From positions 62,001 through 126,000 of the forward strand of contig NZ_RJJD01000002.1 in the NCBI RefSeq assembly GCF_003721515.1: 64,000 nt of DNA, read 5' to 3'. The number at the start of each line of letters is the position of its first letter. The stretch's first letter is position 1. Below are positions 1-64,000 of the stretch, one piece after another. The DNA comes from Rufibacter latericius (GTDB taxonomy: Bacteria > Bacteroidota > Bacteroidia > Cytophagales > Hymenobacteraceae). The notes beneath the pieces are model-generated. The model saw only the letters and a list, made by a program, of their open reading frames with translations, ran no database searches and was not told the origin of the DNA. Position numbers and translations under genes: made by a program.

Positions 1-170
1 TCATCTTTGACCTGAACCGGGAAGCCGGAACTACCCTGGTTCTGGTGACCCATGATGCGGAACTGGCTACCAGAACCCAGCGCATTCTGCGCATGAAAGG
101 TGGAAAACTGCTCTCAGACGAGTTGACCGGCCTTCCTCAAATGGAGATCCGGAGAGAGGGCAATCTTTAA
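1..170 (+). CDS. ABC transporter ATP-binding protein, C-terminal fragment (YbbA/LolD-like)
   Basis: The reading frame is open from position 3 to a TAA at 168-170 and gives the last 55 residues of an ABC ATPase; the rest lies before the window. The fragment holds the H-loop region (TLVLVTHDAELATR, with the switch His) followed by the usual tail in which the protein is described as removing or reporting cargo (ILRMKGGKLLSDE). Such a tail is typical of LolD/YbbA/MacB-type ATPases that work with FtsX-fold permeases, and the next gene on the same strand is exactly such a permease, so the two probably form one transporter. The assignment to family is firm; the substrate is not known. The 123 bp between the genes show no clear terminator. 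Confidence 0.8.
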   Translation, partial: IFDLNREAGTTLVLVTHDAELATRTQRILRMKGGKLLSDELTGLPQMEIRREGNL

Positions 171-293
171 AAGAGACAGGTTCATTCCCTAAAAGAACTT
201 TCCCTAATACGGCCTTCACCCGAAAAAATCTTATAGTAAATTTCGCTTTGGTTTAAAAAGGTAGGCATTTACAAAAAGCAGCCCCAAAACACC

Positions 294-2831
294 ATGAACA
301 AACTCAATTTTCCGTGGCTGATGCAAATGGCCTGGCGCGACAGTCGCCGGAACCGCTCACGGTTGTTTCTTTTCATATCCTCCATCATCCTGGGCATCGC
401 GGCTTTAGTGGCCATTTTCTCGTTTGGCTACAACCTGCGCGCCGATATAGATAACCAAGCCAAGGAAATGATAGGGGCTGATCTGGTGATTACCAGCAAC
501 CGGCCCGTAGACCCCAAGATGCTTCCCCTGCTAGATTCCCTAGGCAACCGCCGGTCAAGGGAGCGGAGCTTTGCCTCCATGATCCTGTTCCCTAAAAGCC
601 AGGGCACCCGCCTGGTGCAGATCAGGGCGCTGGAAGGGCAGTTCCCATATTACGGCTCCCTGGAAACGGTACCTGCGGCGGCCGCGCAAAGCTTCCGGAA
701 TGGACAACAGGCCCTGGTAGACAAAACCCTCATGCTGCAGTTCGATGCCCGTGTGGGAGATTCCATTAAGGTAGGGGAGGTCACCTTCCAAATTGCCGGT
801 ATCCTGAACAAAGCACCCGGGCAGACGGGCATCTCAGCTACTGTGGCCCCGGCGGTCTACATTCCCCTCAGATACTTACCCCAAACCGGTCTGGAGCAGA
901 AGGGCAGTCGCATCAATTACCTGTTCTACTACAAGTTCCCGGCGAAAGAAGATGTCAAAAAGTTGGTGGATCGTTTAGAGCCCCGTTTGGAAAAAGAGGC
1001 CCTAAACACCGAAACCATTGAGACCCAGCGCGAGGACATGGGTCGCTCGTTTAAAGACCTGACCAGCTTTTTAGCCTTGGTGGGTTTTATTGCATTGCTG
1101 TTAGGAAGCATTGGGGTGGCCAGTGCCATCCACGTGTACATCAGGGAAAAACTACGCTCTATTGCTATTCTGCGGTGCATGGGCGTGAGCGGAACCCAGG
1201 CTTTCCTGATTTATCTGATCCAGATCCTGGGCATAGGTTTATTGGGGTCTATCATTGGAGCGGCCCTGGGAACGGTGGTGCAACAGCTTTTGCCCCAGGT
1301 GCTGGCTGATCTGCTGCCGGTAGAGATCACCGTAGGTATTTCGTGGCTGGCCATCTTCCAGGGAATTGGGTTAGGACTGATTATTTCGCTTCTCTTCGCT
1401 TTGTTACCGCTGGTGAGCATCCGGAACGTGTCACCGTTGAATACGCTGCGCCTTTCGCTGGAGAGCACCAGTCTGTTCAAAGATCCTCTGAAATGGGGCG
1501 TGTATGCACTTATTCTGCTGTTCATCTTCGGGTTCACGTATTTGCAGACCGAGAAATGGAAAGAGGCCGCTTATTTCACCTTGGGGGTATTGGTAGGGTT
1601 TTTGGTGCTGGCGGGCATAGCTTGGGCATTGATGTGGTCGGTGCGGCGGTTCTTCCCGGAGTCGTTGAGTTATATTTGGCGGCAGGGACTGGCCAACCTT
1701 TTCCGGCCCAACAACCAGACCCTCATCCTCATTGTCTCCATTGGGCTGGGCACCGCCTTCATCAGTACGCTGTACTTCGTGCAAACCATTCTGCTTAACC
1801 AAGTCACTTTGTCGGCGAGCGAGAACCAGCCCAACATGGTGTTGTTTGATATCCAAGGCGGACAGCGAACGGCAGTTGCCCAACTCACCAAACAGCAAGG
1901 CTTGCCGGTGCTGGACGAGGTACCCATCGTGACCATGCGCATTGAGGAAATCAACGGCAGAACGGCTGAGCAGGTAAAGGAAGACAGTACCTTAGGTGTG
2001 TCGCCGAGGGCTTTCCAACGCGAAATCAGGTCTACCTTCAGGGGCAAACTTACGGATTCCGAGAAGATCATTGACGGCACCTGGCAGGGGAAAGTAGCTT
2101 CGGCACAAGACACCATCTATGTCTCCTTAGATGACCGGTACGCCGAGTGGATCAAGGTGAAAGTAGGTGACGAGATTGTGTTCAACGTGCAGGGCGCGCT
2201 CATTCCCACGGTGGTGGGCAGCCTACGAGAAGTGGATTGGAACCGTATTCAGACCAACTTCAGAGTGGTGTTCCCCGAAGGGGTTTTGGAGGCGGCCCCG
2301 CAGTTCCATGTGCTCATCACCCGTGTACCTTCTGCCCAAGCTTCTGCTAGATTCCAGCAGGCGGTGGTGCGGCAATTCCCTAACATCTCCATCATTGACC
2401 TGGAACTGATCTTAAGCGTAATGGACGAGTTGCTGGACAAGATCGGGTTTGTGATCCGGTTTATGGCGGCGTTCAGCATCATCACGGGCCTGGTGGTGCT
2501 CATCTCTTCGGTGCTCATCAGCAAGTACCAGCGCATGCAGGAAAGTGTGCTGCTGCGCACCTTGGGGGCTAACCGGAACCAGATCTTTGCCATCACGGCT
2601 CTGGAATACTTCTTTTTAGGCGCACTAGCCGCTGGTACCGGCATAGTCCTGTCATTGGCCGGTAGCTGGGCATTGGCTAAGTTTTCATTCGAGACCAGTT
2701 TTACCCCACAAGTTTGGCCGGTGGTCATCCTCTTCCTTTTAATTTCCGGCTTAACCGTGATTATTGGTTTGTTCAACAGCCGGGCGGTAGTAAACCAATC
2801 GCCACTGGAAGTGCTTCGCGCCGAGGGATAA
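294..2831 (+). CDS. FtsX-like ABC transporter permease (YbbP-type)
   Basis: 845 residues with the architecture of the YbbP family: one N-terminal membrane helix (about 20-45), a periplasmic MacB-PCD-like domain, three helices of a first FtsX domain (about 255-375), further helices near 400-490, a second periplasmic domain, and a second FtsX triplet at the C-terminus (about 715-840). The paired FtsX modules in one chain distinguish it from LolC/E or MacB and match YbbP. It follows the C-terminus of a matching ATPase (1-170), so an YbbA-YbbP pair is likely. Family knowledge suggests handling of lipids, lipoproteins or envelope stress rather than import; the substrate is unknown. Start ATG at 294 is preceded by an A-rich stretch, as usual in this phylum. 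Confidence 0.9.
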   Translation: MNKLNFPWLMQMAWRDSRRNRSRLFLFISSIILGIAALVAIFSFGYNLRADIDNQAKEMIGADLVITSNRPVDPKMLPLLDSLGNRRSRERSFASMILFPKSQGTRLVQIRALEGQFPYYGSLETVPAAAAQSFRNGQQALVDKTLMLQFDARVGDSIKVGEVTFQIAGILNKAPGQTGISATVAPAVYIPLRYLPQTGLEQKGSRINYLFYYKFPAKEDVKKLVDRLEPRLEKEALNTETIETQREDMGRSFKDLTSFLALVGFIALLLGSIGVASAIHVYIREKLRSIAILRCMGVSGTQAFLIYLIQILGIGLLGSIIGAALGTVVQQLLPQVLADLLPVEITVGISWLAIFQGIGLGLIISLLFALLPLVSIRNVSPLNTLRLSLESTSLFKDPLKWGVYALILLFIFGFTYLQTEKWKEAAYFTLGVLVGFLVLAGIAWALMWSVRRFFPESLSYIWRQGLANLFRPNNQTLILIVSIGLGTAFISTLYFVQTILLNQVTLSASENQPNMVLFDIQGGQRTAVAQLTKQQGLPVLDEVPIVTMRIEEINGRTAEQVKEDSTLGVSPRAFQREIRSTFRGKLTDSEKIIDGTWQGKVASAQDTIYVSLDDRYAEWIKVKVGDEIVFNVQGALIPTVVGSLREVDWNRIQTNFRVVFPEGVLEAAPQFHVLITRVPSAQASARFQQAVVRQFPNISIIDLELILSVMDELLDKIGFVIRFMAAFSIITGLVVLISSVLISKYQRMQESVLLRTLGANRNQIFAITALEYFFLGALAAGTGIVLSLAGSWALAKFSFETSFTPQVWPVVILFLLISGLTVIIGLFNSRAVVNQSPLEVLRAEG

Positions 2832-2842
2832 AATGATCTAAT

Positions 2843-2878
2843 GTTTAGGGGCTGTATTAAGTAAAGCAGCCCCTAAAC
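2843..2878. repeat. Intergenic palindromic repeat, copy 1 (possible terminator)
   Basis: Perfect 12-bp inverted arms GTTTAGGGGCTG / CAGCCCCTAAAC with a 12-nt loop, 11 bp after the permease stop codon. This is one of about 30 related palindromes in the window. It could act as terminator of the ABC operon, although no long T-run follows. Confidence 0.75.
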
Positions 2879-2943
2879 ACTGAATCTTTGCCAGAGGAAG
2901 AACAGACGACTCTTATCCCTTAACCTCGATTGTTTCAGTGATA

Positions 2944-2966
2944 TTTTCTGAAAAAGAGGCTTAAAT
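2944..2966. repeat. Intergenic palindromic repeat, degenerate copy 2
   Basis: Centre TTTTCTGAAAA followed by a right half-site ending AGGCTTAAA; the left half is eroded. Lies between convergent genes, 32 bp from the 3' end of the BNR lipoprotein gene. Confidence 0.4.
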
Positions 2967-2997
2967 CAGGTATACCAATTCCCTGCTTCTAAAATTC

Positions 2998-4242
2998 TTA
3001 TCCTTTCTTGTGGGCCGGCACGACCACCTGGTACCAGACTTCACTGTTCTTTCCCTGCTTTTTGGTGTAAGCTACCAGCACATTGGCGCTGGCTAATCCA
3101 AGAATGACGGGGTGCGTGGCACTGGTGGTATCTGACGTAAGAAAAGTTTGCCGCACTGGTTTCCCAACCGCATTCCTTACCTGTAGCCCGATTCTGGAGG
3201 AAAAGTTACCGGAGTTAGGAACTTGCTCGTCCCATACTAAGGCCAATTGATTTTCCCCGAAACTGGTTAATTGCGGATGTTTGGCCGAGGCTAGGCTGCT
3301 CACAGCTTCTCGCGGAGCGAAGGGGGTATTTTCCTTTTTATGGCTGTAGAAGACCCCACTTCCACCTCCCATGGTGTACCAGGCGGCGTGCAATCCTTGC
3401 TGGTTCCAGGCCAGGGTAGGACCGGTGTGAGGACACCCTTTGATGGCCCAGTTATCTAAACTGATGCGCTCCCGCGGCGCAAACGTTTTTCCATTATCAG
3501 AGGATACCAGGTGCATCATGTCCCGTATGCTGTCGTTGAGGATGGCTCGGTACGCGGTGTGCAGTTTTCCGGTCCCGTCCAAGAACAGATCGGTGCGGCA
3601 GCATTGGCAGAGTTGCTGGTCAATTACTTTTTCATAGGTGAAGCCCTGGCGCCCCCCAGTGGAGGAGAAGTAAAGCGAGGAACCTTCTTTGGGAGTGTTT
3701 TTGCGGGAATCGAGCCAAACCGCGGCAATCTCGCCGGTGGGCAGCACGGCCATGTCAAAGTACCGCTCGTCAATGCTGTTCTCGGCATCCTGGGCTAATT
3801 GCTTTGCCGCGGTCCAGGTCTTGCCTCCGTCAAACGATTGGGTGTATTTCACCAGTCCCGCATAGCTGTTCTCAGGGTTGGGGTTCTGGACCGCAAACAT
3901 GGCCAGGATGTCTCCATTGGGTTTGAAAAGCAATTTAGACAGGTTTTCGTCATGCGGGTAAACGCCCGCGGAGGTTGGAATGGCCGCCGGCTCCCCGAAG
4001 CTCCTGCCCCCATCAGTGGAGCGGGCGTACATTAGCAGGTGATTTCCCAAGGTATCCTGGGCCTGCACCCAGCATAGTACCGGGTTCCCTTTGTGGTCAG
4101 AAGTCAGGTAAGGGCAGGAGGCTTTCCTTTGCGCCATAGAGATTCTCTTCTCACCCGTCCCTGATTGGGTGGAATTCTGTCGACAACCTATCAGCAGGGA
4201 AAAGGAGATGAATAAAAGGAAAGAAGTAAAAAGTAATTTCAT
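2998..4242 (-). CDS. BNR/Asp-box repeat (sialidase-fold) lipoprotein with CxCC motif
   Basis: 414 residues from the ATG whose complement is at 4240-4242; an in-frame ATG 24 bp upstream (4266) would put eight residues before the signal peptide, so the shorter start is preferred. The signal peptide ends in lipobox L-I-G-C with Cys20. Asp-box repeats are visible as STDGGRSFG (about 75-83), SFDGGKTW (136-143) and SSDNGKTF (about 257), so a six-bladed beta-propeller is expected. A cluster CQCC at 212-215 and further Cys (SCPY at 43, GCPHTG further on) is unusual for a true sialidase and suggests a metal- or haem-related role. No RIP motif typical of sialidases is evident, so sialidase activity is not claimed. 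It is last in a minus-strand set after a TonB receptor and a Cys-rich small protein. Confidence 0.7.
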   Translation of the reverse strand: MKLLFTSFLLFISFSLLIGCRQNSTQSGTGEKRISMAQRKASCPYLTSDHKGNPVLCWVQAQDTLGNHLLMYARSTDGGRSFGEPAAIPTSAGVYPHDENLSKLLFKPNGDILAMFAVQNPNPENSYAGLVKYTQSFDGGKTWTAAKQLAQDAENSIDERYFDMAVLPTGEIAAVWLDSRKNTPKEGSSLYFSSTGGRQGFTYEKVIDQQLCQCCRTDLFLDGTGKLHTAYRAILNDSIRDMMHLVSSDNGKTFAPRERISLDNWAIKGCPHTGPTLAWNQQGLHAAWYTMGGGSGVFYSHKKENTPFAPREAVSSLASAKHPQLTSFGENQLALVWDEQVPNSGNFSSRIGLQVRNAVGKPVRQTFLTSDTTSATHPVILGLASANVLVAYTKKQGKNSEVWYQVVVPAHKKG

Positions 4243-4303
4243 GTATAGTTCAAATGAAGTCAGCACTTGGTTTAGGAATAAGATAAATGGTAAAACCGTT
4301 TAC

Positions 4304-4330
4304 GGGCTGTTTTATAAAAAGAGGGCCTAA
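4304..4330. repeat. Intergenic palindromic repeat, copy 3
   Basis: Half-sites CGGGCTGTTTT and AGGGCCTAA around a short A/T centre, lying in the gap between the TonB receptor stop and the BNR lipoprotein start on the minus strand. Confidence 0.5.
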
Positions 4331-4353
4331 GACTTAGTACATAAATACTTAGG
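4326..4353. terminator. Possible hairpin after the TonB receptor gene
   Basis: CCTAAG at 4326-4331 pairs with CTTAGG at 4348-4353. On the minus strand it lies about 30 bp after the receptor stop codon. The stem is short and the claim is weak; it also overlaps the palindromic repeat family. Confidence 0.25.
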
Positions 4354-4380
4354 CTGTTTTGTTTTAAGTAGAAGGACAGG

Positions 4381-6672
4381 TTATTTGCCTGCGTAAGTAA
4401 ACTGGTAGCCAAGACCTACATTGAAGGTGCGGGGTATCCCTTGGCGGTAGCTTTTGCCATAGGAGTACTTGTCAACCGTGGTAGCGTAGAGTTGATCTGA
4501 CAGGTTCACGGCATTTACCCAAGCCTCAAATCCTCTGAAAGCATACCCAACTCTGACGTTGAACAGGTCATACCCGTTGTAATATTCGGTGTTGGAAGGA
4601 TCCATATAGTATTTGCCTACGTGCTGCCACTCCAGGCTCAGCCGCAATCCTTTGGCGAAAGCGGGTTTGTAGGTCACCTCGGCGTTCCCGATGAAGCGGG
4701 GGGCGGTAGCCATTTCGTTGCGGGAGTAGTTGGCGCCCATTTCAACGTAGTCAATAAACCAATGTCGGGCGTTGGTGCCCGATACTCTGAATGATAGTTC
4801 CTCTACAGGTGAGTATTGAAGGGTGTATTCCACGCCCCGGTGCCGGGTACGGCCTGCATTCTGGTTTTGATAGGTTCCGTCATCCAGCCTTACCGAGATA
4901 ATTTCATTCGTTCCTTCCATTTGGTAGAAGCTCAGATCCAAATAGGCCTGGTGTTGCAGGAAACTCCACCAGCCGCCCGCCTCATAGCTGCGGTAATCAG
5001 AAGATTTGAGGGTGGGGACCTGGACGCCGCGGTACAGGTCTGTGATTTGCGGCGGGGCAAAACCCAGGCTATAGTTGGCGTACACACCTTTGCTTCGGCC
5101 TAAGTCATAGGTCAGGCCCAGTTTGGGGGAAAGTTGCTCATAGCCGTTCTTTTCATCTGGGGCTCCGGTGAAGGAGGAAGGTGGCAGGTAATTGTCAAAA
5201 GCATAGTCTAAGCGGTCGTACCGCAGGGCTCCCGTCAGTTTCAGGCGATCTATTGGAGAGACCTCAGCTTGCAGGTAGGCAGCGGTGTTAAGCAGGTCCA
5301 CTTTGTAATGGGTGAGCAGCGAATCTTCTCGAGTGAAGCCCGTGTACGTGCCCTCCTCATTCCGGTCAACGTCAATGAAATGGGCGGTGTAGGTAGCCGG
5401 GCTGTAATCTGCACTAAGCCCTGCGGTGAGGCTGGCGTTCAGAAATAAGAAGGCTTTCCGGTGCTGCGCGATAAACCCGTAACTGGAAAAAGCATCATCA
5501 TTGATCTCGCCCCTCGCTTTCAAAGGATTTTCCCGAACGTCTGAGATGGCATAGAACGGGTTCTGCCCGATGGAGTTCCGGCGTACAAACAAGGTCGCTT
5601 GCGTGTGGTTTGCAGAGTCCCAGGCGTGCTCCAGGGTACTCCGCACGCGCAGGGCTTTTACCTGCCGGTAGGTAAAGGTGTGTGGACTGCTGTATTCCTT
5701 CTGGAAGAAGCGGGTGCTGTCTAAGCCGCCGGTCTGGTCGGTTTTATAGTCTACCAAAGTGGCCGAAGAAACCAACTTGCTGCGGGGACTAAGGCGATAA
5801 TCGGCCCGAAGGGTAAAGGCCAGTTTATTAAAGTCGCTGTGGCTGATGATGCCGTCACGCTGGGCCGCATAGTACCCGCCGGCGTAAATGCCCACCTTGC
5901 CTACGGTGCCGGAGGCGCTGAAATCGGTGCGACGGTACCCTTGGTTGCTGGTTTCAACCTGGATTTTACCGGTCGGAACCGAAGCAGGGGCTTGAGTAAT
6001 AAAATTGACGGCCCCGCCGATGGCCTCGCTCCCGTACAACGACGAAGCCGGCCCTCGGATGACCTCAATGTTTTTCAAGGCCGCCATGTTGATTTCAATA
6101 AGGGCATTGTGGTTAAAGTCGCCGGAGGTCCGGATGGGAATTCCGTCTTCCAGGTACAGGAAAAGGCTTTTGTACCCGATGGGTTGCCGAATGGCCATGG
6201 TGTGCTGTTCATTACCCAGGTTCACCATGTACACGCCGCTCACTTTGTTCATGACCTGGTCCAGGGTGGTGGCTTTGGTCTCATGAAGGACTTGGCTGGA
6301 GATGGTGCTAATGGCCACAGGAGCCTCAGTACGAACCTGGGCGGCCCGGCTCGCCGAGACCACTACCTGATTTACCTGATGGGGTGAGGGTTGTAATTGG
6401 GCCAACAGGCTGGAACCTGTCACCGGAAGCTGCAAAGCCGTGTACCCCAGGTAGGAGATGAGCACAGATTCAGGTTGGTTTTTGGCCGACAAGGTGAAGC
6501 TACCGTCCGGCCCCGATGTGGTGCCCGAGGAACCCTGATTCAGTTGAATGGAGGCGCCCACCAGGGCCTCTTTGGTATACGCATCCACTACCCGGCCTTT
6601 CAGAGTAAATTGGCAATGGGCATAGTGCGCCAGCATCAGGAAAAACAGGATGCCGGTAAGTTTCTTTTGCAT
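4381..6672 (-). CDS. TonB-dependent outer-membrane receptor
   Basis: 763 residues from the ATG complement at 6670-6672; the longer frame to 6717 adds 15 hydrophobic residues before a good signal peptide (MQKKLTGILFFLMLAH...) and is not preferred. After the signal comes a carboxypeptidase-regulatory-like domain (FTLKGRVVDAYTKEALVGAS, about 21-105), a plug (about 125-230, with VIRGPASSLYGSEAIGGAVN), then a 22-strand barrel ending in GLGYQFTYAGK. It imports a ligand across the outer membrane using TonB energy. Upstream on the same strand is a small Cys-rich membrane protein and downstream a CxCC lipoprotein; this context suggests a metal or metal-complex substrate rather than a glycan, and no SusD partner is present. 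The ligand is an inference only. Confidence 0.92.
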   Translation of the reverse strand: MQKKLTGILFFLMLAHYAHCQFTLKGRVVDAYTKEALVGASIQLNQGSSGTTSGPDGSFTLSAKNQPESVLISYLGYTALQLPVTGSSLLAQLQPSPHQVNQVVVSASRAAQVRTEAPVAISTISSQVLHETKATTLDQVMNKVSGVYMVNLGNEQHTMAIRQPIGYKSLFLYLEDGIPIRTSGDFNHNALIEINMAALKNIEVIRGPASSLYGSEAIGGAVNFITQAPASVPTGKIQVETSNQGYRRTDFSASGTVGKVGIYAGGYYAAQRDGIISHSDFNKLAFTLRADYRLSPRSKLVSSATLVDYKTDQTGGLDSTRFFQKEYSSPHTFTYRQVKALRVRSTLEHAWDSANHTQATLFVRRNSIGQNPFYAISDVRENPLKARGEINDDAFSSYGFIAQHRKAFLFLNASLTAGLSADYSPATYTAHFIDVDRNEEGTYTGFTREDSLLTHYKVDLLNTAAYLQAEVSPIDRLKLTGALRYDRLDYAFDNYLPPSSFTGAPDEKNGYEQLSPKLGLTYDLGRSKGVYANYSLGFAPPQITDLYRGVQVPTLKSSDYRSYEAGGWWSFLQHQAYLDLSFYQMEGTNEIISVRLDDGTYQNQNAGRTRHRGVEYTLQYSPVEELSFRVSGTNARHWFIDYVEMGANYSRNEMATAPRFIGNAEVTYKPAFAKGLRLSLEWQHVGKYYMDPSNTEYYNGYDLFNVRVGYAFRGFEAWVNAVNLSDQLYATTVDKYSYGKSYRQGIPRTFNVGLGYQFTYAGK

Positions 6673-6776
6673 AGCAAAGGCTTTACAGAATAGAAAAAAG
6701 AAGAAATACAGAACCAACCCACAAAAGGTAGGGTACCGTTTACCGCTTCGGCTGGTTAGCCGAAGGTACTTTTATG

Positions 6777-7154
6777 CTATGCTGCCTTTTGCGGCGGGTG
6801 AAAGATAATATAGCGTACACCCGCCGGTATGCCGGCCGTTAGGGAAGAAATCAGGAACGGTTGTTCCTTTAAATAGAGGTGGGTAATGCGGGTAAAGGGC
6901 TGGTAAAAAAGGATAAGGTCTGAGCTCTGCTTGGTTTGCTTGTTAGACGAAGGCGTCTCGGTTTGCTCTGCTTTTTTGAGGTTCTTTTTCAGGTAACACT
7001 TCCCGTGGCACTGCATTTTGGGCTTCTCCCGGTTAATGCACAGTACTTGGGCGATGTAGCTTTTATTTGCTTGGTAATCAAGAACAATCATCAATTTGCT
7101 GAACACCTGGATCAGCATTATGGTCAAAAGCAATATGGTAATACATCTCTTCAA
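6777..7154 (-). CDS. Small membrane protein with CHGKC motif
   Basis: 125 residues. One N-terminal membrane helix (about 3-25) is followed by a short Cys-rich stretch with Cys39 and the motif QCHGKCYLKK (Cys49, His50, Cys53), a charged lysine-rich linker (to about 80) and a tail without clear features. I recognise the motif as a recurring one in small Bacteroidota proteins encoded before TonB receptors, but know no assigned function; a C-x-H/N-G-K-C cluster next to the membrane would suit metal binding or thiol chemistry. The start is uncertain: the frame begins with TTG at 7154 (complement 7152-7154) and has no upstream ATG before a stop. It is 104 bp upstream of the receptor gene and probably in one transcript with it. 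Confidence 0.7.
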   Translation of the reverse strand: MKRCITILLLTIMLIQVFSKLMIVLDYQANKSYIAQVLCINREKPKMQCHGKCYLKKNLKKAEQTETPSSNKQTKQSSDLILFYQPFTRITHLYLKEQPFLISSLTAGIPAGVRYIIFHPPQKAA

Positions 7155-7184
7155 ACGGCAAAAGCAAGGCGTAAAGGTAATTAC

Positions 7185-7194
7185 ATGACGTCAT
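7185..7194. promoter_or_regulatory. Palindrome ATGACGTCAT upstream of the CHGKC gene
   Basis: A perfect 10-bp palindrome, flanked by ATTA on the left (one extra base in between) and TAAT on the right, about 30 bp before the presumed start of the TonB locus. Its position suits an operator; no regulator gene is adjacent. Confidence 0.3.
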
Positions 7195-7296
7195 TAATTC
7201 TAATAAAGGTAAGTGCTGGATTTAAGCCCAAAAAGCAAAACAAAACCCTTCAAGAACTCCCTTACCCACAACAAATCCCTAAAAGGAGGTTTGTCC

Positions 7297-7330
7297 TTTT
7301 AAGCCTGATTTCAGAAAAGTAGGTGTAAAC
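7297..7330. repeat. Intergenic palindromic repeat, copy 4
   Basis: TTTTAAGCCTGATTTC then AGAAAAGTAGG and TGTAAAC, a degenerate version of the recurring palindrome, 45 bp from the end of the DUF962 gene. Confidence 0.4.
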
Positions 7331-7374
7331 CTTACTTGTAACCTAGTACGGAGTTTATTTGAAAAAAGCAGCCT

Positions 7375-7845
7375 CTAATATTTTAACCCGATTTTCTGGT
7401 AAATAAAACTGAGCAGCCACACCGGCCCGATGAGCAGGAACTGAAGGTCTTTGAGAAAGGAGGGTTTCTTTCCCTCAATTTTGTGCCCGATGAATTGCCC
7501 CACCCAGGCTACCACAAAAATGAGGAGGCATAAGGCCCAGAGCGGAAGTCGTTGCACCTGGTCTAGTTGATAGACAATCCAGAGGAAGAAGGAGGTGACC
7601 AGGATCATGCCCAAGGCTAGGCTAGGCGAAAGGGCCACGTAGTAGATCATGCACAGGAGCACAAACAAGATTCCCCAGTTGAAGATAAATGGAAGGTTCT
7701 CCAGAAACGCAGGGACGGGAATGGACCAGATCAAGCCCACCAAACTGATCATGATGGCCGGAACGCAGATCCAGTGGATGAGTTTATTGGTGCCGTTGCG
7801 GTGGCTCTCGGCGTACTCGTCAAGCAATTGATGAATGGCAGGCAT
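7375..7845 (-). CDS. DUF962 / Mpo1-like membrane protein
   Basis: 156 residues matching the Mpo1-like (DUF962, yeast YGL010w) family. The conserved opening with Tyr11, His15, Asn20 and His24 (YAESHRNGTNKLIHW) and the C-terminal GQFIGHKIEGKKPSFLKDL motif are both present, separated by four hydrophobic helices (about 28-50, 52-75, 78-95, 98-120). Yeast Mpo1 is an iron-dependent dioxygenase that shortens 2-hydroxy fatty acids by alpha-oxidation, and the His residues are its metal ligands; the same reaction is plausible here but unproved for bacterial members. It stands alone on the minus strand and ends with an unusual short tail IGLKY. Confidence 0.88.
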   Translation of the reverse strand: MPAIHQLLDEYAESHRNGTNKLIHWICVPAIMISLVGLIWSIPVPAFLENLPFIFNWGILFVLLCMIYYVALSPSLALGMILVTSFFLWIVYQLDQVQRLPLWALCLLIFVVAWVGQFIGHKIEGKKPSFLKDLQFLLIGPVWLLSFIYQKIGLKY

Positions 7846-8034
7846 ACCTCTTTTTTACTTCAAGATACAAAATCATACACAGGAAGTAAATAGGGGAAAT
7901 AACTGGAAAAGGGGTGGTCTATAGTCGGTACCCAAAGAAGGGCAGGAGGTAAACGGAAGTTCTTTTGAGGGAACAAGCCCGGTCAGTTTATCTCCTTATA
8001 TCCTGCTGCTTCTTAAGGTATTCTTGAATCACAG

Positions 8035-8069
8035 TTTTAAGGCTGCTTTTAGAAAAAGGGATTGAAAAC
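8035..8069. repeat. Intergenic palindromic repeat, copy 5
   Basis: TTTTAAGGCTGCTTTT and AGAAAAAGGG then TTGAAAAC; lies in the divergent gap between the DUF962 and DPP III-like genes, only 30 bp before copy 6. Confidence 0.5.
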
Positions 8070-8097
8070 GACCTCTGTTCTTTAGCGGCCCTGTATT

Positions 8098-8128
8098 GAA
8101 CCTGTTTTCTGAAAAGTAAGCTTAAATC
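8098..8128. repeat. Intergenic palindromic repeat, copy 6
   Basis: CCTGTTTTCTGAAAAG followed by AAGCTTAAATC; second copy in the same divergent gap, about 65 bp upstream of the predicted promoter of the DPP III-like gene. Confidence 0.5.
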
Positions 8129-8167
8129 GAAAAATTAAAGACCTGATTTTGGTGGAACGGTGTGGTT

Positions 8168-8199
8168 TTTGCCAACCATAGGCTAATTCCTTACTTTTA
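8168..8199 (+). promoter_or_regulatory. Predicted promoter of the DPP III-like gene
   Basis: TTTG at 8168-8171 and TACTTTTA at 8192-8199 with a 20-bp spacer, matching the Bacteroidota sigma-A pattern TTTG-N19/20-TAnnTTTG with one mismatch. The start codon follows 24 bp later. Confidence 0.5.
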
Positions 8200-8223
8200 G
8201 GTGATTTTACATTCCAAGATAAC

Positions 8224-10371
8224 ATGAAGAAAACCCCAATAGCTATATCGGCGATTGTACTGGCTTCCCTGCTTGCAGGAAGTTGTACAAAGAAAACCGT
8301 CCCCGCCTCTAAGGCTATGATGCCCGGCGAAGCCAGTGTGGTCAAAAACCAGGAACTAGGTCCTGTAAGCCAGGTTTCGCCTCCGCAGGTAATCGCAGGT
8401 GATTCCGCCTTCAACTACGTCTCTGAACAGTTTGCCGATCTAAGAATTCTGCGCTACCGGGTGCCGGGGTTCGAAGACCTTTCGGCTAAGCAGAAAGAGT
8501 TGCTGTACTACCTGTACGAGGCTGCTTTGTCGGGGAGGGACATCATCTATGACCAGAACTACAAGCATAACCTGCGCATCCGCCGCACCCTGGATGCCCT
8601 GGTTCAGAACAAACGCGACCGCTCCACCTCGCCCGACTGGGAGAAGTTCATGGAGTACACCAAGCGCGTGTGGTTCTCCAACGGCATCCATCACCATTAC
8701 TCGGCTAACAAGATCATGCCCGGGTTCAGCAAGGAGTACCTGGCCGCCTCCATCCGGAAAGTTCCTGCCGCTAATTTGCCTTTAAAGCAAGGAGAGAACG
8801 TAGAGGCTTTCATCCAATGGCTCACGCCTATTTTGTTTGACCCCGCTCTAGATGCTAAACAGACAAACAAAGCCGCAGGCCAGGATCTGATCAAAACTTC
8901 GGCGGTGAACTTTTACGAAGGCCTAACCCAGAAAGAGGTCGAGGCCTTCTACGCCAAGAAAGACAACAAGAATGACCCGCGTCCCATCTCGCACGGACTC
9001 AACTCCAAAGTGGTGAAGGAAAACGGTCAGGTGGTGGAGAAAACCTGGAAAGTTGGCGGCATGTACGGGCCGGCCATTGAACGCATTGTATTCTGGCTTG
9101 ACAAGGCCGCAACCGTAGCCGAAAACGACCAGCAGCGGCTCGCTCTCCAGAAACTGTCGGAATACTACCGCACCGGCGACCTGAAGGTGTTTGACGAATA
9201 TAACATTGCCTGGGTTAAAGACACCAACTCCAAAATTGATGTGGTAAACGGTTTCATCGAGGTCTACGATGACCCCATCGGGATTAAAGGGTCTTTTGAA
9301 TCTGTCGTGTCTTTCCGCGACGAGGAAGCTACCAAGCGCATCAAAGCCATCGGGGACCAAGCCCAGTGGTTCGAGGACAATTCGCCCTTGCTGCCGCAGC
9401 ACAAGAAAAAGAACGTAGTAGGCATCACCGCTAAAGTGATCACCACCGTGGTGGAAAGCGGCGATGCAGCCCCGGCCACACCTATCGGGATCAACTTGCC
9501 CAATGCTAACTGGATCAGAAAGGAGCAAGGTTCTAAATCGGTGAACCTGGGTAACATCGTGCACGCCTACAATGAATCGGCGAACACCGGCGGAAGCGCC
9601 TTGGGTGAGTTTGCCTTCAGCCAGGAGGAAATTGACCGCGCCAAGAAGTTCGGCTCCCTGGCCAGTGACCTGCACACCGATATGCACGAGGTAATCGGGC
9701 ACGCCTCAGGGCAGATCAACCCGGGTGTGGGCACGCCCAAACAGACCCTGAAAAACTACGCCAGCACCATGGAAGAAGGCCGCGCCGATCTAGTGGCCCT
9801 GTACTACGTGATGGACCCTAAACTAGTGGAAATAGGCGTGATGCCTTCCCTGGAGGTGGGCAAAGCCGAATACGACGGCTACATCCGGAACGGATTGATG
9901 ACGCAGCTCTCGCGTCTGGCTCCCGGTGAGAAGATTGAGGAAGACCACATGCGAAACCGCCAGATGGTAGCCGCCTGGGCCTTTGAGAAAGGGAAGAAGG
10001 ATAACGTCATTGAGCGCGTGACTCGCCAGGGCAAAACCTACTTTAAGATCAACGATTACGCTAAGCTGCGGGAATTATTTGGTCAGTTGCTACGCGAAAC
10101 CCAGCGCATTACTTCTGAGGGAGACTTCAAGGCTGCTGAGAAACTGGTGGAAACCTACGGAGTGAACGTAGACAAAACCCTGCACCAGGAAGTCTTGCAA
10201 CGGTATAGCAAACTCAACATTGCCCCGTACCAAGGCTTCATCCAGCCTAAACTTACCCCCGTGGTGAAAGACGGCAAAGTCGTAGATGTGCTGTTGGTAT
10301 ACCCCAACAACTTTACCCAGCAGATGCTGGAATTCGGGGAGATTTACAACCTGTTGCCCCACTATAATTAA
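8224..10371 (+). CDS. Dipeptidyl-peptidase III-like metallopeptidase (M49), lipoprotein
   Basis: 715 residues. A short signal peptide ends LLAGSC with Cys21, so the enzyme is probably lipid-anchored, whereas eukaryotic DPP III is cytosolic. The M49 zinc site is present as HEVIGH with His488, Glu489 and His493, and the third ligand lies in EEGRAD (Glu517-Glu518), where the classical family has EECRAE; the Cys is replaced by Gly and the last Glu by Asp. Family members remove dipeptides from the N-terminus of short peptides, so a role in recovering peptide nitrogen in the periplasm is likely. Length (about 690 without the anchor) agrees with the family. A bidirectional hairpin at 10399-10462 ends the gene. 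Confidence 0.9.
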   Translation: MKKTPIAISAIVLASLLAGSCTKKTVPASKAMMPGEASVVKNQELGPVSQVSPPQVIAGDSAFNYVSEQFADLRILRYRVPGFEDLSAKQKELLYYLYEAALSGRDIIYDQNYKHNLRIRRTLDALVQNKRDRSTSPDWEKFMEYTKRVWFSNGIHHHYSANKIMPGFSKEYLAASIRKVPAANLPLKQGENVEAFIQWLTPILFDPALDAKQTNKAAGQDLIKTSAVNFYEGLTQKEVEAFYAKKDNKNDPRPISHGLNSKVVKENGQVVEKTWKVGGMYGPAIERIVFWLDKAATVAENDQQRLALQKLSEYYRTGDLKVFDEYNIAWVKDTNSKIDVVNGFIEVYDDPIGIKGSFESVVSFRDEEATKRIKAIGDQAQWFEDNSPLLPQHKKKNVVGITAKVITTVVESGDAAPATPIGINLPNANWIRKEQGSKSVNLGNIVHAYNESANTGGSALGEFAFSQEEIDRAKKFGSLASDLHTDMHEVIGHASGQINPGVGTPKQTLKNYASTMEEGRADLVALYYVMDPKLVEIGVMPSLEVGKAEYDGYIRNGLMTQLSRLAPGEKIEEDHMRNRQMVAAWAFEKGKKDNVIERVTRQGKTYFKINDYAKLRELFGQLLRETQRITSEGDFKAAEKLVETYGVNVDKTLHQEVLQRYSKLNIAPYQGFIQPKLTPVVKDGKVVDVLLVYPNNFTQQMLEFGEIYNLLPHYN

Positions 10372-10398
10372 GCAAGGCTCTTTAGGCACTAAATTCCT

Positions 10399-10462
10399 AA
10401 AACGGCCCTAAAACAGAAAATGCCTGATCTATCTCAGGCATTTTCTGTTTTAGGGCCGTTTT
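10399..10462. terminator. 29-bp perfect hairpin, bidirectional terminator (repeat copy 7)
   Basis: Arms 10399-10427 and 10434-10462 are perfectly complementary over 29 bp with a 6-nt loop. The outer arms contain the repeat half-sites (CGGCCCTAAAAC / GTTTTAGGGCCG), the inner part is AGAAAATGCCTGA. It sits between the convergent DPP III-like and DinB genes and is followed by T- or A-rich sequence on both sides. Confidence 0.85.
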
Positions 10463-10539
10463 GTTCAAAAGAATGTTAAAACGTATTTCAGTGGGGTTTC
10501 CTATTTTTTTATACCGCTTACGGAAAGATTAACGCACCT

Positions 10540-11073
10540 TCAATACTTGTTTTCGGGGATGATCTCAGCCAGTAAGACGCGGGAAGTGACCAGTAACTGA
10601 CCTACATGGCGTTGGGTGTGTTCTGCGGCATGAAAGAGCAACCCGGCTACGGTGGAGGGTACTTGGGCCCGACCTACGCCTCTGGTTTCGTACAGGGTTC
10701 CTGGGTCGGTGTTTTTGAGCTGGTTCACGGCCTTGCCTACTTGGTCTCTAAATGCCTGCACTAATTCCTGAACTGAAATTTCTGTCTGGGGTTTTCCTTC
10801 TGCCTGAAGGTAGGCCATGGCTTCTGGTGATAATGTTTGGGCGCGGGCGTAGGTGAAGAGCCGGTCCAAAACGCCGGTGAGGTGCTGAAGGTGGAAACCA
10901 ACGGAGGCTACTCCGGCAGGTTTTTCCCAAAGCAGGTGATCTGGGAACTGGGTGAGGTGTTGGCTAACTTCTTCCTGTGCCTGAAACAACGCATGGGCTA
11001 CCGGTTGCAAGGGTGCAGGGACATTGGGCAGGGGGCCTCTGAGCCAGACTTCCAGTTTCTTTTCTTTTTCCAT
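10540..11073 (-). CDS. DinB family protein
   Basis: 177 residues from the ATG complement at 11071-11073 (MEKEKKLEVW...); the frame is open to 11127, but the 18 extra residues run through the ompA terminator and are unlikely. The four-helix DinB/YfiT fold is recognisable from its metal-site histidines: one in the second helix (GFHLQHLTGVLDRL) and two in the fourth (LFHAAEHTQRHVGQL). These bind a divalent metal in the family; proposed roles are bacillithiol-type thiol transfer or general thiol-dependent chemistry, and none can be chosen here. Monocistronic, convergent with the DPP III-like gene. Confidence 0.88.
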   Translation of the reverse strand: MEKEKKLEVWLRGPLPNVPAPLQPVAHALFQAQEEVSQHLTQFPDHLLWEKPAGVASVGFHLQHLTGVLDRLFTYARAQTLSPEAMAYLQAEGKPQTEISVQELVQAFRDQVGKAVNQLKNTDPGTLYETRGVGRAQVPSTVAGLLFHAAEHTQRHVGQLLVTSRVLLAEIIPENKY

Positions 11074-11100
11074 ATAGGTAGAGGATTTTGGTGTAAAACA

Positions 11101-11130
11101 GAAATGCCCGACCAAACGGCCGGGCATTTC
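11101..11130 (-). terminator. Terminator of the OmpA-family gene
   Basis: GAAATGCCCG (11101-11110) pairs perfectly with CGGGCATTTC (11121-11130), loop of 10. Read on the minus strand it is followed by T-rich sequence and lies 25 bp after the ompA-like stop codon. Confidence 0.8.
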
Positions 11131-11154
11131 TTCTATTCAAGGACTCTTACTCCG

Positions 11155-12660
11155 TTACTGGATGAAGAGACGGAACTCAGCGCGACGGTTTCTCGCACGT
11201 CCTGCGTTCGTGGTGTTTGGTGCCACTGGACGCTCTTCCCCGAATCCTTCGGTGATGATACGGTCAGAAGCTACGCCTTTGGTGTTGGTCAGGTAAGACT
11301 TAGCGGCATCAGCTCTGCGAACTGAAAGCTCTTGGTTGTACTCGTTTGAACCAATGTGGTCAGCGTGGCCAGAGATACGCAGGTTGTAGTGCGGATATTT
11401 AGACAACATGGTTGACATTCTGTCCAGAGTTGGGTAAGAGGTTCTCTTCAGAACGGCTCTGTTGAACTCAAACTCAATCTTAGGAACACGGGCCATGTAC
11501 GTGCTGTCTTCCACATCTAAGCCTGGGCAACCCATGTTAGCGGCAGTACCAGCAACATCTGGGCAACGGTCTACGTCATCGTTTACACCGTCATTGTCAC
11601 GGTCAACTACTACTGGGCAACCGCTGGCGTCTACACGAGTACCGGCTGGTGTGTTAGGGCAAGTGTCGTTTTTGTCAGCAACACCGTCACCGTCCGCATC
11701 TGGACAGCCTCTGGTAGCTACTGGTCCGGCTTGGTCTGGGCACTCATCTTCTGAGTCACGTACACCATCACCGTCTTTGTCAGGGCATCCTTCCAGGGCA
11801 GCAGTACCGGCCTCAGTAGGACACTTGTCTTGGTAATCTGGAACACCGTCACCGTCCCCGTCTAATGGGCAACCTGTTTTGTCAACCTGTACGCCGGCTG
11901 GGGTGTCAGGACACTTGTCACGACGATCAGAAACACCGTCACCGTCTGTGTCAGTGGCTTTTCCTAACCCAAAGGTCAAACCAAACTGGTGCTGTAGGTA
12001 GCGGTCGTTCAACTCATCCTCTGATGCTGGGTTGGATACCCCGTCCAACATGTTAGTGGTAGGGTAGTTGAGGGTAGTCTGCGCAAACAGGCTAATTCCT
12101 TCGGTGATTTTGAAACCGATACCGGCGCCACCAAAGTAGTTCATGCGCAGTTGGCCTTCGTCATACTTGGTTTCACCCACTCCGCCCGGAGAACCAGCGG
12201 CGGGTACTGGCAGGTAAGCCTCTACGCTAGCGTAGTGTGCCCCTATACCACCAATCAGGTACGGCTGCAGGAAGGCAGTTTCGCTCAGGATCTTGCCGTT
12301 GTTCAACTTAAGTTTCAAACCTAAGTTAGCAGTTCCTACTTCGTTGTCGAATCTTCCGGGACCGAACCCGGTTACGTTGTATGTAACGTTGTTGGCATCC
12401 TGCTTCATGTTGAAGTAGTTCAACTGCAAGGCCACATCAAACGAAGGAGAGAGGAAGCGGTTGATACCTAAACCTCCGCCCCAAGACGAGTTGCTCATGT
12501 CCCAGATATCATTTCTGATGTTAGTCCGGGCCTGAATCGCGTTGGCGTAAATGGATAACCCCCAAGGCCTGTCTGCCGACTGGGCTATTGTTTCTGATGG
12601 AGCAACCATAGACAGCAGCCACGCGCCGAGTACAGAAGCTTTAAGTAGTGTTTTTTTCAT
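11155..12660 (-). CDS. OmpA-family outer-membrane protein with TSP type-3 repeats
   Basis: 501 residues from the ATG complement at 12658-12660; the longer frame to 12693 is ignored because the signal peptide (MKKTLLKASVLGAW...ETIAQ) begins here. An N-terminal eight-stranded beta-barrel (about 27-215) is followed by a linker of calcium-binding thrombospondin type-3 repeats (DTDGDGVSDRRDKCPDTPAG and five or so similar units, about 235-370) and a C-terminal OmpA peptidoglycan-binding domain (about 385-501; ISGHADHIGSNEYNQELS and RNRRAEF). It anchors the outer membrane to the wall and is usually abundant. The repeated DGDGV codons give local DNA repeats. It has its own terminator at 11101-11130 and is separated from ychF by another. 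Confidence 0.95.
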   Translation of the reverse strand: MKKTLLKASVLGAWLLSMVAPSETIAQSADRPWGLSIYANAIQARTNIRNDIWDMSNSSWGGGLGINRFLSPSFDVALQLNYFNMKQDANNVTYNVTGFGPGRFDNEVGTANLGLKLKLNNGKILSETAFLQPYLIGGIGAHYASVEAYLPVPAAGSPGGVGETKYDEGQLRMNYFGGAGIGFKITEGISLFAQTTLNYPTTNMLDGVSNPASEDELNDRYLQHQFGLTFGLGKATDTDGDGVSDRRDKCPDTPAGVQVDKTGCPLDGDGDGVPDYQDKCPTEAGTAALEGCPDKDGDGVRDSEDECPDQAGPVATRGCPDADGDGVADKNDTCPNTPAGTRVDASGCPVVVDRDNDGVNDDVDRCPDVAGTAANMGCPGLDVEDSTYMARVPKIEFEFNRAVLKRTSYPTLDRMSTMLSKYPHYNLRISGHADHIGSNEYNQELSVRRADAAKSYLTNTKGVASDRIITEGFGEERPVAPNTTNAGRARNRRAEFRLFIQ

Positions 12661-12891
12661 AGTTTTAAAGAGTAGTAATATAGTATTCTGCACATATTTA
12701 CAGGATTTACGCTAAAATGTTGCCTTAAATGAATAAAAAGGAATTTTAATATTAGTTAACACCCAAAAAGTCAGACGTTTAATTTTTACAAAAGTTCTAA
12801 TTATGCTACTGAGAATGACATATTAAACGGGTACATGGCTTTTAATATAAAAATCGGCATGAAATAATTTTAAGAAAAGATTATAAAAAAA

Positions 12892-12910
12892 GGAGAGCGG
12901 TTGGCTCTCC
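12892..12910 (-). terminator. Terminator of ychF
   Basis: GGAGAG (12892-12897) pairs with CTCTCC (12905-12910) inside A-run and T-run flanks, giving a longer A/T-extended stem. It lies just after the ychF stop codon on the minus strand and upstream of the ompA-like promoter region. Confidence 0.8.
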
Positions 12911-12936
12911 TTTTTTTATGAATTGCTTTTATCAAT

Positions 12937-14034
12937 TTACACATTGAAACGGAAGTGCATGATGTCACCATCTTGTACCACGTAATCTTTGCCTTCAAGG
13001 GCCATTTTACCGGCTTCCTTTATCTTGGTTTCGGTCTTGTATTCCATATAATCTTTGAGCTTGATTACCTCTGCTCTAATGAAGCCCTTCTCAAAGTCGG
13101 TGTGGATGACACCGGCCGCCTGAGGTGCTTTCCAGCCTTTCCGTATAGTCCAGGCCCGTACTTCTTTTACTCCGGCGGTGAAATACGTAACAAGGTCCAG
13201 TAAAGCATAAGAAGCCCTGATCAGCTGGTTCAAACCAGATTCGGTTAAGCCGTATTCAGCCAGGAACATTTCCTTTTCCTCGGGCTCGGTGAAATCAGCG
13301 ATCTGCTCCTCAATGGCGGCGGAAATAACCACAACCTGAGCGTTCTCATCTTTCACGTGCTCCTTTAAGGCATCCAGGAACTTGTTCCCCGTCTGGATAG
13401 ATCCCTCGTCCACGTTGGCCACATAAATTACGGGCTTGATGGTGAGCAACTGCAGGTCTTCTACAGACTCCAGGTCTTCGGGGGTGTAATCCAGGGAGCG
13501 GGCGTTCTTACCACTTTCCAGGTGGTCTTTGAAGCGCTGCAAGCTAGCGAATTCCTTTTTGGCCTTAGCATCACCAGACTTGGCGGTACGCTCCACTTTG
13601 GCTATTTTCTTGTCAATGGACTCCAGGTCTTTGATCTGAAGCTCGGTGTCAATCACGTCTTTGTCAAACACCGGGTCCACGCCGCCGGCTACGTGCACAA
13701 TGTTGGGATCGTCAAAGCAGCGTACCACGTGGATGATGGCATCCACTTCCCGGATGTTGGCCAGGAACTTGTTGCCTAACCCTTCGCCTTTACTGGCGCC
13801 CTTTACCAGGCCGGCAATGTCAACGAACTCCATTACAGTAGGCAGTACCCGCTCTGGGTGCACCAATTCTTCCAGAATCTGCAGGCGTTCATCTGGAACG
13901 GTAATCACGCCCACGTTGGGTTCAATGGTGCAGAAAGGATAATTAGCCGATTCGGCTTTGGCGTTTGACAAGGCATTGAACAGCGTAGATTTACCTACGT
14001 TTGGCAAACCCACTATTCCACAACGAAGTCCCAT
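12937..14034 (-). CDS. ychF: YchF/Ola1 family ATPase
   Basis: 365 residues, the normal length. The P-loop is GLPNVGKS (9-16), the G3 motif DIAGLVKGAS, and the G4 position NVDEGS (family NxxE instead of NKxD), which in Ola1/YchF switches preference from GTP to ATP. A coiled-coil insert follows (about 140-200) and a C-terminal TGS-like domain ends in DYVVQDGDIMHFRFNV. The protein is a cytosolic, ribosome-associated regulator linked to oxidative stress. Single gene with terminator at 12892-12910 and a -7 box TATATTTG upstream. Confidence 0.98.
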   Translation of the reverse strand: MGLRCGIVGLPNVGKSTLFNALSNAKAESANYPFCTIEPNVGVITVPDERLQILEELVHPERVLPTVMEFVDIAGLVKGASKGEGLGNKFLANIREVDAIIHVVRCFDDPNIVHVAGGVDPVFDKDVIDTELQIKDLESIDKKIAKVERTAKSGDAKAKKEFASLQRFKDHLESGKNARSLDYTPEDLESVEDLQLLTIKPVIYVANVDEGSIQTGNKFLDALKEHVKDENAQVVVISAAIEEQIADFTEPEEKEMFLAEYGLTESGLNQLIRASYALLDLVTYFTAGVKEVRAWTIRKGWKAPQAAGVIHTDFEKGFIRAEVIKLKDYMEYKTETKIKEAGKMALEGKDYVVQDGDIMHFRFNV

Positions 14035-14124
14035 ATGATTAAGATTGGTCTAAATTCAAGGTTGATGTTTGTGCCTCCAGTGTAACCTCTTTAAAGCCTT
14101 GGGGCTGGTTTTTGGAAGCGGGTG

Positions 14125-14132
14125 CAAATATA
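14125..14132 (-). promoter_or_regulatory. Predicted -7 element of ychF
   Basis: Complement reads TATATTTG, an exact match to TAnnTTTG, about 90 bp before the ychF start. No matching TTTG was found at -33, so only the -7 part is supported. Confidence 0.35.
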
Positions 14133-14268
14133 CGTAATCCTTAGGGTACTACCGCCTAAATCATCAAAGCCTTCAGATAAGGAGAGAATAGCTCGTTTTT
14201 GGGTTAGTTTAAAGCCATGTGGTTTAATTGTAGAGTAGCTTATCAAGGGGTAAAAGGGGAAAAGCTTA

Positions 14269-14302
14269 TTTTAGGGTCGTTTTCTGAAATACACCCACAA
14301 AA
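14269..14302. repeat. Intergenic palindromic repeat, copy 8
   Basis: Left half TTTTAGGGTCGTTTTCTG is well kept; the right half (ACACCCACAAAAC) is eroded. Confidence 0.5.
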
Positions 14303-14548
14303 CGCATCCAAAATCGTAAGGTAAAAGCTGAACTGAGTTTGAAGATTCGGAGGTGACACTTATGCCAAGATCTACAAAGCACCCTTCAGCGGCCTCTTAA
14401 AGGAAGGAGAAAATGTTGACTATAATGGAAAAGGAGTAGCAGCTCTAATCTCTGACTTACAAAGAAAGCAGCCTCACCGGTAGCTTTGGGATTATAGCCA
14501 ATTGATTTACCACCTATAAATATTACTACCAAAGAAATAATACAAACC

Positions 14549-15535
14549 ATGGAAAATAGAAAATTAGGAACCAAAGGGTTAACTGTGTCAGCACTGGGAT
14601 TGGGGTGCATGGGCATGTCTGACTTCTACAGTAACCGCGATGATCAGGAATCAATTGCCACCATCCATCACGCCCTGGACCTGGGTGTCACCTTCCTGGA
14701 CACCGCCGACATGTACGGGGTAGGTGCCAACGAAGAATTGGTGGGCAAAGCCATCAGATACAAGCGGGACCAGGTGGTACTGGCTACCAAGTTCGGGAAC
14801 GTGCGGGACGAGAGCGGCGCTTTTCTGGGCATCAACGGAACGCCAGAATACGTGAAGAAAGCCTGTGAAGCCAGCCTGAAACGTTTAGGTGTAGATTACA
14901 TAGATTTGTATTACCAACACCGGGTAGACAAACAGACACCCATAGAAGAAACCGTAGGTGCCATGGCCGAACTGGTGAAAGAAGGGAAGGTGCGGTACTT
15001 AGGCCTGTCAGAAGCCTCGGCGGCGACCCTCGCCAAAGCGCATCAAGTGCATCCCATCAGTGCGCTGCAGACAGAGTATTCGCTTTGGAGCCGCGATGTG
15101 GAGGATGAGATTCTGCCCGCTTGCCGTGAGCTAGGCATCGGGTTTGTGCCTTATAGCCCCCTTGGACGTGGGTTCCTGACGGGCCAATTCAAAACTCTGG
15201 AAGATATTCCGGAAGACGATTACCGCAGGCATTCGCCCCGCTTTCAAGGGGAGAACTTCCAGAAGAACCTGGACTTGGTACAGAAGATTGAAGACATGGC
15301 CAGAAACAAAGGGTGTTCTGCTTCGCAGTTGGCTTTGGCGTGGCTCCTGGCCCAGGGAGAAGAAATCGTCCCAATTCCGGGCACCAAAAGAAGGAAATAC
15401 TTAGATGAAAACGTAGGGGCTCTTCAAGTGTCCCTGTCTAAGGATGAATTAGCCGACATTGAAGCCATCGCGCCGAAAGGGGTGGCGGCAGGTCTACGCT
15501 ACGCGGCTCCACAGATGGGCAACTTAAACGTCTAA
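14549..15535 (+). CDS. Aldo/keto reductase
   Basis: 328 residues with the complete AKR catalytic tetrad: Asp51 and Tyr56 in DTADMYG, Lys81 in LATKFG and His124 in YYQHRVD. The C-terminal NADPH-binding signature [18 protein letters not shown] is also present. The sequence is closest to the plant/bacterial AKR13-type group (YakC/IolS-like), which reduces small aldehydes and ketones such as glyoxals. The substrate cannot be told from the sequence, and neither neighbour is a metabolic partner. ATG at 14549 is the only sensible start and is preceded by an A-rich leader. Confidence 0.93.
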
Positions 15536-15700
15536 ATTCAGGCCTTTTCGGTTAACACGTAAGAGCCGTTAAGATTATCCTTCCTGAAACAAGAACAGAA
15601 GAACAGCCTTGGTGTCTTTGCCGGTCTAACCCTAACAAAACACATAGGCTGCTCTTCTGTTTTAGGTTAAAACACCGTCCCACCAAACGTTTAATTCACC

Positions 15701-16447
15701 ATGCCCGAAGGACCTCAGATGGTTTTCCTGAAAGAACAAGCGGAACAATTTATTGGTCAACTTGTGCTGGAAGTTAAAGGTAAAACGAAGAACGTTCCTT
15801 TTGACTTGATCATGGGGCAGGAATTAACCGAGATCAAGACCTTTGGCAAAGAGATTCTTTTTTGCTTTCAAGGAGCTGTAATCCGGGTGCACCTGATGTT
15901 TTTCGGAAAATACGCCATAAACGGAGAAGTAAACCGGCCGCTAGAATTAGGGTTTTCTTTTGAAGACGGCGACCTAAACTTTTATGCCTGCGACTGCCGG
16001 TTCATCCAGGACGCCTTAAATACAGTGTATGACTGGCGTGCGGATGTGATGAACGAATCCTTCGACCCTGAAAAAGCCTTAGAAAAACTTCAACGACAAC
16101 CCACCCAGCTTATCTGCGATGCCATCCTGGATCAGAGTATTCTGGCAGGAGTAGGGAATGGAATCAAGAACGAAGTTTTGTTCCGGACCCGCCTGCACCC
16201 CGAGAGCCAGGTTGATCACATACCAGAACCGATCTTAAAAAGCCTTATTCAGGAATGTTTCTTGCAAAGCTTCAGATACCTGGACAGCAAACGGGAGGGA
16301 ACCGTTAAAGAACACTGGCTCGTGTACCAGCAGAAAGAATGCCCCAGAGACCACATTCCTTTACGCAAGGAGAAAATAGGGAAGGGACAGCGGTCAGGAT
16401 ACTTTTGTGAGAAGTGCCAGGTTTTGTATCATCCAGCCATTTTCTAG
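15701..16447 (+). CDS. Fpg/Nei family DNA glycosylase
   Basis: 248 residues. The N-terminus MPEGPQMVF gives the catalytic Pro2-Glu3 pair after Met removal, the helix-two-turn-helix LAGVGNGIKNEVLF (about 151-164) carries the conserved Gly and Asn that grip DNA, and the C-terminus has a zinc-finger-like set CPRDH ... CEKC. Family members excise oxidised bases and cleave the AP site by beta,delta-elimination. The protein is about 20 residues shorter than E. coli Fpg and groups by feel with the Bacteroidota endonuclease VIII-like branch, so base preference is open. A second glycosylase (AlkA-type) lies 2 kb downstream on the other strand. Confidence 0.9.
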   Translation: MPEGPQMVFLKEQAEQFIGQLVLEVKGKTKNVPFDLIMGQELTEIKTFGKEILFCFQGAVIRVHLMFFGKYAINGEVNRPLELGFSFEDGDLNFYACDCRFIQDALNTVYDWRADVMNESFDPEKALEKLQRQPTQLICDAILDQSILAGVGNGIKNEVLFRTRLHPESQVDHIPEPILKSLIQECFLQSFRYLDSKREGTVKEHWLVYQQKECPRDHIPLRKEKIGKGQRSGYFCEKCQVLYHPAIF

Positions 16448-16587
16448 TTACCTAAGAAGCACTTAAAGATAAAGAAGGTAGAAATCCTTTCAGTAAATGG
16501 CCGAAAAACCTAGGAACAACGGTTGGGGATCCTGCGCGACACAAGTTCGCAGCCTGAATTCATTTACCTACGCTACGGGACAAAAGC

Positions 16588-16620
16588 TTTAAGGCTATTT
16601 TGGTGAAAACAGCTTCAAAA
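16588..16620. repeat. Intergenic palindromic repeat, copy 9
   Basis: TTTAAGGCTATTTT and GAAAACAGCTTCAAAA with a two-base centre, between the convergent Fpg-like and PUR genes. Confidence 0.65.
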
Positions 16621-16637
16621 TGGGTAAGGAATAAAAA

Positions 16638-16660
16638 AAGCTCACGCGAGGCATGAGCTT
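16638..16660 (-). terminator. Terminator of the PUR-family gene
   Basis: AAGCTCA and TGAGCTT pair around a 9-nt loop; on the minus strand a run of seven T follows. It lies 20 bp after the PUR gene stop codon. Confidence 0.8.
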
Positions 16661-16679
16661 GAGGAGAATTGAGGAGGGG

Positions 16680-17015
16680 TTATTCCCACTTCAGTTCTTC
16701 ATCCACCGCAGCTTCTGAGGGAGCATGTTCTAAACGCTCAAGTTCCGCCAGTGCCTCTTCAGACAATAACTCACCTTTTACATGGTTAACGGTATCCTGC
16801 AACGCTTCCATGAACTTGGCAAAGTCTTCTTTGTACAAGAAAATCTTGTGCTTCTCGTAAGAGTAGTTGTCGTCCTTAAATTTTCTTTTGCTCTCAGTGA
16901 TTGTAAGATAGTAATCATTGGAGCGGGTTGATTTCACATCAAAGAAATAGGTGCGCTTTCCTGCCCTTACTCTCTGCGAGTAGATTTCTGCTTTGTCGTT
17001 GTTCTCTTCCACCAT
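16680..17015 (-). CDS. PUR-family DNA/RNA-binding protein (DUF3276)
   Basis: 111 residues. The core IYSQRVRAGKRTYFFDVKST...YYLTITESKRKF is the DUF3276 PUR domain found throughout Bacteroidota, a single whirly-like repeat that dimerises to bind single-stranded, purine-rich nucleic acid (known from Borrelia and from eukaryotic Pur-alpha). The C-terminal 25 residues are acidic (LERLEHAPSEAAVDEELKWE). Its function in this phylum is not settled. Own terminator at 16638-16660; a 527-bp gap upstream probably holds its promoter. Confidence 0.93.
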   Translation of the reverse strand: MVEENNDKAEIYSQRVRAGKRTYFFDVKSTRSNDYYLTITESKRKFKDDNYSYEKHKIFLYKEDFAKFMEALQDTVNHVKGELLSEEALAELERLEHAPSEAAVDEELKWE

Positions 17016-17542
17016 AACTTGAAGGTTCCTTATTTATTTGAAGTAGCCAATTTAAAGCAACAGATTCACATCTAAAAATTTTTAAGATTAAATTTAATAG
17101 TTAAATTAGAATGTACTAATGTTTGTTTAGGACAAACTTACATGAGAATAAAACAAATCTTCTTTCTACCGAGTTTACTTCCATGTTCCAGTTCCGGCTG
17201 AATAGTACTTCAGAAAGGAAAGCCATCTTCTTTGCTTCGGCTCATAAAAGCATTAAGCCACCACCATTTAACGCGATAATCGTTAGGGACTTACTTCAGG
17301 ACCTTCCACTTCTCAGATGCACTCGTATGTGTGGGTACATAATCAAGATGATGGCTGCAGCGTTGAGGTATGATAAATGATAACCTGTGCCGGAGATAAG
17401 GCTACATTATTTACATTATTGAAGTATTCAGAAAAACGGCTTTGAAATTGGGCATTATAGGAGCCGGAATGGGGCAGGTGAAGCTCACTAGAAAAGAAAA
17501 GCAAACGGCACTCGCCCTGACCAAAGCCGAAAACCAAGACAC
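17016..17542. other. 527-bp divergent intergenic region
   Basis: Separates the PUR gene and the DUF58 gene. The first 130 bp are A/T-rich and probably hold the PUR promoter. Further on is a degenerate repeat copy (17426-17448) and a short frame whose stop overlaps the DUF58 start. A frame at 17123-17380 has no recognisable content and is not called. Confidence 0.55.
17426..17448. repeat. Intergenic palindromic repeat, degenerate copy 10
   Basis: ATTCAGAAAAACGGC followed by TTTGAAAT; only the centre and right half-site remain. Confidence 0.3.
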
Positions 17543-17546
17543 ATGA
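17472..17546 (+). CDS. Possible 24-codon leader ORF overlapping the DUF58 start (ATGA)
   Basis: ATG at 17469-17474 region opens a frame ending at TGA 17544-17546, which overlaps the ATG of the DUF58 gene in an ATGA arrangement. Upstream in the same frame, back to a stop at 17397-17399, the translation includes LGIIGAGMGQVK, which resembles the first beta-alpha turn of an NAD-binding fold. This may be a coupling leader or the remnant of a dehydrogenase gene; the evidence is thin. Confidence 0.2.
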   Translation, partial: GQVKLTRKEKQTALALTKAENQDT

Positions 17547-18460
17547 GCAGAATAACCGTTGATTTAGACAATGTCCGGAACATCCAGAACCTTGAGTTTC
17601 TGGCCAAGCGGCTGGTAGAAGGGTTTATTACGGGTTTGCATAAGTCACCGTACCATGGATTCTCTGTGGAGTTCTCTGAGCATCGGTTGTACAACTCCGG
17701 CGAGAGTACCCGCCACATGGACTGGAAGGTCTTCGCCCGCACCGAAAAGCTCTTTGTCAAAAGGTTCGAAGAGGAGACCAATCTGCGTTGCCAACTGATC
17801 CTGGATGTGTCGGGCTCTATGTATTACCCCACAAATAATTATGGGAAGCTTTCCTATGCTGTTTTGAGCGCTGCTGCTTTAGCCACGCTTCTTCAAAAGC
17901 AACGCGATGCAGTAGGGCTCACTACTTTCTCTGACCAGATTGAACTACAGACACCCATCAAGTCTACGGGCGCGCATTTGCATACTTTATTGTTAGCCCT
18001 GCAGCAGCAATTGCAGAAACCCGCTCCACCGCAGAAGGAAACCCGGTTGGCATCCATGCTGCACCACGTGGCCCAGCAATTACCCAAGCGTTCCCTGGTA
18101 GTGCTTTTCAGTGATCTGTTAAGCCAATATGAGCAGCTAGATGAGATTTTCATGGCCTTGCAGCACCTTCGGCACCAACAGCACGAGGTCCTCTTGTTCC
18201 ATATTACCCACGCTGAAACCGAAGAAGAATTCCATTTTCCAGACAAACCTTACACCTTTCAGGGGCTGGAAAACGGCGAAAAAATCAAAGTGCAGCCTTC
18301 TGAGATCAGGGAGGAATATGTCAAAGCCATGCGCCAGTTCAAAAACGAACTAAAGCTGCGCTGCGGCCAATACCGCATTGACTTGGTAACGGTGGATCTG
18401 CGTGAACCCCTCGACAAAGTACTTCAAGCCTATTTGGTAAAGCGCCAGAAAGTACGCTAA
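17543..18460 (+). CDS. DUF58 domain protein (VWA-like)
   Basis: 305 residues. The N-terminal half holds the DUF58 core (GESTRHMDWKVFARTEKLFVKRFEEE, about 52-77) leading into a VWA-like domain whose MIDAS metal motif DVSGSM is at about 89-94 and whose second part includes LVVLFSDLL. DUF58 proteins usually pair with a MoxR AAA+ ATPase in complexes that mature or deliver metal cofactors to other enzymes or act at the envelope; no MoxR gene is within view here, which is unusual. The start is the ATG overlapping a short upstream frame. The C-terminus ends KRQKVR four bases before repeat copy 11. Confidence 0.92.
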   Translation: MSRITVDLDNVRNIQNLEFLAKRLVEGFITGLHKSPYHGFSVEFSEHRLYNSGESTRHMDWKVFARTEKLFVKRFEEETNLRCQLILDVSGSMYYPTNNYGKLSYAVLSAAALATLLQKQRDAVGLTTFSDQIELQTPIKSTGAHLHTLLLALQQQLQKPAPPQKETRLASMLHHVAQQLPKRSLVVLFSDLLSQYEQLDEIFMALQHLRHQQHEVLLFHITHAETEEEFHFPDKPYTFQGLENGEKIKVQPSEIREEYVKAMRQFKNELKLRCGQYRIDLVTVDLREPLDKVLQAYLVKRQKVR

Positions 18461-18463
18461 CGG

Positions 18464-18498
18464 TTCAAGGCCGTTTTCAGGAAAACACCTCCTAAACA
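18464..18498. repeat. Intergenic palindromic repeat, copy 11
   Basis: TTCAAGGCCGTTTTC and GAAAACACCTCCTAAA, starting 4 bp after the DUF58 stop codon. Confidence 0.6.
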
Positions 18499-18545
18499 GG
18501 CTTGCCTCTTAAGCGCACATAACTCAGAACTCAAGACTCAGAACT

Positions 18546-19157
18546 CTACCCTGGTGCATTGTCCAGTGACTGCCACAGGTAACGGCAAGCCAAGGTGCGA
18601 TGCGGGCGCCATGGATCAGAGAGGGAGGTCATGCGGGGTTTGGCGGCCTTCATAGGTTCCTCAAACTGGTACAGGCGCTTCATGGCGTTGTAGATACCCA
18701 AATCGTCTAAGGGCATAACATCGGGGCGGTTCAAGGCAAACATCAGAATCATCTCGGCGGTCCAGCGGCCAATTCCCTTGATGCGAACCAGTTGGGAAAT
18801 CAGCGCCTCGTCTGGTAAATGGGCTAACTGATCGTCTTCCAGTTGTCCGGCGGCTTTGTGCTCCGCGATGTTCTGCAGGTAGCTAATCTTCTGGCGCGAC
18901 AAACCCACTGCCCGCATTTCCTCGGGTGCCATAGAAAGTACTACCTTTGGATCTGGGTAGTTTCCGGGAAACAAGGCCAAAAACCGGGCCTTAATGGTAG
19001 CCGCCGCCTTCACTGATAACTGCTGCGAAATGACAGAACTGAACAGTGCCTCGTAAATAGGTCGGGTTACCGTCTGGATTTCGATCTCCGGAGCCTGAAG
19101 AACCAATTGGTGCAGCACCGATTCAGCGGTAAAAAGGGAGGCATGTGTAGCGGCCAT
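18546..19157 (-). CDS. DNA-3-methyladenine glycosylase, AlkA/HhH-GPD type
   Basis: 203 residues of the HhH-GPD superfamily. The helix-hairpin-helix is RIKGIGRWTAEM (125-136), followed by the catalytic Asp in MPLDDLGI (151 or 152), matching AlkA-like 3-methyladenine glycosylases. The extra N-terminal domain of E. coli AlkA is absent, as in the compact bacterial and yeast Mag1-like forms. It removes alkylated purines by a monofunctional mechanism. Converges with the DUF58 gene; repeat copy 11 lies between them. Confidence 0.93.
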   Translation of the reverse strand: MAATHASLFTAESVLHQLVLQAPEIEIQTVTRPIYEALFSSVISQQLSVKAAATIKARFLALFPGNYPDPKVVLSMAPEEMRAVGLSRQKISYLQNIAEHKAAGQLEDDQLAHLPDEALISQLVRIKGIGRWTAEMILMFALNRPDVMPLDDLGIYNAMKRLYQFEEPMKAAKPRMTSLSDPWRPHRTLACRYLWQSLDNAPG

Positions 19158-19266
19158 GTCGTAGCATAAAGTGGCAGTATATTAACGAGTACTCCTACCC
19201 AAGACCAAATATAACCTTAAACCGCGTAGATCATCTTCCGGTGGAAAGCAGAATAAAACGAACCAC

Positions 19267-20118
19267 ATGAAAATCATTGAATGCCCCCGCGATGCCATGC
19301 AAGGCTTGCCCGAGTTTGTTTCAACCGAGTTGAAGGTTTCCTATTTACAGGCTCTGCTGGAAGTGGGGTTTGACTCCCTGGATTTCGGGTCATTTGTATC
19401 GCCCAAAGCCATTCCGCAGATGCGCGACACCGCCCAGGTGCTGGATCAACTGGATACTTCCCGTACCCAAACCAAGTTGCTGGCCATTGTGGCCAACGTG
19501 CGGGGAGCAGAGCAGGCCGCTGCTTATGAGCAGATTCAGTACATCGGGTTTCCTTTGTCTTTGTCAGAGGAGTTCCAGAAACGCAACACAAACAAAAGCA
19601 TTGCCGAGGCGCTGGTAGAAGTGGCCCAGATGCAGGACTTGTGCCAGAAACATAACAAGGAGTTGGTTCTCTACTTATCCATGGGGTTCGGGAATCCTTA
19701 CGGAGAGCCTTGGCAACCGGAACTCGCCGGAGAAATGACCCGGAAACTAGATCCCTTGGGCATCAAGATCATTTCGTTGTCAGACACCATCGGGGTTTCC
19801 ACGCCTGCTTCCATCCAGGGGCTTTTCTCCACCTTGATTCCCGCTTTCCCGCACATAGAGTTCGGGGCGCACCTGCATACCAACCCTTCCACCTGGCGCG
19901 AGAAAGTGGCTGCGGCCTACGAGAGTGGCTGCCGCCGCATGGACGGCGCGTTGCTGGGATACGGCGGGTGCCCTATGGCCAAAGACGACCTGGTAGGCAA
20001 CATGCCCACCGAGAAAATGCTCTCTTATTTACAGGAGAAAGGCGTACCTTTGAACCTGGACCAGGAGGCGCTTTCCCGGTCATTGGCCCTGGCGTCCCAC
20101 GTTTTTCATTCGCTTTAA
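19267..20118 (+). CDS. Hydroxymethylglutaryl-CoA lyase-like protein
   Basis: 283 residues of the DRE-TIM/HMGL family. The opening IECPRDAMQGLPEFV carries the substrate- and metal-binding Arg-Asp, and the signature near the end (GGCPMAKDDLVGNMPTE, about 237-253) has the lyase-type catalytic Cys and the Asn. These mark HMG-CoA lyase rather than isopropylmalate or citramalate synthase. The enzyme would split HMG-CoA to acetyl-CoA and acetoacetate in leucine breakdown. It is followed after 4 bp by a CCG-domain Fe-S protein, so the two are co-transcribed. No other leucine degradation gene is in view. Confidence 0.88.
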   Translation: MKIIECPRDAMQGLPEFVSTELKVSYLQALLEVGFDSLDFGSFVSPKAIPQMRDTAQVLDQLDTSRTQTKLLAIVANVRGAEQAAAYEQIQYIGFPLSLSEEFQKRNTNKSIAEALVEVAQMQDLCQKHNKELVLYLSMGFGNPYGEPWQPELAGEMTRKLDPLGIKIISLSDTIGVSTPASIQGLFSTLIPAFPHIEFGAHLHTNPSTWREKVAAAYESGCRRMDGALLGYGGCPMAKDDLVGNMPTEKMLSYLQEKGVPLNLDQEALSRSLALASHVFHSL

Positions 20119-20122
20119 CCAC

Positions 20123-20860
20123 ATGCCACAACCGGTAGTTGATATTTTCATTCCCTGTTTCATTGACCAGATGTTTCCGCAGACTGCCTGGAACATGGTG
20201 AAGTTATTGGAGTCTCTGGACTGTAAGGTTCGCTACAACACAAACCAAACCTGCTGTGGGCAACCCGCCTACAATGCCGGTTTTCAGAAAGAGTGCCGTC
20301 AGGTAGCCGATAAATTCCTGGAGGATTTCTCCTCAGACGAAAGCGATTACATCGTAGCACCCTCTGCTTCCTGTGTGGGCATGATCCGGAATGCCTATTC
20401 CAACATCTTCGTGACATCCTCCAACTTTGTACGGTACCGGGCCATGGAACGCAAGGTGCTGGAGTTAACCGAGTTTCTGACCGATGTTCTGCAGGTGAAA
20501 CAAATCCCGGGAGCACGGCTTGACGCTAAAGTCACTTACCATGATTCTTGCAGCGCCTTGCGCGAGTGCGGCATCAAAGAAGGCCCCCGGCGTTTGTTAG
20601 GCATGGTGCAAGGCCTGGAACTAACCGAAATGCGCGAAACCGAGACCTGCTGCGGGTTTGGCGGTACGTTTGCCGCCAAGTTTGAGTCCATCTCCGTGGC
20701 CATGGCCGAGCAGAAGGTAGAGAACGCCCAGAGCACCGGGGCCGAGTACATTGTTTCCACGGATACCAGTTGCCTTATGCACCTGGATGCCTACAGCAAA
20801 AAACAGAACAAGCCTATTAAGGTACTGCACATCGCCGATGTGCTGACAAGCGGTTGGTAA
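20123..20860 (+). CDS. LutA/YkgE-type CCG-domain Fe-S oxidoreductase
   Basis: 245 residues with two CCG domains: TCCGQPAYNAGF (about 46-57) and ETCCGFGGTF (about 172-181), each giving Cys ligands for an iron-sulfur cluster or heterodisulfide-type site. This is the architecture of LutA, one of three proteins (LutABC) that oxidise L-lactate. LutB and LutC are not present in the window. It follows the HMG-CoA lyase-like gene with a 4-bp gap and the pair ends in a very long hairpin at 20877-20953. Confidence 0.9.
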   Translation: MPQPVVDIFIPCFIDQMFPQTAWNMVKLLESLDCKVRYNTNQTCCGQPAYNAGFQKECRQVADKFLEDFSSDESDYIVAPSASCVGMIRNAYSNIFVTSSNFVRYRAMERKVLELTEFLTDVLQVKQIPGARLDAKVTYHDSCSALRECGIKEGPRRLLGMVQGLELTEMRETETCCGFGGTFAAKFESISVAMAEQKVENAQSTGAEYIVSTDTSCLMHLDAYSKKQNKPIKVLHIADVLTSGW

Positions 20861-20876
20861 ACTCCAGGAAGTTCTT

Positions 20877-20953
20877 ACACTAATAAAGCCGTTGCCGGTT
20901 TTAGGGCTGTTTACATAAATCAGCTCTAAAACCGGCAACGGCTTTATTAGTGT
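20877..20953. terminator. 33-bp hairpin, bidirectional terminator (repeat copy 12)
   Basis: Arms 20877-20909 and 20921-20953 are complementary over 33 bp with one mismatch and an 11-nt A/T loop. The inner part holds the recurring half-sites (TTTTAGGGCTG / CAGCTCTAAAA); the outer 20 bp of each arm are specific to this locus (for example AATAAAGCCGTTGCCGG). It separates convergent genes and its end is 6 bp from the hydrolase stop codon. Confidence 0.85.
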
Positions 20954-20958
20954 TATGG

Positions 20959-21912
20959 CTATTTAAGGGAGTTTACATAGGCTACCAGGGCGGGTACCAG
21001 GGAAGGTGCCAATGGGAGAGTGGGGTTGGCGTACGTTGCCAGATTGGCGTTTCGGTCTGAGGTGGTTTCTTTTAAGACGTGGTTCATGTGGTCAATCTCC
21101 ACCAGTTTGCTTTTAGGCGCGGCCGAGTTCAGTAAATAGGCTTCCTGCACGCTCACCTGCAAATCCTCCTTCCCCTGTACCAATAGCACCGGTATAGTCA
21201 TTTTCCCGATCACTTTCTGCGGATCATATTGAAACCAGGATATAAGATACGGCTGCACGCTGGGGCGGAACAAAGAAGTCAGCATGGGGCTCACCTCAGG
21301 AACGGCTTTACCTTGCGAAAGTTGGTCTAAGATAGGGAAGGCGGCATCGGTCACTGCTTTGGGTTGCCCCTGAAGTTGCTGCCGAATGATCTTATCGGCC
21401 GACTGCCCGGCGCCGGCTACGGAAATAAACCCATCGGCTTTCGCCTGCCGGGCCGCCATCATCCCGATCAGAGAGCCTTCACTGTGGCCCAGGACCACTA
21501 CTTTGCTGAACCTAGCATCTTGCTTTAACTTTTCTACCCAAGCAGCGGCATCGTGCACGTAGGTGTCAAAACGAAGATCAAACTCAGAAATAGCTGCGTC
21601 CTTGCTCTGGGCAATGCCGCGTTTATCGAAGCGCACCGAAGCGATTCCCTGTGCCTGCAACCCTTCGGCCACCATCTTCAGGCTGTTGTTTCTCATGGCG
21701 GGGTTGTTACCGTCCCGGTCAGTGGGCCCGGAACCGGAAAGAATCAGCACAACCGGTACCTTGTCGTTTGAAGAGGGCAGGAGTAACGTTCCTTTGAGGG
21801 TACCTTTTCCGGTCAATAACTCTATGGCTTCCCCTAAAGCAGGGTTCAAGTTCTGAGCGCTTGCCGAGTTACACAAGAACAGCAATACTAGGAGAAGCCT
21901 TAGGTTTTTCAT
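20959..21912 (-). CDS. Secreted alpha/beta hydrolase
   Basis: 317 residues with a cleavable signal peptide (MKNLRLLLVLLFL...SASAQ). The oxyanion-hole loop SGSGPTDRDGNNP (59-71), the nucleophile elbow GHSEGS with Ser144, an Asp in GKEDLQV and the His in DHMNHVL make a complete triad. The closest group is the serine aminopeptidase S33/dienelactone hydrolase-like set of secreted Bacteroidota hydrolases. Substrate unknown. Repeat copy 13 directly precedes the start codon. The dapA gene upstream is on the same strand with a 33-bp gap, so the two may be co-transcribed. Confidence 0.92.
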   Translation of the reverse strand: MKNLRLLLVLLFLCNSASAQNLNPALGEAIELLTGKGTLKGTLLLPSSNDKVPVVLILSGSGPTDRDGNNPAMRNNSLKMVAEGLQAQGIASVRFDKRGIAQSKDAAISEFDLRFDTYVHDAAAWVEKLKQDARFSKVVVLGHSEGSLIGMMAARQAKADGFISVAGAGQSADKIIRQQLQGQPKAVTDAAFPILDQLSQGKAVPEVSPMLTSLFRPSVQPYLISWFQYDPQKVIGKMTIPVLLVQGKEDLQVSVQEAYLLNSAAPKSKLVEIDHMNHVLKETTSDRNANLATYANPTLPLAPSLVPALVAYVNSLK

Positions 21913-21938
21913 CTGTTTTCAGGAAAAGGTACCCAAAA
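21913..21938. repeat. Intergenic palindromic repeat, copy 13, abutting a start codon
   Basis: CTGTTTTCAGGAAAAGG then TACCCAAAA on the plus strand. On the minus strand it ends in GAAAACAG directly followed by the ATG of the hydrolase gene, so it occupies the ribosome-binding position. Confidence 0.5.
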
Positions 21939-21945
21939 TAGAAAC

Positions 21946-22824
21946 TTAAGCCAGCAGAGGAACGGCCGCAGCCTTCACCCGCTGCACCAAGCCGTCTGAG
22001 GCCGGGGCTAACGGAAGTCGCACAAACGGAGCACAAACGCCAGCTTCCTGTAACGCCAGTTTCACCCCTACGGGGTTCGCCTCTTCGTACATCAACGGGT
22101 TGATTTTACCGAAGGAACGTTGCAAAGCACCGGCTTCCCGGAAATTCCCTTCCAGCGCCAAACGCGTCATGCGGCTGAACCGCTCCGGAAACGCGTTGGC
22201 CAGAACCGAGATGATGCCGTCGCCGCCCACCGAGATCAAGGGAACCGTGTGCATGTCATCGCCGGAAATCACCAGGAACCCGGCCGGTCTTTCCTCCAAA
22301 ATGGCCATGTACTGCTCCATATTGGCGCTGGCATCCTTCGTCCCGATGATGTTGGGGTGCTGGGCCAACCGAAGGGTAGTGGCCGCCGTCATGTTGATTC
22401 CGGTTCTGCCAGGCACGTTGTACAAAATCACCGGCACCGGAGAGGCATCGGCAATGGCGGTGTAGTGCAAGAAAACTCCTTCCTGAGAGGGTTTGTTATA
22501 GTAAGGGCACACCGACAAAATTGCGGCAACCCCGGTAAAATCAATCTTTTTAAGCTGCTCCAGTACGTACTGGGTATCATTGCTGCCCAGACCGTATACC
22601 AGAGGCTTGCGGCCGGCAATACGTTCCTTAGCGAAAGCCAGGAGCTGGGTTCTTTCTTTGGGCGAGGTGGTCACAGATTCTCCCGTGGTTCCGTTCACCA
22701 CCAGGTAATCAACCCCGTTGTCAATATTAAAATCAATCAGTCGGCCGAAGGCCTCCAGGTCTACGGAAAGATCGGCTTTGAAAGGAGTTACCAAGGCCAC
22801 ACCTGTTCCTCGTAATGCTTGCAT
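21946..22824 (-). CDS. dapA: 4-hydroxy-tetrahydrodipicolinate synthase
   Basis: 292 residues, the standard length. The Schiff-base Lys163 (GTKDASANM), Tyr135 and Arg140 (YNVPGRTG) and the GTTGES motif (45-50) are all present, which fits DapA (pyruvate plus aspartate semialdehyde, first committed step to diaminopimelate and lysine). Related pyruvate aldolases such as N-acetylneuraminate lyase lack this combination. A -7 box TATCTTTG lies about 30 bp upstream. No other dap gene is nearby. Confidence 0.95.
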   Translation of the reverse strand: MQALRGTGVALVTPFKADLSVDLEAFGRLIDFNIDNGVDYLVVNGTTGESVTTSPKERTQLLAFAKERIAGRKPLVYGLGSNDTQYVLEQLKKIDFTGVAAILSVCPYYNKPSQEGVFLHYTAIADASPVPVILYNVPGRTGINMTAATTLRLAQHPNIIGTKDASANMEQYMAILEERPAGFLVISGDDMHTVPLISVGGDGIISVLANAFPERFSRMTRLALEGNFREAGALQRSFGKINPLMYEEANPVGVKLALQEAGVCAPFVRLPLAPASDGLVQRVKAAAVPLLA

Positions 22825-22852
22825 GTCTGTTGGGTTGTAAGATTTTAAGCCG

Positions 22853-22860
22853 CAAAGATA
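22853..22860 (-). promoter_or_regulatory. Predicted -7 element of dapA
   Basis: Complement reads TATCTTTG, an exact TAnnTTTG match, about 30 bp upstream of the dapA ATG. No clear -33 TTTG at the right distance. Confidence 0.4.
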
Positions 22861-22923
22861 CTGATTTGCATCCAGAGTGTAGATTGGTTACGAACGTTTG
22901 TTCTTTAAAGAAAGAACCACGCC

Positions 22924-22958
22924 TTTTTAGCCCGCTTTCTGAAAATAGGCCCTAAACC
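22924..22958. repeat. Intergenic palindromic repeat, copy 14
   Basis: TTTTTAGCCCGCTTTCTG and GAAAATAGGCCCTAAACC, between the LytTR regulator stop and the dapA promoter. Confidence 0.6.
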
Positions 22959-22986
22959 AAAAAGAAGATGCTTGCTTTACGGAAGG

Positions 22987-23715
22987 CTACAGGTTCTTGC
23001 TTTCCACCCACCGCATAAAACTCTCCCGGAAACTGTCCCCGATAGGAATTTCCTGCTCCTTTATCTTGATGCGGCCTTTTTCTATACTTTCAATATGAGC
23101 CAAGGAAACAATGTATGACCGGTGCACGCGGGCAAACTCCTGCTCGGGCAGCTTCTCCATGATTTTGTTCATGGATAAAAGGCTGATGATCTTCCTGGTA
23201 ACTGTGTGCAGGATGACGTAATCCTTAAGGCCTTCGATGAACAGGATGTCTTTCAGATTCACCCGCAGGGTTTTGTAATCAGCTTTTACAAAGATGAAGT
23301 CCTCGTTTTCAGAGTAGGCTGGGGCGGGCATGGCCACAGGCGAAGCCGGAGTTTGCAGCTGGGCCCGTTCGTACACCTTGTTTACGGCCCTGAAAAACCG
23401 GTCAAAGGGAATGGGTTTGAGCAGGTAATCCACGGCATCCAGGGAGAATCCGTCTAAGGCATACTGCGGGTAGGCGGTGGTGAAGATGATGGCCGGCCTA
23501 TGCGAGAGCGATTGCGCGAACTGAACCCCGGTAATCTCAGGCATCTCAATATCCAGGAACAGTAGGTCAACCGGTTGGCGCTGCAAAACCGTCATCGCCT
23601 CTAGGGCACTGGAACAGGTCTGCACCAACTGTAAAAACGGAATTTTGCTAATGTAGGAGCGCATGATGTCCAGCGCTAGGGGCTCATCATCAATAGCGAG
23701 GCAGGTCAGTTGCAT
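22987..23715 (-). CDS. LytTR family response regulator
   Basis: 242 residues. The receiver domain (1-120) has the acidic pair Asp9-Asp10, phospho-acceptor Asp55 in LLFLDIEMPE and Lys in YLLKPIPF. A linker leads to a LytTR DNA-binding domain (about 140-242; FARVHRSYIVSLAHIESI and IPIGDSFRESFMRW). It follows its sensor kinase with a 26-bp gap on the same strand. Divergent to the pair is an ABC exporter, and GTT direct repeats in 21-bp phase in the shared gap are a likely binding site. Confidence 0.96.
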   Translation of the reverse strand: MQLTCLAIDDEPLALDIMRSYISKIPFLQLVQTCSSALEAMTVLQRQPVDLLFLDIEMPEITGVQFAQSLSHRPAIIFTTAYPQYALDGFSLDAVDYLLKPIPFDRFFRAVNKVYERAQLQTPASPVAMPAPAYSENEDFIFVKADYKTLRVNLKDILFIEGLKDYVILHTVTRKIISLLSMNKIMEKLPEQEFARVHRSYIVSLAHIESIEKGRIKIKEQEIPIGDSFRESFMRWVESKNL

Positions 23716-23741
23716 CTGGTGAAGGTACGGGTTTAGGAAAG

Positions 23742-24779
23742 TCAGGACAAGGTGAGCGTGGCGATAAAATCCTGCTCTTCAAGGCAGGTGGTGAAGGTGA
23801 AGGCATTCGGGTACAGCAGTTCCAACCGTCTTCTGAGGTTCTGGAGCCCGATGCCCCCAAACGAATCCTTGGCTCCGGTGCCCATCTTCAACCGGTTTCG
23901 GGTGGTAAAGGTAAGCTGGCCGTTTTGGGTGCAAACGTGTACCTGCATGGGGGCGGAAGTTAAGCCGTGTTTGAACATATTCTCTACCAGGGGCATCAGG
24001 AGCATGGGCGGAACCGAGATGCCGCTGGTGTTTCCTGCCACTTCCATGGAAAGCAAGGTGGGATCTGTCAGCCGCAGGCGGTGCAGGTCCAGTAAGTGGG
24101 CCACATGCTCCAGTTCCCGCTCCAGGGGGACAACGGGGGTGTTTGTCTCGTAGAGTTGGTAACGCAACAGCAGGGAGAGCTTCAGGATGGCATCAGCGGT
24201 GTGGCCGGAGTTTTGATAGGCCAGGGAGTAGATGTTGTTTAAGGTATTGAACAGGAAGTGCGGATTTACCTGGGCTTTCAGCAGTTCCAGTTCGGTGCTG
24301 GTGTGTTGGAGTTCCAGTTCTTTGCGCCGCCGCTCGTTGCGCAGGTACTCGCCCGTAACTTTGAGGGAGGAACTCAGAAAGATGTTCATCAAACCCATGA
24401 CGCCCAACTGAATCAGCTGGGTTTCATATTCCAGCATGGAAGGATGTTTTGCCACCTGTTCGGCCAATTTAGTTGAGATGGTGGCCTCCTGTTTTATCTG
24501 AAAAATCTCAATGGGGCTGCGTACTCCTGAGAACACCGCCAAGGTGACCAGCACAGCCAAGGCATACCCCAACACATTCCCTTTAGCCAAAATGCGGAGG
24601 AGCACAAACCAATTAAAGTAAAAGAGGGCCAGGTGGAAGGCAAAGGTTTGCCCCACATCCATCGCTATCCAGGACAAAGGCAGATTGAGCCGATCAATGC
24701 GGAAATGCGTCCAGAGGGAGAAACCCAAAAGGGCAAGCCACAGCAAAACGTGGAGCAAAAGCGGAATGTGTTTTTTCAT
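23742..24779 (-). CDS. LytS/YehU-type sensor histidine kinase
   Basis: 345 residues. Four membrane helices occupy about residues 5-145 and sense an unknown signal; then comes the His_kinase domain with His174 in AQVNPHFLFNTLNN and a C-terminal ATPase-like domain (PPMLLMPLVENMFKHG and GGIGLQNLRRRL). No separate periplasmic sensor domain is visible. It is the partner of the LytTR regulator just downstream. Its ATG is directly preceded on the minus strand by repeat copy 15. Confidence 0.95.
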   Translation of the reverse strand: MKKHIPLLLHVLLWLALLGFSLWTHFRIDRLNLPLSWIAMDVGQTFAFHLALFYFNWFVLLRILAKGNVLGYALAVLVTLAVFSGVRSPIEIFQIKQEATISTKLAEQVAKHPSMLEYETQLIQLGVMGLMNIFLSSSLKVTGEYLRNERRRKELELQHTSTELELLKAQVNPHFLFNTLNNIYSLAYQNSGHTADAILKLSLLLRYQLYETNTPVVPLERELEHVAHLLDLHRLRLTDPTLLSMEVAGNTSGISVPPMLLMPLVENMFKHGLTSAPMQVHVCTQNGQLTFTTRNRLKMGTGAKDSFGGIGLQNLRRRLELLYPNAFTFTTCLEEQDFIATLTLS

Positions 24780-24780
24780 C

Positions 24781-24804
24781 GTTTTCCGGAAAACAGACCA
24801 AAAC
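24781..24804. repeat. Intergenic palindromic repeat, copy 15, abutting a start codon
   Basis: GTTTTCCGGAAAACAGACC then AAAAC. On the minus strand it ends GAAAAC one base before the kinase ATG. Confidence 0.5.
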
Positions 24805-24874
24805 TAACCAATCCATCGGGCTTCTGATGAAGTTTAGAAAGGAATTAGACCAAGCTGCCAATTGTATCGACGAA

Positions 24875-24928
24875 CAGGTTCAAAGGCACAAAAACCGGGT
24901 TGGTCCAGAAGAAAGCAGCGTTGGTATA
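24875..24928. promoter_or_regulatory. Candidate LytTR binding repeats
   Basis: GTT cores start at 24878, 24899 and 24920, exactly 21 bp apart; the last two are GTTGGT with 15 bp between, i.e. 9-bp sites separated by 12 bp, as in known LytTR direct repeats. They lie in the gap between a LytTR two-component system and the divergent ABC exporter. The match of flanking bases to the published consensus is partial. Confidence 0.45.
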
Positions 24929-24986
24929 GTTTAGTTGCGGCAGGAAGATGGAATCAGTTGATTTGGTGCATCCTATTTGTGCTGCT

Positions 24987-25943
24987 ATGAAAGAACCGAT
25001 CATTTCCACCCATCAACTCACCTTTCGGTACGGAGCCCGGGAAATCCTGCAACGCTTAGACCTGGAAGTACCCGAAGGTTGCATCTACGGTTTCCTGGGC
25101 CCCAACGGGGCAGGAAAGACCACCACCATCCGGTTGCTGCTGGGTTTGCTGAAACAGACTGAAGGCAGCGTTCAATTATTTGGACAGGACTTAACCGAGC
25201 ATCGGGTTCAAATTTTACAAAGGGTAGGGGCTTTGATCGAGACGCCTAGCCTTTACAAACATCTGTCTGGGAAAGACAACCTGGAGGTGATGCGGAGGTT
25301 TCTGGGGGTTAAGAAAACCAGGATAGCCCAGGTGCTGGACATTGTTCGTCTGAAATCCGATGCCCATCGTCCGGTAAGGGAATATTCTCTGGGTATGTGC
25401 CAGCGGTTGGGCATTGCTCTGGCTTTACTTTCAGACCCCTCGCTTTTGATCCTGGACGAACCAACCAACGGCTTAGACCCCAGCGGCATCAAAGAAATGC
25501 GGGAACTGCTCAAAGAACTGAACCAGGAACACGGCAAAACCATCTTTCTTTCCAGCCATTTACTAAGTGAAATAGAGAAAACGGTCTCCCACCTGGGCAT
25601 CATCCACCAAGGGCAATTGCTGTTTCAGGGCGGAGTGCAAGAGTTGAAGCAGGGCATGTTGCAGGCCAGGACCCTGGAGGTGGAAGTAGATAACGTATTG
25701 CTGGCAAAAGAACTCCTGCTTTCTCAGGAATATGCCGTGGAAACCTTGGATCTTCAACGGGTCCGGCTGGCTGTACAGGAAAAAGACGAGGCTGCCGCCA
25801 TCAACCACATGTTGGTGCTGGGAGGGGTTTCCGTCATGGGCCTGACCTGTGCTACTAGAAGCCTGGAAGAAGTCTTTCTTTCTTTAACCGAATCCTCGGA
25901 AGTAACCCCTACTAAAGTTCTTGTTCCCACCCTTCAAGTTTGA
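24987..25943 (+). CDS. ABC transporter ATP-binding protein (BcrA/ABC-2 type)
   Basis: 318 residues from the ATG at 24987 (MKEPIISTHQ); an ATG at 24948 in frame would add 13 residues and cannot be excluded. Walker A is GPNGAGKTTT (38-47), the signature is YSLGMCQRLG, as in the BcrA group where LSGGQ is replaced, and Walker B is LLILDEPTNGLDPSG. The C-terminal 100 residues are the usual extension of this group. It is 5 bp upstream of a membrane permease and divergent from a LytTR system, a context typical of drug, bacteriocin or antibiotic-peptide export under two-component control; the cargo is inferred only by this context. Confidence 0.93.
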   Translation: MKEPIISTHQLTFRYGAREILQRLDLEVPEGCIYGFLGPNGAGKTTTIRLLLGLLKQTEGSVQLFGQDLTEHRVQILQRVGALIETPSLYKHLSGKDNLEVMRRFLGVKKTRIAQVLDIVRLKSDAHRPVREYSLGMCQRLGIALALLSDPSLLILDEPTNGLDPSGIKEMRELLKELNQEHGKTIFLSSHLLSEIEKTVSHLGIIHQGQLLFQGGVQELKQGMLQARTLEVEVDNVLLAKELLLSQEYAVETLDLQRVRLAVQEKDEAAAINHMLVLGGVSVMGLTCATRSLEEVFLSLTESSEVTPTKVLVPTLQV

Positions 25944-25948
25944 CCCTG

Positions 25949-26725
25949 ATGAACACCTCTACCACTTACCTCAGCCGGGGAATCTCGGCGGAAGCTCTTA
26001 AACTGAAGCACACCTGGGCCTTGTGGCTGGCTTTTCTGGCCCCGCTTTCCATTGTGTCCATGAACTTTATGGTATTCTTCTTTAAGGGTCATCTGATTGT
26101 GAAGCCTGGTTCTGACCCTTGGTTTAACTGGGCGGGAAATAACTTTTCGGTCACGGCCCAACTGCTGGCGCCTTTGTTTCTGGCTCTACTAACGGCCTTG
26201 GTGAACGGAACGGAGCATCAGTCAGGAGGGTGGAAGCAGTTGTACGCGTTGCCGGTGCCCCGGGCCTGGGTGTTCCTGAACAAATACCTTTTGCTTTTGG
26301 GTTTGGTGATCCTGAGCTACGCCACTTTCTGGGCAGGGCTGTTGGCAAGCGGCTATTTGCTGGGGGAACTCCGCCCGGACCTTGGTTTTCAGAACTACCA
26401 CCATGAGCAGAGCATCAGCCTGAGTGCCTTCAGAATTCTGGTAGGTTCGCTCTTCATTTTTACCCTGCAATTCTGCCTTAGTTACCGGTTCAAAAGCTTT
26501 GCCATGGGCATCGGGTTGGGCATCCTGTTTACCCTGGCTTACCTCATCGGGGCAAGGTGGGAGTACATCGGGTACTATCCATACAGTTGGCCGGGGTTTT
26601 CGGCCATGGCTTCCCAAGCTCCGGGTGTCGCTTGGTTTGTGCCCCAAATGTGGTACAGCATGGTTTTCAGCGGGCTATTGCTGGCAGCGGCTCTGTTAGA
26701 TTCTTGCCGGAGGCAGGTGCACTAG
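25949..26725 (+). CDS. ABC-2 type transporter permease
   Basis: 258 residues from the ATG at 25949; a TTG at 25940 would overlap the ATPase stop and is less likely. Six hydrophobic helices are visible (about 20-45, 65-85, 110-135, 150-180, 180-205, 225-250). The first loops resemble the lantibiotic-type ABC permease family (LEALKLKHTWALWL opening, GGWKQLYALPVPRAWVF). It forms the membrane part of the exporter with the preceding ATPase. Confidence 0.88.
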   Translation: MNTSTTYLSRGISAEALKLKHTWALWLAFLAPLSIVSMNFMVFFFKGHLIVKPGSDPWFNWAGNNFSVTAQLLAPLFLALLTALVNGTEHQSGGWKQLYALPVPRAWVFLNKYLLLLGLVILSYATFWAGLLASGYLLGELRPDLGFQNYHHEQSISLSAFRILVGSLFIFTLQFCLSYRFKSFAMGIGLGILFTLAYLIGARWEYIGYYPYSWPGFSAMASQAPGVAWFVPQMWYSMVFSGLLLAAALLDSCRRQVH

Positions 26726-26727
26726 GT

Positions 26728-26760
26728 TTTGGGTCTATTTTCTTTAAATCAGCTTTAAAC
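26728..26760. repeat. Intergenic palindromic repeat, copy 16
   Basis: TTTGGGTCTATTTTC then TTTAAATCAGCTTTAAAC, starting 3 bp after the permease stop codon. Confidence 0.55.
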
Positions 26761-26770
26761 TGGAACGGAG

Positions 26771-26956
26771 ATGAAAGTATTTTTTACCCTGGCCGTAGGA
26801 GTAGCCATGGGATGGATAACCGCGCTTTTTGACACACAGGGACAACTGGCATTGGAGCAGCACCAACAAAAGGTGGAGGCTACCCTTTTGTACCAAGCCG
26901 ATGCCGCCGAAATAGAGGAAGATCCGGTTTCCTCCATTTTCTTTGTCTGGCCTTGA
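26771..26956 (+). CDS. Small hypothetical protein
   Basis: 61 residues with one hydrophobic N-terminal stretch (about 3-20) then a polar, Gln- and Glu-rich region and a hydrophobic end (SSIFFVWP). GGAG lies at the right distance before the ATG, which is a rare plain Shine-Dalgarno here. It follows the ABC permease on the same strand with a 45-bp gap and may be co-transcribed. No family recognised. Confidence 0.4.
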   Translation: MKVFFTLAVGVAMGWITALFDTQGQLALEQHQQKVEATLLYQADAAEIEEDPVSSIFFVWP

Positions 26957-26976
26957 TGAAGGATTTCTGGGGCTGA

Positions 26977-27600
26977 CTAGCTGAGGGTATAAAAAGGCTC
27001 CTTTTCCTTGTCATGCATCCTGACCTGCCCCTGAAGCACCAGGTACACCAGCAAGCGGCGCGCCCTTTGCTTGGATAGGTTAGCCATGTGCATGAAATCC
27101 TTCAAGGTAAGCTTGCGGTACCGCTTGAGCAGTTCTAAAATGCGCTCCTGCTGATGATCCACCTTTTCTTCCAATGATTCCGTGGCGGGTTCCAGGGTCA
27201 GCGACTTCTCCACCAGTTTGCTCGTCTGTACGCTCTCGTCTTTCACCCGGATGTAACTGCGCCAGTCATCTTCCTTTACTTTCGCCATATGGGGCTTGGT
27301 GGTGCTTTCGGGGATAATCACCTTCAGGATGGTGCCTTCGTCCATGTCCACTTCCTCGTAGATAACTTCCACCGGAGGCTCGCAGAAGGAGTGAAGGGCT
27401 TTGTCAAGCGTATACTTTTCCTCTTCTGGGTCTGCGCCACAGATGGTACCATCATCCTGAACGCCCACCAGGATCTGTCCGCCACGTGTATTGGCGAAGG
27501 AAACCAGGGTACGGGCAATGCGGGCAGGGTGGGTGATGGTCTTCTTGAATTCCAGCGTCTCGCCTTCCCCCTGAAGGATCAACAGATACATTTCTTGCAT
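26977..27600 (-). CDS. AlbA_2/Schlafen-like domain protein with C-terminal winged helix
   Basis: 207 residues. The N-terminal AlbA_2 domain (about 5-120) starts with the typical GEGETLEFKKT and LVSFANTRGGQILVGVQDDG motifs and ends in a predicted strand set (STTKPHMAKVKEDDWRSYIRV). The last 65 residues form a helical unit LTLKDFMHMANLSKQRARRLLVYLVLQGQVRM, a winged helix-turn-helix. The combination resembles proteins annotated as transcriptional regulators or putative DNA-binding; its nucleic-acid target and effector are unknown. Monocistronic, after the SDR gene on the same strand; repeat copy 17 lies between. Confidence 0.85.
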   Translation of the reverse strand: MQEMYLLILQGEGETLEFKKTITHPARIARTLVSFANTRGGQILVGVQDDGTICGADPEEEKYTLDKALHSFCEPPVEVIYEEVDMDEGTILKVIIPESTTKPHMAKVKEDDWRSYIRVKDESVQTSKLVEKSLTLEPATESLEEKVDHQQERILELLKRYRKLTLKDFMHMANLSKQRARRLLVYLVLQGQVRMHDKEKEPFYTLS

Positions 27601-27615
27601 GTCAAGGGGTATTTT

Positions 27616-27651
27616 GTTTTAGGGGTGTTTCCTTGAAAACGGCTTAAAAAC
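27616..27651. repeat. Intergenic palindromic repeat, copy 17
   Basis: GTTTTAGGGGTGTTTCC and GAAAACGGCTTAAAAAC; overlaps the last codons of the SDR frame by 8 bp and lies 15 bp upstream of the AlbA_2 gene start. Confidence 0.6.
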
Positions 27652-28492
27652 CAGTTTGTTCTGCGCTGATGTCCCACAAACGGCGTGCCACGTGGGCATT
27701 ATTAGAATCGGCGGCAGAAGGCACCTGTTTCTTGTTTTTGAAGTACTTACCTGAAACGTGTTTGAGGTACGGAGAAGTAGCCAGGTACACCAGAGTCTCC
27801 GCGCCTTTCGCCGGCGATTTCATGAAAACACTGGTTAACCGGATCAGGTGCCGGATAAAGAAGTTGCTGTTGCTTCCAAAGCCGCTGGCCACCACTCCCG
27901 GGTGCAGGCAATTCACCGTCAGGTTGGTGAACTCGGTGCGGCGGGCCAGCTCGTAGGTGAAATGGATGTTAGCCAGTTTGGAGTCTGCATAGGCGGTGAT
28001 GGCACTGTATTTCTGGGGCTTGCCGGCGTGCTCAAAGTCAATCTGGCCCAGCCGGTGCGCCTCTGAGGTAACGTTGATCACGCGGCCCTGTTCAGAGGCA
28101 AGCAAGGAATCCATGAGCAGGTTGGTGAGCAGGAAAGGAGCCAGGTGATTGGTGGCCCAGGCCAGTTCCCAACCGTCTGCGGTGGTTTGCTGATGTCCCG
28201 GAATCAGGCCAGCGTTGTTGAGGAGCACGTCTACCACAGGGTACTGATTTTTAAGCTCCTGGGCCAGTCGCCGAACCTCTTCCAGCGAAGACAAATCAGC
28301 CAGGTGCAGGTTCAGTTTAGCGCTGGGTACTTTCCGTTGGATGTCATCCAGGGCATGGCGGCCTTTCTGCTCGTTTCTACATACCATCACCACTTGATGC
28401 CCTTCCAACGCCAATGCCTCAGTGGCTGCCTTCCCAATACCCGAGCTTGCGCCCGTCACTACCATTACCTTTCCTTCTTTGTCTGCTATCAT
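27644..28492 (-). CDS. SDR family oxidoreductase (retinol dehydrogenase-like)
   Basis: 282 residues. The NAD(P) motif is TGASSGIGKA (17-26), NNAG is present (LLNNAG), and the catalytic Tyr-x-x-x-Lys is YADSK. The sequence has the extended loop and the EAHRLGQIDFEH stretch typical of retinol dehydrogenase/WW-oxidoreductase-like SDRs, whose bacterial substrates are not defined. The C-terminal codons overlap a repeat copy. Confidence 0.92.
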   Translation of the reverse strand: MIADKEGKVMVVTGASSGIGKAATEALALEGHQVVMVCRNEQKGRHALDDIQRKVPSAKLNLHLADLSSLEEVRRLAQELKNQYPVVDVLLNNAGLIPGHQQTTADGWELAWATNHLAPFLLTNLLMDSLLASEQGRVINVTSEAHRLGQIDFEHAGKPQKYSAITAYADSKLANIHFTYELARRTEFTNLTVNCLHPGVVASGFGSNSNFFIRHLIRLTSVFMKSPAKGAETLVYLATSPYLKHVSGKYFKNKKQVPSAADSNNAHVARRLWDISAEQTGF

Positions 28493-28586
28493 GTCCTGTG
28501 CTGCTCCAGTTTGCCTGGCTATGGGGGACTACGGAATTTTCACCATTTTAGCTGCCTTCGCAGAGTGGAATCCCGTTAACATAAAA

Positions 28587-28611
28587 AATGCGACCCTTTT
28601 GGGGCCGCATT
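28587..28611 (-). terminator. Terminator of the DUF3127 gene
   Basis: AATGCG-CCC type stem of 10 bp; in the minus-strand RNA the one imperfect pair becomes a G-U wobble and a run of six U follows. It lies 28 bp after the stop codon. Confidence 0.8.
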
Positions 28612-28638
28612 CTATATTTCATTACAAAAGGATCTGGC

Positions 28639-29025
28639 TTAGAAAGGAAGATCGTTGTCCATGTCATCGCTGATGAAAGAAGAGCTGGATTTCACCGGCT
28701 GCTGGGCGGCATACGGGTTGCCTGATGCCTGTGGCTGAGCCGCGTTGCCGGCATGCTCTACCCTCCAAGCCTGCAGGTTGGTGAAGTACATGGTGGTTCC
28801 GTTTTTGGTGAACGGTTTTCCGCTTAGGTTGAAGGCAACCTTTACTTCATCGCCTGTTTTGTAGTTATCAAGAATACCGCACTTGTCTTGGGTAAGCTGA
28901 AACTTGGCATATTGCGTATAAGAGCCGTCTGGAATCTCCAAAACGAATTCACGTTTCCGGAATTTGTCGCTCACTTGGGTTTCGTCAAAGATTTCGTGCA
29001 ATCTTCCTTGTACATCAAAAGACAT
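28639..29025 (-). CDS. DUF3127 protein with an SSB-like acidic C-terminal tip
   Basis: 128 residues from the ATG complement at 29023-29025 (MSFDVQGRLHEIF); the longer frame to 29199 is rejected because a promoter-like TATATTTG lies inside it and the extra residues look non-coding. The core (1-85) is DUF3127, a Bacteroidota family with a predicted OB-like fold (KREFVLEIPDGSYTQYAKFQLTQ, FNLSGKPF). A low-complexity linker (NAAQPQASGNPYAAQQ) ends in SDDMDNDLPF, which matches the DDDIPF tip of SSB used to recruit repair proteins. A single-strand-binding or repair-coupled role follows, but is inferred. Confidence 0.88.
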   Translation of the reverse strand: MSFDVQGRLHEIFDETQVSDKFRKREFVLEIPDGSYTQYAKFQLTQDKCGILDNYKTGDEVKVAFNLSGKPFTKNGTTMYFTNLQAWRVEHAGNAAQPQASGNPYAAQQPVKSSSSFISDDMDNDLPF

Positions 29026-29061
29026 AGGTGATAATTTTAATAGATTAGTAAAGTAACTATA

Positions 29062-29069
29062 CAAATATA
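29062..29069 (-). promoter_or_regulatory. Predicted -7 element of the DUF3127 gene
   Basis: Complement reads TATATTTG, 37 bp upstream of the ATG at 29025. This supports the short start. No good -33 TTTG was seen. Confidence 0.45.
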
Positions 29070-29212
29070 CAAAGAATAGGGGGTTTAGATTCCCGCAGCC
29101 AGACTTAAATTTATCAACGTTCTTTGCTTCTGAAGGAAGCAGACGGGGCCTGAAAAGAGGCGGTAATTTTAAGTAGCTAACGGCGAACCCCCTACGCAAA
29201 GAGAAGGAAAGT

Positions 29213-30154
29213 ATGGAGAATCAGCATCGTTTTGCCCTGGCCCTGCACGGGGGCGCCGGAACCATCACCCGGGAATCACTCACACCGGAAATGGACCGGG
29301 AATACCGCCAGGCGCTGCAACAAGCCCTAAAAACCGGGTATGACCTTTTGCGCCAGGGCGGCAGTGCTTTGGCTGCGGTTGAAGCCACGGTAGTTTCCCT
29401 GGAAGACTGTCCTTTGTTCAACGCGGGCCGGGGCTCGGTCTTCAACAAACGTGGCCGCCATGAGATGGACGCAGCCCTCATGTGCGGGAAAACCCTGAGC
29501 GCGGGGGCGGTGACTGGGGTCAGGAATGTGCGCAATCCTATCCTGCTGGCCAGCCAGGTGCTGCACCATTCAGACCATGTGTTCCTATCCCAGCCCGGAG
29601 CCGAGGAATTTGCCCGCAACCACGGCATTGCCTTTGAACCGGATGAATACTTCTTCACCCTGCAGCGCTACGAGCAATGGCAAGCCCTGCGCGATTCAGA
29701 CGTGTACATGCTGGACCATTCAGAAACCCAGGAAAAGAAATTCGGGACGGTGGGGGCAGTGGCGGTTGATCTGCAGGGAAACCTGGCCGCGGCCACTTCC
29801 ACCGGCGGCATGACCAACAAGAACTTTAACCGCATTGGAGATACGCCCATCATCGGGGCTGGTACCTACGCCAACAACCGTACCTGCGCAGTGTCCTGCA
29901 CCGGCCATGGGGAGTATTTCATGCGAAACGTGGTGGCCTATGATATCTCCTGTATGATGGAATACAAGGGGTTGTCTTTGGTTCAGGCCGCTGATTTGGT
30001 GGTGCATGACAAACTGAAGAAACAAGGCGGGGAAGGTGGACTTATCGCGGTTGATGCCCGGGGCCAGGTAACTTTGCCGTTTAACTCTGAAGGAATGTAT
30101 CGGGCCAGTTGGGTGCAAGGGCAGGATCCTTTGGTGGCTATATACCAGGAATAA
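29213..30154 (+). CDS. Isoaspartyl peptidase/L-asparaginase (Ntn hydrolase)
   Basis: 313 residues of the plant-type asparaginase family. The precursor self-cleaves before Thr179 in KKFGTVGAVAVD, which then acts as nucleophile; the substrate loop GGMTNKNFNRIGDTP and GAGTYANN are intact. It releases Asp from beta-aspartyl dipeptides and can hydrolyse asparagine. Convergent with a cyanophycinase gene 48 bp away: cyanophycinase yields beta-Asp-Arg dipeptides, which are its known substrate type, so the pair can complete cyanophycin breakdown. Confidence 0.95.
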   Translation: MENQHRFALALHGGAGTITRESLTPEMDREYRQALQQALKTGYDLLRQGGSALAAVEATVVSLEDCPLFNAGRGSVFNKRGRHEMDAALMCGKTLSAGAVTGVRNVRNPILLASQVLHHSDHVFLSQPGAEEFARNHGIAFEPDEYFFTLQRYEQWQALRDSDVYMLDHSETQEKKFGTVGAVAVDLQGNLAAATSTGGMTNKNFNRIGDTPIIGAGTYANNRTCAVSCTGHGEYFMRNVVAYDISCMMEYKGLSLVQAADLVVHDKLKKQGGEGGLIAVDARGQVTLPFNSEGMYRASWVQGQDPLVAIYQE

Positions 30155-30159
30155 GGTTG

Positions 30160-30194
30160 TTTCGGGGCTGTTTTTCGGAAAACAGCCCCAAAGA
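30160..30194. repeat. Intergenic palindromic repeat, copy 18 (good hairpin)
   Basis: GGGGCTGTTTT (30164-30174) and AAAACAGCCCC (30179-30189) pair perfectly over 11 bp with a TCGG tetraloop; it separates the convergent isoaspartyl peptidase and cyanophycinase genes and is probably their terminator. Confidence 0.8.
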
Positions 30195-30202
30195 AATACT
30201 GC

Positions 30203-31090
30203 CTAATTTTGATCGATAATGATCTGTTTCTCCCCAACGCAGAATTTCCGCTCCCTGATGTCATAATAATTCCCGAAGGCCAGCACGTGCATCCGGAAGT
30301 TTTCAATGGAGAGCGGGGTGCCCGGAGGGGCATATGACGTGTTGTTGTGCTTGATATGGTGCCCGTCTACCACAATGACCAGGTTAGACCCAATGGTTTC
30401 GATGATGTTGCCCTGCGTGATCATAACGCCGGTGTCTTCGCCCAGGCCAATCCCAATTTTAAAAGGATGGGTGGCCACCGCTTCCATCAATCTCCCAAAT
30501 CGGCCCCGTTTCACAAAATGAGAGTCAAAGATGACGTTCTCCTGGAACGCCAGTCCCCGGTCTAATTTCACAGATCCTTTCAGGAGGGAGCGTTGGCTGC
30601 TGCCTCCCTTGATCATGATGTCAGACATGGCCATGGCACCCGCGCTGGTCCCCGCAATCACAAAACCCGCCTCGTGCCAGTACCGGTCCAGCAAGATCTG
30701 GTGAAAAGCAGTGCCCGAGAAGATCCTGAAAAGGCGGGACTGGTCTCCACCGGTGAACATGACGCCGCTGGCTTTCTTCAGGCGGTCCAGGTACTCTGGA
30801 TTCAGGGCGTCTTCCTCTTCCCTGATGTCCATTATGCTGACCTGCTTACAGCCCAGAACCTCAAAGGCATGCAGATAAAGGGCTCCCAATTCTTCGGGGA
30901 TCATGGAAGCCGTGGTGATGACCTCCACCCGGGCATCGCTTCCGCCCATGGCGTCAATGATGCGTCTGAGAATGCCTAATTCAAAGAAACTCAGATGAAA
31001 CTGCTTTTTATGCCGGGGGTACGTGCCTTTGTCTTCGTTTCCGCCAACGGCGATGAGAATGCCTTTGGGGGCTAGCTCAAGTTTGGTCAT
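30203..31090 (-). CDS. cphB: Cyanophycinase (peptidase S51)
   Basis: 295 residues. The S51 nucleophile Ser149 is in IAGTSAGAMAMS and the companion GGDQSRLFRIF motif (114-124) is present, as in CphB, which cuts cyanophycin (multi-L-arginyl-poly-L-aspartate) into beta-Asp-Arg. The enzyme could also act on other alpha- or beta-Asp peptides. Its neighbour, convergent and 48 bp away, is the isoaspartyl peptidase needed for the next step. No cyanophycin synthetase (cphA) lies in the window, so either it is elsewhere or the pair degrades imported polymer. The upstream 188 bp hold no clear promoter motif. Confidence 0.92.
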   Translation of the reverse strand: MTKLELAPKGILIAVGGNEDKGTYPRHKKQFHLSFFELGILRRIIDAMGGSDARVEVITTASMIPEELGALYLHAFEVLGCKQVSIMDIREEEDALNPEYLDRLKKASGVMFTGGDQSRLFRIFSGTAFHQILLDRYWHEAGFVIAGTSAGAMAMSDIMIKGGSSQRSLLKGSVKLDRGLAFQENVIFDSHFVKRGRFGRLMEAVATHPFKIGIGLGEDTGVMITQGNIIETIGSNLVIVVDGHHIKHNNTSYAPPGTPLSIENFRMHVLAFGNYYDIRERKFCVGEKQIIIDQN

Positions 31091-31278
31091 GTATGCAACT
31101 GAAATGTGGTATGGGTACTTCGTTTAAACCTGTGCTTATACGGGATTTCCCCTACTTACGGGCCAATTGCCGGAAGATTGCGGAAATACGGGATATTCTT
31201 AGGACATCCGTTAAACTACCTATCCCTCGCCTCGTATAAAATTTAACACATTAGATTTTACAACTAAAGATAAAAGCT

Positions 31279-31773
31279 ATGAAATTAACATCCTTGAATG
31301 ACCTGTTCATCCATCAGATGAAAGATCTCTATAACGCAGAGCAGCAACTCTTAAAAGCCATGCCAGAGATGCTGTCTATGGTGAAAAGCTCAGAGTTGGC
31401 GATGGCTTTAGAGACGCACATGCGGGAGACCCAACGGCAGATTCAGCGTTTAGAAGAATGTTTTCAGATTCTGGGCATCAGTGGTGGCGGCGAGAAATGC
31501 ATGGCCATGGAGGGAATCATCAAAGAAGCCCGCGAGTTCATGCAGCACGACGCTGATCCTGAGGTTATGGATGCCGGTATCATTGCCTGTGCCCAACGGG
31601 TAGAACACTATGAGATTGCCGGTTACGGAACCGCCTGCACCTATGCCAAATTCCTGGGCCATACCCAGGTGCTGGATCATTTAAAAGAGATTCTGAACGA
31701 GGAGAAAATGACCGATGAAAAGCTTACCATGATTGCGGAAACTGCCGTAAACCGGAAAGCCGAGAACCACTAA
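31279..31773 (+). CDS. YciE/YciF ferroxidase-like protein (DUF892)
   Basis: 164 residues. The opening HQMKDLYNAEQQLLKAMPEM and the alternating helix pattern (LETHMRETQRQIQRLEECF, HYEIAGYGTACTYAKFLG) match the DUF892/YciE family, a four-helix ferritin-like fold with carboxylates for a di-iron site. Proteins of this kind are stress-induced, but the reaction is not known. Single gene with a strong terminator at 31792-31830. Confidence 0.93.
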   Translation: MKLTSLNDLFIHQMKDLYNAEQQLLKAMPEMLSMVKSSELAMALETHMRETQRQIQRLEECFQILGISGGGEKCMAMEGIIKEAREFMQHDADPEVMDAGIIACAQRVEHYEIAGYGTACTYAKFLGHTQVLDHLKEILNEEKMTDEKLTMIAETAVNRKAENH

Positions 31774-31791
31774 CACCTCCTGTTTATAAGT

Positions 31792-31830
31792 CAGAAGAGC
31801 CCATCGGTTTTAACCTGATGGGCTCTTCTG
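31792..31830. terminator. Bidirectional terminator, 14-bp stem
   Basis: CAGAAGAGCCCATC and GATGGGCTCTTCTG pair perfectly, 11-nt loop; between the YciE-like and M1 genes, which converge. TTT and AAA flanks on both sides. Confidence 0.85.
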
Positions 31831-31846
31831 TTTCAGGATAGGTGGT

Positions 31847-33646
31847 TTACCGGAGTAGGGCATCCAGGGAACTGGTGGCTACTGCATGGTAGTTAGGTCG
31901 GGCTTTCCCGTAAATCTCTCGGGCCAGATCGGCTCCCCGAGGTGTTTGAAGCAGGGCTTTGTACAAGGGCATCAGGAATTTCCTTCTGCCCACCCGCACC
32001 AGGAATGTCTCCAGAGCTGCGAAAGCTTCTGTGTACCCGTGCCGGATGGCAATCTTCAGCCACTCCGCCTGAATCTCAGCGTTCCCTGAAGAGGTAAACC
32101 CAAAGGCCTCATCCAGTTCTTTCAATTTATCAAGGGGGAAATTCTGGGGAAGGTTGCTCAGGAAATAGAGCCATTCATGGGTGCTCCAGTTTTGGGTAGA
32201 CAGTTCCTGAGCCGGGGTTCCTGCTTCCCACTTGTCCCGTTCTGCGGCTACTTTCTCAAAAAGACTTGATTTTACATGCGCCACTCCGGCCGGAATGCCG
32301 GGTTTATGAATCCATGCCTCGGCATTGATCTGGTCCCGTAAATGTTGGTTTCCGTTTACCAGCTCTTTTTCCAAAAACAACTCAAAACCAGCTGTGTCCA
32401 TGGACTTGAATTGGAACGTGCTGAAATAGGTGTTCACGAATTGGTCAAACCGTTCACGGCCCACCAGGCTTTCCAGGTGGCGCAGGAACAGGTTCCCTTT
32501 TTCGTAGGCAATCTCCGTCAGGCCTTCGTCTGGATCGCGGTTTTCAAGGTTCAGGTGCAGGCAGGTGTCCTGCGGGGTGTTGCTTAGTTCTTCCAGGGTA
32601 TGTTGCAAATCCTGGTACCCAAGGGTGTGTAGCATCTGAGCGTATTCCGGTCCGTACAGGGCTTCCATGATGCGGCGCTCAAAATACACGGTAAAACCCT
32701 CGTTAAGCCAGAAGTCGTTCCAGGTAGCATTAGTCACCAGGTTCCCTGACCAGGAATGGGCCAACTCGTGGGCCACCAGACTGGTGAGAGACCTATCACC
32801 CGCAATGATGGTGGGAGTGGCGAAGGTGAGTTTCGGGTTCTCCATTCCACCGAATGGAAAGCTGGGCGGCAACACCAGCAAGTCGTATCGGTCCCATTGG
32901 TAAGGCCCGTACAGTTCTTCGGCGGCAAGCAGCATCCTCTCGGTGTCGGCAAACTCGTATGCCGCGGCTTCCAGGGAGGCAGGTTCAGCGTATACTCCGC
33001 ATCTGTCGGCAAGAGGAGCAAAGGCCAGGTCGCCTACCGCTAAGGAGAGAAGGTAAGAGGGGATAGGCTGATCCATCCGGAAAAAGTACGTACCGCTGGC
33101 CTCCTTTTCTTGCGGATTCTGGGCACTCATGAGGGGTAGCAAGTGAGCCGGAACCTGTACCCGGGCCGTGTAGGTAAACCGAACACTGGGACTGTCTTGA
33201 CAAGGCAGCCACGTTCGCGCCAAAATAGCTTGCGACTGAGTGAATAGAAAAGGCTGTGTTTTGCCCGCCGTCTGTTCTGGGGTTAGCCATTGGAGCGCCG
33301 CTGAACTCTGTGTCGTCTCAAAGCTGATCCTGATCTTCTGTGTGCCCGGTGTAAAGGTCACATGCAATCCTTGGCCCAGAAAAGGTTTTTTATCTGATAA
33401 CCGGAAATTGACCTCATTTTCCGGGTCTTCAAGCCACACCTGCCTAATGAGTAGGTGATGGGTGTCCAACACGATCTCTGTGGCCTTATGGGTATGTAGA
33501 TGGTAAACACCGATGCCGGATATCTTCTTCTGATTGAAATCAACGTGGAGGTCCCAGTCTACGTGCTTGATCCGGGCTTCTGCGGGCTTGGAAAAGCTGT
33601 GTGGGTCATAGGGGAACGAAAGAGGAGTATTGTTGCTAAAATCCAT
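31847..33646 (-). CDS. M1 family metallopeptidase, leukotriene A4 hydrolase-like
   Basis: 599 residues. The substrate-binding GGMEN is at 267-271 and the zinc site HELAH (His293, Glu294, His297) with Glu316 in NEGFTVYFE is complete; a C-terminal helical ARM-like domain (about 460-599) is as in human leukotriene A4 hydrolase and its bacterial relatives. There is no signal peptide, so the enzyme is probably cytosolic and trims small peptides as an aminopeptidase; epoxide hydrolase activity would need separate evidence. Convergent with the YciE gene, separated by a terminator. Confidence 0.95.
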   Translation of the reverse strand: MDFSNNTPLSFPYDPHSFSKPAEARIKHVDWDLHVDFNQKKISGIGVYHLHTHKATEIVLDTHHLLIRQVWLEDPENEVNFRLSDKKPFLGQGLHVTFTPGTQKIRISFETTQSSAALQWLTPEQTAGKTQPFLFTQSQAILARTWLPCQDSPSVRFTYTARVQVPAHLLPLMSAQNPQEKEASGTYFFRMDQPIPSYLLSLAVGDLAFAPLADRCGVYAEPASLEAAAYEFADTERMLLAAEELYGPYQWDRYDLLVLPPSFPFGGMENPKLTFATPTIIAGDRSLTSLVAHELAHSWSGNLVTNATWNDFWLNEGFTVYFERRIMEALYGPEYAQMLHTLGYQDLQHTLEELSNTPQDTCLHLNLENRDPDEGLTEIAYEKGNLFLRHLESLVGRERFDQFVNTYFSTFQFKSMDTAGFELFLEKELVNGNQHLRDQINAEAWIHKPGIPAGVAHVKSSLFEKVAAERDKWEAGTPAQELSTQNWSTHEWLYFLSNLPQNFPLDKLKELDEAFGFTSSGNAEIQAEWLKIAIRHGYTEAFAALETFLVRVGRRKFLMPLYKALLQTPRGADLAREIYGKARPNYHAVATSSLDALLR

Positions 33647-33915
33647 TTTGTAAACTTTAGTGATACCTTAAGGTTACCCACTGAAAAGGGTAACAAAGTG
33701 ATTGGTGGACTGAATATCTGGCTTTAAAATATTTATTTACGCAATATTCTAGGAGAAAGCTGGCATAAAATTAGCGGTTTTTAAAAACGAAAGAATGGTT
33801 GCAGAAGTGCTGAGGTGAAGTGATTTAAATCCAATTTTTATCCTTCTTTCTTCTTTTAACTTTTTACTGGGTTTGTAAGTATAAGTACCACATCTTAATA
33901 AAAGGATTAACCTTT

Positions 33916-35589
33916 ATGAAGCATAATAAACCAATATATTCTTTATTTCTTTTTTTCCTGATGACCATGGCCCTGCTGTCTGCCTGTGCCAAGTCGGGGG
34001 ATAAACAGGTCAAGAAAGCAGCTCTTGCCGCGGCAAAGGAATTCCCGCCGCAAACCGACAGTGTGTTTGTGGTTACTTTCACCAAAAGCGACCCAGAGTT
34101 CAAGAAGCACCTGGACTTGATGAAGCTCTTTTACCGGGAGCGGCAATATCGTTTTGCCTGGTTTAAGGACGGGGAACTTGTTCCCCAGGCATTTAAATTT
34201 GTGGAAGTATTGAACAAGGCCCACGAAGAAGGCCTTAACCCCCAGGATTACGCCAGAAAAGACCTGCAGCAGATGTTTCAAAAGGTGGAGCAGGCGAAGG
34301 ATGACTCGGTACGTCATAAACTTCAGGAGGAGTTGGATGTAACCCTAACTGCTTCTTACTTTAACTACGCCAGCGACTTTTACCGGGGTACCGTTGACCC
34401 GCGCAGCCTGGATAACATTGAATGGGAGGTTAAGAAAAACAAAATAAAGCTACACAAGGCCCTGCAAACAATCCTGAAGGAGCGGGAGAGCCGCTACCCT
34501 TATTATGAGTTTGAAGCTTTGCACCCTAACTACATACGTCTGCGCGAAGCCTTGAAACAATACCGACTGGCCAAGCAACAGGGAGGATGGCCTAAAATTG
34601 AACTAGCCACCAAGATGATTAAACCCGGTGATTCTGCCCAGGCAGTATTAACCTTACGGCACCGGATTTTGGGTAAACCTGCCGAAAACACCCCAGCTAA
34701 CCGAATCTATGATCCTGCACTGGCAACTGCGGTTAAGAACTTCCAGATCCGTCATGGCTTGAAACCCGATGGCGTGGTTGGCGGCGAGACTTTGGTGGCC
34801 ATGAACGTGCCTATTGAAAACCGTATAGACCAGATCATTATCAACATGGAACGTTGGCGCTGGGTGCCTAAACGTTTCGAAGATAAATATGTGTTCATCA
34901 ACATTCCGGAATATATGCTCCATGTGTATGAGAAAGGGAAAGAAGTGTTAAATATGAAAGTAGTGGTAGGGAAGGAGATGCACGCTACCCCCGTTTTCAG
35001 CGATAAAATGGAGTACATTGTTTTTTACCCCTACTGGAACATTACCCCACAAATATTAGAGGAAGAAATTGCGCCCGCCCAGGCAAGTAACCCCAATTAC
35101 TTAGCCCGAAACGACATGGAATTAGTAAAAGACATTGGAAACAATAAAGTGGAAGTGATGTCCCCAAGTTCAGTGGACTGGTACTCGGTAGATAAGAATT
35201 TCAAATACCGGGTTAGACAGCGTCCGGGTAAAAAGAACCCCCTTGGGTTTGTGAAGTTCATCTTCCCGAACGAGCATAACGTGTACCTTCATGACACTCC
35301 TTCTGACCATTTGTTTAACCAGGCAGAACGAGGCTTTAGCCACGGATGTATCCGGATTGAAAAACCCTTTGAGATGGCCCAATACCTGTTGAAGGATCAG
35401 AAGCAGTGGACCCCATCAGCGATTAAAGCAGCCATGCATGGCGGTCAAGAAAAATACGTTAACCTGACCGCTAAAGTACCGGTGTACATCGTTTACTTCA
35501 CCGCTTGGGTAGATGAGGCAGGTGTTGTACATTTTAGGAATGATATCTACAACCATGACCGTGACTTAGAGATGGCTTATTTTAGATAA
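33916..35589 (+). CDS. L,D-transpeptidase (YcbB/LdtD-like), lipoprotein
   Basis: 557 residues. The signal ends LLSAC with Cys24, so a lipid anchor is expected. A helical scaffold (about 60-230) is followed by a peptidoglycan-binding domain (about 240-300; HGLKPDGVVGGETLVAMNV) and a YkuD catalytic domain (about 325-490). The active-site motif is SHGCIRIEKP with His476 and Cys478. The three-part design is that of YcbB/LdtD, which makes 3-3 cross-links or joins proteins to diaminopimelate. The outer-membrane anchoring is unusual compared with E. coli LdtD, which is held by a helix. Terminator at 35628-35666. Confidence 0.93.
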   Translation: MKHNKPIYSLFLFFLMTMALLSACAKSGDKQVKKAALAAAKEFPPQTDSVFVVTFTKSDPEFKKHLDLMKLFYRERQYRFAWFKDGELVPQAFKFVEVLNKAHEEGLNPQDYARKDLQQMFQKVEQAKDDSVRHKLQEELDVTLTASYFNYASDFYRGTVDPRSLDNIEWEVKKNKIKLHKALQTILKERESRYPYYEFEALHPNYIRLREALKQYRLAKQQGGWPKIELATKMIKPGDSAQAVLTLRHRILGKPAENTPANRIYDPALATAVKNFQIRHGLKPDGVVGGETLVAMNVPIENRIDQIIINMERWRWVPKRFEDKYVFINIPEYMLHVYEKGKEVLNMKVVVGKEMHATPVFSDKMEYIVFYPYWNITPQILEEEIAPAQASNPNYLARNDMELVKDIGNNKVEVMSPSSVDWYSVDKNFKYRVRQRPGKKNPLGFVKFIFPNEHNVYLHDTPSDHLFNQAERGFSHGCIRIEKPFEMAQYLLKDQKQWTPSAIKAAMHGGQEKYVNLTAKVPVYIVYFTAWVDEAGVVHFRNDIYNHDRDLEMAYFR

Positions 35590-35627
35590 TGCCGTGATTC
35601 TTTAAAAGCCTTAAAGTTTATTTCAGG

Positions 35628-35666
35628 GGCCACCAAGCTGCTAACATATTTAGCGGTTTGGTGGCC
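35628..35666 (+). terminator. Terminator of the L,D-transpeptidase gene
   Basis: GGCCACCAA pairs with TTGGTGGCC, and the inner GCTAA pairs with TTAGC; a T-rich stretch follows (CACTCTTTTTA). Confidence 0.85.
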
Positions 35667-35965
35667 TCACTCTTTTTACACGTTTTTATAAGATAACCTT
35701 TCCCTGTTTTGTTTAATAATTAAATCCCTTCCTCTGGGCTGCTCCTAATTAAACCTTTCGTTGTCTTCCAGTAAAATTCACTAATACGAAGACCAAGGGA
35801 ATGAAAAGGGGAGGTGTTTTGATTTGACGTTTTTGACCAGCTTTTTGGAAATGAATCTAAAAACAGTTGCCTGCCACAATGGCTTACCTTGGCTTTAGTA
35901 ATGAAAAATAGGAGGGAAAAACAAAAACCATAAAAAGAAAATAAAACGAAAATCTTCCATTAATG

Positions 35966-36030
35966 AGTTACAAAAATAAACCCTGTTTACATTTGTTAAA
36001 CAAATGTAAACAGGGTTTATTTTTGTAACT
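35966..36030. repeat. 65-bp perfect palindrome
   Basis: Arms 35966-35997 and 35999-36030 are perfectly complementary over 32 bp with a single central base. The arms carry AAAAATAAACCCTG and CTGTTTACATTTG (each read 5'-3'). It is unrelated to the 35-bp repeat family and sits 186 bp upstream of the HTH gene. Confidence 0.95.
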
Positions 36031-36150
36031 TTAGAAAACGCTTTTTTGAATAGGAGGGAATTAGATCCAGTATAAAGCTGCTATTATAAGGAGGTTATCT
36101 TAATTAATTAAAGTACCTCTTCTTTATGGGATGGTACAATAAATCTAAAT

Positions 36151-36176
36151 CCCTTAAAGCCGTTTTGTTTTTAGGC
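36151..36176. repeat. Intergenic palindromic repeat, degenerate copy 19
   Basis: CCCTTAAAGCCGTTTT followed by TTTTTAGGCT; one half is recognisable. Confidence 0.3.
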
Positions 36177-36216
36177 TAGATGTTTCCTGATTGTTATACT
36201 TTTAAATTTTAAACAC

Positions 36217-36657
36217 TTGTCAGATCTATTAACAAGAATTCAGGAAATCATTGGTTGGAGCACCTTGGGGCCGGCTGCTTTTGCTGATGAAATTGGAGTC
36301 GCGCGACCTGTTGTCAGCCATATACTTTCGGGAAGAAACAAGGCCAGCCTGGAGGTGGTGCAGAAATTATTAACCCGGTACCCCGAGATTTCTGCAAAAT
36401 GGTTATTAGCGGGTGAAGGTCCAATGCTAATGACTTTAGGAAGAATTTTGGAGCCCAAGGAGGATCAAGGTGTCTTAACTGAAAGCAAAATCAAGAATGT
36501 GGTTCCTGAAGGTTTTGTCCAAGAACAAGGAAAAGTACAGAATGTAGAAAAGGGTTCTTCGGAAGAAATTAGAACTACAAACAAAGCTGGAAGGACTTTA
36601 GTGAAAGTTGTACTCCTGTATTCAGACGGAAGCTTTGAAAGCTTTGATTCTGTTTGA
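36217..36657 (+). CDS. Small HTH (Cro/C1-like) regulator
   Basis: 146 residues, starting with TTG at 36217 since the frame has no upstream ATG. The N-terminal 65 residues form an HTH of the XRE type (LGPAAFADEIGVARPVVSHILSGRNKASLEVVQKLLTRYP) with the WLLAGEGPM tail common in small Bacteroidota regulators. The rest is low complexity and charged, ending in a short strand VKVVLLYSDGSFESFDSV. Target unknown; the 65-bp palindrome upstream is one candidate operator. Confidence 0.82.
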   Translation: MSDLLTRIQEIIGWSTLGPAAFADEIGVARPVVSHILSGRNKASLEVVQKLLTRYPEISAKWLLAGEGPMLMTLGRILEPKEDQGVLTESKIKNVVPEGFVQEQGKVQNVEKGSSEEIRTTNKAGRTLVKVVLLYSDGSFESFDSV

Positions 36658-36927
36658 TGGTACTTTATAAAGGAAGGTGTTAGAGAGACTTCATTACAGT
36701 TTTTATAAGGTGAATGTGAAAAATTTAAGAGGTGTAGTTCGGTGAGGATTAAGGAAGAGTGCTTTCATTTTTGTCGAACCAGCGTTAATAGGAAGAAGTT
36801 GTCTGGAATAATTGATGTAGTCAAACCCTTTTAATAAAGTATATAGCTCCGCTCTTTTGCCTATGGTAACGTTCAGGTAACATTCAATTGCCTTCTTTGT
36901 GAATGTTTCACGCAAGCTGGCAAACCC
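36658..36927. other. 270-bp intergenic region
   Basis: A/T-rich. The minus-strand frame at 36703-36915 has no family match or ribosome site and is not called. Confidence 0.4.
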
Positions 36928-38649
36928 ATGCGACTCCTGTTCACAATTCCATTCCGCAGCCCTCTTTCACATTTCCATAAGAGCCTTGCTGGCAAGGTTG
37001 GTTTCCTCCTTTTAAGTTTGTGGTTGGTGAGCTTCAATGCTTATTCACAGGCCCGGCAGCAAACGAATGCCTTAACCCAGCACCGACCAGACTCAGCTTT
37101 CAGATCGCTCAAGAAGGAGTTGCATTAAGCAGTACAGCGGAAGGACAAAAAGGCCGAAGGGCTCTGCCTTCAGCAAATGGGGCAGATTTTCTACCATCAG
37201 GGACGTTACCCCCAAGCCTTAGACCTCCATCTTCAAGCCGACAAAATTTTCAGAGAACAACCCTTTTCGGTGCAGTTAGCCCATAACCTCAACCAAATGG
37301 GAACCCTCCATTACTACAACCGGCAAGTGGAGGTGGCGTTGCGGGAGCACAGAGAAGCCCTTGGAATATTGAGGAAGATCGAGGATAAGAAAGGAATCGC
37401 CTTCACCTACGGCAATATTGGCCACCTCTTTGAAAAGCGCCAGGCGCACGACAGTGCTTTTCATTACCAACGTTTGGCTTTGGGTCTTTACAAGGAAACT
37501 CAAGACAGTAGCGGGATCGCAAAGATCTTTGAGAATCTGGGCAGCATCTACGAGGATTTGAGCCGGTATGACTCGGCGCAGCATTACTTCCGGAAGGCCC
37601 TTTCTATAAACCAACTACTAAATGACCAGTTAGCCCAATTGGAAGTGCTCAATAACATGGGCGATGTACCTCGGAAAACAGGTGCGTACCGGGAGGGATT
37701 GGCTTACTCCTGGCGGGCAGTGCGGCTGGCGAAGGAATTGGGCGAACTGTACCAGTTGAGCAGCGGCTACCGTGATCTGGCTAAATCTCATCACGCGCTG
37801 CAGCAGGATGATAGCGCTTTCCTATACATGGAAGAGAACCGTAAAGCCCTGCTGAAAATCTACTCAGACGAGAACAACAAACAAGCCGCCTTGCTCAGCA
37901 CTCTCTATGACTTAGAAAAGAAAGACAATGAAATCACCAAACTGGAGAATGCCCGGCAGCAGAACATACTGTTAAGCATTGGAGCAGGTGTAATCCTGAT
38001 TCTGTTGCTTTCCTTAGGAGCAGTTGCCCTCAGCAGGCAGAAACTGAAACTGCGGAACGAGCAAACCTTAAGGGGACAGAAAGAGAAGATGTACCAGACA
38101 CAAAAGGAGCTGATGGAAACAGAGCTGAAGAACAAACAGCTTAGGGAGCAGTTTCTGAAAACCGAGCTGGAAACCAAAGGCAAAGAACTCTCCAGCCACA
38201 CCCTGCACGTGATCCAGAAAAGCCAGCTGCTGGAACAGCTCCGTGATAAATTACAGGAGTTGGTGAAGGAAGATAAAAGGGATCAGAAAAAGCAATTAAA
38301 GCAGTTGCTCATGCTCATTCAGCAGAACTTCAGCCAAGACAAATACTGGGAAGACTTCAGGGGAATATTTGAACAAGTGCATGAGTCATTCTTCCAGAAC
38401 CTGAAACGGCGGTGCCCTGACCTGACCGCGGCAGACCTCCGGCTGGTGGCCCTGCTCAAAATGAATCTTACCTCCACCGAGATTTCTTCGCTCCTGAACA
38501 TCTCCCTGGATAGCTTGCGGGTTTCCAGGTACCGCTTACGAAAGAAACTAACCCTTCCACAAGGAGAAAACCTGGTATCCTTTATCCAAGGCTTGCAAGA
38601 AGCCCCTTCAAAGGAAAAAGTACTGGAAGAATCGCTTGATCTGCCCTAG
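36928..38649 (+). pseudogene. TPR-containing membrane regulator with C-terminal HTH, split by an in-frame TAA
   Basis: Codons from 36928 to 38649 are one frame interrupted only by TAA at 37126-37128. Before the stop are a signal peptide (...SFNAYSQ) and the first repeat start (RSLKKELH); right after it the translation continues AVQRKDKKAEGLCLQQMG into five or six TPR units (37177 onward, about residues 1-220 of that part). Then come a membrane helix (about 263-285), a coiled coil and a LuxR-type HTH (TSTEISSLLNISLDSLRVSRYRLRKKL, about 430-460). Without the stop the product would be 573 residues, the usual build for this Bacteroidota sensor-regulator family. The stop may be a nonsense mutation (one base from CAA, AAA or GAA), a sequencing error or a genuine readthrough; the 490-residue remainder could start at 37177 but would lack the signal peptide. 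Confidence 0.75.
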
Positions 38650-38663
38650 ACCTCGGCTTCTGA

Positions 38664-38697
38664 TTTTGGCCTGTTTTACAAAAAACAGCCTTGAAAC
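38664..38697. repeat. Intergenic palindromic repeat, copy 20
   Basis: TTTTGGCCTGTTTT and AAAAACAGCCTTGAAAC around a short centre, 15 bp after the regulator stop codon. Confidence 0.65.
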
Positions 38698-38825
38698 GGG
38701 AAAGCTCAATCCTCCTAACCTAAGGATAACGGTGGCATAACAATAACATAATGGCTGTTTGTGGCAGGTGTATTGTGTTAATTATCACCTTTATAGCAAG
38801 TTGTTGTTAGGGTTGCTGCCTTCTG

Positions 38826-38865
38826 GTATACGCTGCGCAAGGGCTTGTTCACATTTTGTATACGC
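38826..38865. promoter_or_regulatory. Two direct GTATACGC boxes
   Basis: Identical 8-mers at 38826-38833 and 38858-38865, 32 bp apart (three helical turns), 61-100 bp before the TonB receptor start. A possible operator. Confidence 0.3.
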
Positions 38866-38925
38866 CAGTAAATTGCGACTAGCCCGGAGAGGACATCACC
38901 TTTACAGCATCAAACAACCAACGCT

Positions 38926-41640
38926 ATGAGGTATAAATTTTTACTCAGCTTTTGCTTTCTGGTTATGGGGCTCTCAGGAGCAGCCCAAGCGCAGCAAGCC
39001 ATTTTAAGAGGCAAGATCACCGATGCAGTGAACCAAGAGCCATTGGCCGGTGCTGCCGTGGAACTAGCCGGTACAAGCAACGGGGTTTCCACCAACCTGA
39101 ACGGGGAGTTCAGGTTATATGCCACTACTGGAAATTACACCCTGAAGGTTCATTACCTGGGGTATCAAGACACCACGTTCTCGGTGAACGTGGCCGCAGG
39201 TGAGGGAGGGGTGCTTCAGTTGCGTTTAAGAAGTAACTCCAATCACCTAAGCGATGTGGTGGTGACGGGTTCTATTCAGGGCCAGGCCCGCGCCCTGAAC
39301 CAGCAGAAGAACGCAGACAACATCAAGAACATCATTGCCGCCGACCAGATTGGTCGTTTCCCTGACCCTAATGCGGCCGAGGCTCTGCAACGGGTGCCCG
39401 GTGTAAACATTGAGCGTGATCAGGGCGAGGGTCGTTATGTGTTGGTGAGGGGTTTGGCGCCGCAGTTCACCAACATCAACGTGAACGGCGAACAGATTCC
39501 ATCCCCGGAAGCGGATGTGCGCTTTGTGGCGCTGGACGCCATTCCATCAGACCAACTCGCCTCCATGGAGATTTCCAAATCTTTGACACCAGACATGGAT
39601 GGTGATGCCATTGGTGGGTCGGTGAACTTGATTACACGAACCGCCCAGAGTGGACGTCCGCAAATTTCAGGTTCGTTGGCAGGGGGCTACAATAACCTCA
39701 TGGAGAAACCAAATGTGAACGGACAGTTGCAGTACGGGCAGCGTTTCGGGAAAAACGACAGGTTAGGTTTTCTGGTGAACGGAAACTACTACCAAAACAA
39801 ACTGGGCTCAGACAATTGGGAATTCGCACCTCAGGACAATGAACTGGAACTACGTGATTATGAATTGACCCGTACCCGCACTGGCTTTAGTAGCACCTTA
39901 GACTACAAGTTCAACCCCAACCATGAGGTGTTCGTGCGGGGTCTGTACTCCCGCTTCACAGACCGGGAATGGCGCCGTCGTTACGTGTTCATCCCTGAAG
40001 ACGAGGAGATTGAGAAGCTTACCAAAGACCGTTTTGAAGAGCAATCTATCCTTTCAATCAATGCTGGGGCAAAACACACGTTCAAAGGCTTCTTCCTGAA
40101 CTATGAGGCGCAATATTCCTATGGAGAGCAGAACACGCCTTATGACAATGAGGTAGGATTCATCGCCGGAATACCCTCTTCTTTTGGTTTTCCAACTCGG
40201 CAGTACCCGCAGATAGACATAGAAAGCTTTTCTAATAACAGCCAATATGAGCTGGACGGAGCTGAGTTTGGGCACACCCTTGCCAAAGACCGAAACCTCA
40301 CGGCCAAACTGGATGTAGGCATTCCGTACAAGCTGGGCGTTAATAGCGGCCTTGTTAAATTTGGCGGTAAGATGCGCCGCAAGCGGAAGAGCTATGACAT
40401 TACCGCCAATACTTATGAAGGAAGAGACGGCGTGCCTACTTTAGATGCCTTTGCCGGCTCTCCGGTGAAAGACTCGTTCCTGGGCGGCCGTATCAACTTG
40501 GGCAATCCCTTAGACGTGACTCAGTTTGTAGACTACTTCAACGCCAACCCGGCACAGTTTGAATTAGACGTAGAAGGCAAGAATATTGATGAAGCATTGG
40601 AAGCATTTGAGGCCGAAGAGAACGTGTATGCCGGTTTCGGGATGGTACGGCAACAGATGGGACCTTTGATGGTGCTGGCCGGCCTTAGATACGAGAAGAC
40701 CCAAGTGGACTACTCTTCTAAAGATGTCATCATTAACGCAGCCGGGGATCTGGAGGCCATTCGTCCGGTCATCGGAAGTTCTACCTATGACTTTTTGTTG
40801 CCCCAGCTTCATCTGAAATATGAGCTAAACAAATTCACTAACCTGCGGGCTGCGGCTACTTACAGCTACGCGCGTCCTAACTTCAGTGAGTTGATCCCTG
40901 CGCAGGAAATCAACCAGGAAGATAATCTGGCAACTCTAGGCAATGCTAACCTAAAGCCGGTAAGTGCTTTTAACCTGGATGTTCTGGCTGAGCGGTACTT
41001 CGGGAATGTGGGCGTGCTTTCCGGCGGATTCTTCTACAAGAAGCTGGATGATTTCATCTACCGGAAAGTGATCTTCGCGAGTCCTTACCCGCTGGTAGGC
41101 GCACCCATTGTGGAGAGCATTGACGTAGTGCAGTCGCAGAATGGAAACAAGGCGAACTTAACCGGTTTTGAAGTGGCCTACCAAGGTAACCTTACTTTTT
41201 TGCCAGGGTTCCTTCGCAACTTCAGTTTGTACACAAACTACACCTACACGCACTCAAACGCCAAGATCCAGAGCCGCTCGGCCAGCAGCAGCAACCCAAA
41301 TGCCACTGAAAGCCTTCGTCTGCCCGGGCAAGCCAGAAACGTAGGAAACATCTCTTTGAGCTATGAAGGCCAGAAGTTCACCACCCGTGCTTCCATGAAC
41401 TTTAACGGCGAGTACCTGAGCGAGATCGGCGGATCTTCTGAGGAAGACATCTACGTGAAGAACCGTGCCCAATTAGACTTCAGCGCCAGCTATGCCGTGA
41501 ACTCCCGTTTGCGGTTTTTCACCGAGTTCATGAACTTAACCAATCAGCCCTTTGAGCGCTTCATGGGCTACAAAGACCAGTTAATCCAGCGTGAATTCTA
41601 CTCTTGGTGGAGCCGCATAGGCCTTAAGTTCGATCTATAA
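38926..41640 (+). CDS. TonB-dependent receptor of the phytase locus
   Basis: 904 residues. A signal peptide (ending AQAQ) is followed by a carboxypeptidase-regulatory-like domain (about 25-105; LRGKITDAVNQEPLAGAAVEL), a plug (about 110-235; GRFPDPNAAEALQRVPGVNIERD and IGGSVNLITR) and a long barrel that ends RIGLKFDL with the typical aromatic-rich C-terminus. The plug variant with NAAEALQRVPGV is the branch often annotated as TonB receptor without SusD. Next on the strand are an acidic lipoprotein and a beta-propeller phytase, so the ligand is likely inositol phosphate or a related phosphorylated compound. Confidence 0.92.
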   Translation: MRYKFLLSFCFLVMGLSGAAQAQQAILRGKITDAVNQEPLAGAAVELAGTSNGVSTNLNGEFRLYATTGNYTLKVHYLGYQDTTFSVNVAAGEGGVLQLRLRSNSNHLSDVVVTGSIQGQARALNQQKNADNIKNIIAADQIGRFPDPNAAEALQRVPGVNIERDQGEGRYVLVRGLAPQFTNINVNGEQIPSPEADVRFVALDAIPSDQLASMEISKSLTPDMDGDAIGGSVNLITRTAQSGRPQISGSLAGGYNNLMEKPNVNGQLQYGQRFGKNDRLGFLVNGNYYQNKLGSDNWEFAPQDNELELRDYELTRTRTGFSSTLDYKFNPNHEVFVRGLYSRFTDREWRRRYVFIPEDEEIEKLTKDRFEEQSILSINAGAKHTFKGFFLNYEAQYSYGEQNTPYDNEVGFIAGIPSSFGFPTRQYPQIDIESFSNNSQYELDGAEFGHTLAKDRNLTAKLDVGIPYKLGVNSGLVKFGGKMRRKRKSYDITANTYEGRDGVPTLDAFAGSPVKDSFLGGRINLGNPLDVTQFVDYFNANPAQFELDVEGKNIDEALEAFEAEENVYAGFGMVRQQMGPLMVLAGLRYEKTQVDYSSKDVIINAAGDLEAIRPVIGSSTYDFLLPQLHLKYELNKFTNLRAAATYSYARPNFSELIPAQEINQEDNLATLGNANLKPVSAFNLDVLAERYFGNVGVLSGGFFYKKLDDFIYRKVIFASPYPLVGAPIVESIDVVQSQNGNKANLTGFEVAYQGNLTFLPGFLRNFSLYTNYTYTHSNAKIQSRSASSSNPNATESLRLPGQARNVGNISLSYEGQKFTTRASMNFNGEYLSEIGGSSEEDIYVKNRAQLDFSASYAVNSRLRFFTEFMNLTNQPFERFMGYKDQLIQREFYSWWSRIGLKFDL

Positions 41641-41642
41641 AT

Positions 41643-41678
41643 CTAGGGGCTGTTTTTTAACCAAAATCCGAAAAACAC
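41643..41678. repeat. Intergenic palindromic repeat, copy 21, abutting a start codon
   Basis: Left half TAGGGGCTGTTTTTT and then CCGAAAAACAC directly before the ATG at 41679. The right arm is cut short at the start codon, as in the minus-strand cases. Confidence 0.45.
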
Positions 41679-42713
41679 ATGAAAAACATAAGATTCTGGG
41701 CGCTCGCCGGAGCGTTCCTCTGTACCCTGTCTGCTTGTGATGAGAAAGACGAAGATGTGGTAACGCCGCTGATGGGCATCGCTTATCCGCAGGTGGTTTT
41801 GTTCTCAGATGAAGGAGACGGGGGCTTGGAAGACGAAGACAAATTCAGCTTCAAGATAACCTTAGCAGACCGGGTAGATCCAGCAGGCGAAGATTTGGGT
41901 GGTAAAGTGGTGCCGCTTGAAAAAGAAGTCACCGTTCATTTTCAAATAACAGGAACGGAAGGGTTCACCCAACTTTCAGACTACATCAAAGACTGGACGG
42001 CCTTTTATGAAATAGACGATTGCACCACCTCAGAAGACCAAAACATAGACCTTGACCTCACCTTTGACCCCGCAACCGGCCTCGGATCGGTACGGTTCCC
42101 GGCCGGAGTAGATGAGATTGAAGTGGAGTTCGAAACCAATGAGGGGCTGTTTGAAGATGACACATTCAACAGCCAGGGAAGAGGTCTGGTGCTGAAACTT
42201 ATCGGGCTCCATGGCAACAGCCAGAACGTGGTAGCCAACACTACCAGTGAATTTGAATACAAGGTACTTGACGATGAAGGAGTTTACGGGGAGTGGGAGC
42301 TAGATGTGGAGGACGCCTCCGAGTTCCAGAACTTCAAAAGCCTGTTCGGGCTCATCAGTGCAGACATTAAAGACTTGAAGGCTGAGGATGTTGAGGAGAT
42401 CACTATTGCCTTTGGGTACGGCGAATGGAAAGCCGAAGTGAAGCTGCAAGAGACTGAAATGATAGAAGAGTGCGGCAAAGGAAAGGCTGAAAACAAGGTG
42501 ATTGAATTAGAAGCCGAGTTTGAGGAACTGGAAGATGACAAGCCGGAAGGCAAGGTTGAGTTTGCTGAAAGCATTGAGCAGGAAAACGGCTCTGAGGTTG
42601 ACTTCACGTATGCCGGTACCTTTCAGGTGATTGGAAAAAAACTCACCCTTACTTTAAAAGGGGAATACGATGATTCTGAAACCAGTGCCCTTACCCTTCA
42701 CCTTAAAAAATAA
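41679..42713 (+). CDS. Acidic lipoprotein between receptor and phytase
   Basis: 344 residues. Lipobox TLSAC with Cys20. The mature protein is strongly acidic (many EDED runs) and looks like two beta-sandwich parts: one near 30-200 including VHFQITGTEGFTQLSDYI, the other near 200-344 (EWELDVEDASEFQNF). No family recognised; a calcium-binding or substrate-presenting partner of the TonB receptor is plausible. 38 bp after the receptor, 52 bp before the phytase. Confidence 0.75.
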   Translation: MKNIRFWALAGAFLCTLSACDEKDEDVVTPLMGIAYPQVVLFSDEGDGGLEDEDKFSFKITLADRVDPAGEDLGGKVVPLEKEVTVHFQITGTEGFTQLSDYIKDWTAFYEIDDCTTSEDQNIDLDLTFDPATGLGSVRFPAGVDEIEVEFETNEGLFEDDTFNSQGRGLVLKLIGLHGNSQNVVANTTSEFEYKVLDDEGVYGEWELDVEDASEFQNFKSLFGLISADIKDLKAEDVEEITIAFGYGEWKAEVKLQETEMIEECGKGKAENKVIELEAEFEELEDDKPEGKVEFAESIEQENGSEVDFTYAGTFQVIGKKLTLTLKGEYDDSETSALTLHLKK

Positions 42714-42765
42714 AAACCAGGCAGCTTAAGCTTTAAGGCAACTGCATTTTTCCCCATCTACTATA

Positions 42766-43881
42766 ATGTTCAAATCATTCTTTCTAAAAGAAGCTAGCCT
42801 CGTTTTTATCTTGGCGGCCTGTTCTGCTCCCAAAGCAGAAACCATTAACACTCCTCCTCTGGAGCAAACCGAAAAACATTTAATTCCCGGTAACATTGTG
42901 CAGGCGGCGGTGATTACTGATACCGTTCAGTTTGACTCTGATGATCCCGCTATTTGGGTGAATCCTAGAAATCCAGCGAAGAGCCTCGTCATTGGTACAG
43001 ATAAAGATGCCAAGGGTGGCTTGTACGTCTTCGATTTAGAGGGCAAGATTATCCCTGAGAAAACCGTAAAGAATCTGCAACGCCCTAACAACGTGGACGT
43101 GGAGTACGGCCTTGTGCTGAATGGAAAGCCTATTGATATTGCGGTGGCTACCGAACGCATGACGCACAAACTACGCATCTTCTCGGTACCAGATATGAAG
43201 CCAATAGACAAGGGTGGCTTGGAAATGTTTGTAGGCGAAACCGCTGAAGGCTACCGTGATTTAATGGGCGTATCCTTGTACAAGAACAAAGCCGGGCAAG
43301 TATATGCCATTGTAGGCCGAAAGGTAGGTCCGCTGGATGGCACTTATCTCTGGCAGTACCTGCTGGAAGATGACGGGACCGGTCACGTTAAGGCTACGCT
43401 GGTACGGAAATTTGGCGAGTACAGCGGCAAGAAAGAGATAGAGGCCATCGCCGTGGATGATGCCTTAGGATACGTTTATTACTCAGATGAAGGCTTGGGG
43501 GTAAGGCAGTACTTCGCGGATCCGGAGAAAGGCAATAAGCAACTGTCTTTGTTTGCCACCAAAGATTTCACCCGTGACCATGAGGGCATCTCCATCTACG
43601 CCTTAACCGATAGCACCGGCTATATTCTGGTGTCAGACCAGGAAGTCAACCGTTTTATGGTGTTCACCCGTGAAGGAACAGCCTCTAAACCGTATGAACA
43701 CCGTTTCATCAAAGCCGTGAACGTATCCGCTATAAACAGCGATGGCTCTGAAACGGTAGCGGTACCACTGGGCAAAAGGTTTAAGCACGGGCTTTTTGTG
43801 GCCATGAGCACCGATAAGACGTTCCACTTCTATCCTTGGGAAGCCATTGCAGGGAATGACTTAAAGATGATCCAGGAATAA
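42766..43881 (+). CDS. Beta-propeller phytase (3-phytase), lipoprotein
   Basis: 371 residues. Lipobox ILAAC with Cys19. DDPAIWVNPRNPAKSLVIGTDKDAKGG starts the first blade, and RPNNVDVEYG, EAIAVDDALGYVYYSDE and SDQEVNRFM are conserved parts of the six-bladed BPP fold with its calcium and phosphate sites. It removes phosphates from phytate (inositol hexakisphosphate) outside or at the cell surface. With the TonB receptor and a lipoprotein it forms a phosphate-acquisition locus. Confidence 0.93.
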   Translation: MFKSFFLKEASLVFILAACSAPKAETINTPPLEQTEKHLIPGNIVQAAVITDTVQFDSDDPAIWVNPRNPAKSLVIGTDKDAKGGLYVFDLEGKIIPEKTVKNLQRPNNVDVEYGLVLNGKPIDIAVATERMTHKLRIFSVPDMKPIDKGGLEMFVGETAEGYRDLMGVSLYKNKAGQVYAIVGRKVGPLDGTYLWQYLLEDDGTGHVKATLVRKFGEYSGKKEIEAIAVDDALGYVYYSDEGLGVRQYFADPEKGNKQLSLFATKDFTRDHEGISIYALTDSTGYILVSDQEVNRFMVFTREGTASKPYEHRFIKAVNVSAINSDGSETVAVPLGKRFKHGLFVAMSTDKTFHFYPWEAIAGNDLKMIQE

Positions 43882-43981
43882 CTGCTGTATTTTGCAATAA
43901 TAACAACCTTGTATTAAACACTTACATTGTAATTTTTCCTTGTTGATGTAACAAGGTTCATCCACTTACTTGTGCACAAAG

Positions 43982-44025
43982 GTCAGCCATGTTCTTATAG
44001 CTTAATCTATAGGAATATGGCTGAC
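43982..44025. terminator. Terminator after the phytase gene
   Basis: GTCAGCCAT (43982-43990) pairs with ATGGCTGAC (44017-44025), and TATAG/CTATA extends the stem. T-rich sequence follows. It serves the phytase operon and possibly the convergent peptidase gene. Confidence 0.7.
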
Positions 44026-44168
44026 TTATTTAGTAAAATCTTTCCTGAAGGCAGCATTTTCAGGAGACGTAAAGTTTGAAGCAATTCTATTTCTGAAACC
44101 AAAAGACAAATTCGGCCTTGAAATGAGTAGGTGACGTTTATACCTCTAAGTTGAAAAGAGTAGGGGAG

Positions 44169-44226
44169 CTTGCCCTTGTAAATACAATTTTACTACTCTT
44201 GCCCTTGTAAATACAATTTTACTACT
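44169..44226. repeat. Perfect tandem duplication, 2 x 29 bp
   Basis: The 29-bp unit starting CTTGCCCTTG and ending TTTACTACT occurs twice without a gap (44169-44197, 44198-44226). Confidence 0.95.
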
Positions 44227-44347
44227 TAAGATAGGGAACAGGAAATCGGGGTGCCAATGAATATTCTGCTGGGAAATTTATCACTTCCTGTACCTTATCC
44301 ATAGAGATATTTAGAGTTCTTTTAAGTATACATTCAGTTATTCGGTA

Positions 44348-45283
44348 CTATGCTGGTGTCCAGTATATTCGCCCTTGCTTTACTGTTTTCTTCAAGCCAA
44401 GGGCGGGTAATTCCGACTGGGTAGTGCCCAGGTAAGTAAAATGTGGTAAATCAGAGACCACGGTCTGAAACCAGCCGTGCCGGGCCAGTATAGCACGCAC
44501 CCCCGCCTGGTTGTATTCGTTTATATCAAGAGCGAGCATGGAGATATGCTGTGAAGCCCCGGGTGCTGAACCTGAGTACAGGACTGACTTGGAGAAATCC
44601 TTGCTGAAATACAGTCCTTGGGCCTCAAGGAGTAGAACCTCTTTTACTTGCCCGGCAGGTGCTAACATTCGAATACGGTCTGCCTCTTGTGCATCTAGTT
44701 TGCCGCGCCGCTGCCAGTAAGCAAGGCCCGGAATAACGCGGCGGCTCCATATTTTCTCGGTATCGTGGTAGCTGCGCCGTGCCGCTAATTTGCCGCGGGG
44801 GGTTATCCGCAGGTTTTTACTTGCGGCTTCTCTACGAGCGGCGAGCAAGGCATTCATCGCCTCGGTTTGAAGCTCGATGGGAATGCCGCCGATTTTTTCG
44901 CGCCGGGTACTTACTTTCGCTTGCCAATTGAGGCAGTGGTCTGCGTTGGCGAAAATGATGGAAGGAGGAATGACGCTGCCTTGAGCCACGAAAACTGCTC
45001 CGTGGTCTTTTAATATCCTGAGAGAAACCCAATCTTCTGGTTCCGGGTGAGGAAACAACGGTGGCAAGTTCTGCTCAAATAGGGACTTGCCCTGGTTTAT
45101 TTTAACTGGATTGGAGGTTGAACTTGTAAAGGAGATGAGGGGGGAAGTAGGAAGAGGTAAAGTTGCTGCTGATTTTTTTTCTGGCCCGGAAAAATCTAGT
45201 GAAAGCAAGCCACCGCCTGAAAGCAGCAGGGAAACGGTGAGCAGTTTTTTCTTTCTGAATAATTTATTTAGGAGAGGCATCAT
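44348..45283 (-). CDS. M15-like (VanY-type) peptidase
   Basis: 311 residues. A hydrophobic N-terminus (about 12-30) may be a signal or anchor. The catalytic pattern of M15 D,D/L,D-carboxypeptidases is visible near the end: His246 and Asp253 in GASQHISMLALDINEY and His281 in DLPHFTYLG, equivalent to the SxHxxGxAxD ... W...PWHF set. The N-terminal 100 residues are specific to this protein. It would trim peptidoglycan side chains. Convergent with the phytase gene. Confidence 0.7.
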   Translation of the reverse strand: MMPLLNKLFRKKKLLTVSLLLSGGGLLSLDFSGPEKKSAATLPLPTSPLISFTSSTSNPVKINQGKSLFEQNLPPLFPHPEPEDWVSLRILKDHGAVFVAQGSVIPPSIIFANADHCLNWQAKVSTRREKIGGIPIELQTEAMNALLAARREAASKNLRITPRGKLAARRSYHDTEKIWSRRVIPGLAYWQRRGKLDAQEADRIRMLAPAGQVKEVLLLEAQGLYFSKDFSKSVLYSGSAPGASQHISMLALDINEYNQAGVRAILARHGWFQTVVSDLPHFTYLGTTQSELPALGLKKTVKQGRIYWTPA

Positions 45284-45684
45284 TAAGCGGACATGTTCAA
45301 TTACCTGAATAAACCTAAGGAGTTTAGTTGGGTAAACAAGTAAGCAATATAGATTTCTGCTTTTTGCTTCTCAAGCTTCAAAATACGCCTTGTAAGTCTG
45401 CCCTCCAACTATGAAAGTAGTGGCACGTTTTCTGGCGGAAGGCATCTGTCACCACCTTGCCTGATGTTTCTTGCTGTATTTTAGATAATGGTAAATCCGC
45501 CGAAAGTGTTACCAACGAACCAATATATAAATAATTTCGGCAAGATCTTTTATTCCCCTTATGGTTTAAGTTAGCTAAGATTTCATTACCAAGTTAATCA
45601 ACTACCGATAGAACCTTTTCAGAATCAAGATATTATAAAAGGACTTACTTAAAAAGTAGTTAGGAACTAGAGGAGTCAGTGGTT

Positions 45685-45777
45685 CTATTCCATCCGAAGG
45701 ATCTTCTCCATTTTGCGGTCTTTAGCCAATTCATCCACCGGATTGCCTAATACCAACAACACGCACAAATCAAACTC
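45685..45777 (-). pseudogene. Possible C-terminal gene remnant
   Basis: About 30 codons of protein-like sequence (EFDLCVLLVLGNPVDELA...KILRME) end in a stop. Upstream in the frame the translation continues but loses protein character, and no ATG is found. Family unknown. Confidence 0.25.
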
Positions 45778-45982
45778 AATGGAAACCTGGCACAAAGTTG
45801 AGCCTGTCAAGGCAAAAGTGAAAATAGAGGAGCAAGGTTCGGGGCTGAGCTAGCAAAACGGTTTGATGAACGTGATTCCTGTTGGAATAACTTAAGAAGC
45901 CCTTTACCACATAGACCCATAGAGAGGGCAACGAAAAGAGGAACAACCCCTGGCGGTTAATACCTAAAAAGCTAAAAAACAA

Positions 45983-46014
45983 AAATGCCTGTAAGTGTTT
46001 TCTTACAGGCATTT
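45983..46014 (-). terminator. Terminator of tRNA-Asp copy 1
   Basis: AAATGCCTGTAAG and CTTACAGGCATTT pair over 13 bp with a 6-nt loop, directly after the tRNA on the minus strand. Confidence 0.85.
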
Positions 46015-46023
46015 AAAAAACTG

Positions 46024-46097
46024 CGGTCCGGACGGGACTCGAACCCGCGACCTCCGCCGTGACAGGGCGGCATTCTAACCAACTGAACTACCGGACC
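46024..46097 (-). tRNA. tRNA-Asp (GTC), copy 1
   Basis: 74 nt. The complement starts GGTCCGG and ends CCGGACCG, giving a 7-bp acceptor stem with discriminator G; the anticodon loop holds CCTGTCACG (anticodon GTC) and the T-arm is GGTTCGAGTCC. CCA is not encoded. Identical to copy 2 at 47293-47366. Confidence 0.97.
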
Positions 46098-46135
46098 AAC
46101 ATCTTCTGGAGACCTGCTGTCCCCGTTTGATGGTG

Positions 46136-46167
46136 CAAATATGTAGAGTTAATTTTTAGGATGCAAA
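46136..46167 (-). promoter_or_regulatory. Predicted promoter of tRNA-Asp copy 1
   Basis: On the minus strand TTTG (46164-46167), 20-bp spacer, CATATTTG (46136-46143), which fits the Bacteroidota pattern. The tRNA starts 39 bp further on. Confidence 0.6.
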
Positions 46168-46220
46168 TGAATGGGGAGTAAAACTTATAAATTTATGAAC
46201 TTGTGGTTCATTTGTATTAA

Positions 46221-46250
46221 GCCCTCTCTCGGAAAAACACCCTTAAAACT
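46221..46250. repeat. Intergenic palindromic repeat, degenerate copy 22
   Basis: GCCCTCTCTC then GGAAAAACACCCTTAAAACT; right half recognisable. Confidence 0.3.
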
Positions 46251-46331
46251 ATAAGGGGATTTTAAAGGCCATGTAAGAACAGGTTTAAATCCGCTTTCTC
46301 TAGTACAGCCTAGGTTTCCTCCAATCTTAAG

Positions 46332-46661
46332 CTAAAACAAATCTGGCTCTTCAGAAACCTCTAATAGGGAAGTTTCCTTTAAGAAGTAAACGATCACAGA
46401 TTTAGTAAATTCAAGTCCCTCCTGCACGTCTTCGTTTTCAATCTGCTTTTTGGCAAACTCCAACTTCATGATGCAATAATTAATGACGTGGCTTGGCTGC
46501 TGCTCGGTGTACCCATCCCTGAACATAAACCGAAACACATCCAGTGTTTGGTGAAGGTATTCTAAAAGGAGAGTAGTTGTTTCGGTTCCATCAAAGGTTA
46601 ATAATTCAAGTTTAAATAAAAGCTGCTGCAACTCCTCAAGGCTTTCCCCCTGTGTTTTCAT
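46332..46661 (-). CDS. Hypothetical protein between the tRNA-Asp copies
   Basis: 109 residues, acidic and helical (ESLEELQQLLFKLELLTFDG; LLEYLHQTLDVFRFMFRDGY; KSVIVYFLKETSLLEVSEE). No signal peptide or membrane segment and no family recognised. The frame has plausible composition for a real gene and lacks a competing frame. It stands alone on the minus strand between the two tRNA-Asp genes. Confidence 0.6.
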   Translation of the reverse strand: MKTQGESLEELQQLLFKLELLTFDGTETTTLLLEYLHQTLDVFRFMFRDGYTEQQPSHVINYCIMKLEFAKKQIENEDVQEGLEFTKSVIVYFLKETSLLEVSEEPDLF

Positions 46662-46913
46662 GTGGTGTATTCTTCAAAAAGTAAATCCAGGAATTCCCAA
46701 CATTTGTGGGAGAATAGGTTTTATATAATTGAGGTATAAAAGCAGGGGGAATGCTATACCTATTACAAGTCAAACAAAGATAGCAGATATTCGCTCATCT
46801 GAGTACAACCTGAAAGCGGAGAATAAATTTCCATTTTATACTTTGAAAGGTATAATCAACCAGGTACCTCAATGATCGGTCTATTTGACTAACCATTCCT
46901 TCTCATTAAGTTC

Positions 46914-46948
46914 TGTTTAGGGGAGTTTTCTGATTGCAGCCCCAAAAC
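46914..46948. repeat. Intergenic palindromic repeat, copy 23
   Basis: TGTTTAGGGGAGTTTTCTG then GCAGCCCCAAAAC. Confidence 0.55.
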
Positions 46949-47221
46949 GGGTTATCCAAAGGTTAGCCGATCAAAGAATTCAAATAATAGGCGAATGTTT
47001 ATGCCAAGGTGGGCTCGTTATTTTTGTTGAATATGAAAGCAGGTGATAGAAAAAAATAGCCGAATGAGGATTGTGAAAGCTTAAAAAAACCTAACCCAGA
47101 TTAAGCTAATAGATGGTAGGGGATAAGTAGGACCAGAAAAGCCCCTAAGCCTAAAATAAAGTTTCCCGCATAATAAATCTGTAAAGGAAGAACGCCCTTC
47201 TTGATCAATTAGCGAATAAGA

Positions 47222-47248
47222 GCTTAAAAACTCAAAACAGCCTAAAAC
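47222..47248. repeat. Intergenic palindromic repeat, degenerate copy 24
   Basis: GCTTAAAAACTC then AAAACAGCCTAAAAC; right half intact, adjacent to the tRNA-Asp terminator. Confidence 0.4.
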
Positions 47249-47249
47249 A

Positions 47250-47283
47250 AAAGAGTCCCTTCACCAAAGTAAAGGGACTCTTT
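47250..47283 (-). terminator. Terminator of tRNA-Asp copy 2
   Basis: AAAGAGTCCCTT and AAGGGACTCTTT pair over 12 bp, 10-nt loop, just after the tRNA on the minus strand. The stem sequence differs from that of copy 1. Confidence 0.85.
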
Positions 47284-47292
47284 TAAAAACTG

Positions 47293-47366
47293 CGGTCCGG
47301 ACGGGACTCGAACCCGCGACCTCCGCCGTGACAGGGCGGCATTCTAACCAACTGAACTACCGGACC
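47293..47366 (-). tRNA. tRNA-Asp (GTC), copy 2
   Basis: 74 nt, identical to copy 1 at 46024-46097. The 45 bp of upstream sequence (47367-47412) also match copy 1 with only two differences, so promoter and gene were duplicated together. Confidence 0.97.
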
Positions 47367-47404
47367 AACATCTTCAGGAGACCTGCTGTCCCCGTTTGAT
47401 GATG

Positions 47405-47436
47405 CAAATATGGGGGGCAGAATTTTACTACACAAC
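47405..47436 (-). promoter_or_regulatory. Predicted promoter of tRNA-Asp copy 2
   Basis: On the minus strand GTTG (47433-47436), 20-bp spacer, CATATTTG (47405-47412), the same arrangement as copy 1. Confidence 0.55.
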
Positions 47437-47556
47437 TACCAAGCCCAAAAAACCGGCTATTAAGGTGCTCAGATAAGGTAACCGGTTCATTCTCAAACCG
47501 AAAATTTTCCTAAAAACTTGAAAAAACTCCTGCTACTAAACTTTGCAAGTTTCGTT

Positions 47557-47564
47557 TACCTTTG
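47557..47564 (+). promoter_or_regulatory. Predicted -7 element of accA
   Basis: TACCTTTG, an exact TAnnTTTG match, 36 bp before the accA ATG. No TTTG at the -33 distance was found. Confidence 0.4.
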
Positions 47565-47599
47565 TAGTCACACTTTAGCTAAACGTAAGGGGCATAACT

Positions 47600-48547
47600 A
47601 TGCTGTTAGATTTTGAACAACCCATTGCTTCTCTGGAAGGAAAACTAGCCGAAATGAAGAAACTGGCCTCTGAGAGCCAGGTAGACGTAAGCGAGGCGGT
47701 TCTGGCGCTGGAGGAGAAAATAAAATCCCTGAAAAAAGAAACGTATGCCAACCTCACCCGTTGGCAACGGGTGCAGCTCTCTCGTCACGTAGAGCGGCCG
47801 TACACCTTAGATTATATTAAAGGCCTTTCTTCTACCTTCGTTGAGTTACACGGCGACCGTAACGTGCGCGATGACAAAGCCATGGTGGGCGGATTTGGTG
47901 AGATCAACGGCAAAACCGTGATGTTCATTGGCCAGCAGAAAGGCAGAAATACCAAAGAGCGACAGTACCGCAATTTCGGGATGGCCAACCCAGAGGGGTA
48001 CCGCAAGGCCCTGCGCCTGATGAAACTGGCCGAAAAATTCAATAAGCCTATCGTTACCTTTATTGATACCCCTGGCGCTTTTCCGGGTTTAGAGGCCGAG
48101 GAAAGAGGGCAGGGAGAAGCCATCGCCCGTAACTTGAAGGAAATGTTCATGCTGAAGGTCCCTGTGATTTGCATCATCATCGGGGAAGGAGCCTCTGGAG
48201 GCGCCTTGGGCATTGGCATCGGCGACAAAGTCTATATGCTGGAGAATACCTGGTACTCGGTGATTTCCCCTGAGAACTGCTCTACTATCCTTTGGAGAAG
48301 CTGGAACTACAAAGAGCAGGCCGCGGAAGCCATGAAGTTGACGGCAAAAGACATGCTGGGCAATAAGCTGATTGATGGTATCATCAAAGAACCACTGGGC
48401 GGCGCGCACGTGAACCCAGAGAAGATGATCAAAACCATGCAGAAAAAGATTCTTTCCACCCTGGAAGAACTGGAAGCCTTTACCCCGGAAGAACGCATCA
48501 TGCAGCGCATTGAGAAGTTCGGGGAGATGGGCGTGGTGACGGAGTAA
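47600..48547 (+). CDS. accA: Acetyl-CoA carboxylase carboxyltransferase subunit alpha
   Basis: 315 residues, normal length. The carboxyltransferase core has [29 protein letters not shown] and the oxyanion [17 protein letters not shown] region. The subunit combines with AccD to transfer CO2 from biotin to acetyl-CoA, giving malonyl-CoA for fatty acid synthesis. AccD is not nearby, as is usual in this phylum. Transcribed with its own -7 box at 47557-47564; the MBL gene follows after 49 bp, with a repeat copy between. Confidence 0.98.
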
Positions 48548-48552
48548 TTCTG

Positions 48553-48588
48553 TTTTCAGGCTCTTTTTAGAAAACCAGGCTTAAATCC
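48553..48588. repeat. Intergenic palindromic repeat, copy 25
   Basis: TTTTCAGGCTCTTTTTAG then AAAACCAGGCTTAAATCC, 6 bp after the accA stop codon and 9 bp before the MBL gene start. Confidence 0.5.
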
Positions 48589-48596
48589 AGCATTGC

Positions 48597-49445
48597 ATGT
48601 CACTTACTCTATACCCAATACCCACCGGTAATTTTAAGTTAGACGGAGGCGCTATGTTTGGCGTGGTTCCTAAATCCATTTGGCAGCGCACGAACCCGGC
48701 AGACGAAAACAATCTCTGTTCCTGGGCTATGCGCTGCCTTTTGGTGGAAACCGGTGACCGACTGGTTTTGATTGATAATGGCATAGGAGACAAGCAAGAC
48801 GCCAAATTCTTCAGCCATTACTACCTGCACGGCGATGATACCTTGGAGAAGTCGCTGAAGAAAGCGGGCTTCGAATACTCAGATATTACCGATGTATTTC
48901 TTACCCACCTGCACTTTGACCATTGCGGCGGATCGGTGCGGTACGGCAAAGATGGGAATAGCCTGGAGACAGTGTTCACAAACGCGCGGTACTGGAGCAA
49001 CCAGGACCATTGGACCTGGGCTACTCAACCTAACCCGCGGGAAAAAGCGAGTTTCATCAAAGAGAACATTCTACCCATTCAGGAAAGCGGTCAACTGGAA
49101 TTCTTAGCTCAGGGCCAGCAGCAGTTCTTGCCCGGGTTTAATGTACTGTACGCAGATGGGCATACTGACAAAATGATGCTTCCGGTGATAGAGTACAAAG
49201 GAAAAACCCTTGTCTTTGTGGCCGATTTGTTGCCATCGGTGGGGCATTTACCTTTGCCTTACGTGATGGGCTACGATACCCGCCCGTTGCTGACCCTGCA
49301 GGAAAAAGAGCAGTTTCTGAAAAAAGCCGCCGATGAACAATGGGTGTTATTTTTTGAGCACGACGTCCAAAATGAGTGCTGTACCGTACAGCATACCGAC
49401 AAAGGGGTAAGGGTAGACCAGGTTTTCCCTTTGTCTGCTTTATAG
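48597..49445 (+). CDS. MBL-fold metallo-hydrolase
   Basis: 282 residues. The di-zinc motif HLHFDHCGG is at 104-112 (His104, His106, Asp108, His109); later ligands are the His in YADGHTDKM, the Asp in VFVADLLP and the His in FFEHDVQ. The length and the DNGIGDK motif point to the lactonase/quinolone-type branch of bacterial MBL enzymes; substrate unknown. It is followed after 3 bp by a patatin, so they form an operon. Confidence 0.93.
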   Translation: MSLTLYPIPTGNFKLDGGAMFGVVPKSIWQRTNPADENNLCSWAMRCLLVETGDRLVLIDNGIGDKQDAKFFSHYYLHGDDTLEKSLKKAGFEYSDITDVFLTHLHFDHCGGSVRYGKDGNSLETVFTNARYWSNQDHWTWATQPNPREKASFIKENILPIQESGQLEFLAQGQQQFLPGFNVLYADGHTDKMMLPVIEYKGKTLVFVADLLPSVGHLPLPYVMGYDTRPLLTLQEKEQFLKKAADEQWVLFFEHDVQNECCTVQHTDKGVRVDQVFPLSAL

Positions 49446-49448
49446 AGG

Positions 49449-50207
49449 ATGCATAAAATAGGATTATGCCTCTCTGGTGGAGCCGCCAGAGGAGTTGCAC
49501 ATTTAGGGGTACTGCAGGCTTTGCAGGAAATAGGCATTCCCCTCCACGCCATTTCAGGGGTAAGCTCCGGGGCCATTGCCGGGGCTTTTTTTGCGGCGGG
49601 TTATCCTCCCGCAGAGATCCTTAGAATTGTCAGCGAATTGGCTTTGCCTAAGTTACTCAAGCCAGCCTTGAACCGTGGAATTTTGCACACCCAGGCCATG
49701 CACAAGATCTTTGAAGAACATCTGCATGGCCGTACCTTTGAGGAACTTCCCATCAAACTCACCGTTTCCGCTTTAGACTTGGTAGAAGGAAGTACCGTTT
49801 ACTTTACCAAAGGCACTCTGGTCGAAGCTTTAAAGGCATCTTCTGCCGTACCGGTATTGTTCAAGCCCTTGCAACTTGAGAAACGGCTTTTGGTAGACGG
49901 AGGCATCGTGAACAATCTGCCAGTGGAATGCATTACCGGTGAATGCGACAAAATCATTGGCGTCCATGTAAACCCCACTCCCCACAACGCCGAGATCAAC
50001 AGCATCAAACAGGTAACCGAAAGAATCTTTCATTTGGCTTTGCACGCTAACATCCAAAGCCGGGTTTTGCTCTGTGACCTGCTGCTGGAACCACCCAAGC
50101 TGACGGAGTTCAACATCTATGACCTGAAAAGGGCTAAAGAAATGTATACTATTGGGTATGAACATGCTATGGACCTATCCAAGGAAATTGAAAGTCTCCT
50201 GAACTAA
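49449..50207 (+). CDS. Patatin-like phospholipase
   Basis: 252 residues. The oxyanion loop GGAARG (10-15), the nucleophile elbow GVSSG with Ser39 and the DGG (150-152, with Asp150 of the Ser-Asp dyad) are all intact. The enzyme is a lipid acyl hydrolase, likely cytosolic or membrane-associated; no signal peptide. It is 3 bp downstream of the MBL-fold gene. Confidence 0.95.
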   Translation: MHKIGLCLSGGAARGVAHLGVLQALQEIGIPLHAISGVSSGAIAGAFFAAGYPPAEILRIVSELALPKLLKPALNRGILHTQAMHKIFEEHLHGRTFEELPIKLTVSALDLVEGSTVYFTKGTLVEALKASSAVPVLFKPLQLEKRLLVDGGIVNNLPVECITGECDKIIGVHVNPTPHNAEINSIKQVTERIFHLALHANIQSRVLLCDLLLEPPKLTEFNIYDLKRAKEMYTIGYEHAMDLSKEIESLLN

Positions 50208-50317
50208 TACACCTATATATGATTAATCATATGGTATAGTTTGAATAGTGATTACCCTTAGGAGGCGGTATTCGTAATAGTCAAAATAAAGTAAAGGTGT
50301 TACCGTTATTTGACTAT

Positions 50318-50938
50318 ATGAGAAAGTTGCTCTACCTAAGCTTATTCCTTCTGGCATTTTCAAATGCACGGGCCCAGGAAAACCGCGGTACTTTGGTACC
50401 CGCCAAAATTTTTCAACGGACATTCATGGTTGCCGGCGGCGTCTCAGGCGCTTATCGCCGAATCAACACCACGGTAAACAATGAATCCGTCTCGGGGTAC
50501 CGGCAGCAGTTCGATCTGGATACAAAGGTTGGGTATTTCGTGTTCAGTGACGTGGCCTTCGGGTTAAGGGCGACGGTGAACCAGTACAAAGAGAAAATGT
50601 CAGGGCAGATCTCCTCTCAGGCCACCAATGTATTAGCCGGTCCCTTTGTCCGCTATTACCTGGACAATGGAATCTTCGGGGAGGCGAGTGCCGCCGCGGG
50701 CCTAAACAATCAGCCAAACAGAAACAAAACCGATTTAATGGAATTCAGGGGCGGGGTGGGGTACGCCATTTTCATCAACCCTAAAGTGGCAATTGAGCCT
50801 GCCCTCATGTTCACTTATTACCAGGAAAAAGTACCCGCAGAAGGAAACCGGAAAATTACCGAGTGGGGCCCTTCGGCCAACATAGGTCTGCAGGTGTACC
50901 TGTTCCGGGAACGAAAGTTTAAATTAGCCAGTCGTTAA
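50318..50938 (+). CDS. Outer-membrane beta-barrel protein
   Basis: 206 residues from the ATG at 50318; the in-frame ATG at 50297 would put seven residues before the signal (MRKLLYLSLFLLAF...RAQ). The mature chain alternates hydrophobic and polar residues with aromatic girdles (LDTKVGYFVFSDVAFGLRATVNQY; FRGGVGYAIFINPKVAIEPALMF), an OmpW/PF13505-like eight-stranded barrel. Function unknown. Ends in a terminator at 50953-50977. Confidence 0.85.
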   Translation: MRKLLYLSLFLLAFSNARAQENRGTLVPAKIFQRTFMVAGGVSGAYRRINTTVNNESVSGYRQQFDLDTKVGYFVFSDVAFGLRATVNQYKEKMSGQISSQATNVLAGPFVRYYLDNGIFGEASAAAGLNNQPNRNKTDLMEFRGGVGYAIFINPKVAIEPALMFTYYQEKVPAEGNRKITEWGPSANIGLQVYLFRERKFKLASR

Positions 50939-50952
50939 ATATAATATCTTCT

Positions 50953-50977
50953 AAAACCAGCTATACGGCTGGTTTTT
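50953..50977 (+). terminator. Terminator of the beta-barrel gene
   Basis: AAAACCAGC and GCTGGTTTT pair, loop of 6, followed by T residues (TTTTTTT at 50973-50979). Confidence 0.85.
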
Positions 50978-51010
50978 TTGTAATATTGTGGTCGTATTCA
51001 CGTAAACAGT

Positions 51011-51559
51011 ATGTTTGGAAAAGCTTTAGCGAGGGTTATTTTTAAGGTTGCCGGTTGGAAGTTAAAAGGAGGGATGCCTCCCGGAATGAAGCAGGCCATC
51101 ATGATTGCGGCCCCGCACACCAGCAACTGGGATTTCGTGTATGCCCGCGCGGCGTTCTACCTCATGGATGTTCCGGTTAAACTGACCATCAAAAAAGAAG
51201 CTTTCTTCTTCCCCATGGGAGCTTTGCTAAAGTCGATGGGGGCTGTTCCGGTAGACCGTAAAAAGAACAACAACCTGGTTTCGGCGATGATCGACATCTT
51301 CAAGGAAAACGAGGAGATGGTGATGATGGTCACCCCCGAAGGTACCCGCAAATACCAACCCCGCTGGAAAAAAGGCTTTTACCACACCGCCGTTGGCGCA
51401 GGTGTTCCCATTCTGCTGGGTTACCTGGACTATGCCAAAAAAGAAGCCGGCATCGGACCTACCATTTACCCCACCGGTGACTTTGACGCCGACATGCAAA
51501 AGATCCTTGCCTTTTACCGCACCGTCACTCCAAAATTCCCAAGCCAGGGAGTGAGGTAA
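51011..51559 (+). CDS. PlsC-like 1-acylglycerol-3-phosphate acyltransferase
   Basis: 182 residues. The acyltransferase HxxxxD is HTSNWD (His36, Asp41), and the phosphate-binding motif is PEGTRKYQPRWKKGF. The protein is short compared with E. coli PlsC (245) but matches the short family that is common in Bacteroidota. It transfers an acyl group to the sn-2 position in phospholipid synthesis or to another lipid. No neighbour in the pathway is nearby. Confidence 0.93.
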   Translation: MFGKALARVIFKVAGWKLKGGMPPGMKQAIMIAAPHTSNWDFVYARAAFYLMDVPVKLTIKKEAFFFPMGALLKSMGAVPVDRKKNNNLVSAMIDIFKENEEMVMMVTPEGTRKYQPRWKKGFYHTAVGAGVPILLGYLDYAKKEAGIGPTIYPTGDFDADMQKILAFYRTVTPKFPSQGVR

Positions 51560-51578
51560 GTTTCCATGGAATAAACGC

Positions 51579-51624
51579 AAAAGTGTTTTGAGGCTGTTTT
51601 TTGTAAATCTGCTTCAAAACACTT
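51579..51624. repeat. Intergenic palindromic repeat, copy 26 (hairpin, possible terminator)
   Basis: AAGTGTTTTGAGGC at 51581-51594 pairs with GCTTCAAAACACTT at 51611-51624 (one mismatch); the centre resembles the repeat core. It is 21 bp after the acyltransferase stop. Confidence 0.75.
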
Positions 51625-52045
51625 ATTTGTTTTTAGAGGGATGGTTTGAGGCTTACATTTTCTGAAAGTAGGTTTTCTAATTTAAGGAAGTATGCTACTC
51701 CGTTCCTTGGTAATTTTGGTATTTTTTAATGTATGTGGAGACAAGACATGCCTTTTCTCCACGGTTCCTCAGTCAAAAGAAAGGAAGTCAGGTGGGGCCG
51801 ATCCCTTGTGGTTGCTATCGCGTCTGCCGCTGGAATACAGGTTGTTAATGAAAAACACCAACAAGGGGTCCCGTCCATGTCCTTCAGAAAGGATCTTGGT
51901 AGCAAGCTGCAGTAGCAGTGATTCAAAGTTTTACTAATTCACCCACAAGTTCTTTCCAAGGTAACAACGAAGGGGAGGAAGATCTTCCTAGCAAGGATCA
52001 TAATGATAGAAAGGAATAGACAAGTCATAACGTCTATCTTTCACC

Positions 52046-52109
52046 AAAACGGGTCAGCCGTTTAGAGCCTGCTTTCGTGAAAATAGGCTCTAAACGGCTG
52101 ACCCGTTTT
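52046..52109. terminator. 25-bp perfect hairpin, terminator of smc (repeat copy 27)
   Basis: Arms 52046-52070 and 52085-52109 are perfectly complementary over 25 bp; the loop is 14 nt. The inner part holds the repeat half-sites (GTTTAGAGCC / GGCTCTAAAC), the outer AAAACGGGTCAGCC is specific to this locus. It ends 17 bp from the smc stop codon. Confidence 0.85.
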
Positions 52110-52125
52110 AATTTATACTACTAAC

Positions 52126-55100
52126 CTAAGCCGTCAATGCAGCCTGCGCCTCTGGTTCAGGAGCCAGGTCACGGAGGTCAACCGGGATGACCCTTGACAC
52201 GCCTACTTCCAACATGGTGATGCCGTAGATCACATCGGTGGAGACCATGGTGCGTTTGTTGTGCGTCACCACGATGAACTGCGAGTCGTTGGAGAACTTC
52301 TTCACGATGTTGTTGAACTTGTCAATGTTGGCATCGTCCAGCGGGGCGTCCACCTCATCGAAGATACAGAACGGAGCTGGCTTGAGCAGGTAGATGGCGA
52401 ACAGCAGCGAAATGGCCGTCAGTGTTTTCTCACCCCCGGATAGCTGGTTGATGGTCAACGGGCGTTTGCCTTTCGGCCGAGCCATGATCTCGATCTTCGA
52501 TTCCAGCGGGTTGCTTGGGTCCGCGATGTAAAGGTCACAAGTGTCTTCATCGGAGAAGAGGGACCGGAACACGCGCATGAAGTTCTCCTTGATCTGGTCA
52601 AAAGCCGCCAGGTATTTCTCCTTAGCCACGGTGTCAATCTCCGCGATGGTGTCCATCAACTGGGTCTTGGCATCCAGCAGGTCATTTTTCTGGGTCAGGA
52701 TGAAATGGTTGCGGGTGTCAATCTCCTGGTAAGCCTCGGCGGCCATGGGGTTCACCGGCCCAATGTTCTCCAGTTTACCCTTCACGCTTTGCACCTGCTG
52801 GCTCAGTTCCTCGTTGCTGATGTCCAGCTTCTCGGTAGGGGCCTCGGCTAGGTCCTCGGGGTTCATGTTGAACTCCGCAGACAGACGCTCAATCACGGAC
52901 ACCAACTTGATGCGAGTATCGGTGATGGCCTGGTTCATGGACTGGAAAACCTCATCGGTGTTCTGCTTCTTGCGCTGCAGCTCCCGGATGCTCTTTTCCT
53001 TTTCATCTATCTCACCGCGCAGCATGAAGTAGGTTTTCTCGATTTCCTCCAGCTCGCGGGTCATTTCTTTGCGGGCCACCATGCCTTCTTCCAGCAGGTT
53101 GTTCTGGTCTTCCACAAACTGGTCTAGCGATACGGTCTCGTCCTCGGCACGGTTCAGCTCGTCCTGCAATTGCACCAGACGTTCCTGGTGGTTCATGACG
53201 GTCTTCTGCTTGTAGGCCAATTCCTGCTGTATGCTCTGCAAACGGTTCTTGAGCTGGTGGAACTTTATGTTCTCCTGGTTGAAGATGCCGCTGACCTCGG
53301 TAATGATTTCGTTCTGTTTTTCCAAAACCTGGCTTAAACCAGAAAGCTCCTGCTCGTAGCTTTTCAGGGCCAGGTTCTTGCTCTCGGCATCCGGCATCAG
53401 GTCTGCCAGCTTGTCGCCCAGGTCCTGGATTTTCTCGAAGAGCTCATCTTTCTTGCTGGCCTGGTTCTGCTGGTTCAACAGGAACTGCTCGTAGCGCACT
53501 TTGTGGCTCACTAGTTCCTGCTGCAGGTTGTTGATGTCGCGCTCCTCCAAACGGATCTGCTCCTGTTGGGTAGATTCCTTCTGGTTCTGCAGCACCTGCT
53601 GCAAAGTAGTGATCTTCAACTTGATCTTTTCCTGCTCCTCCTGCAGCTCTTCCAACTCCTCGGCCAATTGCTCCAGGTTCTGCTTGCGGCCTAAACGGTT
53701 TCCGTCAAACAAGCCCACGGATCCACCAGCTAAACTCAACGGTTTTTTGATCGCCGATCCATCGGTAAGGATATAGGTGCGGCCATCGTTGAGGAAAAGC
53801 TCTGTTTCCGCGGAATCCGTGAGGTAGACTTCGCTGAGCATGAAGCGCAGGAGGGAGTGGTATTTCTCCTCGGCGGCTACCACTTCCAGGGCTGCTTTGT
53901 ATTTAGGTGTACTGATGGTATCGGGGATCTCCATTTCCTCCACCTCAGAGAGGATGATGAAGCTGGCGCGGCCCTTGTTCTGCTCTTTCAGTAATTCAAT
54001 TGCTTCCACGGCTTCCTCCGGTGAGTCCACCACGAAGAAGTTCATGTACGGCTCCAGGTACGTCTCAATGAGGTTCTTGTACTCGGGGTCGCAGGCAATA
54101 ATATCGGAGAGGAGCGGGGCGGGTTTCTCCCAGTTATCTGATTTATAGAGGAATTTGATGGCCTCGGGGAAACCTTCCAGGTTGTCCACCAGCGACTTCA
54201 TCAGGTTGTACTGGTTTTTCTTAGCGTCGTGCTCGCGGTTCAGGTCAATGAGGTGCTGGCGATGCTCGTGTAGCGTCTCCTCGGTTTTGGTCATCTCTGC
54301 CCGAAGCTGGTTCTCCGCATCCTGCAACTCGGCCAGGTTTTCCTGGGCCTCTTCCAGCATTATTTTGGTTTCGGCTAGCGCTGATTCATGCTGCTGCGCT
54401 ATTTCGTTCTCGTGACCTTCCATCTGCTGCAGGCGCTCCAGTTCCATCCGGTGGCTCTGCATCTGCACCTGCGTGATCTCAATGCTTTTGTTTACTGTGA
54501 ACGCCTCGTTCTGCACCTGGCGCTGGGCCATGGTTTTCTCCTGCAGCTGGCGGTTCAGATCGGCTTTCTGCTGGTTCACGTGCTCCAGCTCTTTTTTGGT
54601 GAGGCCCAGCTGCTCCTCAGAAATGAGCAACTCCTCCTGAATCTGCTCAAGATCATTCTGCAGCTGACCCAGGCTGTTCTCGGTCTGGCTGATGTTGGTA
54701 GTATCCTGGTTAATCTGGGTATTGAGCGTTTTCAAGCGCTCCTGCAGGTACATGTTCCGCTCGCTCTTCAGCTTGATTTCGTTTTCCAGCTGGCGCAGTT
54801 GCCCGGTATGGTCGTTGACTTCTTTCTGCTTGTTCTGCAGCTCGTGCTGGGTGCGGTCCAGCAGGGTTTTCTGCTCCTGCAGCGTATCTTCCAGCATGGC
54901 CAGCTCCTCAGAATAGGAGCCTTTGCGGTCGGTTTCTTTTTGGAGTTCGCTCTCCAAGCGCTCTAAAGCTTCCTGGTGGTGGCCGATGTTCCGGCGGGCG
55001 TACTCCAGGCTGAGTTTCTTGTATTCGTCTTTGAGGTTGAGGTAACGCTCGGCGGTTTTGGCCTGGCGCTCCAGACTTTTGAGGTTCTTCCCAATCTCGA

Positions 55101-55686
55101 ACAACACGTCTTCCACGCGCTCCAGGTCGGCATCGGTCTCTTCCAGCTTTTTAAGTGTTTGCTTCTTGCGGACCTTGAACTTAGAGATTCCGGCGGCTTC
55201 CTCAAACAGGTTCCGGCGCGAGTTGTCCTTGTCCGTGAGGATGTCGTCCACCATCTTCAGCTCGATGATGGCGTAGGAATCAGAGCCGATCCCGGTGTCC
55301 AGGAACAAGTCATTGATGTCTTTGAGGCGGCAGGTGACGTTGTTGAGCAGGTACTCACTCTCGCCGGACCGGTAGTAGCGGCGGGTGATGGTCACCTGCG
55401 AGTACTCTGTGGGGAGGATGCCTTTGTTGTTGTTGAACGTGAGCGACACCTCGGCCATCTGCTGCGGCTTCCGGTTTTTGGTTCCGTTGAAAATCACGCT
55501 CTCCATCTTGTCTGAGCGCAGGTTCCGGGTCTTTTGCTCGCCCAACACCCACCGGATGGCATCCACGATGTTGGACTTGCCGCAACCGTTTGGCCCTACA
55601 ATTCCCGTGATTCCGCTGTCAAAATTAATGGTGACTTTGTCGCCGAAGCTCTTAAAGCCTTTGATCTCTAATCTTGCTAATTCCAT
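52126..55686 (-). CDS. smc: Chromosome segregation protein SMC
   Basis: 1186 residues. Walker A is GPNGCGKS (31-38), followed by two long coiled coils, a hinge (about 505-660; FPEAIKFLYKSDNW...) and the C-terminal signature LSGGEKTLTAISLLFAIY (about 1083) with Walker B FCIFDEVDAPLDDANID. SMC loops DNA with ScpA/ScpB, which are not in the window. The start is ATG at 55686. The coiled-coil section is highly rich in Gln, Glu and Lys, and many frames on the other strand are shadows of it. Confidence 0.98.
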   Translation of the reverse strand: MELARLEIKGFKSFGDKVTINFDSGITGIVGPNGCGKSNIVDAIRWVLGEQKTRNLRSDKMESVIFNGTKNRKPQQMAEVSLTFNNNKGILPTEYSQVTITRRYYRSGESEYLLNNVTCRLKDINDLFLDTGIGSDSYAIIELKMVDDILTDKDNSRRNLFEEAAGISKFKVRKKQTLKKLEETDADLERVEDVLFEIGKNLKSLERQAKTAERYLNLKDEYKKLSLEYARRNIGHHQEALERLESELQKETDRKGSYSEELAMLEDTLQEQKTLLDRTQHELQNKQKEVNDHTGQLRQLENEIKLKSERNMYLQERLKTLNTQINQDTTNISQTENSLGQLQNDLEQIQEELLISEEQLGLTKKELEHVNQQKADLNRQLQEKTMAQRQVQNEAFTVNKSIEITQVQMQSHRMELERLQQMEGHENEIAQQHESALAETKIMLEEAQENLAELQDAENQLRAEMTKTEETLHEHRQHLIDLNREHDAKKNQYNLMKSLVDNLEGFPEAIKFLYKSDNWEKPAPLLSDIIACDPEYKNLIETYLEPYMNFFVVDSPEEAVEAIELLKEQNKGRASFIILSEVEEMEIPDTISTPKYKAALEVVAAEEKYHSLLRFMLSEVYLTDSAETELFLNDGRTYILTDGSAIKKPLSLAGGSVGLFDGNRLGRKQNLEQLAEELEELQEEQEKIKLKITTLQQVLQNQKESTQQEQIRLEERDINNLQQELVSHKVRYEQFLLNQQNQASKKDELFEKIQDLGDKLADLMPDAESKNLALKSYEQELSGLSQVLEKQNEIITEVSGIFNQENIKFHQLKNRLQSIQQELAYKQKTVMNHQERLVQLQDELNRAEDETVSLDQFVEDQNNLLEEGMVARKEMTRELEEIEKTYFMLRGEIDEKEKSIRELQRKKQNTDEVFQSMNQAITDTRIKLVSVIERLSAEFNMNPEDLAEAPTEKLDISNEELSQQVQSVKGKLENIGPVNPMAAEAYQEIDTRNHFILTQKNDLLDAKTQLMDTIAEIDTVAKEKYLAAFDQIKENFMRVFRSLFSDEDTCDLYIADPSNPLESKIEIMARPKGKRPLTINQLSGGEKTLTAISLLFAIYLLKPAPFCIFDEVDAPLDDANIDKFNNIVKKFSNDSQFIVVTHNKRTMVSTDVIYGITMLEVGVSRVIPVDLRDLAPEPEAQAALTA

Positions 55687-55781
55687 ACACTACCGGCCAG
55701 TACTCCTGACCCCAAACCCAAAAATACTAAAAAGAGTTTTCAATTGGGCAAGTAATTAGGGGAGGACAAAGGGAGTTTTCG

Positions 55782-55810
55782 CCCTGGTTTTCAGAAAACA
55801 GGCCAAAAGG
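55782..55810. repeat. Intergenic palindromic repeat, copy 28
   Basis: CCCTGGTTTTCAGAAAACAG then GCCAAAAGGG: a compact copy with a clear centre. Confidence 0.6.
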
Positions 55811-55928
55811 GTTGATGCTAAAAAGTACAGAAATCTATTTTCAGGAAGGTGCCGCCCATATTTATGAAGGTTCTGTAAGACATTCCCATTAGAGCTTCAG
55901 GTTTTAATACCTGGGCAGAAGGATTAAA

Positions 55929-55955
55929 AAGGCGCCGAAGTAACTTCAGCGCCTT
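55929..55955 (-). terminator. Terminator of the DUF4159 gene
   Basis: AAGGCGC and GCGCCTT pair with the inner GAAGT/ACTTC (one mismatch in between); it lies 32 bp after the DUF4159 stop codon and the flank on the minus strand is TTTTTAATCC. Confidence 0.75.
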
Positions 55956-55986
55956 GAACTTTTTTGGTTTAAGTACTTGGAAGGCC

Positions 55987-56652
55987 CTAAAAGTTGGTCA
56001 AGGCATACGCGATCAGGTTGGCTCCCATGCGTAGGGCTGCCTGATGCTTTTCTATAGGGTCATTGTGCACCGACTGGTCTTCCCAACCGTTGCCTAAATC
56101 ACATTCGTAGGAATAGAAACACACCAACCGTCCCTGGTAGATGATCCCGAAGCCTTGGGGCGGTTTGTTGTCATGCTCGTGGATTTTGGGGAGACCGCGG
56201 GGAAAATCGAATTTCTGATGGAAGACAGGGTGGTTGAAAGGCAGTTCAATGAAATCCAATTCCGGGAAGACTTTCTTCATTTCGCGCCGGGCGAACTTGT
56301 CCATGCCGTAATTATCGTCTATGTGCAGGAACCCACCGCCAGTGAGGTATTTGCGAAGGTTCTGAACCTCGGCCTCTGTAAAGATGACGTTGCCGTGGCC
56401 CGTCATGTGCACGAAGGGATAATCAAAGATTTCGGGGCTGCCGGGTTCCACCGTTTCTTCCTGCGGCGCGATGTTGGCCTTCAGCTCGCGGTTGCAGAAG
56501 GCAATCAGGTTGGGCAGGGAGGTTTTGTTTGCGTACCAGTCCCCGCCGCCCCCGTATTTAAGCCGGGCAATCCGGAAGCTGGGGCGTTGGGCCAACGCGG
56601 ATCCGGTGAAGACTACCAAAAGAAGACACCAAAGAAGAAGCCGTTTATGCAT
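55987..56652 (-). CDS. DUF4159 domain protein, secreted
   Basis: 221 residues with a signal peptide (MHKRLLLWCLLLVVFTGSALAQ). The DUF4159 core includes LKYGGGGDWYANKTSLPNLI, VHMTGHGNVIFTEAEVQNLR and YLTGGGFLHIDDNYGMD; the fold is flavodoxin/GATase-like and the family is mainly Bacteroidota and related phyla. Its function is unknown. It is 27 bp after rsmE on the minus strand with repeat copy 29 filling the gap. Confidence 0.92.
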   Translation of the reverse strand: MHKRLLLWCLLLVVFTGSALAQRPSFRIARLKYGGGGDWYANKTSLPNLIAFCNRELKANIAPQEETVEPGSPEIFDYPFVHMTGHGNVIFTEAEVQNLRKYLTGGGFLHIDDNYGMDKFARREMKKVFPELDFIELPFNHPVFHQKFDFPRGLPKIHEHDNKPPQGFGIIYQGRLVCFYSYECDLGNGWEDQSVHNDPIEKHQAALRMGANLIAYALTNF

Positions 56653-56654
56653 GG

Positions 56655-56678
56655 TTTTTCAGAAAAGGAGCGTAAAAC
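56655..56678. repeat. Intergenic palindromic repeat, copy 29, abutting a start codon
   Basis: TTTTTCAGAAAAGGAG then CGTAAAAC. It fills the 27-bp gap between rsmE and the DUF4159 gene; on the minus strand it ends GAAAAA two bases before the DUF4159 ATG. Confidence 0.45.
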
Positions 56679-56679
56679 G

Positions 56680-57393
56680 TTAAACGTCTAAAACGACATG
56701 AATGGTATGACAGGCAGCCAAAGCGGCAGTTTCGGTGCGAAGACGACTTTGACCTAAGGTCACCGGTTTGAAACCTGCTTCCAACGCCTGATTTACTTCC
56801 TCCGGACTGAAATCTCCTTCGGGGCCAATTAGAACCGTATACGTGTCTTCGCCGGAAAGGCTTTTGGCCAGTGAGTGCCGTTCCTGGCCTTCTACCAAAT
56901 GCGCAATGAAACGCTGACCTTCGTGGGGTTGCTTCAGGAAATCTGGGTAGCGGGTAAGCGGATTCAGTACCGGTAAGTAGGATTTCATGGACTGCTTCAT
57001 GGCGCTGATGGCAATTTTCTCCAGACGGGCCAGGTTTAGGTTCTTGCGTTCAGAGCGGGCGCACTGCAGGAAAGTGATTTCGTCAATGCCCATCTCCACG
57101 GCCTTTTCTACAAACCATTCCATTCGGTCCATGTTCTTGGTGGGAGCCACGGCTATGTGCACCCGGTACTTGCGTTGACCAAAGTCTTGGTGATGTTGTA
57201 AGATGCTGATTTTGGTTTTCTTAGGGTTAGGTTCTGCAATCTCTGCTTCAAACCATCCGCCGCGTCCGTCTATCAGGGTTACTGCTTCTCCCTGTGATAA
57301 CCGTAGCACCCGGGCGGCATGTTTTGACTCTTCTTCAGACAGGGTGTAAGAGGTATCAGAGGGTTGCAGATCAGGGGTGAAGAAGAGGTGCAT
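56680..57393 (-). CDS. rsmE: 16S rRNA (uracil(1498)-N(3))-methyltransferase
   Basis: 237 residues. An N-terminal PUA-like part (KHAARVLRLSQGEAVTLIDGRGG) precedes the SPOUT methyltransferase domain with its deep knot: IGPEGDFSPEEVNQALEAGF and LGQSRLRTETAALAA are typical of RsmE. The enzyme methylates U1498 of 16S rRNA. Transcribed with the DUF4159 gene. Confidence 0.97.
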   Translation of the reverse strand: MHLFFTPDLQPSDTSYTLSEEESKHAARVLRLSQGEAVTLIDGRGGWFEAEIAEPNPKKTKISILQHHQDFGQRKYRVHIAVAPTKNMDRMEWFVEKAVEMGIDEITFLQCARSERKNLNLARLEKIAISAMKQSMKSYLPVLNPLTRYPDFLKQPHEGQRFIAHLVEGQERHSLAKSLSGEDTYTVLIGPEGDFSPEEVNQALEAGFKPVTLGQSRLRTETAALAACHTIHVVLDV

Positions 57394-57395
57394 GC

Positions 57396-57427
57396 GGTTT
57401 TCAGATTAGAAGCTGTTTTCCCAAAAA
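57396..57427. repeat. Intergenic palindromic repeat, degenerate copy 30
   Basis: GGTTTTCAGATTAGAAGC then TGTTTTCCCAAAAA, starting 2 bp upstream of the rsmE ATG. Confidence 0.35.
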
Positions 57428-57464
57428 TAAAGCAAAAACGTTCATGACGGGCACTTAACTAAAA

Positions 57465-57491
57465 AAAGCCTCCCATACCATGGAAGGCTTT
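57465..57491 (-). terminator. Terminator of pckA
   Basis: AAAGCCT and AGGCTTT pair with inner CCAT/ATGG; it lies 28 bp after the pckA stop codon and a run of A on the plus strand gives the U-tract. Confidence 0.8.
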
Positions 57492-57518
57492 ATTAAGGTG
57501 AAGGAAATAATTAAGTTC

Positions 57519-59132
57519 TTAGGCTTCCACGGCTACCGCAGGGGCACCAGCCAAAATTTCTTCGTTCGCGTAATCTGCGTATTTATCAAAGTTTTTGATG
57601 AAGGCTTTAGCCAAATCATGGGCTTTATGGTCATAGGCCTCCTTGTCAGCCCAGGTGTTGCGCGGGTTCAGGATGTCTGAGTGAACATTGGGGCAAGTGG
57701 TAGGCATTTCCACGCCAAATACAGGGTGCTTGCTGAAAGTCACGTCCTGCAACTCGCCGTTAAGGGCTGCCGTGATCATGGCCCGGGTGTAGCTCAGTTT
57801 CATGCGGGAACCTACGCCGTACACGCCACCGGTCCAACCAGTGTTCACCAGCCACACGTTCACATCGTTCTCCGTCATCTTCCTGCCCAGCATCTCAGCG
57901 TAAGTGGTAGGATGCAAGGGCAGGAAAGCTGCTCCAAAACAGGCAGAAAAGGTTGTTTGCGGCTCGGTTACGCCAACCTCTGTTCCGGCTACTTTGGCGG
58001 TGTACCCCGAGATGAAGTGGTACATGGCCTGGCACTTGTTCAACCGGGAGATGGGAGGCAACACCCCGAAGGCATCGGCGGTCAGGAAAAAGATGTTCCT
58101 GGGAATATCTGCCCTTGAAGGTTCCACCGCGTTGTCAATGTGGTGGATAGGGTAGGCCGTGCGGGTATTCTCGGTAACCGAGTTGTTGGTGTAGTCAACG
58201 GAGCGGGTGCCGGGTTTAAAGCGCGTATTCTCTACAATGGCCCCAAAACGGATGGCATCCCAGATCTGAGGTTCTTTCTCTCGGGTAAGGTCAATGACCT
58301 TGGCGTAGCAGCCGCCCTCAAAGTTGAAGACGCTGTCCACGGTCCAGCCGTGTTCGTCATCCCCGATCAGGCCGCGGTTAGGATCGGCGGAAAGGGTAGT
58401 TTTACCGGTTCCTGATAATCCGAAGAAAATAGCGGTATCGCCGTCTTTGCCTACGTTAGCTGAGCAGTGCATGGAAAGCGTGTTGCGCTTGTGCGGCAGC
58501 AGGTAATTCAGCACCGAGAAAATTCCTTTCTTCATCTCGCCGGCATAACCCGTGCCGCCCAATAAAATCATTTTGCGGCTGAAGTTGATGATGGCGAAAT
58601 TGCTTTGGCGGGTGCCGTCTACCGCAGGATCGGCTTTAAACTCGGGCACATTGATGATGGTGAAATCAGGGGTGTGCTGCTCAAGCTCTTCTTCCGTCAG
58701 ACGAAGGAACATGTTATGGCAGAACAGGTTGTGCCAGGCCTGCGTATTGACAATGCGGAGGTTCAGGCGGTACTCCGGATGGGCTCCAGCGTAGGCATCG
58801 CGCACGTAAAGCTTACAGCCTTCCAGGTGCGCCAGCATCTTCTGGTACAGGGCTTCAAATTTGGCAGGGTCAAAGGCAATGTTCACGTCGCCCCACCACA
58901 CTGAATTCTCTGTCTCCGCATCCCGAACTACAAAGCGGTCTTTGGGAGAACGGCCAGTGAAGGTACCCGTATCACACATCAAAGCCCCAGTGTCTGTTAA
59001 ATAGCCTTCGCCGTTTTTCAGAGCTTCTTCCACCAACTCCGCCGGCGAGAGATTCCAGAGAATCTCCTTTGCTTTTCCTATCCCTAACTCGGTTAACTGC
59101 ATGGTACCTGACTTTTTGCCAAATTCTTTCAT
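57519..59132 (-). CDS. pckA: Phosphoenolpyruvate carboxykinase (ATP)
   Basis: 537 residues, normal length. The ATP loop GLSGTGKTTLS (about 245-255), the metal motif IGDDEHGW and FEGGCYAK are intact, and the family signature LLGGTGYAGEMKKG is present. It converts oxaloacetate to phosphoenolpyruvate with ATP, for gluconeogenesis or, in reverse, CO2 fixation. Start ATG at 59132 follows an A/T-rich leader with a -7 box TAAATTTG at 59192-59199. Confidence 0.98.
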   Translation of the reverse strand: MKEFGKKSGTMQLTELGIGKAKEILWNLSPAELVEEALKNGEGYLTDTGALMCDTGTFTGRSPKDRFVVRDAETENSVWWGDVNIAFDPAKFEALYQKMLAHLEGCKLYVRDAYAGAHPEYRLNLRIVNTQAWHNLFCHNMFLRLTEEELEQHTPDFTIINVPEFKADPAVDGTRQSNFAIINFSRKMILLGGTGYAGEMKKGIFSVLNYLLPHKRNTLSMHCSANVGKDGDTAIFFGLSGTGKTTLSADPNRGLIGDDEHGWTVDSVFNFEGGCYAKVIDLTREKEPQIWDAIRFGAIVENTRFKPGTRSVDYTNNSVTENTRTAYPIHHIDNAVEPSRADIPRNIFFLTADAFGVLPPISRLNKCQAMYHFISGYTAKVAGTEVGVTEPQTTFSACFGAAFLPLHPTTYAEMLGRKMTENDVNVWLVNTGWTGGVYGVGSRMKLSYTRAMITAALNGELQDVTFSKHPVFGVEMPTTCPNVHSDILNPRNTWADKEAYDHKAHDLAKAFIKNFDKYADYANEEILAGAPAVAVEA

Positions 59133-59191
59133 AAAGGAAGCTTTATTTTTTAAATTTTCAAAACGGAAGATGGATTTAGAAATTCGATTCT

Positions 59192-59199
59192 CAAATTTA
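59192..59199 (-). promoter_or_regulatory. Predicted -7 element of pckA
   Basis: Complement reads TAAATTTG, an exact TAnnTTTG match, 60 bp upstream of the ATG. No clear -33 element. Confidence 0.4.
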
Positions 59200-59267
59200 T
59201 AAAAAAACTAACGTATGTTATCTTTTTTGCGAACTTTCTTGAAATAGCCTCTGCCGCTCCAGCCAGG

Positions 59268-59299
59268 TTTGCCCATTTGGCCCGATAATGGTATATTTA
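59268..59299 (+). promoter_or_regulatory. Predicted promoter of the POT transporter
   Basis: TTTG (59268-59271), 20-bp spacer, TATATTTA (59292-59299). ATG follows at 59357. Confidence 0.5.
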
Positions 59300-59356
59300 C
59301 CTCTTATAGGAACTCCAAACCTTTAAAAAAACAAACAATACTTTAATCTTTCCTTT

Positions 59357-60940
59357 ATGTCTCAAAGAGTTCATCCGCTTGATGACCAAGTCAGTAAGCA
59401 TAACATTCCGTACGGAGAGCATCCGGTAGAACTAGAAAGCGGGCACCCTCCGGGGTTGTTTGTGCTTTTCTTTACCGAGATGTGGGAGCGTTTCAGTTAC
59501 TATGGAATGCGCGCCCTCTTCGTGCTCTTTTTAACTTCTACGGTTGCTAACGGGGGCTGGGCCTGGCAACGGGATGAAGCGCTTCAGCTTTATGGCGTTT
59601 ATACCGGGTTGGTGTACCTGACCCCTATTATAGGAGGCTTTATTGCCGACCGGTTTTTAGGATACCGCAAATCCATCATCTTTGGGGCACTGCTCATGAC
59701 CCTAGGGCACGCCAGCATGGCCATGGAAACGGTTATGTTCTTCTACATTGGTCTTGGGCTCATCATTCTGGGGAACGGCCTGTTCAAACCGAATATTTCT
59801 TCTATGGTGGGTCAGTTGTACACCAAGAATCCCGCTAAGAAAGATGCCGCTTACACCATCTTCTATATGGGGATTAACTCAGGTGCTTTCTTAGGGATTC
59901 TGCTTTGTGGGTATATTGGGGAGAAAGTAGGCTGGAGCTACGGCTTCGGGTTGGCTGGTATTTTCATGCTGTTTGGCATGCTGCAGTTCGCCTTCTCTAA
60001 AAAGCTGTTCGGAAACATTGGTTTGTCGCCAAAGGGTCAGTTAGCCTCCGGCTTACCGACAGAGGAGAAAGCGGCCGAAGAGCCTGCCCATGTGGTTAGA
60101 GACAGAATCATTGTGATTTCTGTGTTGGCTTTCTTTGTGATCTTCTTCTGGATGGCGTTTGAACAGGCCGGTGGTTCTATGACCATTTTTGCCGCAGATT
60201 ATACCAACCGGGTACTGGAAGGCAGCAGCGGAACCATGTTTAAATGGGCCAACGCTATTCTGGTAGTAGTGCCCATGTTGATTTTGACGGTCGTTCTGGG
60301 CAACCTTTTCCGGCAGACCTACAAAAACATTCCTTTCTCCAACCTTTTTCTGGGGTTGAGCTTCGTGATTATCTGGGGTATCATCATCTGGATGCTGAAC
60401 AGAGAATTCACCTCTGATGCCACCGAAGTACCTGCTTCCTGGTTCCAGATTCTGAACTCCTTCTTTATCATTTCCTGCGCCCCAATCTTCTCTAAAATCT
60501 GGGAAAGCCGTTTCAACCCATCTGGTCCGGTAAAATTCGCGATTGGCTTGTTCCTGTTAGGACTTGGTTTCGGGATTTTAGCGTATGGCGGCCTCTCCAT
60601 TCCGCAGGGAGCAAAGACAGCCTCTGTGAGCATGATCTGGCTGATTCTGGCTTACTTTTTCCATACCATGGGCGAACTATGCATCTCACCGGTTGGCTTG
60701 TCTTACGTTAGTAAGCTGTCTCCTCCAAGATTGGTAGGTTTGATGTTCGGAATCTGGTTTATCGCCAACTTCGTGGCCAACTATCTGGCTGGTCTAACCG
60801 GTTCCTTCATTGACCCGATCATTGAGAACTACTCCATCACGGTCTTCTTCCTGATCTTCACCATACTGCCTGTTATTGCCGGCTTTGTGATGTTGGGCTT
60901 GAACGGGACCCTAAAACGTAAAATGCACGGAATCCAATAG
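59357..60940 (+). CDS. POT/PTR2 family proton-dependent peptide transporter
   Basis: 527 residues with 12-14 membrane helices. The ExxERFxYYG motif is EMWERFSYYGMRALF, and the PTR2 signatures GGFIADRFLGYRKSI and FYMGINSGAFLGILLCGYIGE are present. The transporter brings in di- and tripeptides with protons. It may act with the peptidases in this region, but is not in an operon with them. Confidence 0.95.
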   Translation: MSQRVHPLDDQVSKHNIPYGEHPVELESGHPPGLFVLFFTEMWERFSYYGMRALFVLFLTSTVANGGWAWQRDEALQLYGVYTGLVYLTPIIGGFIADRFLGYRKSIIFGALLMTLGHASMAMETVMFFYIGLGLIILGNGLFKPNISSMVGQLYTKNPAKKDAAYTIFYMGINSGAFLGILLCGYIGEKVGWSYGFGLAGIFMLFGMLQFAFSKKLFGNIGLSPKGQLASGLPTEEKAAEEPAHVVRDRIIVISVLAFFVIFFWMAFEQAGGSMTIFAADYTNRVLEGSSGTMFKWANAILVVVPMLILTVVLGNLFRQTYKNIPFSNLFLGLSFVIIWGIIIWMLNREFTSDATEVPASWFQILNSFFIISCAPIFSKIWESRFNPSGPVKFAIGLFLLGLGFGILAYGGLSIPQGAKTASVSMIWLILAYFFHTMGELCISPVGLSYVSKLSPPRLVGLMFGIWFIANFVANYLAGLTGSFIDPIIENYSITVFFLIFTILPVIAGFVMLGLNGTLKRKMHGIQ

Positions 60941-60958
60941 GTTTTCTATCTTCATTGC

Positions 60959-60992
60959 AAAAGCCCCTGTCGATACTTCGGCAGGGGCTTTT
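60959..60992 (+). terminator. Terminator of the POT gene
   Basis: AAAAGCCCCTG and CAGGGGCTTTT pair over 11 bp, loop 12, followed by TTATTTTG; 19 bp after the stop codon. Confidence 0.85.
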
Positions 60993-61091
60993 TTATTTTG
61001 GCCTTCTTAAGGTCCCGAAAGAAATGGTAAATTTGTAGAAGTAGATAAGGCGAAGCATCCTTCTGCCCATCCTTGAAATTTAGAGAAGTCT

Positions 61092-61925
61092 GTGACCACC
61101 CGCAAACCAACAGGAAGAAAAGCTGCTCCCCGCAAAAAGCCCGCTGCCCAACAAGGTACCTGGTGGAAGCCCCTTTCCTTAGGGTTCGTGGCTTTTCTGG
61201 TTTTGTGTCTGGGCATTGAGTACTTTAAAGAGGGAGGTAGACTGGCCTTTCTGCGCCATAACCTGGAAGAAGCCACGCAGATCAACACAGCAACTACCTT
61301 TAGCCCAGCTGGGTTTGAGGTAAAAGGATTGGACATCTCGCACCACCAGCGGCAGATTGATTGGAAGGCTGTGAAGGCAAATAAGATAAAATTCGCCTTT
61401 ATTAAAGCCACCGAAGGGATTACCCATCAGGACCGGTACTTTGCCAGGCATTGGCGCCAGGCCAAAAAGCACGATGTCTTACGGGGTGCCTACCATTTTT
61501 TTCTACCGGCACGTGATGCCGAGGAACAAGCCCGCAGCTTTCTGAAAAAAGTGAAACTGGAAGCCGGGGACCTCCCGCCGGTCCTGGATGTAGAAGTAAC
61601 CAATCACCAGCCTGACGAAGAGATTAGGGCGGGGGTGCAACTTTGGCTGGATATGGTAGAGGAGGAGTATGACATCAAGCCCATCATCTACACCAACTAC
61701 GCCTTCTATGAAAAGCACCTGGCCGGGTATTTTGATGATTATCCCCTCTGGATTGCGCACTACAACCCTAAAAAGAGCCACCAGTTAGCCAACAGCACCT
61801 GGGCTTTCTGGCAGCACACCGAGACAGGCCGCATTAAAGGGGTACCCGGAAACTTGGACCTGAATGTCTTCAATGGCACCATGGAGGATTTGTACAACAT
61901 GTGCTACGAACCCGAAAAGCAATAA
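61092..61925 (+). CDS. Glycoside hydrolase family 25 (lysozyme-type muramidase)
   Basis: 277 residues starting with GTG at 61092. A basic N-terminus (TTRKPTGRKAAPRKKPAAQQ) precedes one hydrophobic helix (about 28-48), so the enzyme is likely held in the inner membrane facing the periplasm. The GH25 barrel follows (about 75-270): KGLDISHHQRQIDWKAV, FAFIKATEGIT, GAYHFFLP, LPPVLDVEV and YPLWIAHYN. The acidic residues typical of the family (Asp in LDIS, Asp and Glu in LDVEV) are present. It cleaves the glycan strand of peptidoglycan. Confidence 0.93.
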   Translation: MTTRKPTGRKAAPRKKPAAQQGTWWKPLSLGFVAFLVLCLGIEYFKEGGRLAFLRHNLEEATQINTATTFSPAGFEVKGLDISHHQRQIDWKAVKANKIKFAFIKATEGITHQDRYFARHWRQAKKHDVLRGAYHFFLPARDAEEQARSFLKKVKLEAGDLPPVLDVEVTNHQPDEEIRAGVQLWLDMVEEEYDIKPIIYTNYAFYEKHLAGYFDDYPLWIAHYNPKKSHQLANSTWAFWQHTETGRIKGVPGNLDLNVFNGTMEDLYNMCYEPEKQ

Positions 61926-62030
61926 TATGCTTTTCCTTATATTCCATCTTTTCTGGATCTTTCTTAATCAAGGCCCTAGAGTTTATGGTGTAAGGGAAAA
62001 TGCATAAATTGCGGGTTCTAATCCTAACCC

Positions 62031-62624
62031 ATGAAACCCTTTGTTACCAGAGTACCATTGCTGAAGGCAATGCCTTTCCTATTCCTGTCCTGTGAAGTTG
62101 TAGATGAAGTTGTGGAGCCGAAAACCCCGGAAGTAGAAGAAGGAACAACCTACTCCATTGGTTCTGGAAACCATGAAACTACCAATCCGCTGAAGATTCT
62201 AAGCACCAACACCCTCAAGTTTGAAGTCAGGTTCGATTCTACAGCCATTTACGCCACCAAGGACCCAAGCAACCAAGCTGATATCAACAAGCTTTACGGA
62301 ATGTCAGATTGTGGCACGTTTCACCACGAAAACAGCGCCCGTTTTGGCTGGCGCTGGTACCAGAACAAACTTGAATTGCATGCCTATTCCTATAACGAAG
62401 GCAAAAACACCTCTACCTTCATTACGGCCATTGACCTGAAGAAGAACTACACTTGCGAGCTCACCCTCACCGATACCAAGTACGTTTTCAAAGTGAGAGG
62501 GAAGACAGTAGAACACGCCCGAGCCTGTACCGGCGAAGGAAAAGGATATCAGCTTTACCCTTATTTCGGAGGCGATGAAACCGCTCCCCATGAAATTAAG
62601 ATCAAAATCAAAGCACTAAAGTAA
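62031..62624 (+). CDS. Putative lipoprotein, beta-rich
   Basis: 197 residues. The N-terminus MKPFVTRVPLLKAMPFLFLSC has Cys21 in a lipobox-like LFLSC. The rest is beta-rich (LKFEVRFDSTAIY, NKLELHAYSYNEGK, ELTLTDTKYVFKVRG) and may be a lectin-like sandwich. A Cys pair (SDCGTF and YTCEL, with RACTG later) could form a disulfide. No family recognised. Single gene, repeat copy 31 follows. Confidence 0.65.
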   Translation: MKPFVTRVPLLKAMPFLFLSCEVVDEVVEPKTPEVEEGTTYSIGSGNHETTNPLKILSTNTLKFEVRFDSTAIYATKDPSNQADINKLYGMSDCGTFHHENSARFGWRWYQNKLELHAYSYNEGKNTSTFITAIDLKKNYTCELTLTDTKYVFKVRGKTVEHARACTGEGKGYQLYPYFGGDETAPHEIKIKIKALK

Positions 62625-62630
62625 GCTACC

Positions 62631-62666
62631 GTTTAGAGGCTGTTTTGAAGAAAAGGACTTTAAAAC
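62631..62666. repeat. Intergenic palindromic repeat, copy 31
   Basis: GTTTAGAGGCTGTTTTG then AAAAGGACTTTAAAAC, 7 bp after the lipoprotein stop codon. Confidence 0.6.
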
Positions 62667-62678
62667 AGATCACAAAAG

Positions 62679-62710
62679 AAAAGGCCCCGGTTCTGCACCG
62701 GGGCCTTTTT
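62679..62710 (-). terminator. Terminator of groEL
   Basis: AAAAGGCCCCGG and CCGGGGCCTTTT pair over 12 bp, loop 7. It lies 27 bp after the groEL stop codon and the A-run on the plus strand gives the U-tract. Confidence 0.9.
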
Positions 62711-62736
62711 ATTATATCGGCAAACGCGGGGGCAGA

Positions 62737-64000
62737 TTACATCATGCCACCCATGCCGCCCATACCGCCTGGCATTCCGCCACCGGCTGCAGCACCACCT
62801 TCTTCAGGCTCGTCAGCGATCACACACTCAGTAGTAAGCAACAGGGAAGCCACAGAAGCAGCGTTCTCCAGAGCAAGACGAGTTACTTTGGTTGGGTCAA
62901 TGATACCAGCTGCGAACATGTTCTCGAACTTGTCGTCGCGGGCGTTGTAACCGAAGTCAGCTTTACCGGCACGAACTTCGTTCACGATCACTGAACCTTC
63001 GCCACCGGCGTTGGCTACGATTGTTCTCAATGGAGACTCCAAGGCAGTGCGGATGATCTGCACCCCGGTTTTCTCGTCTTCGTTACGGGTATCAACATCG
63101 TTCAAAGCATCAATAGCTCTGATCAAGGCAACACCACCACCAGCTACGATACCTTCTTCCACGGCAGCTCTTGTCGCATGCAGGGCATCATCAACGCGGT
63201 CTTTCTTCTCTTTCATCTCCACCTCAGTAGAAGCACCGATGTAAAGGATAGCAACCCCGCCAGACAGTTTAGCTAAACGCTCTTGCAACTTCTCTCTGTC
63301 ATAGTCAGAGGTGGTTTTCTCAATTTGAGACTTGATTTCATTTACACGGGCAGTGATGCCGTCTTTCTCACCTCTACCGTTTACGATAGTGGTGTTGTCT
63401 TTGTCAATGATGATACGCTCAGCCTGGCCTAAGTAGTCCAAGGTAGCGTTGTCCAGTTTGTAACCGCGCTCTTCAGAGATCACAGTACCTCCGGTTAGGA
63501 TTGCGATATCTTCCAGCATCGCTTTTCTGCGGTCACCGAAACCTGGCGCCTTCACAGCGGCAATTTTCAAGGAGCCACGCAGTTTGTTTACTACCAAAGT
63601 AGCAAGGGCTTCGCCGTCTACGTCTTCAGAAATGATCACCAGGGCTTTACCAGTTTGTACCACTTGCTCCAATACCGGAAGCAATTCTTTCATGGTAGAA
63701 ACTTTCTTGTCATAGATCAAAATGTAAGCGTTCTCAAACTCAGCTTCCATTTTCTCTGGGTTGGTCACGAAGTAAGGAGACAGGTAGCCACGGTCAAACT
63801 GCATACCTTCCACAGTCTTCACTTCGGTTTCAGTACCTTTAGCTTCCTCAACAGTGATGACACCGTCTTTACCAACTTTGTCCATCGCATCGGCGATCAT
63901 CTGCCCGATTTCGCTGTCGTTGTTGGCAGAGATGGTACCCACCTGAGCGATCTCAGAAGAGTTCTCGATTTTCTTTGATTGAGTTTTCAGGTTCTCAACC
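62737..64000 (-). CDS. groL: Chaperonin GroEL, C-terminal part (gene runs past the window)
   Basis: About 421 residues from the edge to the stop; the first 120 or so lie beyond 64000. The frame reads [26 protein letters not shown], followed by the apical domain and ATP-site segments ([30 protein letters not shown]) and the classic C-terminal GGM-repeat tail ([14 protein letters not shown]). It forms the double ring that folds proteins with GroES; groES is presumably just upstream outside the window. Confidence 0.98.

Follow-up and report, generated by a model that had tools for sequence, protein, structure and literature searches.

Transcription termination in bacteria is usually attributed to RNA hairpins or Rho, and an ordinary regulon has far fewer sites than the repeat family reported here, a dyad dispersed between the genes of Rufibacter. 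Among the closest described systems, the REP/BIME elements that go with RAYT transposases are, in passages of PMC3733652, palindromes of 20-40 bp that occur in high copy number downstream of coding regions, and the REP element itself is marked on one side by a tag tetranucleotide (GTAG or CGTC). The DUS of Neisseriaceae, as parts of PMC3630211 describe them, exceed 1000 copies, exist in species dialects and are associated with terminators when they occur as inverted pairs. The dyad resembles the first of these systems in size, copy number and position; however, it has no one-sided GTAG/CGTC tag and no cognate RAYT was found in its own genome, its arms mostly lack covariation (stem-loop pairing is conserved in a minority, class II, only), and its positions are largely fixed between species. 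It shares copy number, dialects and terminator association with the DUS, but its usual form is the inverted pair with a 4-bp centre, and it avoids coding regions and occurs about once per junction. With the operators of global regulators and nucleoid proteins it has in common the two-fold form, near-independent half-sites, a conserved contact frame and a variable centre, whereas its location at 3' ends, in one genus only among those searched, sets it apart. Finally, a minority of dyads are near-perfect hairpins, some with T-runs, as in bidirectional intrinsic terminators, although a full stem is impossible for most. A literature search on Rufibacter repeats and related repeat families returned no published description of the repeat among the matches listed, and the main texts of PMC12306157 and PMC6006769 make no mention of Rufibacter.

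Results

Architecture and copy number

The repeat unit is a 38-bp DNA dyad, (Y)GTTTnnGGCTGTTTT-N4-AAAACAGCCnnAAAC(R), with the frame pattern GTTT-N9-TTT-N4-AAA-N9-AAAC; its ends are YGTTT/AAACR on both sides and its halves are almost equal. The sequence-only reading had described a dispersed intergenic palindrome with about 30 copies in the window (the whole 64-kb stretch of DNA analysed), and this description held: a position weight matrix gave 34 dyad sites of at least 18 bits, 28 outside and 6 inside genes predicted by a home-made ORF/hexamer caller, whereas 50 Markov shuffles of this stretch gave none. Each matrix had been refined on the sequences that it scores, and the window count was redone with a matrix trained on contig C10 alone, which likewise gave 34 sites (6 in genes) and none in the shuffles. 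Ten of the 11 coordinates given as examples in the earlier reading were recovered within 8 bp, but 46914 is weak, scoring 16.4 and 15 bits in two scorings and going uncalled at 14 in another. That the family would exceed chance across the genome was borne out by 132 places at up to three mismatches and 1583 matches to the frame pattern at up to one mismatch in the dyad's own genome, versus 0 and 9 for the reversed control; at the same threshold, the frame pattern gave 1583, 809 and 1586 matches in three sampled genomes of the genus (control 9, 12 and 9). The suggested restriction to one genus also agrees with the data, the dyad being present in 16 of the 16 genus genomes searched, compared with one or two matches in each of 2 of 184 others. 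Viral contigs searched with the exact consensus gave no match.

A centre of 2-10 bases, as first proposed, gives way to a fixed one: among 169 inward half-site pairs (half-site score 12), the spacing is exactly 4 bp in 145, 3 bp in 15, 5 bp in 7 and 15-16 bp in 2. The opposite half scores at least 0 for 76% of strong forward halves, versus 0.9% of random positions. Solitary strong half-sites nevertheless occur, about 62 of 258 forward halves having an opposite score below 0 (shuffled sequence gives 38 halves), and they recall a DNA uptake or self-recognition sequence comparable to the Neisseria DUS, for which a similar copy number, dialects and terminator-linked intergenic inverted pairs are described in parts of PMC3630211. 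However, most half-sites belong to exact dyads, and these avoid genes at about one per junction, whereas intragenic DUS are called common in the same parts of that source; we regard an uptake function as very improbable.

The sequence features of a site for a protein dimer are present in the dyad, namely fixed spacing, independent half-sites and conserved contact positions, with exceptions at positions 5-6 and in a hairpin minority. Of the three roles considered at the outset, that of a global regulator's operator agrees best with the data, provided that placement at transcription-unit ends more than at promoters is added to it. Our preferred reading, to which we assign a probability of about 0.55, is that the dyad is the putative binding site of a genus-specific homodimeric or two-fold symmetric protein at most transcription-unit boundaries. 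Two asymmetries count against this operator reading. In 6 of 6 genomes there is a small score advantage (mean 0.3 to 3.3 bits) for the half on the side of the upstream gene, which exceeds two standard errors in two of them, G000 and G045, and this half is the better one at 199 of 361 sites; moreover, 5 of 6 genomes have fewer self-complementary central dinucleotides than expected, a deficit that a plain dyad leaves unexplained. The orientation of the asymmetric centre relative to genes had no consistent bias.

Placement relative to genes

No strand is assigned to the window sites. A dyad lies directly past the stop of a + gene at 18461-18498 (called in all 7 relatives that share the gap) and at a + gene stop at 26725-26762, 24 bp past one at 51584-51621 and 5 bp past one at 62630-62667, where a terminator-like hairpin then follows at 62679-62709. 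The top-scoring site of the window, 38661-38698, is 11 bp past a stop, and 48551-48588 is 3 bp past one (called in 9 of 9 relatives). Short gaps are occupied as well: 56642-56679, within a gap of 60 bp, sits right at a - gene stop, and 27615-27652 lies in a 43-bp gap with a 9-bp overlap with the 3' end of the neighbouring gene, each being called in 8 of 9 relatives. Convergent gaps hold the dyads at 16585-16622 (called in all 3 relatives that share the gap), 30158-30195, which is near consensus, and 20896-20933, which is within a long inverted repeat. Paired sites occur in a convergent gap at 2842-2879 (hairpin class, 15 of 17 positions paired, 10 bp past a + gene stop) and 2931-2968 (29 bp from a - gene stop), in another at 10378-10415 (weak, 20.2 bits, 6 bp past a + gene stop) and 10446-10483, and in a divergent gap at 8033-8070 and 8092-8129. 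A further divergent gap holds 14267-14304; tandem gaps between - genes hold 4297-4334, 7295-7332 and 22922-22959, and one between + genes holds 35828-35865. Near the SMC gene, on the - strand, a dyad of the hairpin class at 52059-52096 is 29 bp from the stop, and at 55774-55811 the SMC gene start is 87 bp downstream. At 57403-57440 (called in 9 of 9 relatives) a - gene start is 9 bp downstream, and start codons of - genes are overlapped at 24769-24806, in a divergent gap (called in all 8 relatives that share it), and at 21903-21940, where the gene ends at 21912 and the stop of the next gene is 5 bp away. A weaker dyad (23.8 bits) is found at 46213-46250.

Overall, dyads mark transcription-unit ends more than promoters, at about one per junction. 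Exactly one dyad occupies 121 of 202 gaps (variance/mean 0.44), and in tallies summed over six genomes for gaps of at least 120 bp, a dyad falls in the first 60 bp past a 3' end in 152 of 462 cases and in the last 60 bp ahead of a start in 31 of 572. Tandem gaps of contig C10 hold a dyad in 0 of 43 cases under 20 bp and in 37 of 41 over 250 bp. Counted against the boundary reading are the divergent gaps, which lack any 3' end and yet hold a dyad in 33 of 55, and the start codons overlapped by at least two window dyads; in addition, 40 of 226 distances from dyad to stop are less than 10 bp, too near for a simple roadblock. Terminator-like hairpins are present at 72 of 128 3' ends with a dyad versus 26 of 51 without one, and a role as terminator substitute was rejected, as dyad and terminator are not anti-correlated. 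The earlier statement that copies are essentially never inside a gene was nearly right, the in-gene share of placed sites being 3 of 170 for G060, G012 and G048, 6 of 92 for G045, 11 of 77 for G057 and 38 of 261 for the dyad's own genome; the higher share in the latter two probably reflects their matrices, which are the most degenerate and would admit weaker matches.

Enrichment at 3' ends and in convergent gaps, about one site per junction and near-symmetry at the DNA level would also suit docking sites of a protein that takes up supercoils 3' of genes, either a nucleoid-associated protein or a type II topoisomerase. Placement at 3' ends would then follow from where supercoils gather, together with promoter avoidance, and the fixed 4-bp centre recalls the stagger of gyrase, which is also 4 bp. 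However, gyrase and HU-type proteins are, to our knowledge, near-universal, whereas the dyad comes in dialects and, within the genomes searched, is limited to one genus, and two-site convergent gaps hold a dyad beside each stop, not mid-gap (one centred at most 75 bp from each stop in 10 of 11). We consider the supercoiling explanation unlikely, although worth keeping in mind.

Arm pairing

The sequence-only reading further held that the arms vary together. This is so in the class II minority (26 copies, 92.3% of cells paired versus 82.4% in shuffles) but not in the class I majority (70 copies, 67.3% versus 69.1%); the classes were separated on one pair position and are biased at that pair, and the alignments comprise 70 of 171 class I sites (A1) and all 26 class II sites (A2). 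Across 235 intergenic copies, arm pairing is what multiplying the half-site frequencies predicts, apart from a few positions: pairing is above independence at positions 5 and 6 (z 4.0 and 2.9), a weak excess is seen immediately outside the dyad (z 2.1-2.4), and centre pairs fall below expectation (z -4.4). The covariation at positions 5-6 and in the nearest outer flanks, seen in the dyad's own genome, is counted against the operator reading, as is an excess of hairpin-like copies in G000 (34 versus 14.6) and G057 (8 versus 3.6); in 4 of 6 genomes, well-paired copies are at or slightly under the shuffled expectation. Mispairs oriented by gene comprise 434 G-T and 432 A-C at 361 sites. The arms show no joint variation in about nine-tenths of own-genome copies, and true hairpins are a minority, often adjoining a T-run (0.15-0.50 beside hairpin-like copies versus 0.08-0.13 beside others, across six genomes).

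A terminator or RNA-processing family, as initially suggested, would make the copies intrinsic terminators or 3'-end stabilisers, and it draws on the strong covariation in class II and on the 34 of 261 own-genome copies that have at least 13 of 16 positions paired and extend outward, near which the T-run frequency is 0.41 versus 0.11. The majority, however, do not pair beyond independence, G-T equals A-C once oriented by gene, and the conserved T tract lies within the stem, not 3' of it; a search of the window against Rfam at gathering scores returned two tRNAs only and no family for the dyad. RNA covariation as a unifying principle was rejected for the bulk, because of independent arms and equal G-T and A-C counts, and kept for about one-tenth of own-genome copies. 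The data contradict an RNA hairpin function in most copies; it is improbable for the family as a whole, and may hold for the hairpin minority.

Conservation between species

In 56 aligned orthologue pairs of 130, which represent 27 distinct sites and are not independent of each other (74 were dropped as gapped), identity is 0.915 in the frame, 0.705 in the core, 0.554 in the centre, 0.715 in the flanks and 0.725 in the remaining gap. The core changes at the background rate, in contrast to the conserved T/A frame, and core dialects differ by species. Orthologous gap pairs concur on the presence of a dyad in 173 of 189 cases and on its absence in 154 of 172. Where a gap and its G045 counterpart hold a single dyad each (43 pairs), 25 have it within 5 bp of the same place, versus 6 by random placement. 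Dyads inside genes align without indels across relatives: that in the M1 peptidase gene (32353-32390) is collinear in 9 relatives with no insertion, and that in the SMC gene (53304-53341) is collinear in 9 relatives and degraded in G045 and G012.

These observations bear on the proposal of a REP/MITE-like element, that is, a mobile repeat that multiplied at the base of the genus and was co-opted in part. Such an origin would suit extragenic palindromes in high copy number, the range of 18 to 1300 copies per genome at three mismatches, and the sharp species-specific consensus, centre included, in G045 and G048; likewise, the relatives with the strongest dyad in intergenic region IGR 29, G012 and G045, have some 100 bp of extra length in that gap (188 and 168 bp versus 69-94). 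Against it, orthologous positions agree within a few base pairs with presence and absence conserved, frame and core differ in divergence rate, in-gene dyads show no indels, and some gaps gained or lost a dyad with their length nearly unchanged, IGR 25 and IGR 30 being gains (few gaps were compared). The REP-associated tyrosine transposase that the sequence-only reading had advised looking for is represented in the dyad's own genome by a single Y1_Tnp match, in the 3.25-kb locus L160; its RAYT-type gene has an in-frame TAG and is flanked by a different inverted repeat, with two dyads on one side only (2301 and 2478). In G017, Y1_Tnp matches are absent at E 0.001 despite about 300 dyads; the other 14 genomes have matches, and the flanks compared are those in the dyad's own genome. 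The link to REP/RAYT was rejected, as Y1_Tnp searches gave no connection to the dyad, and we hold a mobile origin to be quite unlikely.

Discussion

We infer protein binding and a boundary role for the dyad, the operator reading following from its fixed geometry, near-independent half-sites, conserved T/A frame, dialects and orthologous positions, together with about one dyad per junction favouring gene 3' ends and near-absence outside the genus among the genomes searched. A putative homodimeric or two-fold symmetric protein would dock on the dyad between transcription units, and once bound might form a bidirectional barrier directly 3' of genes, which would stop read-through and antisense transcription and thereby insulate neighbouring genes. 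In a minority of copies, the dyad may be embedded in an intrinsic terminator hairpin, both acting together.

A wider proposal, which we put forward tentatively and with some doubt, is that the genus evolved a protein-dependent, DNA-encoded boundary system, in which almost all transcription units would end at a symmetric 38-bp site, readable from either side and bound by a protein that ends or insulates transcription genome-wide and that has co-evolved with its sites into species dialects. If true, this would provide a natural example of transcription boundaries set by a protein along the whole chromosome, or of gene ends linked to a nucleoid protein, and the dialects would offer a system for studying joint change of a DNA-binding protein and more than 1000 sites. 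The dialects also bear on one observation counted against the operator reading, that pairing is retained in 23 of 27 core pairs in which both members differ between species. Comparisons with G045 and the named L loci account for 17 of 18, and here the retained pairing may be due to a symmetric dialect; with other genomes the figure is 6 of 9.

A symmetric 38-bp element between genes

The sequence-only reading had claimed a repeated intergenic palindrome in the window, and scoring with a symmetric matrix bears this out: at a cut-off of at least 18 bits there are 34 sites, 28 of them outside predicted genes, versus 0 in 50 shuffles, and a matrix trained only on another contig of the same genome (C10) likewise gives 34. 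Over 464 kb of this genome (5.67 Mb, 23 contigs) we scored 261 to 282 sites, varying with the matrix. The element consists of two facing half-sites, YGTTTnnGGCTGTTTT; with the half-site score set at 12, 145 of the 169 pairs have a 4-bp spacing. Among 361 oriented sites from six genomes, positions 3, 4, 14 and 15 are T (A on the opposite side) in 96-99%, and at positions 5-13 the most frequent base has a share of 34-82%; in the flanks, further out than the Y preceding GTTT, every position in the own genome holds at most 0.13 bits. Searched with only this T/A frame as the pattern, the genome yields 1583 sites, versus 9 for a reversed control. The half nearer the upstream gene is slightly better in 199/361 sites, and the central dinucleotide (positions 18-19) has no consistent orientation relative to genes; it is self-complementary less often than independent halves predict, clearly in five of the six genomes (4/92 versus 30.8 expected in the related genome G045). 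No published description of this repeat was found in the literature searched.

Pairing and conservation of the arms

Arms that covary would be expected of an element working as a folded strand, as an RNA hairpin does. The earlier claim that the arms vary together stands for a minority of sites (class II, 28/261 in the own genome), which behave as true hairpins, but not for the majority, class I, in which 67.3% of cells in 70 sites are paired versus 69.1% in shuffles. In the 26 class II sites counted, selected using one pair position of the same data, 92.3% of cells are paired versus 82.4%, and doubly changed cells number 48 versus 19. The outer arms of this class pair though their sequence is unconserved. 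Across 235 intergenic copies the paired fraction per position is close to the product of the half-site frequencies, with few exceptions: pairing exceeds independence at positions 5 (z 4.0) and 6 (z 2.9) and slightly at the outer edge, and centre pairs fall below expectation. RNA would favour G-T mispairs; 361 gene-oriented sites contain 434 G-T and 432 A-C mispairs. Copies with at least 13 of the 16 positions paired occur at or just below the shuffled-halves number in four of six genomes and in excess in the own genome (34 versus 14.6) and G057 (8 versus 3.6); in the own genome a T-run lies nearby in 41% of such copies versus 11% of the rest. For the most part, the dyad is something other than an RNA hairpin.

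An orthologous comparison used 56 aligned site pairs from 27 sites, after 74 pairs with gaps had been left out; identity is 91.5% in the frame, 70.5% in the core, 55.4% in the centre, 71.5% in the flanks and 72.5% at other gap positions, so that the T/A frame is held and the core drifts at about the background rate. Species have dialects: the preferred core is GTTTAGGGGC in G045, GTTTTCGGGCTCA in G048 and GTTTTnGGCCTG in G060, and the centre is TCCA in 34/92 sites of G045 and CCAG in 22/50 of G048. Counter to the simple reading, core double changes between species keep pairing in 23/27 cells, 17/18 where G045 or the named loci are compared and 6/9 in the remainder; the symmetric G045 dialect may be the cause of the former.

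Placement and a putative binding protein

Genes contain 0.12 sites per kb, and gaps contain 5.0 (convergent), 3.2 (tandem) or 2.1 (divergent). Summed over six genomes, a site occurs within the first 60 bp past a gene end in 152/462 cases and within the last 60 bp ahead of a start in 31/572. On contig C10, none of 43 tandem gaps below 20 bp, which are likely intra-operon, and 37 of 41 above 250 bp carry a site. Of 202 gaps measuring 120-1500 bp, 121 have exactly one site (expected 74 under an equal Poisson and 63 by length), the numbers per gap being evener than chance (variance/mean 0.44). In 10 of the 11 two-site convergent gaps, each stop has its own site no more than 75 bp away, also where the gap measures 500-950 bp. 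Divergent gaps, with at least one site in 33/55, are an exception to a pure 3'-end rule. Terminator-like hairpins accompany 72/128 3' ends with a site, 26/51 without and 18/112 5' controls.

Because the two-fold geometry is fixed, the halves are nearly independent, the contact frame is held and the centre is variable, with dialects and no G-T preference, we infer that the dyad is a DNA site for a putative symmetric protein. That junctions carry one site each, for the most part at a gene end, points to a role for such a protein in marking transcription-unit ends, where, once bound, it could act as a two-way barrier or insulator, some sites perhaps being merged with an intrinsic terminator. A simple roadblock does not explain sites that abut stop codons (the site-to-stop distance is below 10 bp in 40/226), cover start codons or lie in divergent gaps, and the strongest rival is a nucleoid or topoisomerase role for the dyads.

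Mobility and taxonomic range

The dyad is unlikely to be a moving repeat. When gaps with a single site were compared between this genome and G045 (43 pairs), site positions agreed to within 5 bp in 25, versus 6 by random placement, and over 361 orthologous gap pairs, which are not independent, presence agrees in 173/189 and absence in 154/172. Intergenic gap IGR 25 measures 144-148 bp in nine relatives and 146 bp in the window; a good site occurs at the same place in two of the nine, a weaker one elsewhere in one, and none in the window. Of nine relatives with IGR 30 (303-326 bp), three have a site, each in a different position, and alignments of the sites within the M1 peptidase and SMC genes contain no gaps. 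IGR 29, however, counts against a non-mobile element, being longer in both strong-site genomes (168 bp in G045, 188 bp in G012) than in the other six relatives (69-94 bp, with a site in one, G063, at 94 bp). The genome's only Y1 transposase match, of RAYT type, has flanking repeats of a different kind; G017 has no such match at E 0.001 despite about 300 sites. The match in the own genome (L160:1321-2040, in a 3.25-kb locus) has an in-frame TAG, and the flanking copies are of CTTCAAGTTTGAGCGAAGCGGTAACTTG and its complement.

The dyad resembles REP repeats in size, number and place; REP repeats are described as having a one-sided tag, the GTAG kind with a cognate RAYT (PMC3733652), and neither was found for the dyad. 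With the DUS of Neisseriaceae it shares dialects, high number and inverted pairing at terminators (PMC3630211), but the dyad as a rule has the exact two-fold form and avoids coding regions.

At up to three mismatches, all 16 genus genomes have 18 to about 1300 sites each, and outside the genus only 2 of 184 family genomes have one or two. The frame pattern gives 809-1586 sites in the three genus genomes sampled; 228 other genomes of the order, compared with controls by eye, lie near them except G302 (222 versus 48), G325 (37 versus 5) and, mildly, G003 (27 versus 15). The matches listed for G302, of another family, include a different palindrome-like repeat, GTTTTGGGCAATTTTTGCCCAAAAC. The exact core palindrome occurs in at least 120 stretches of named genome contigs, and the 80 matches listed are Rufibacter except two Sabulibacter and five scattered others, on which basis we treat the source of the window as Rufibacter-like. 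Viral contigs gave zero exact consensus matches.

Other inverted repeats in the window

The convergent gap at 20861-20958 is a long inverted repeat surrounding a dyad, and in G045 its outer arms differ in sequence yet still pair. A hairpin at 28587-28611 (AATGCGACCCTTTTGGGGCCGCATT), upstream of a minus-strand gene, is a possible regulatory element; nine relatives have this gap, and although most of it varies, the stem is largely conserved among them. A perfect 19-bp inverted repeat with a 3-bp centre (AAACCCTGTTTACATTTGT) at 35978-36018 does not match the dyad frame. Two tRNA-Asp (GTC) genes (46023-46097 and 47292-47366), about 1.27 kb apart, each have a strong hairpin beside them (45983-46014 and 47249-47284).
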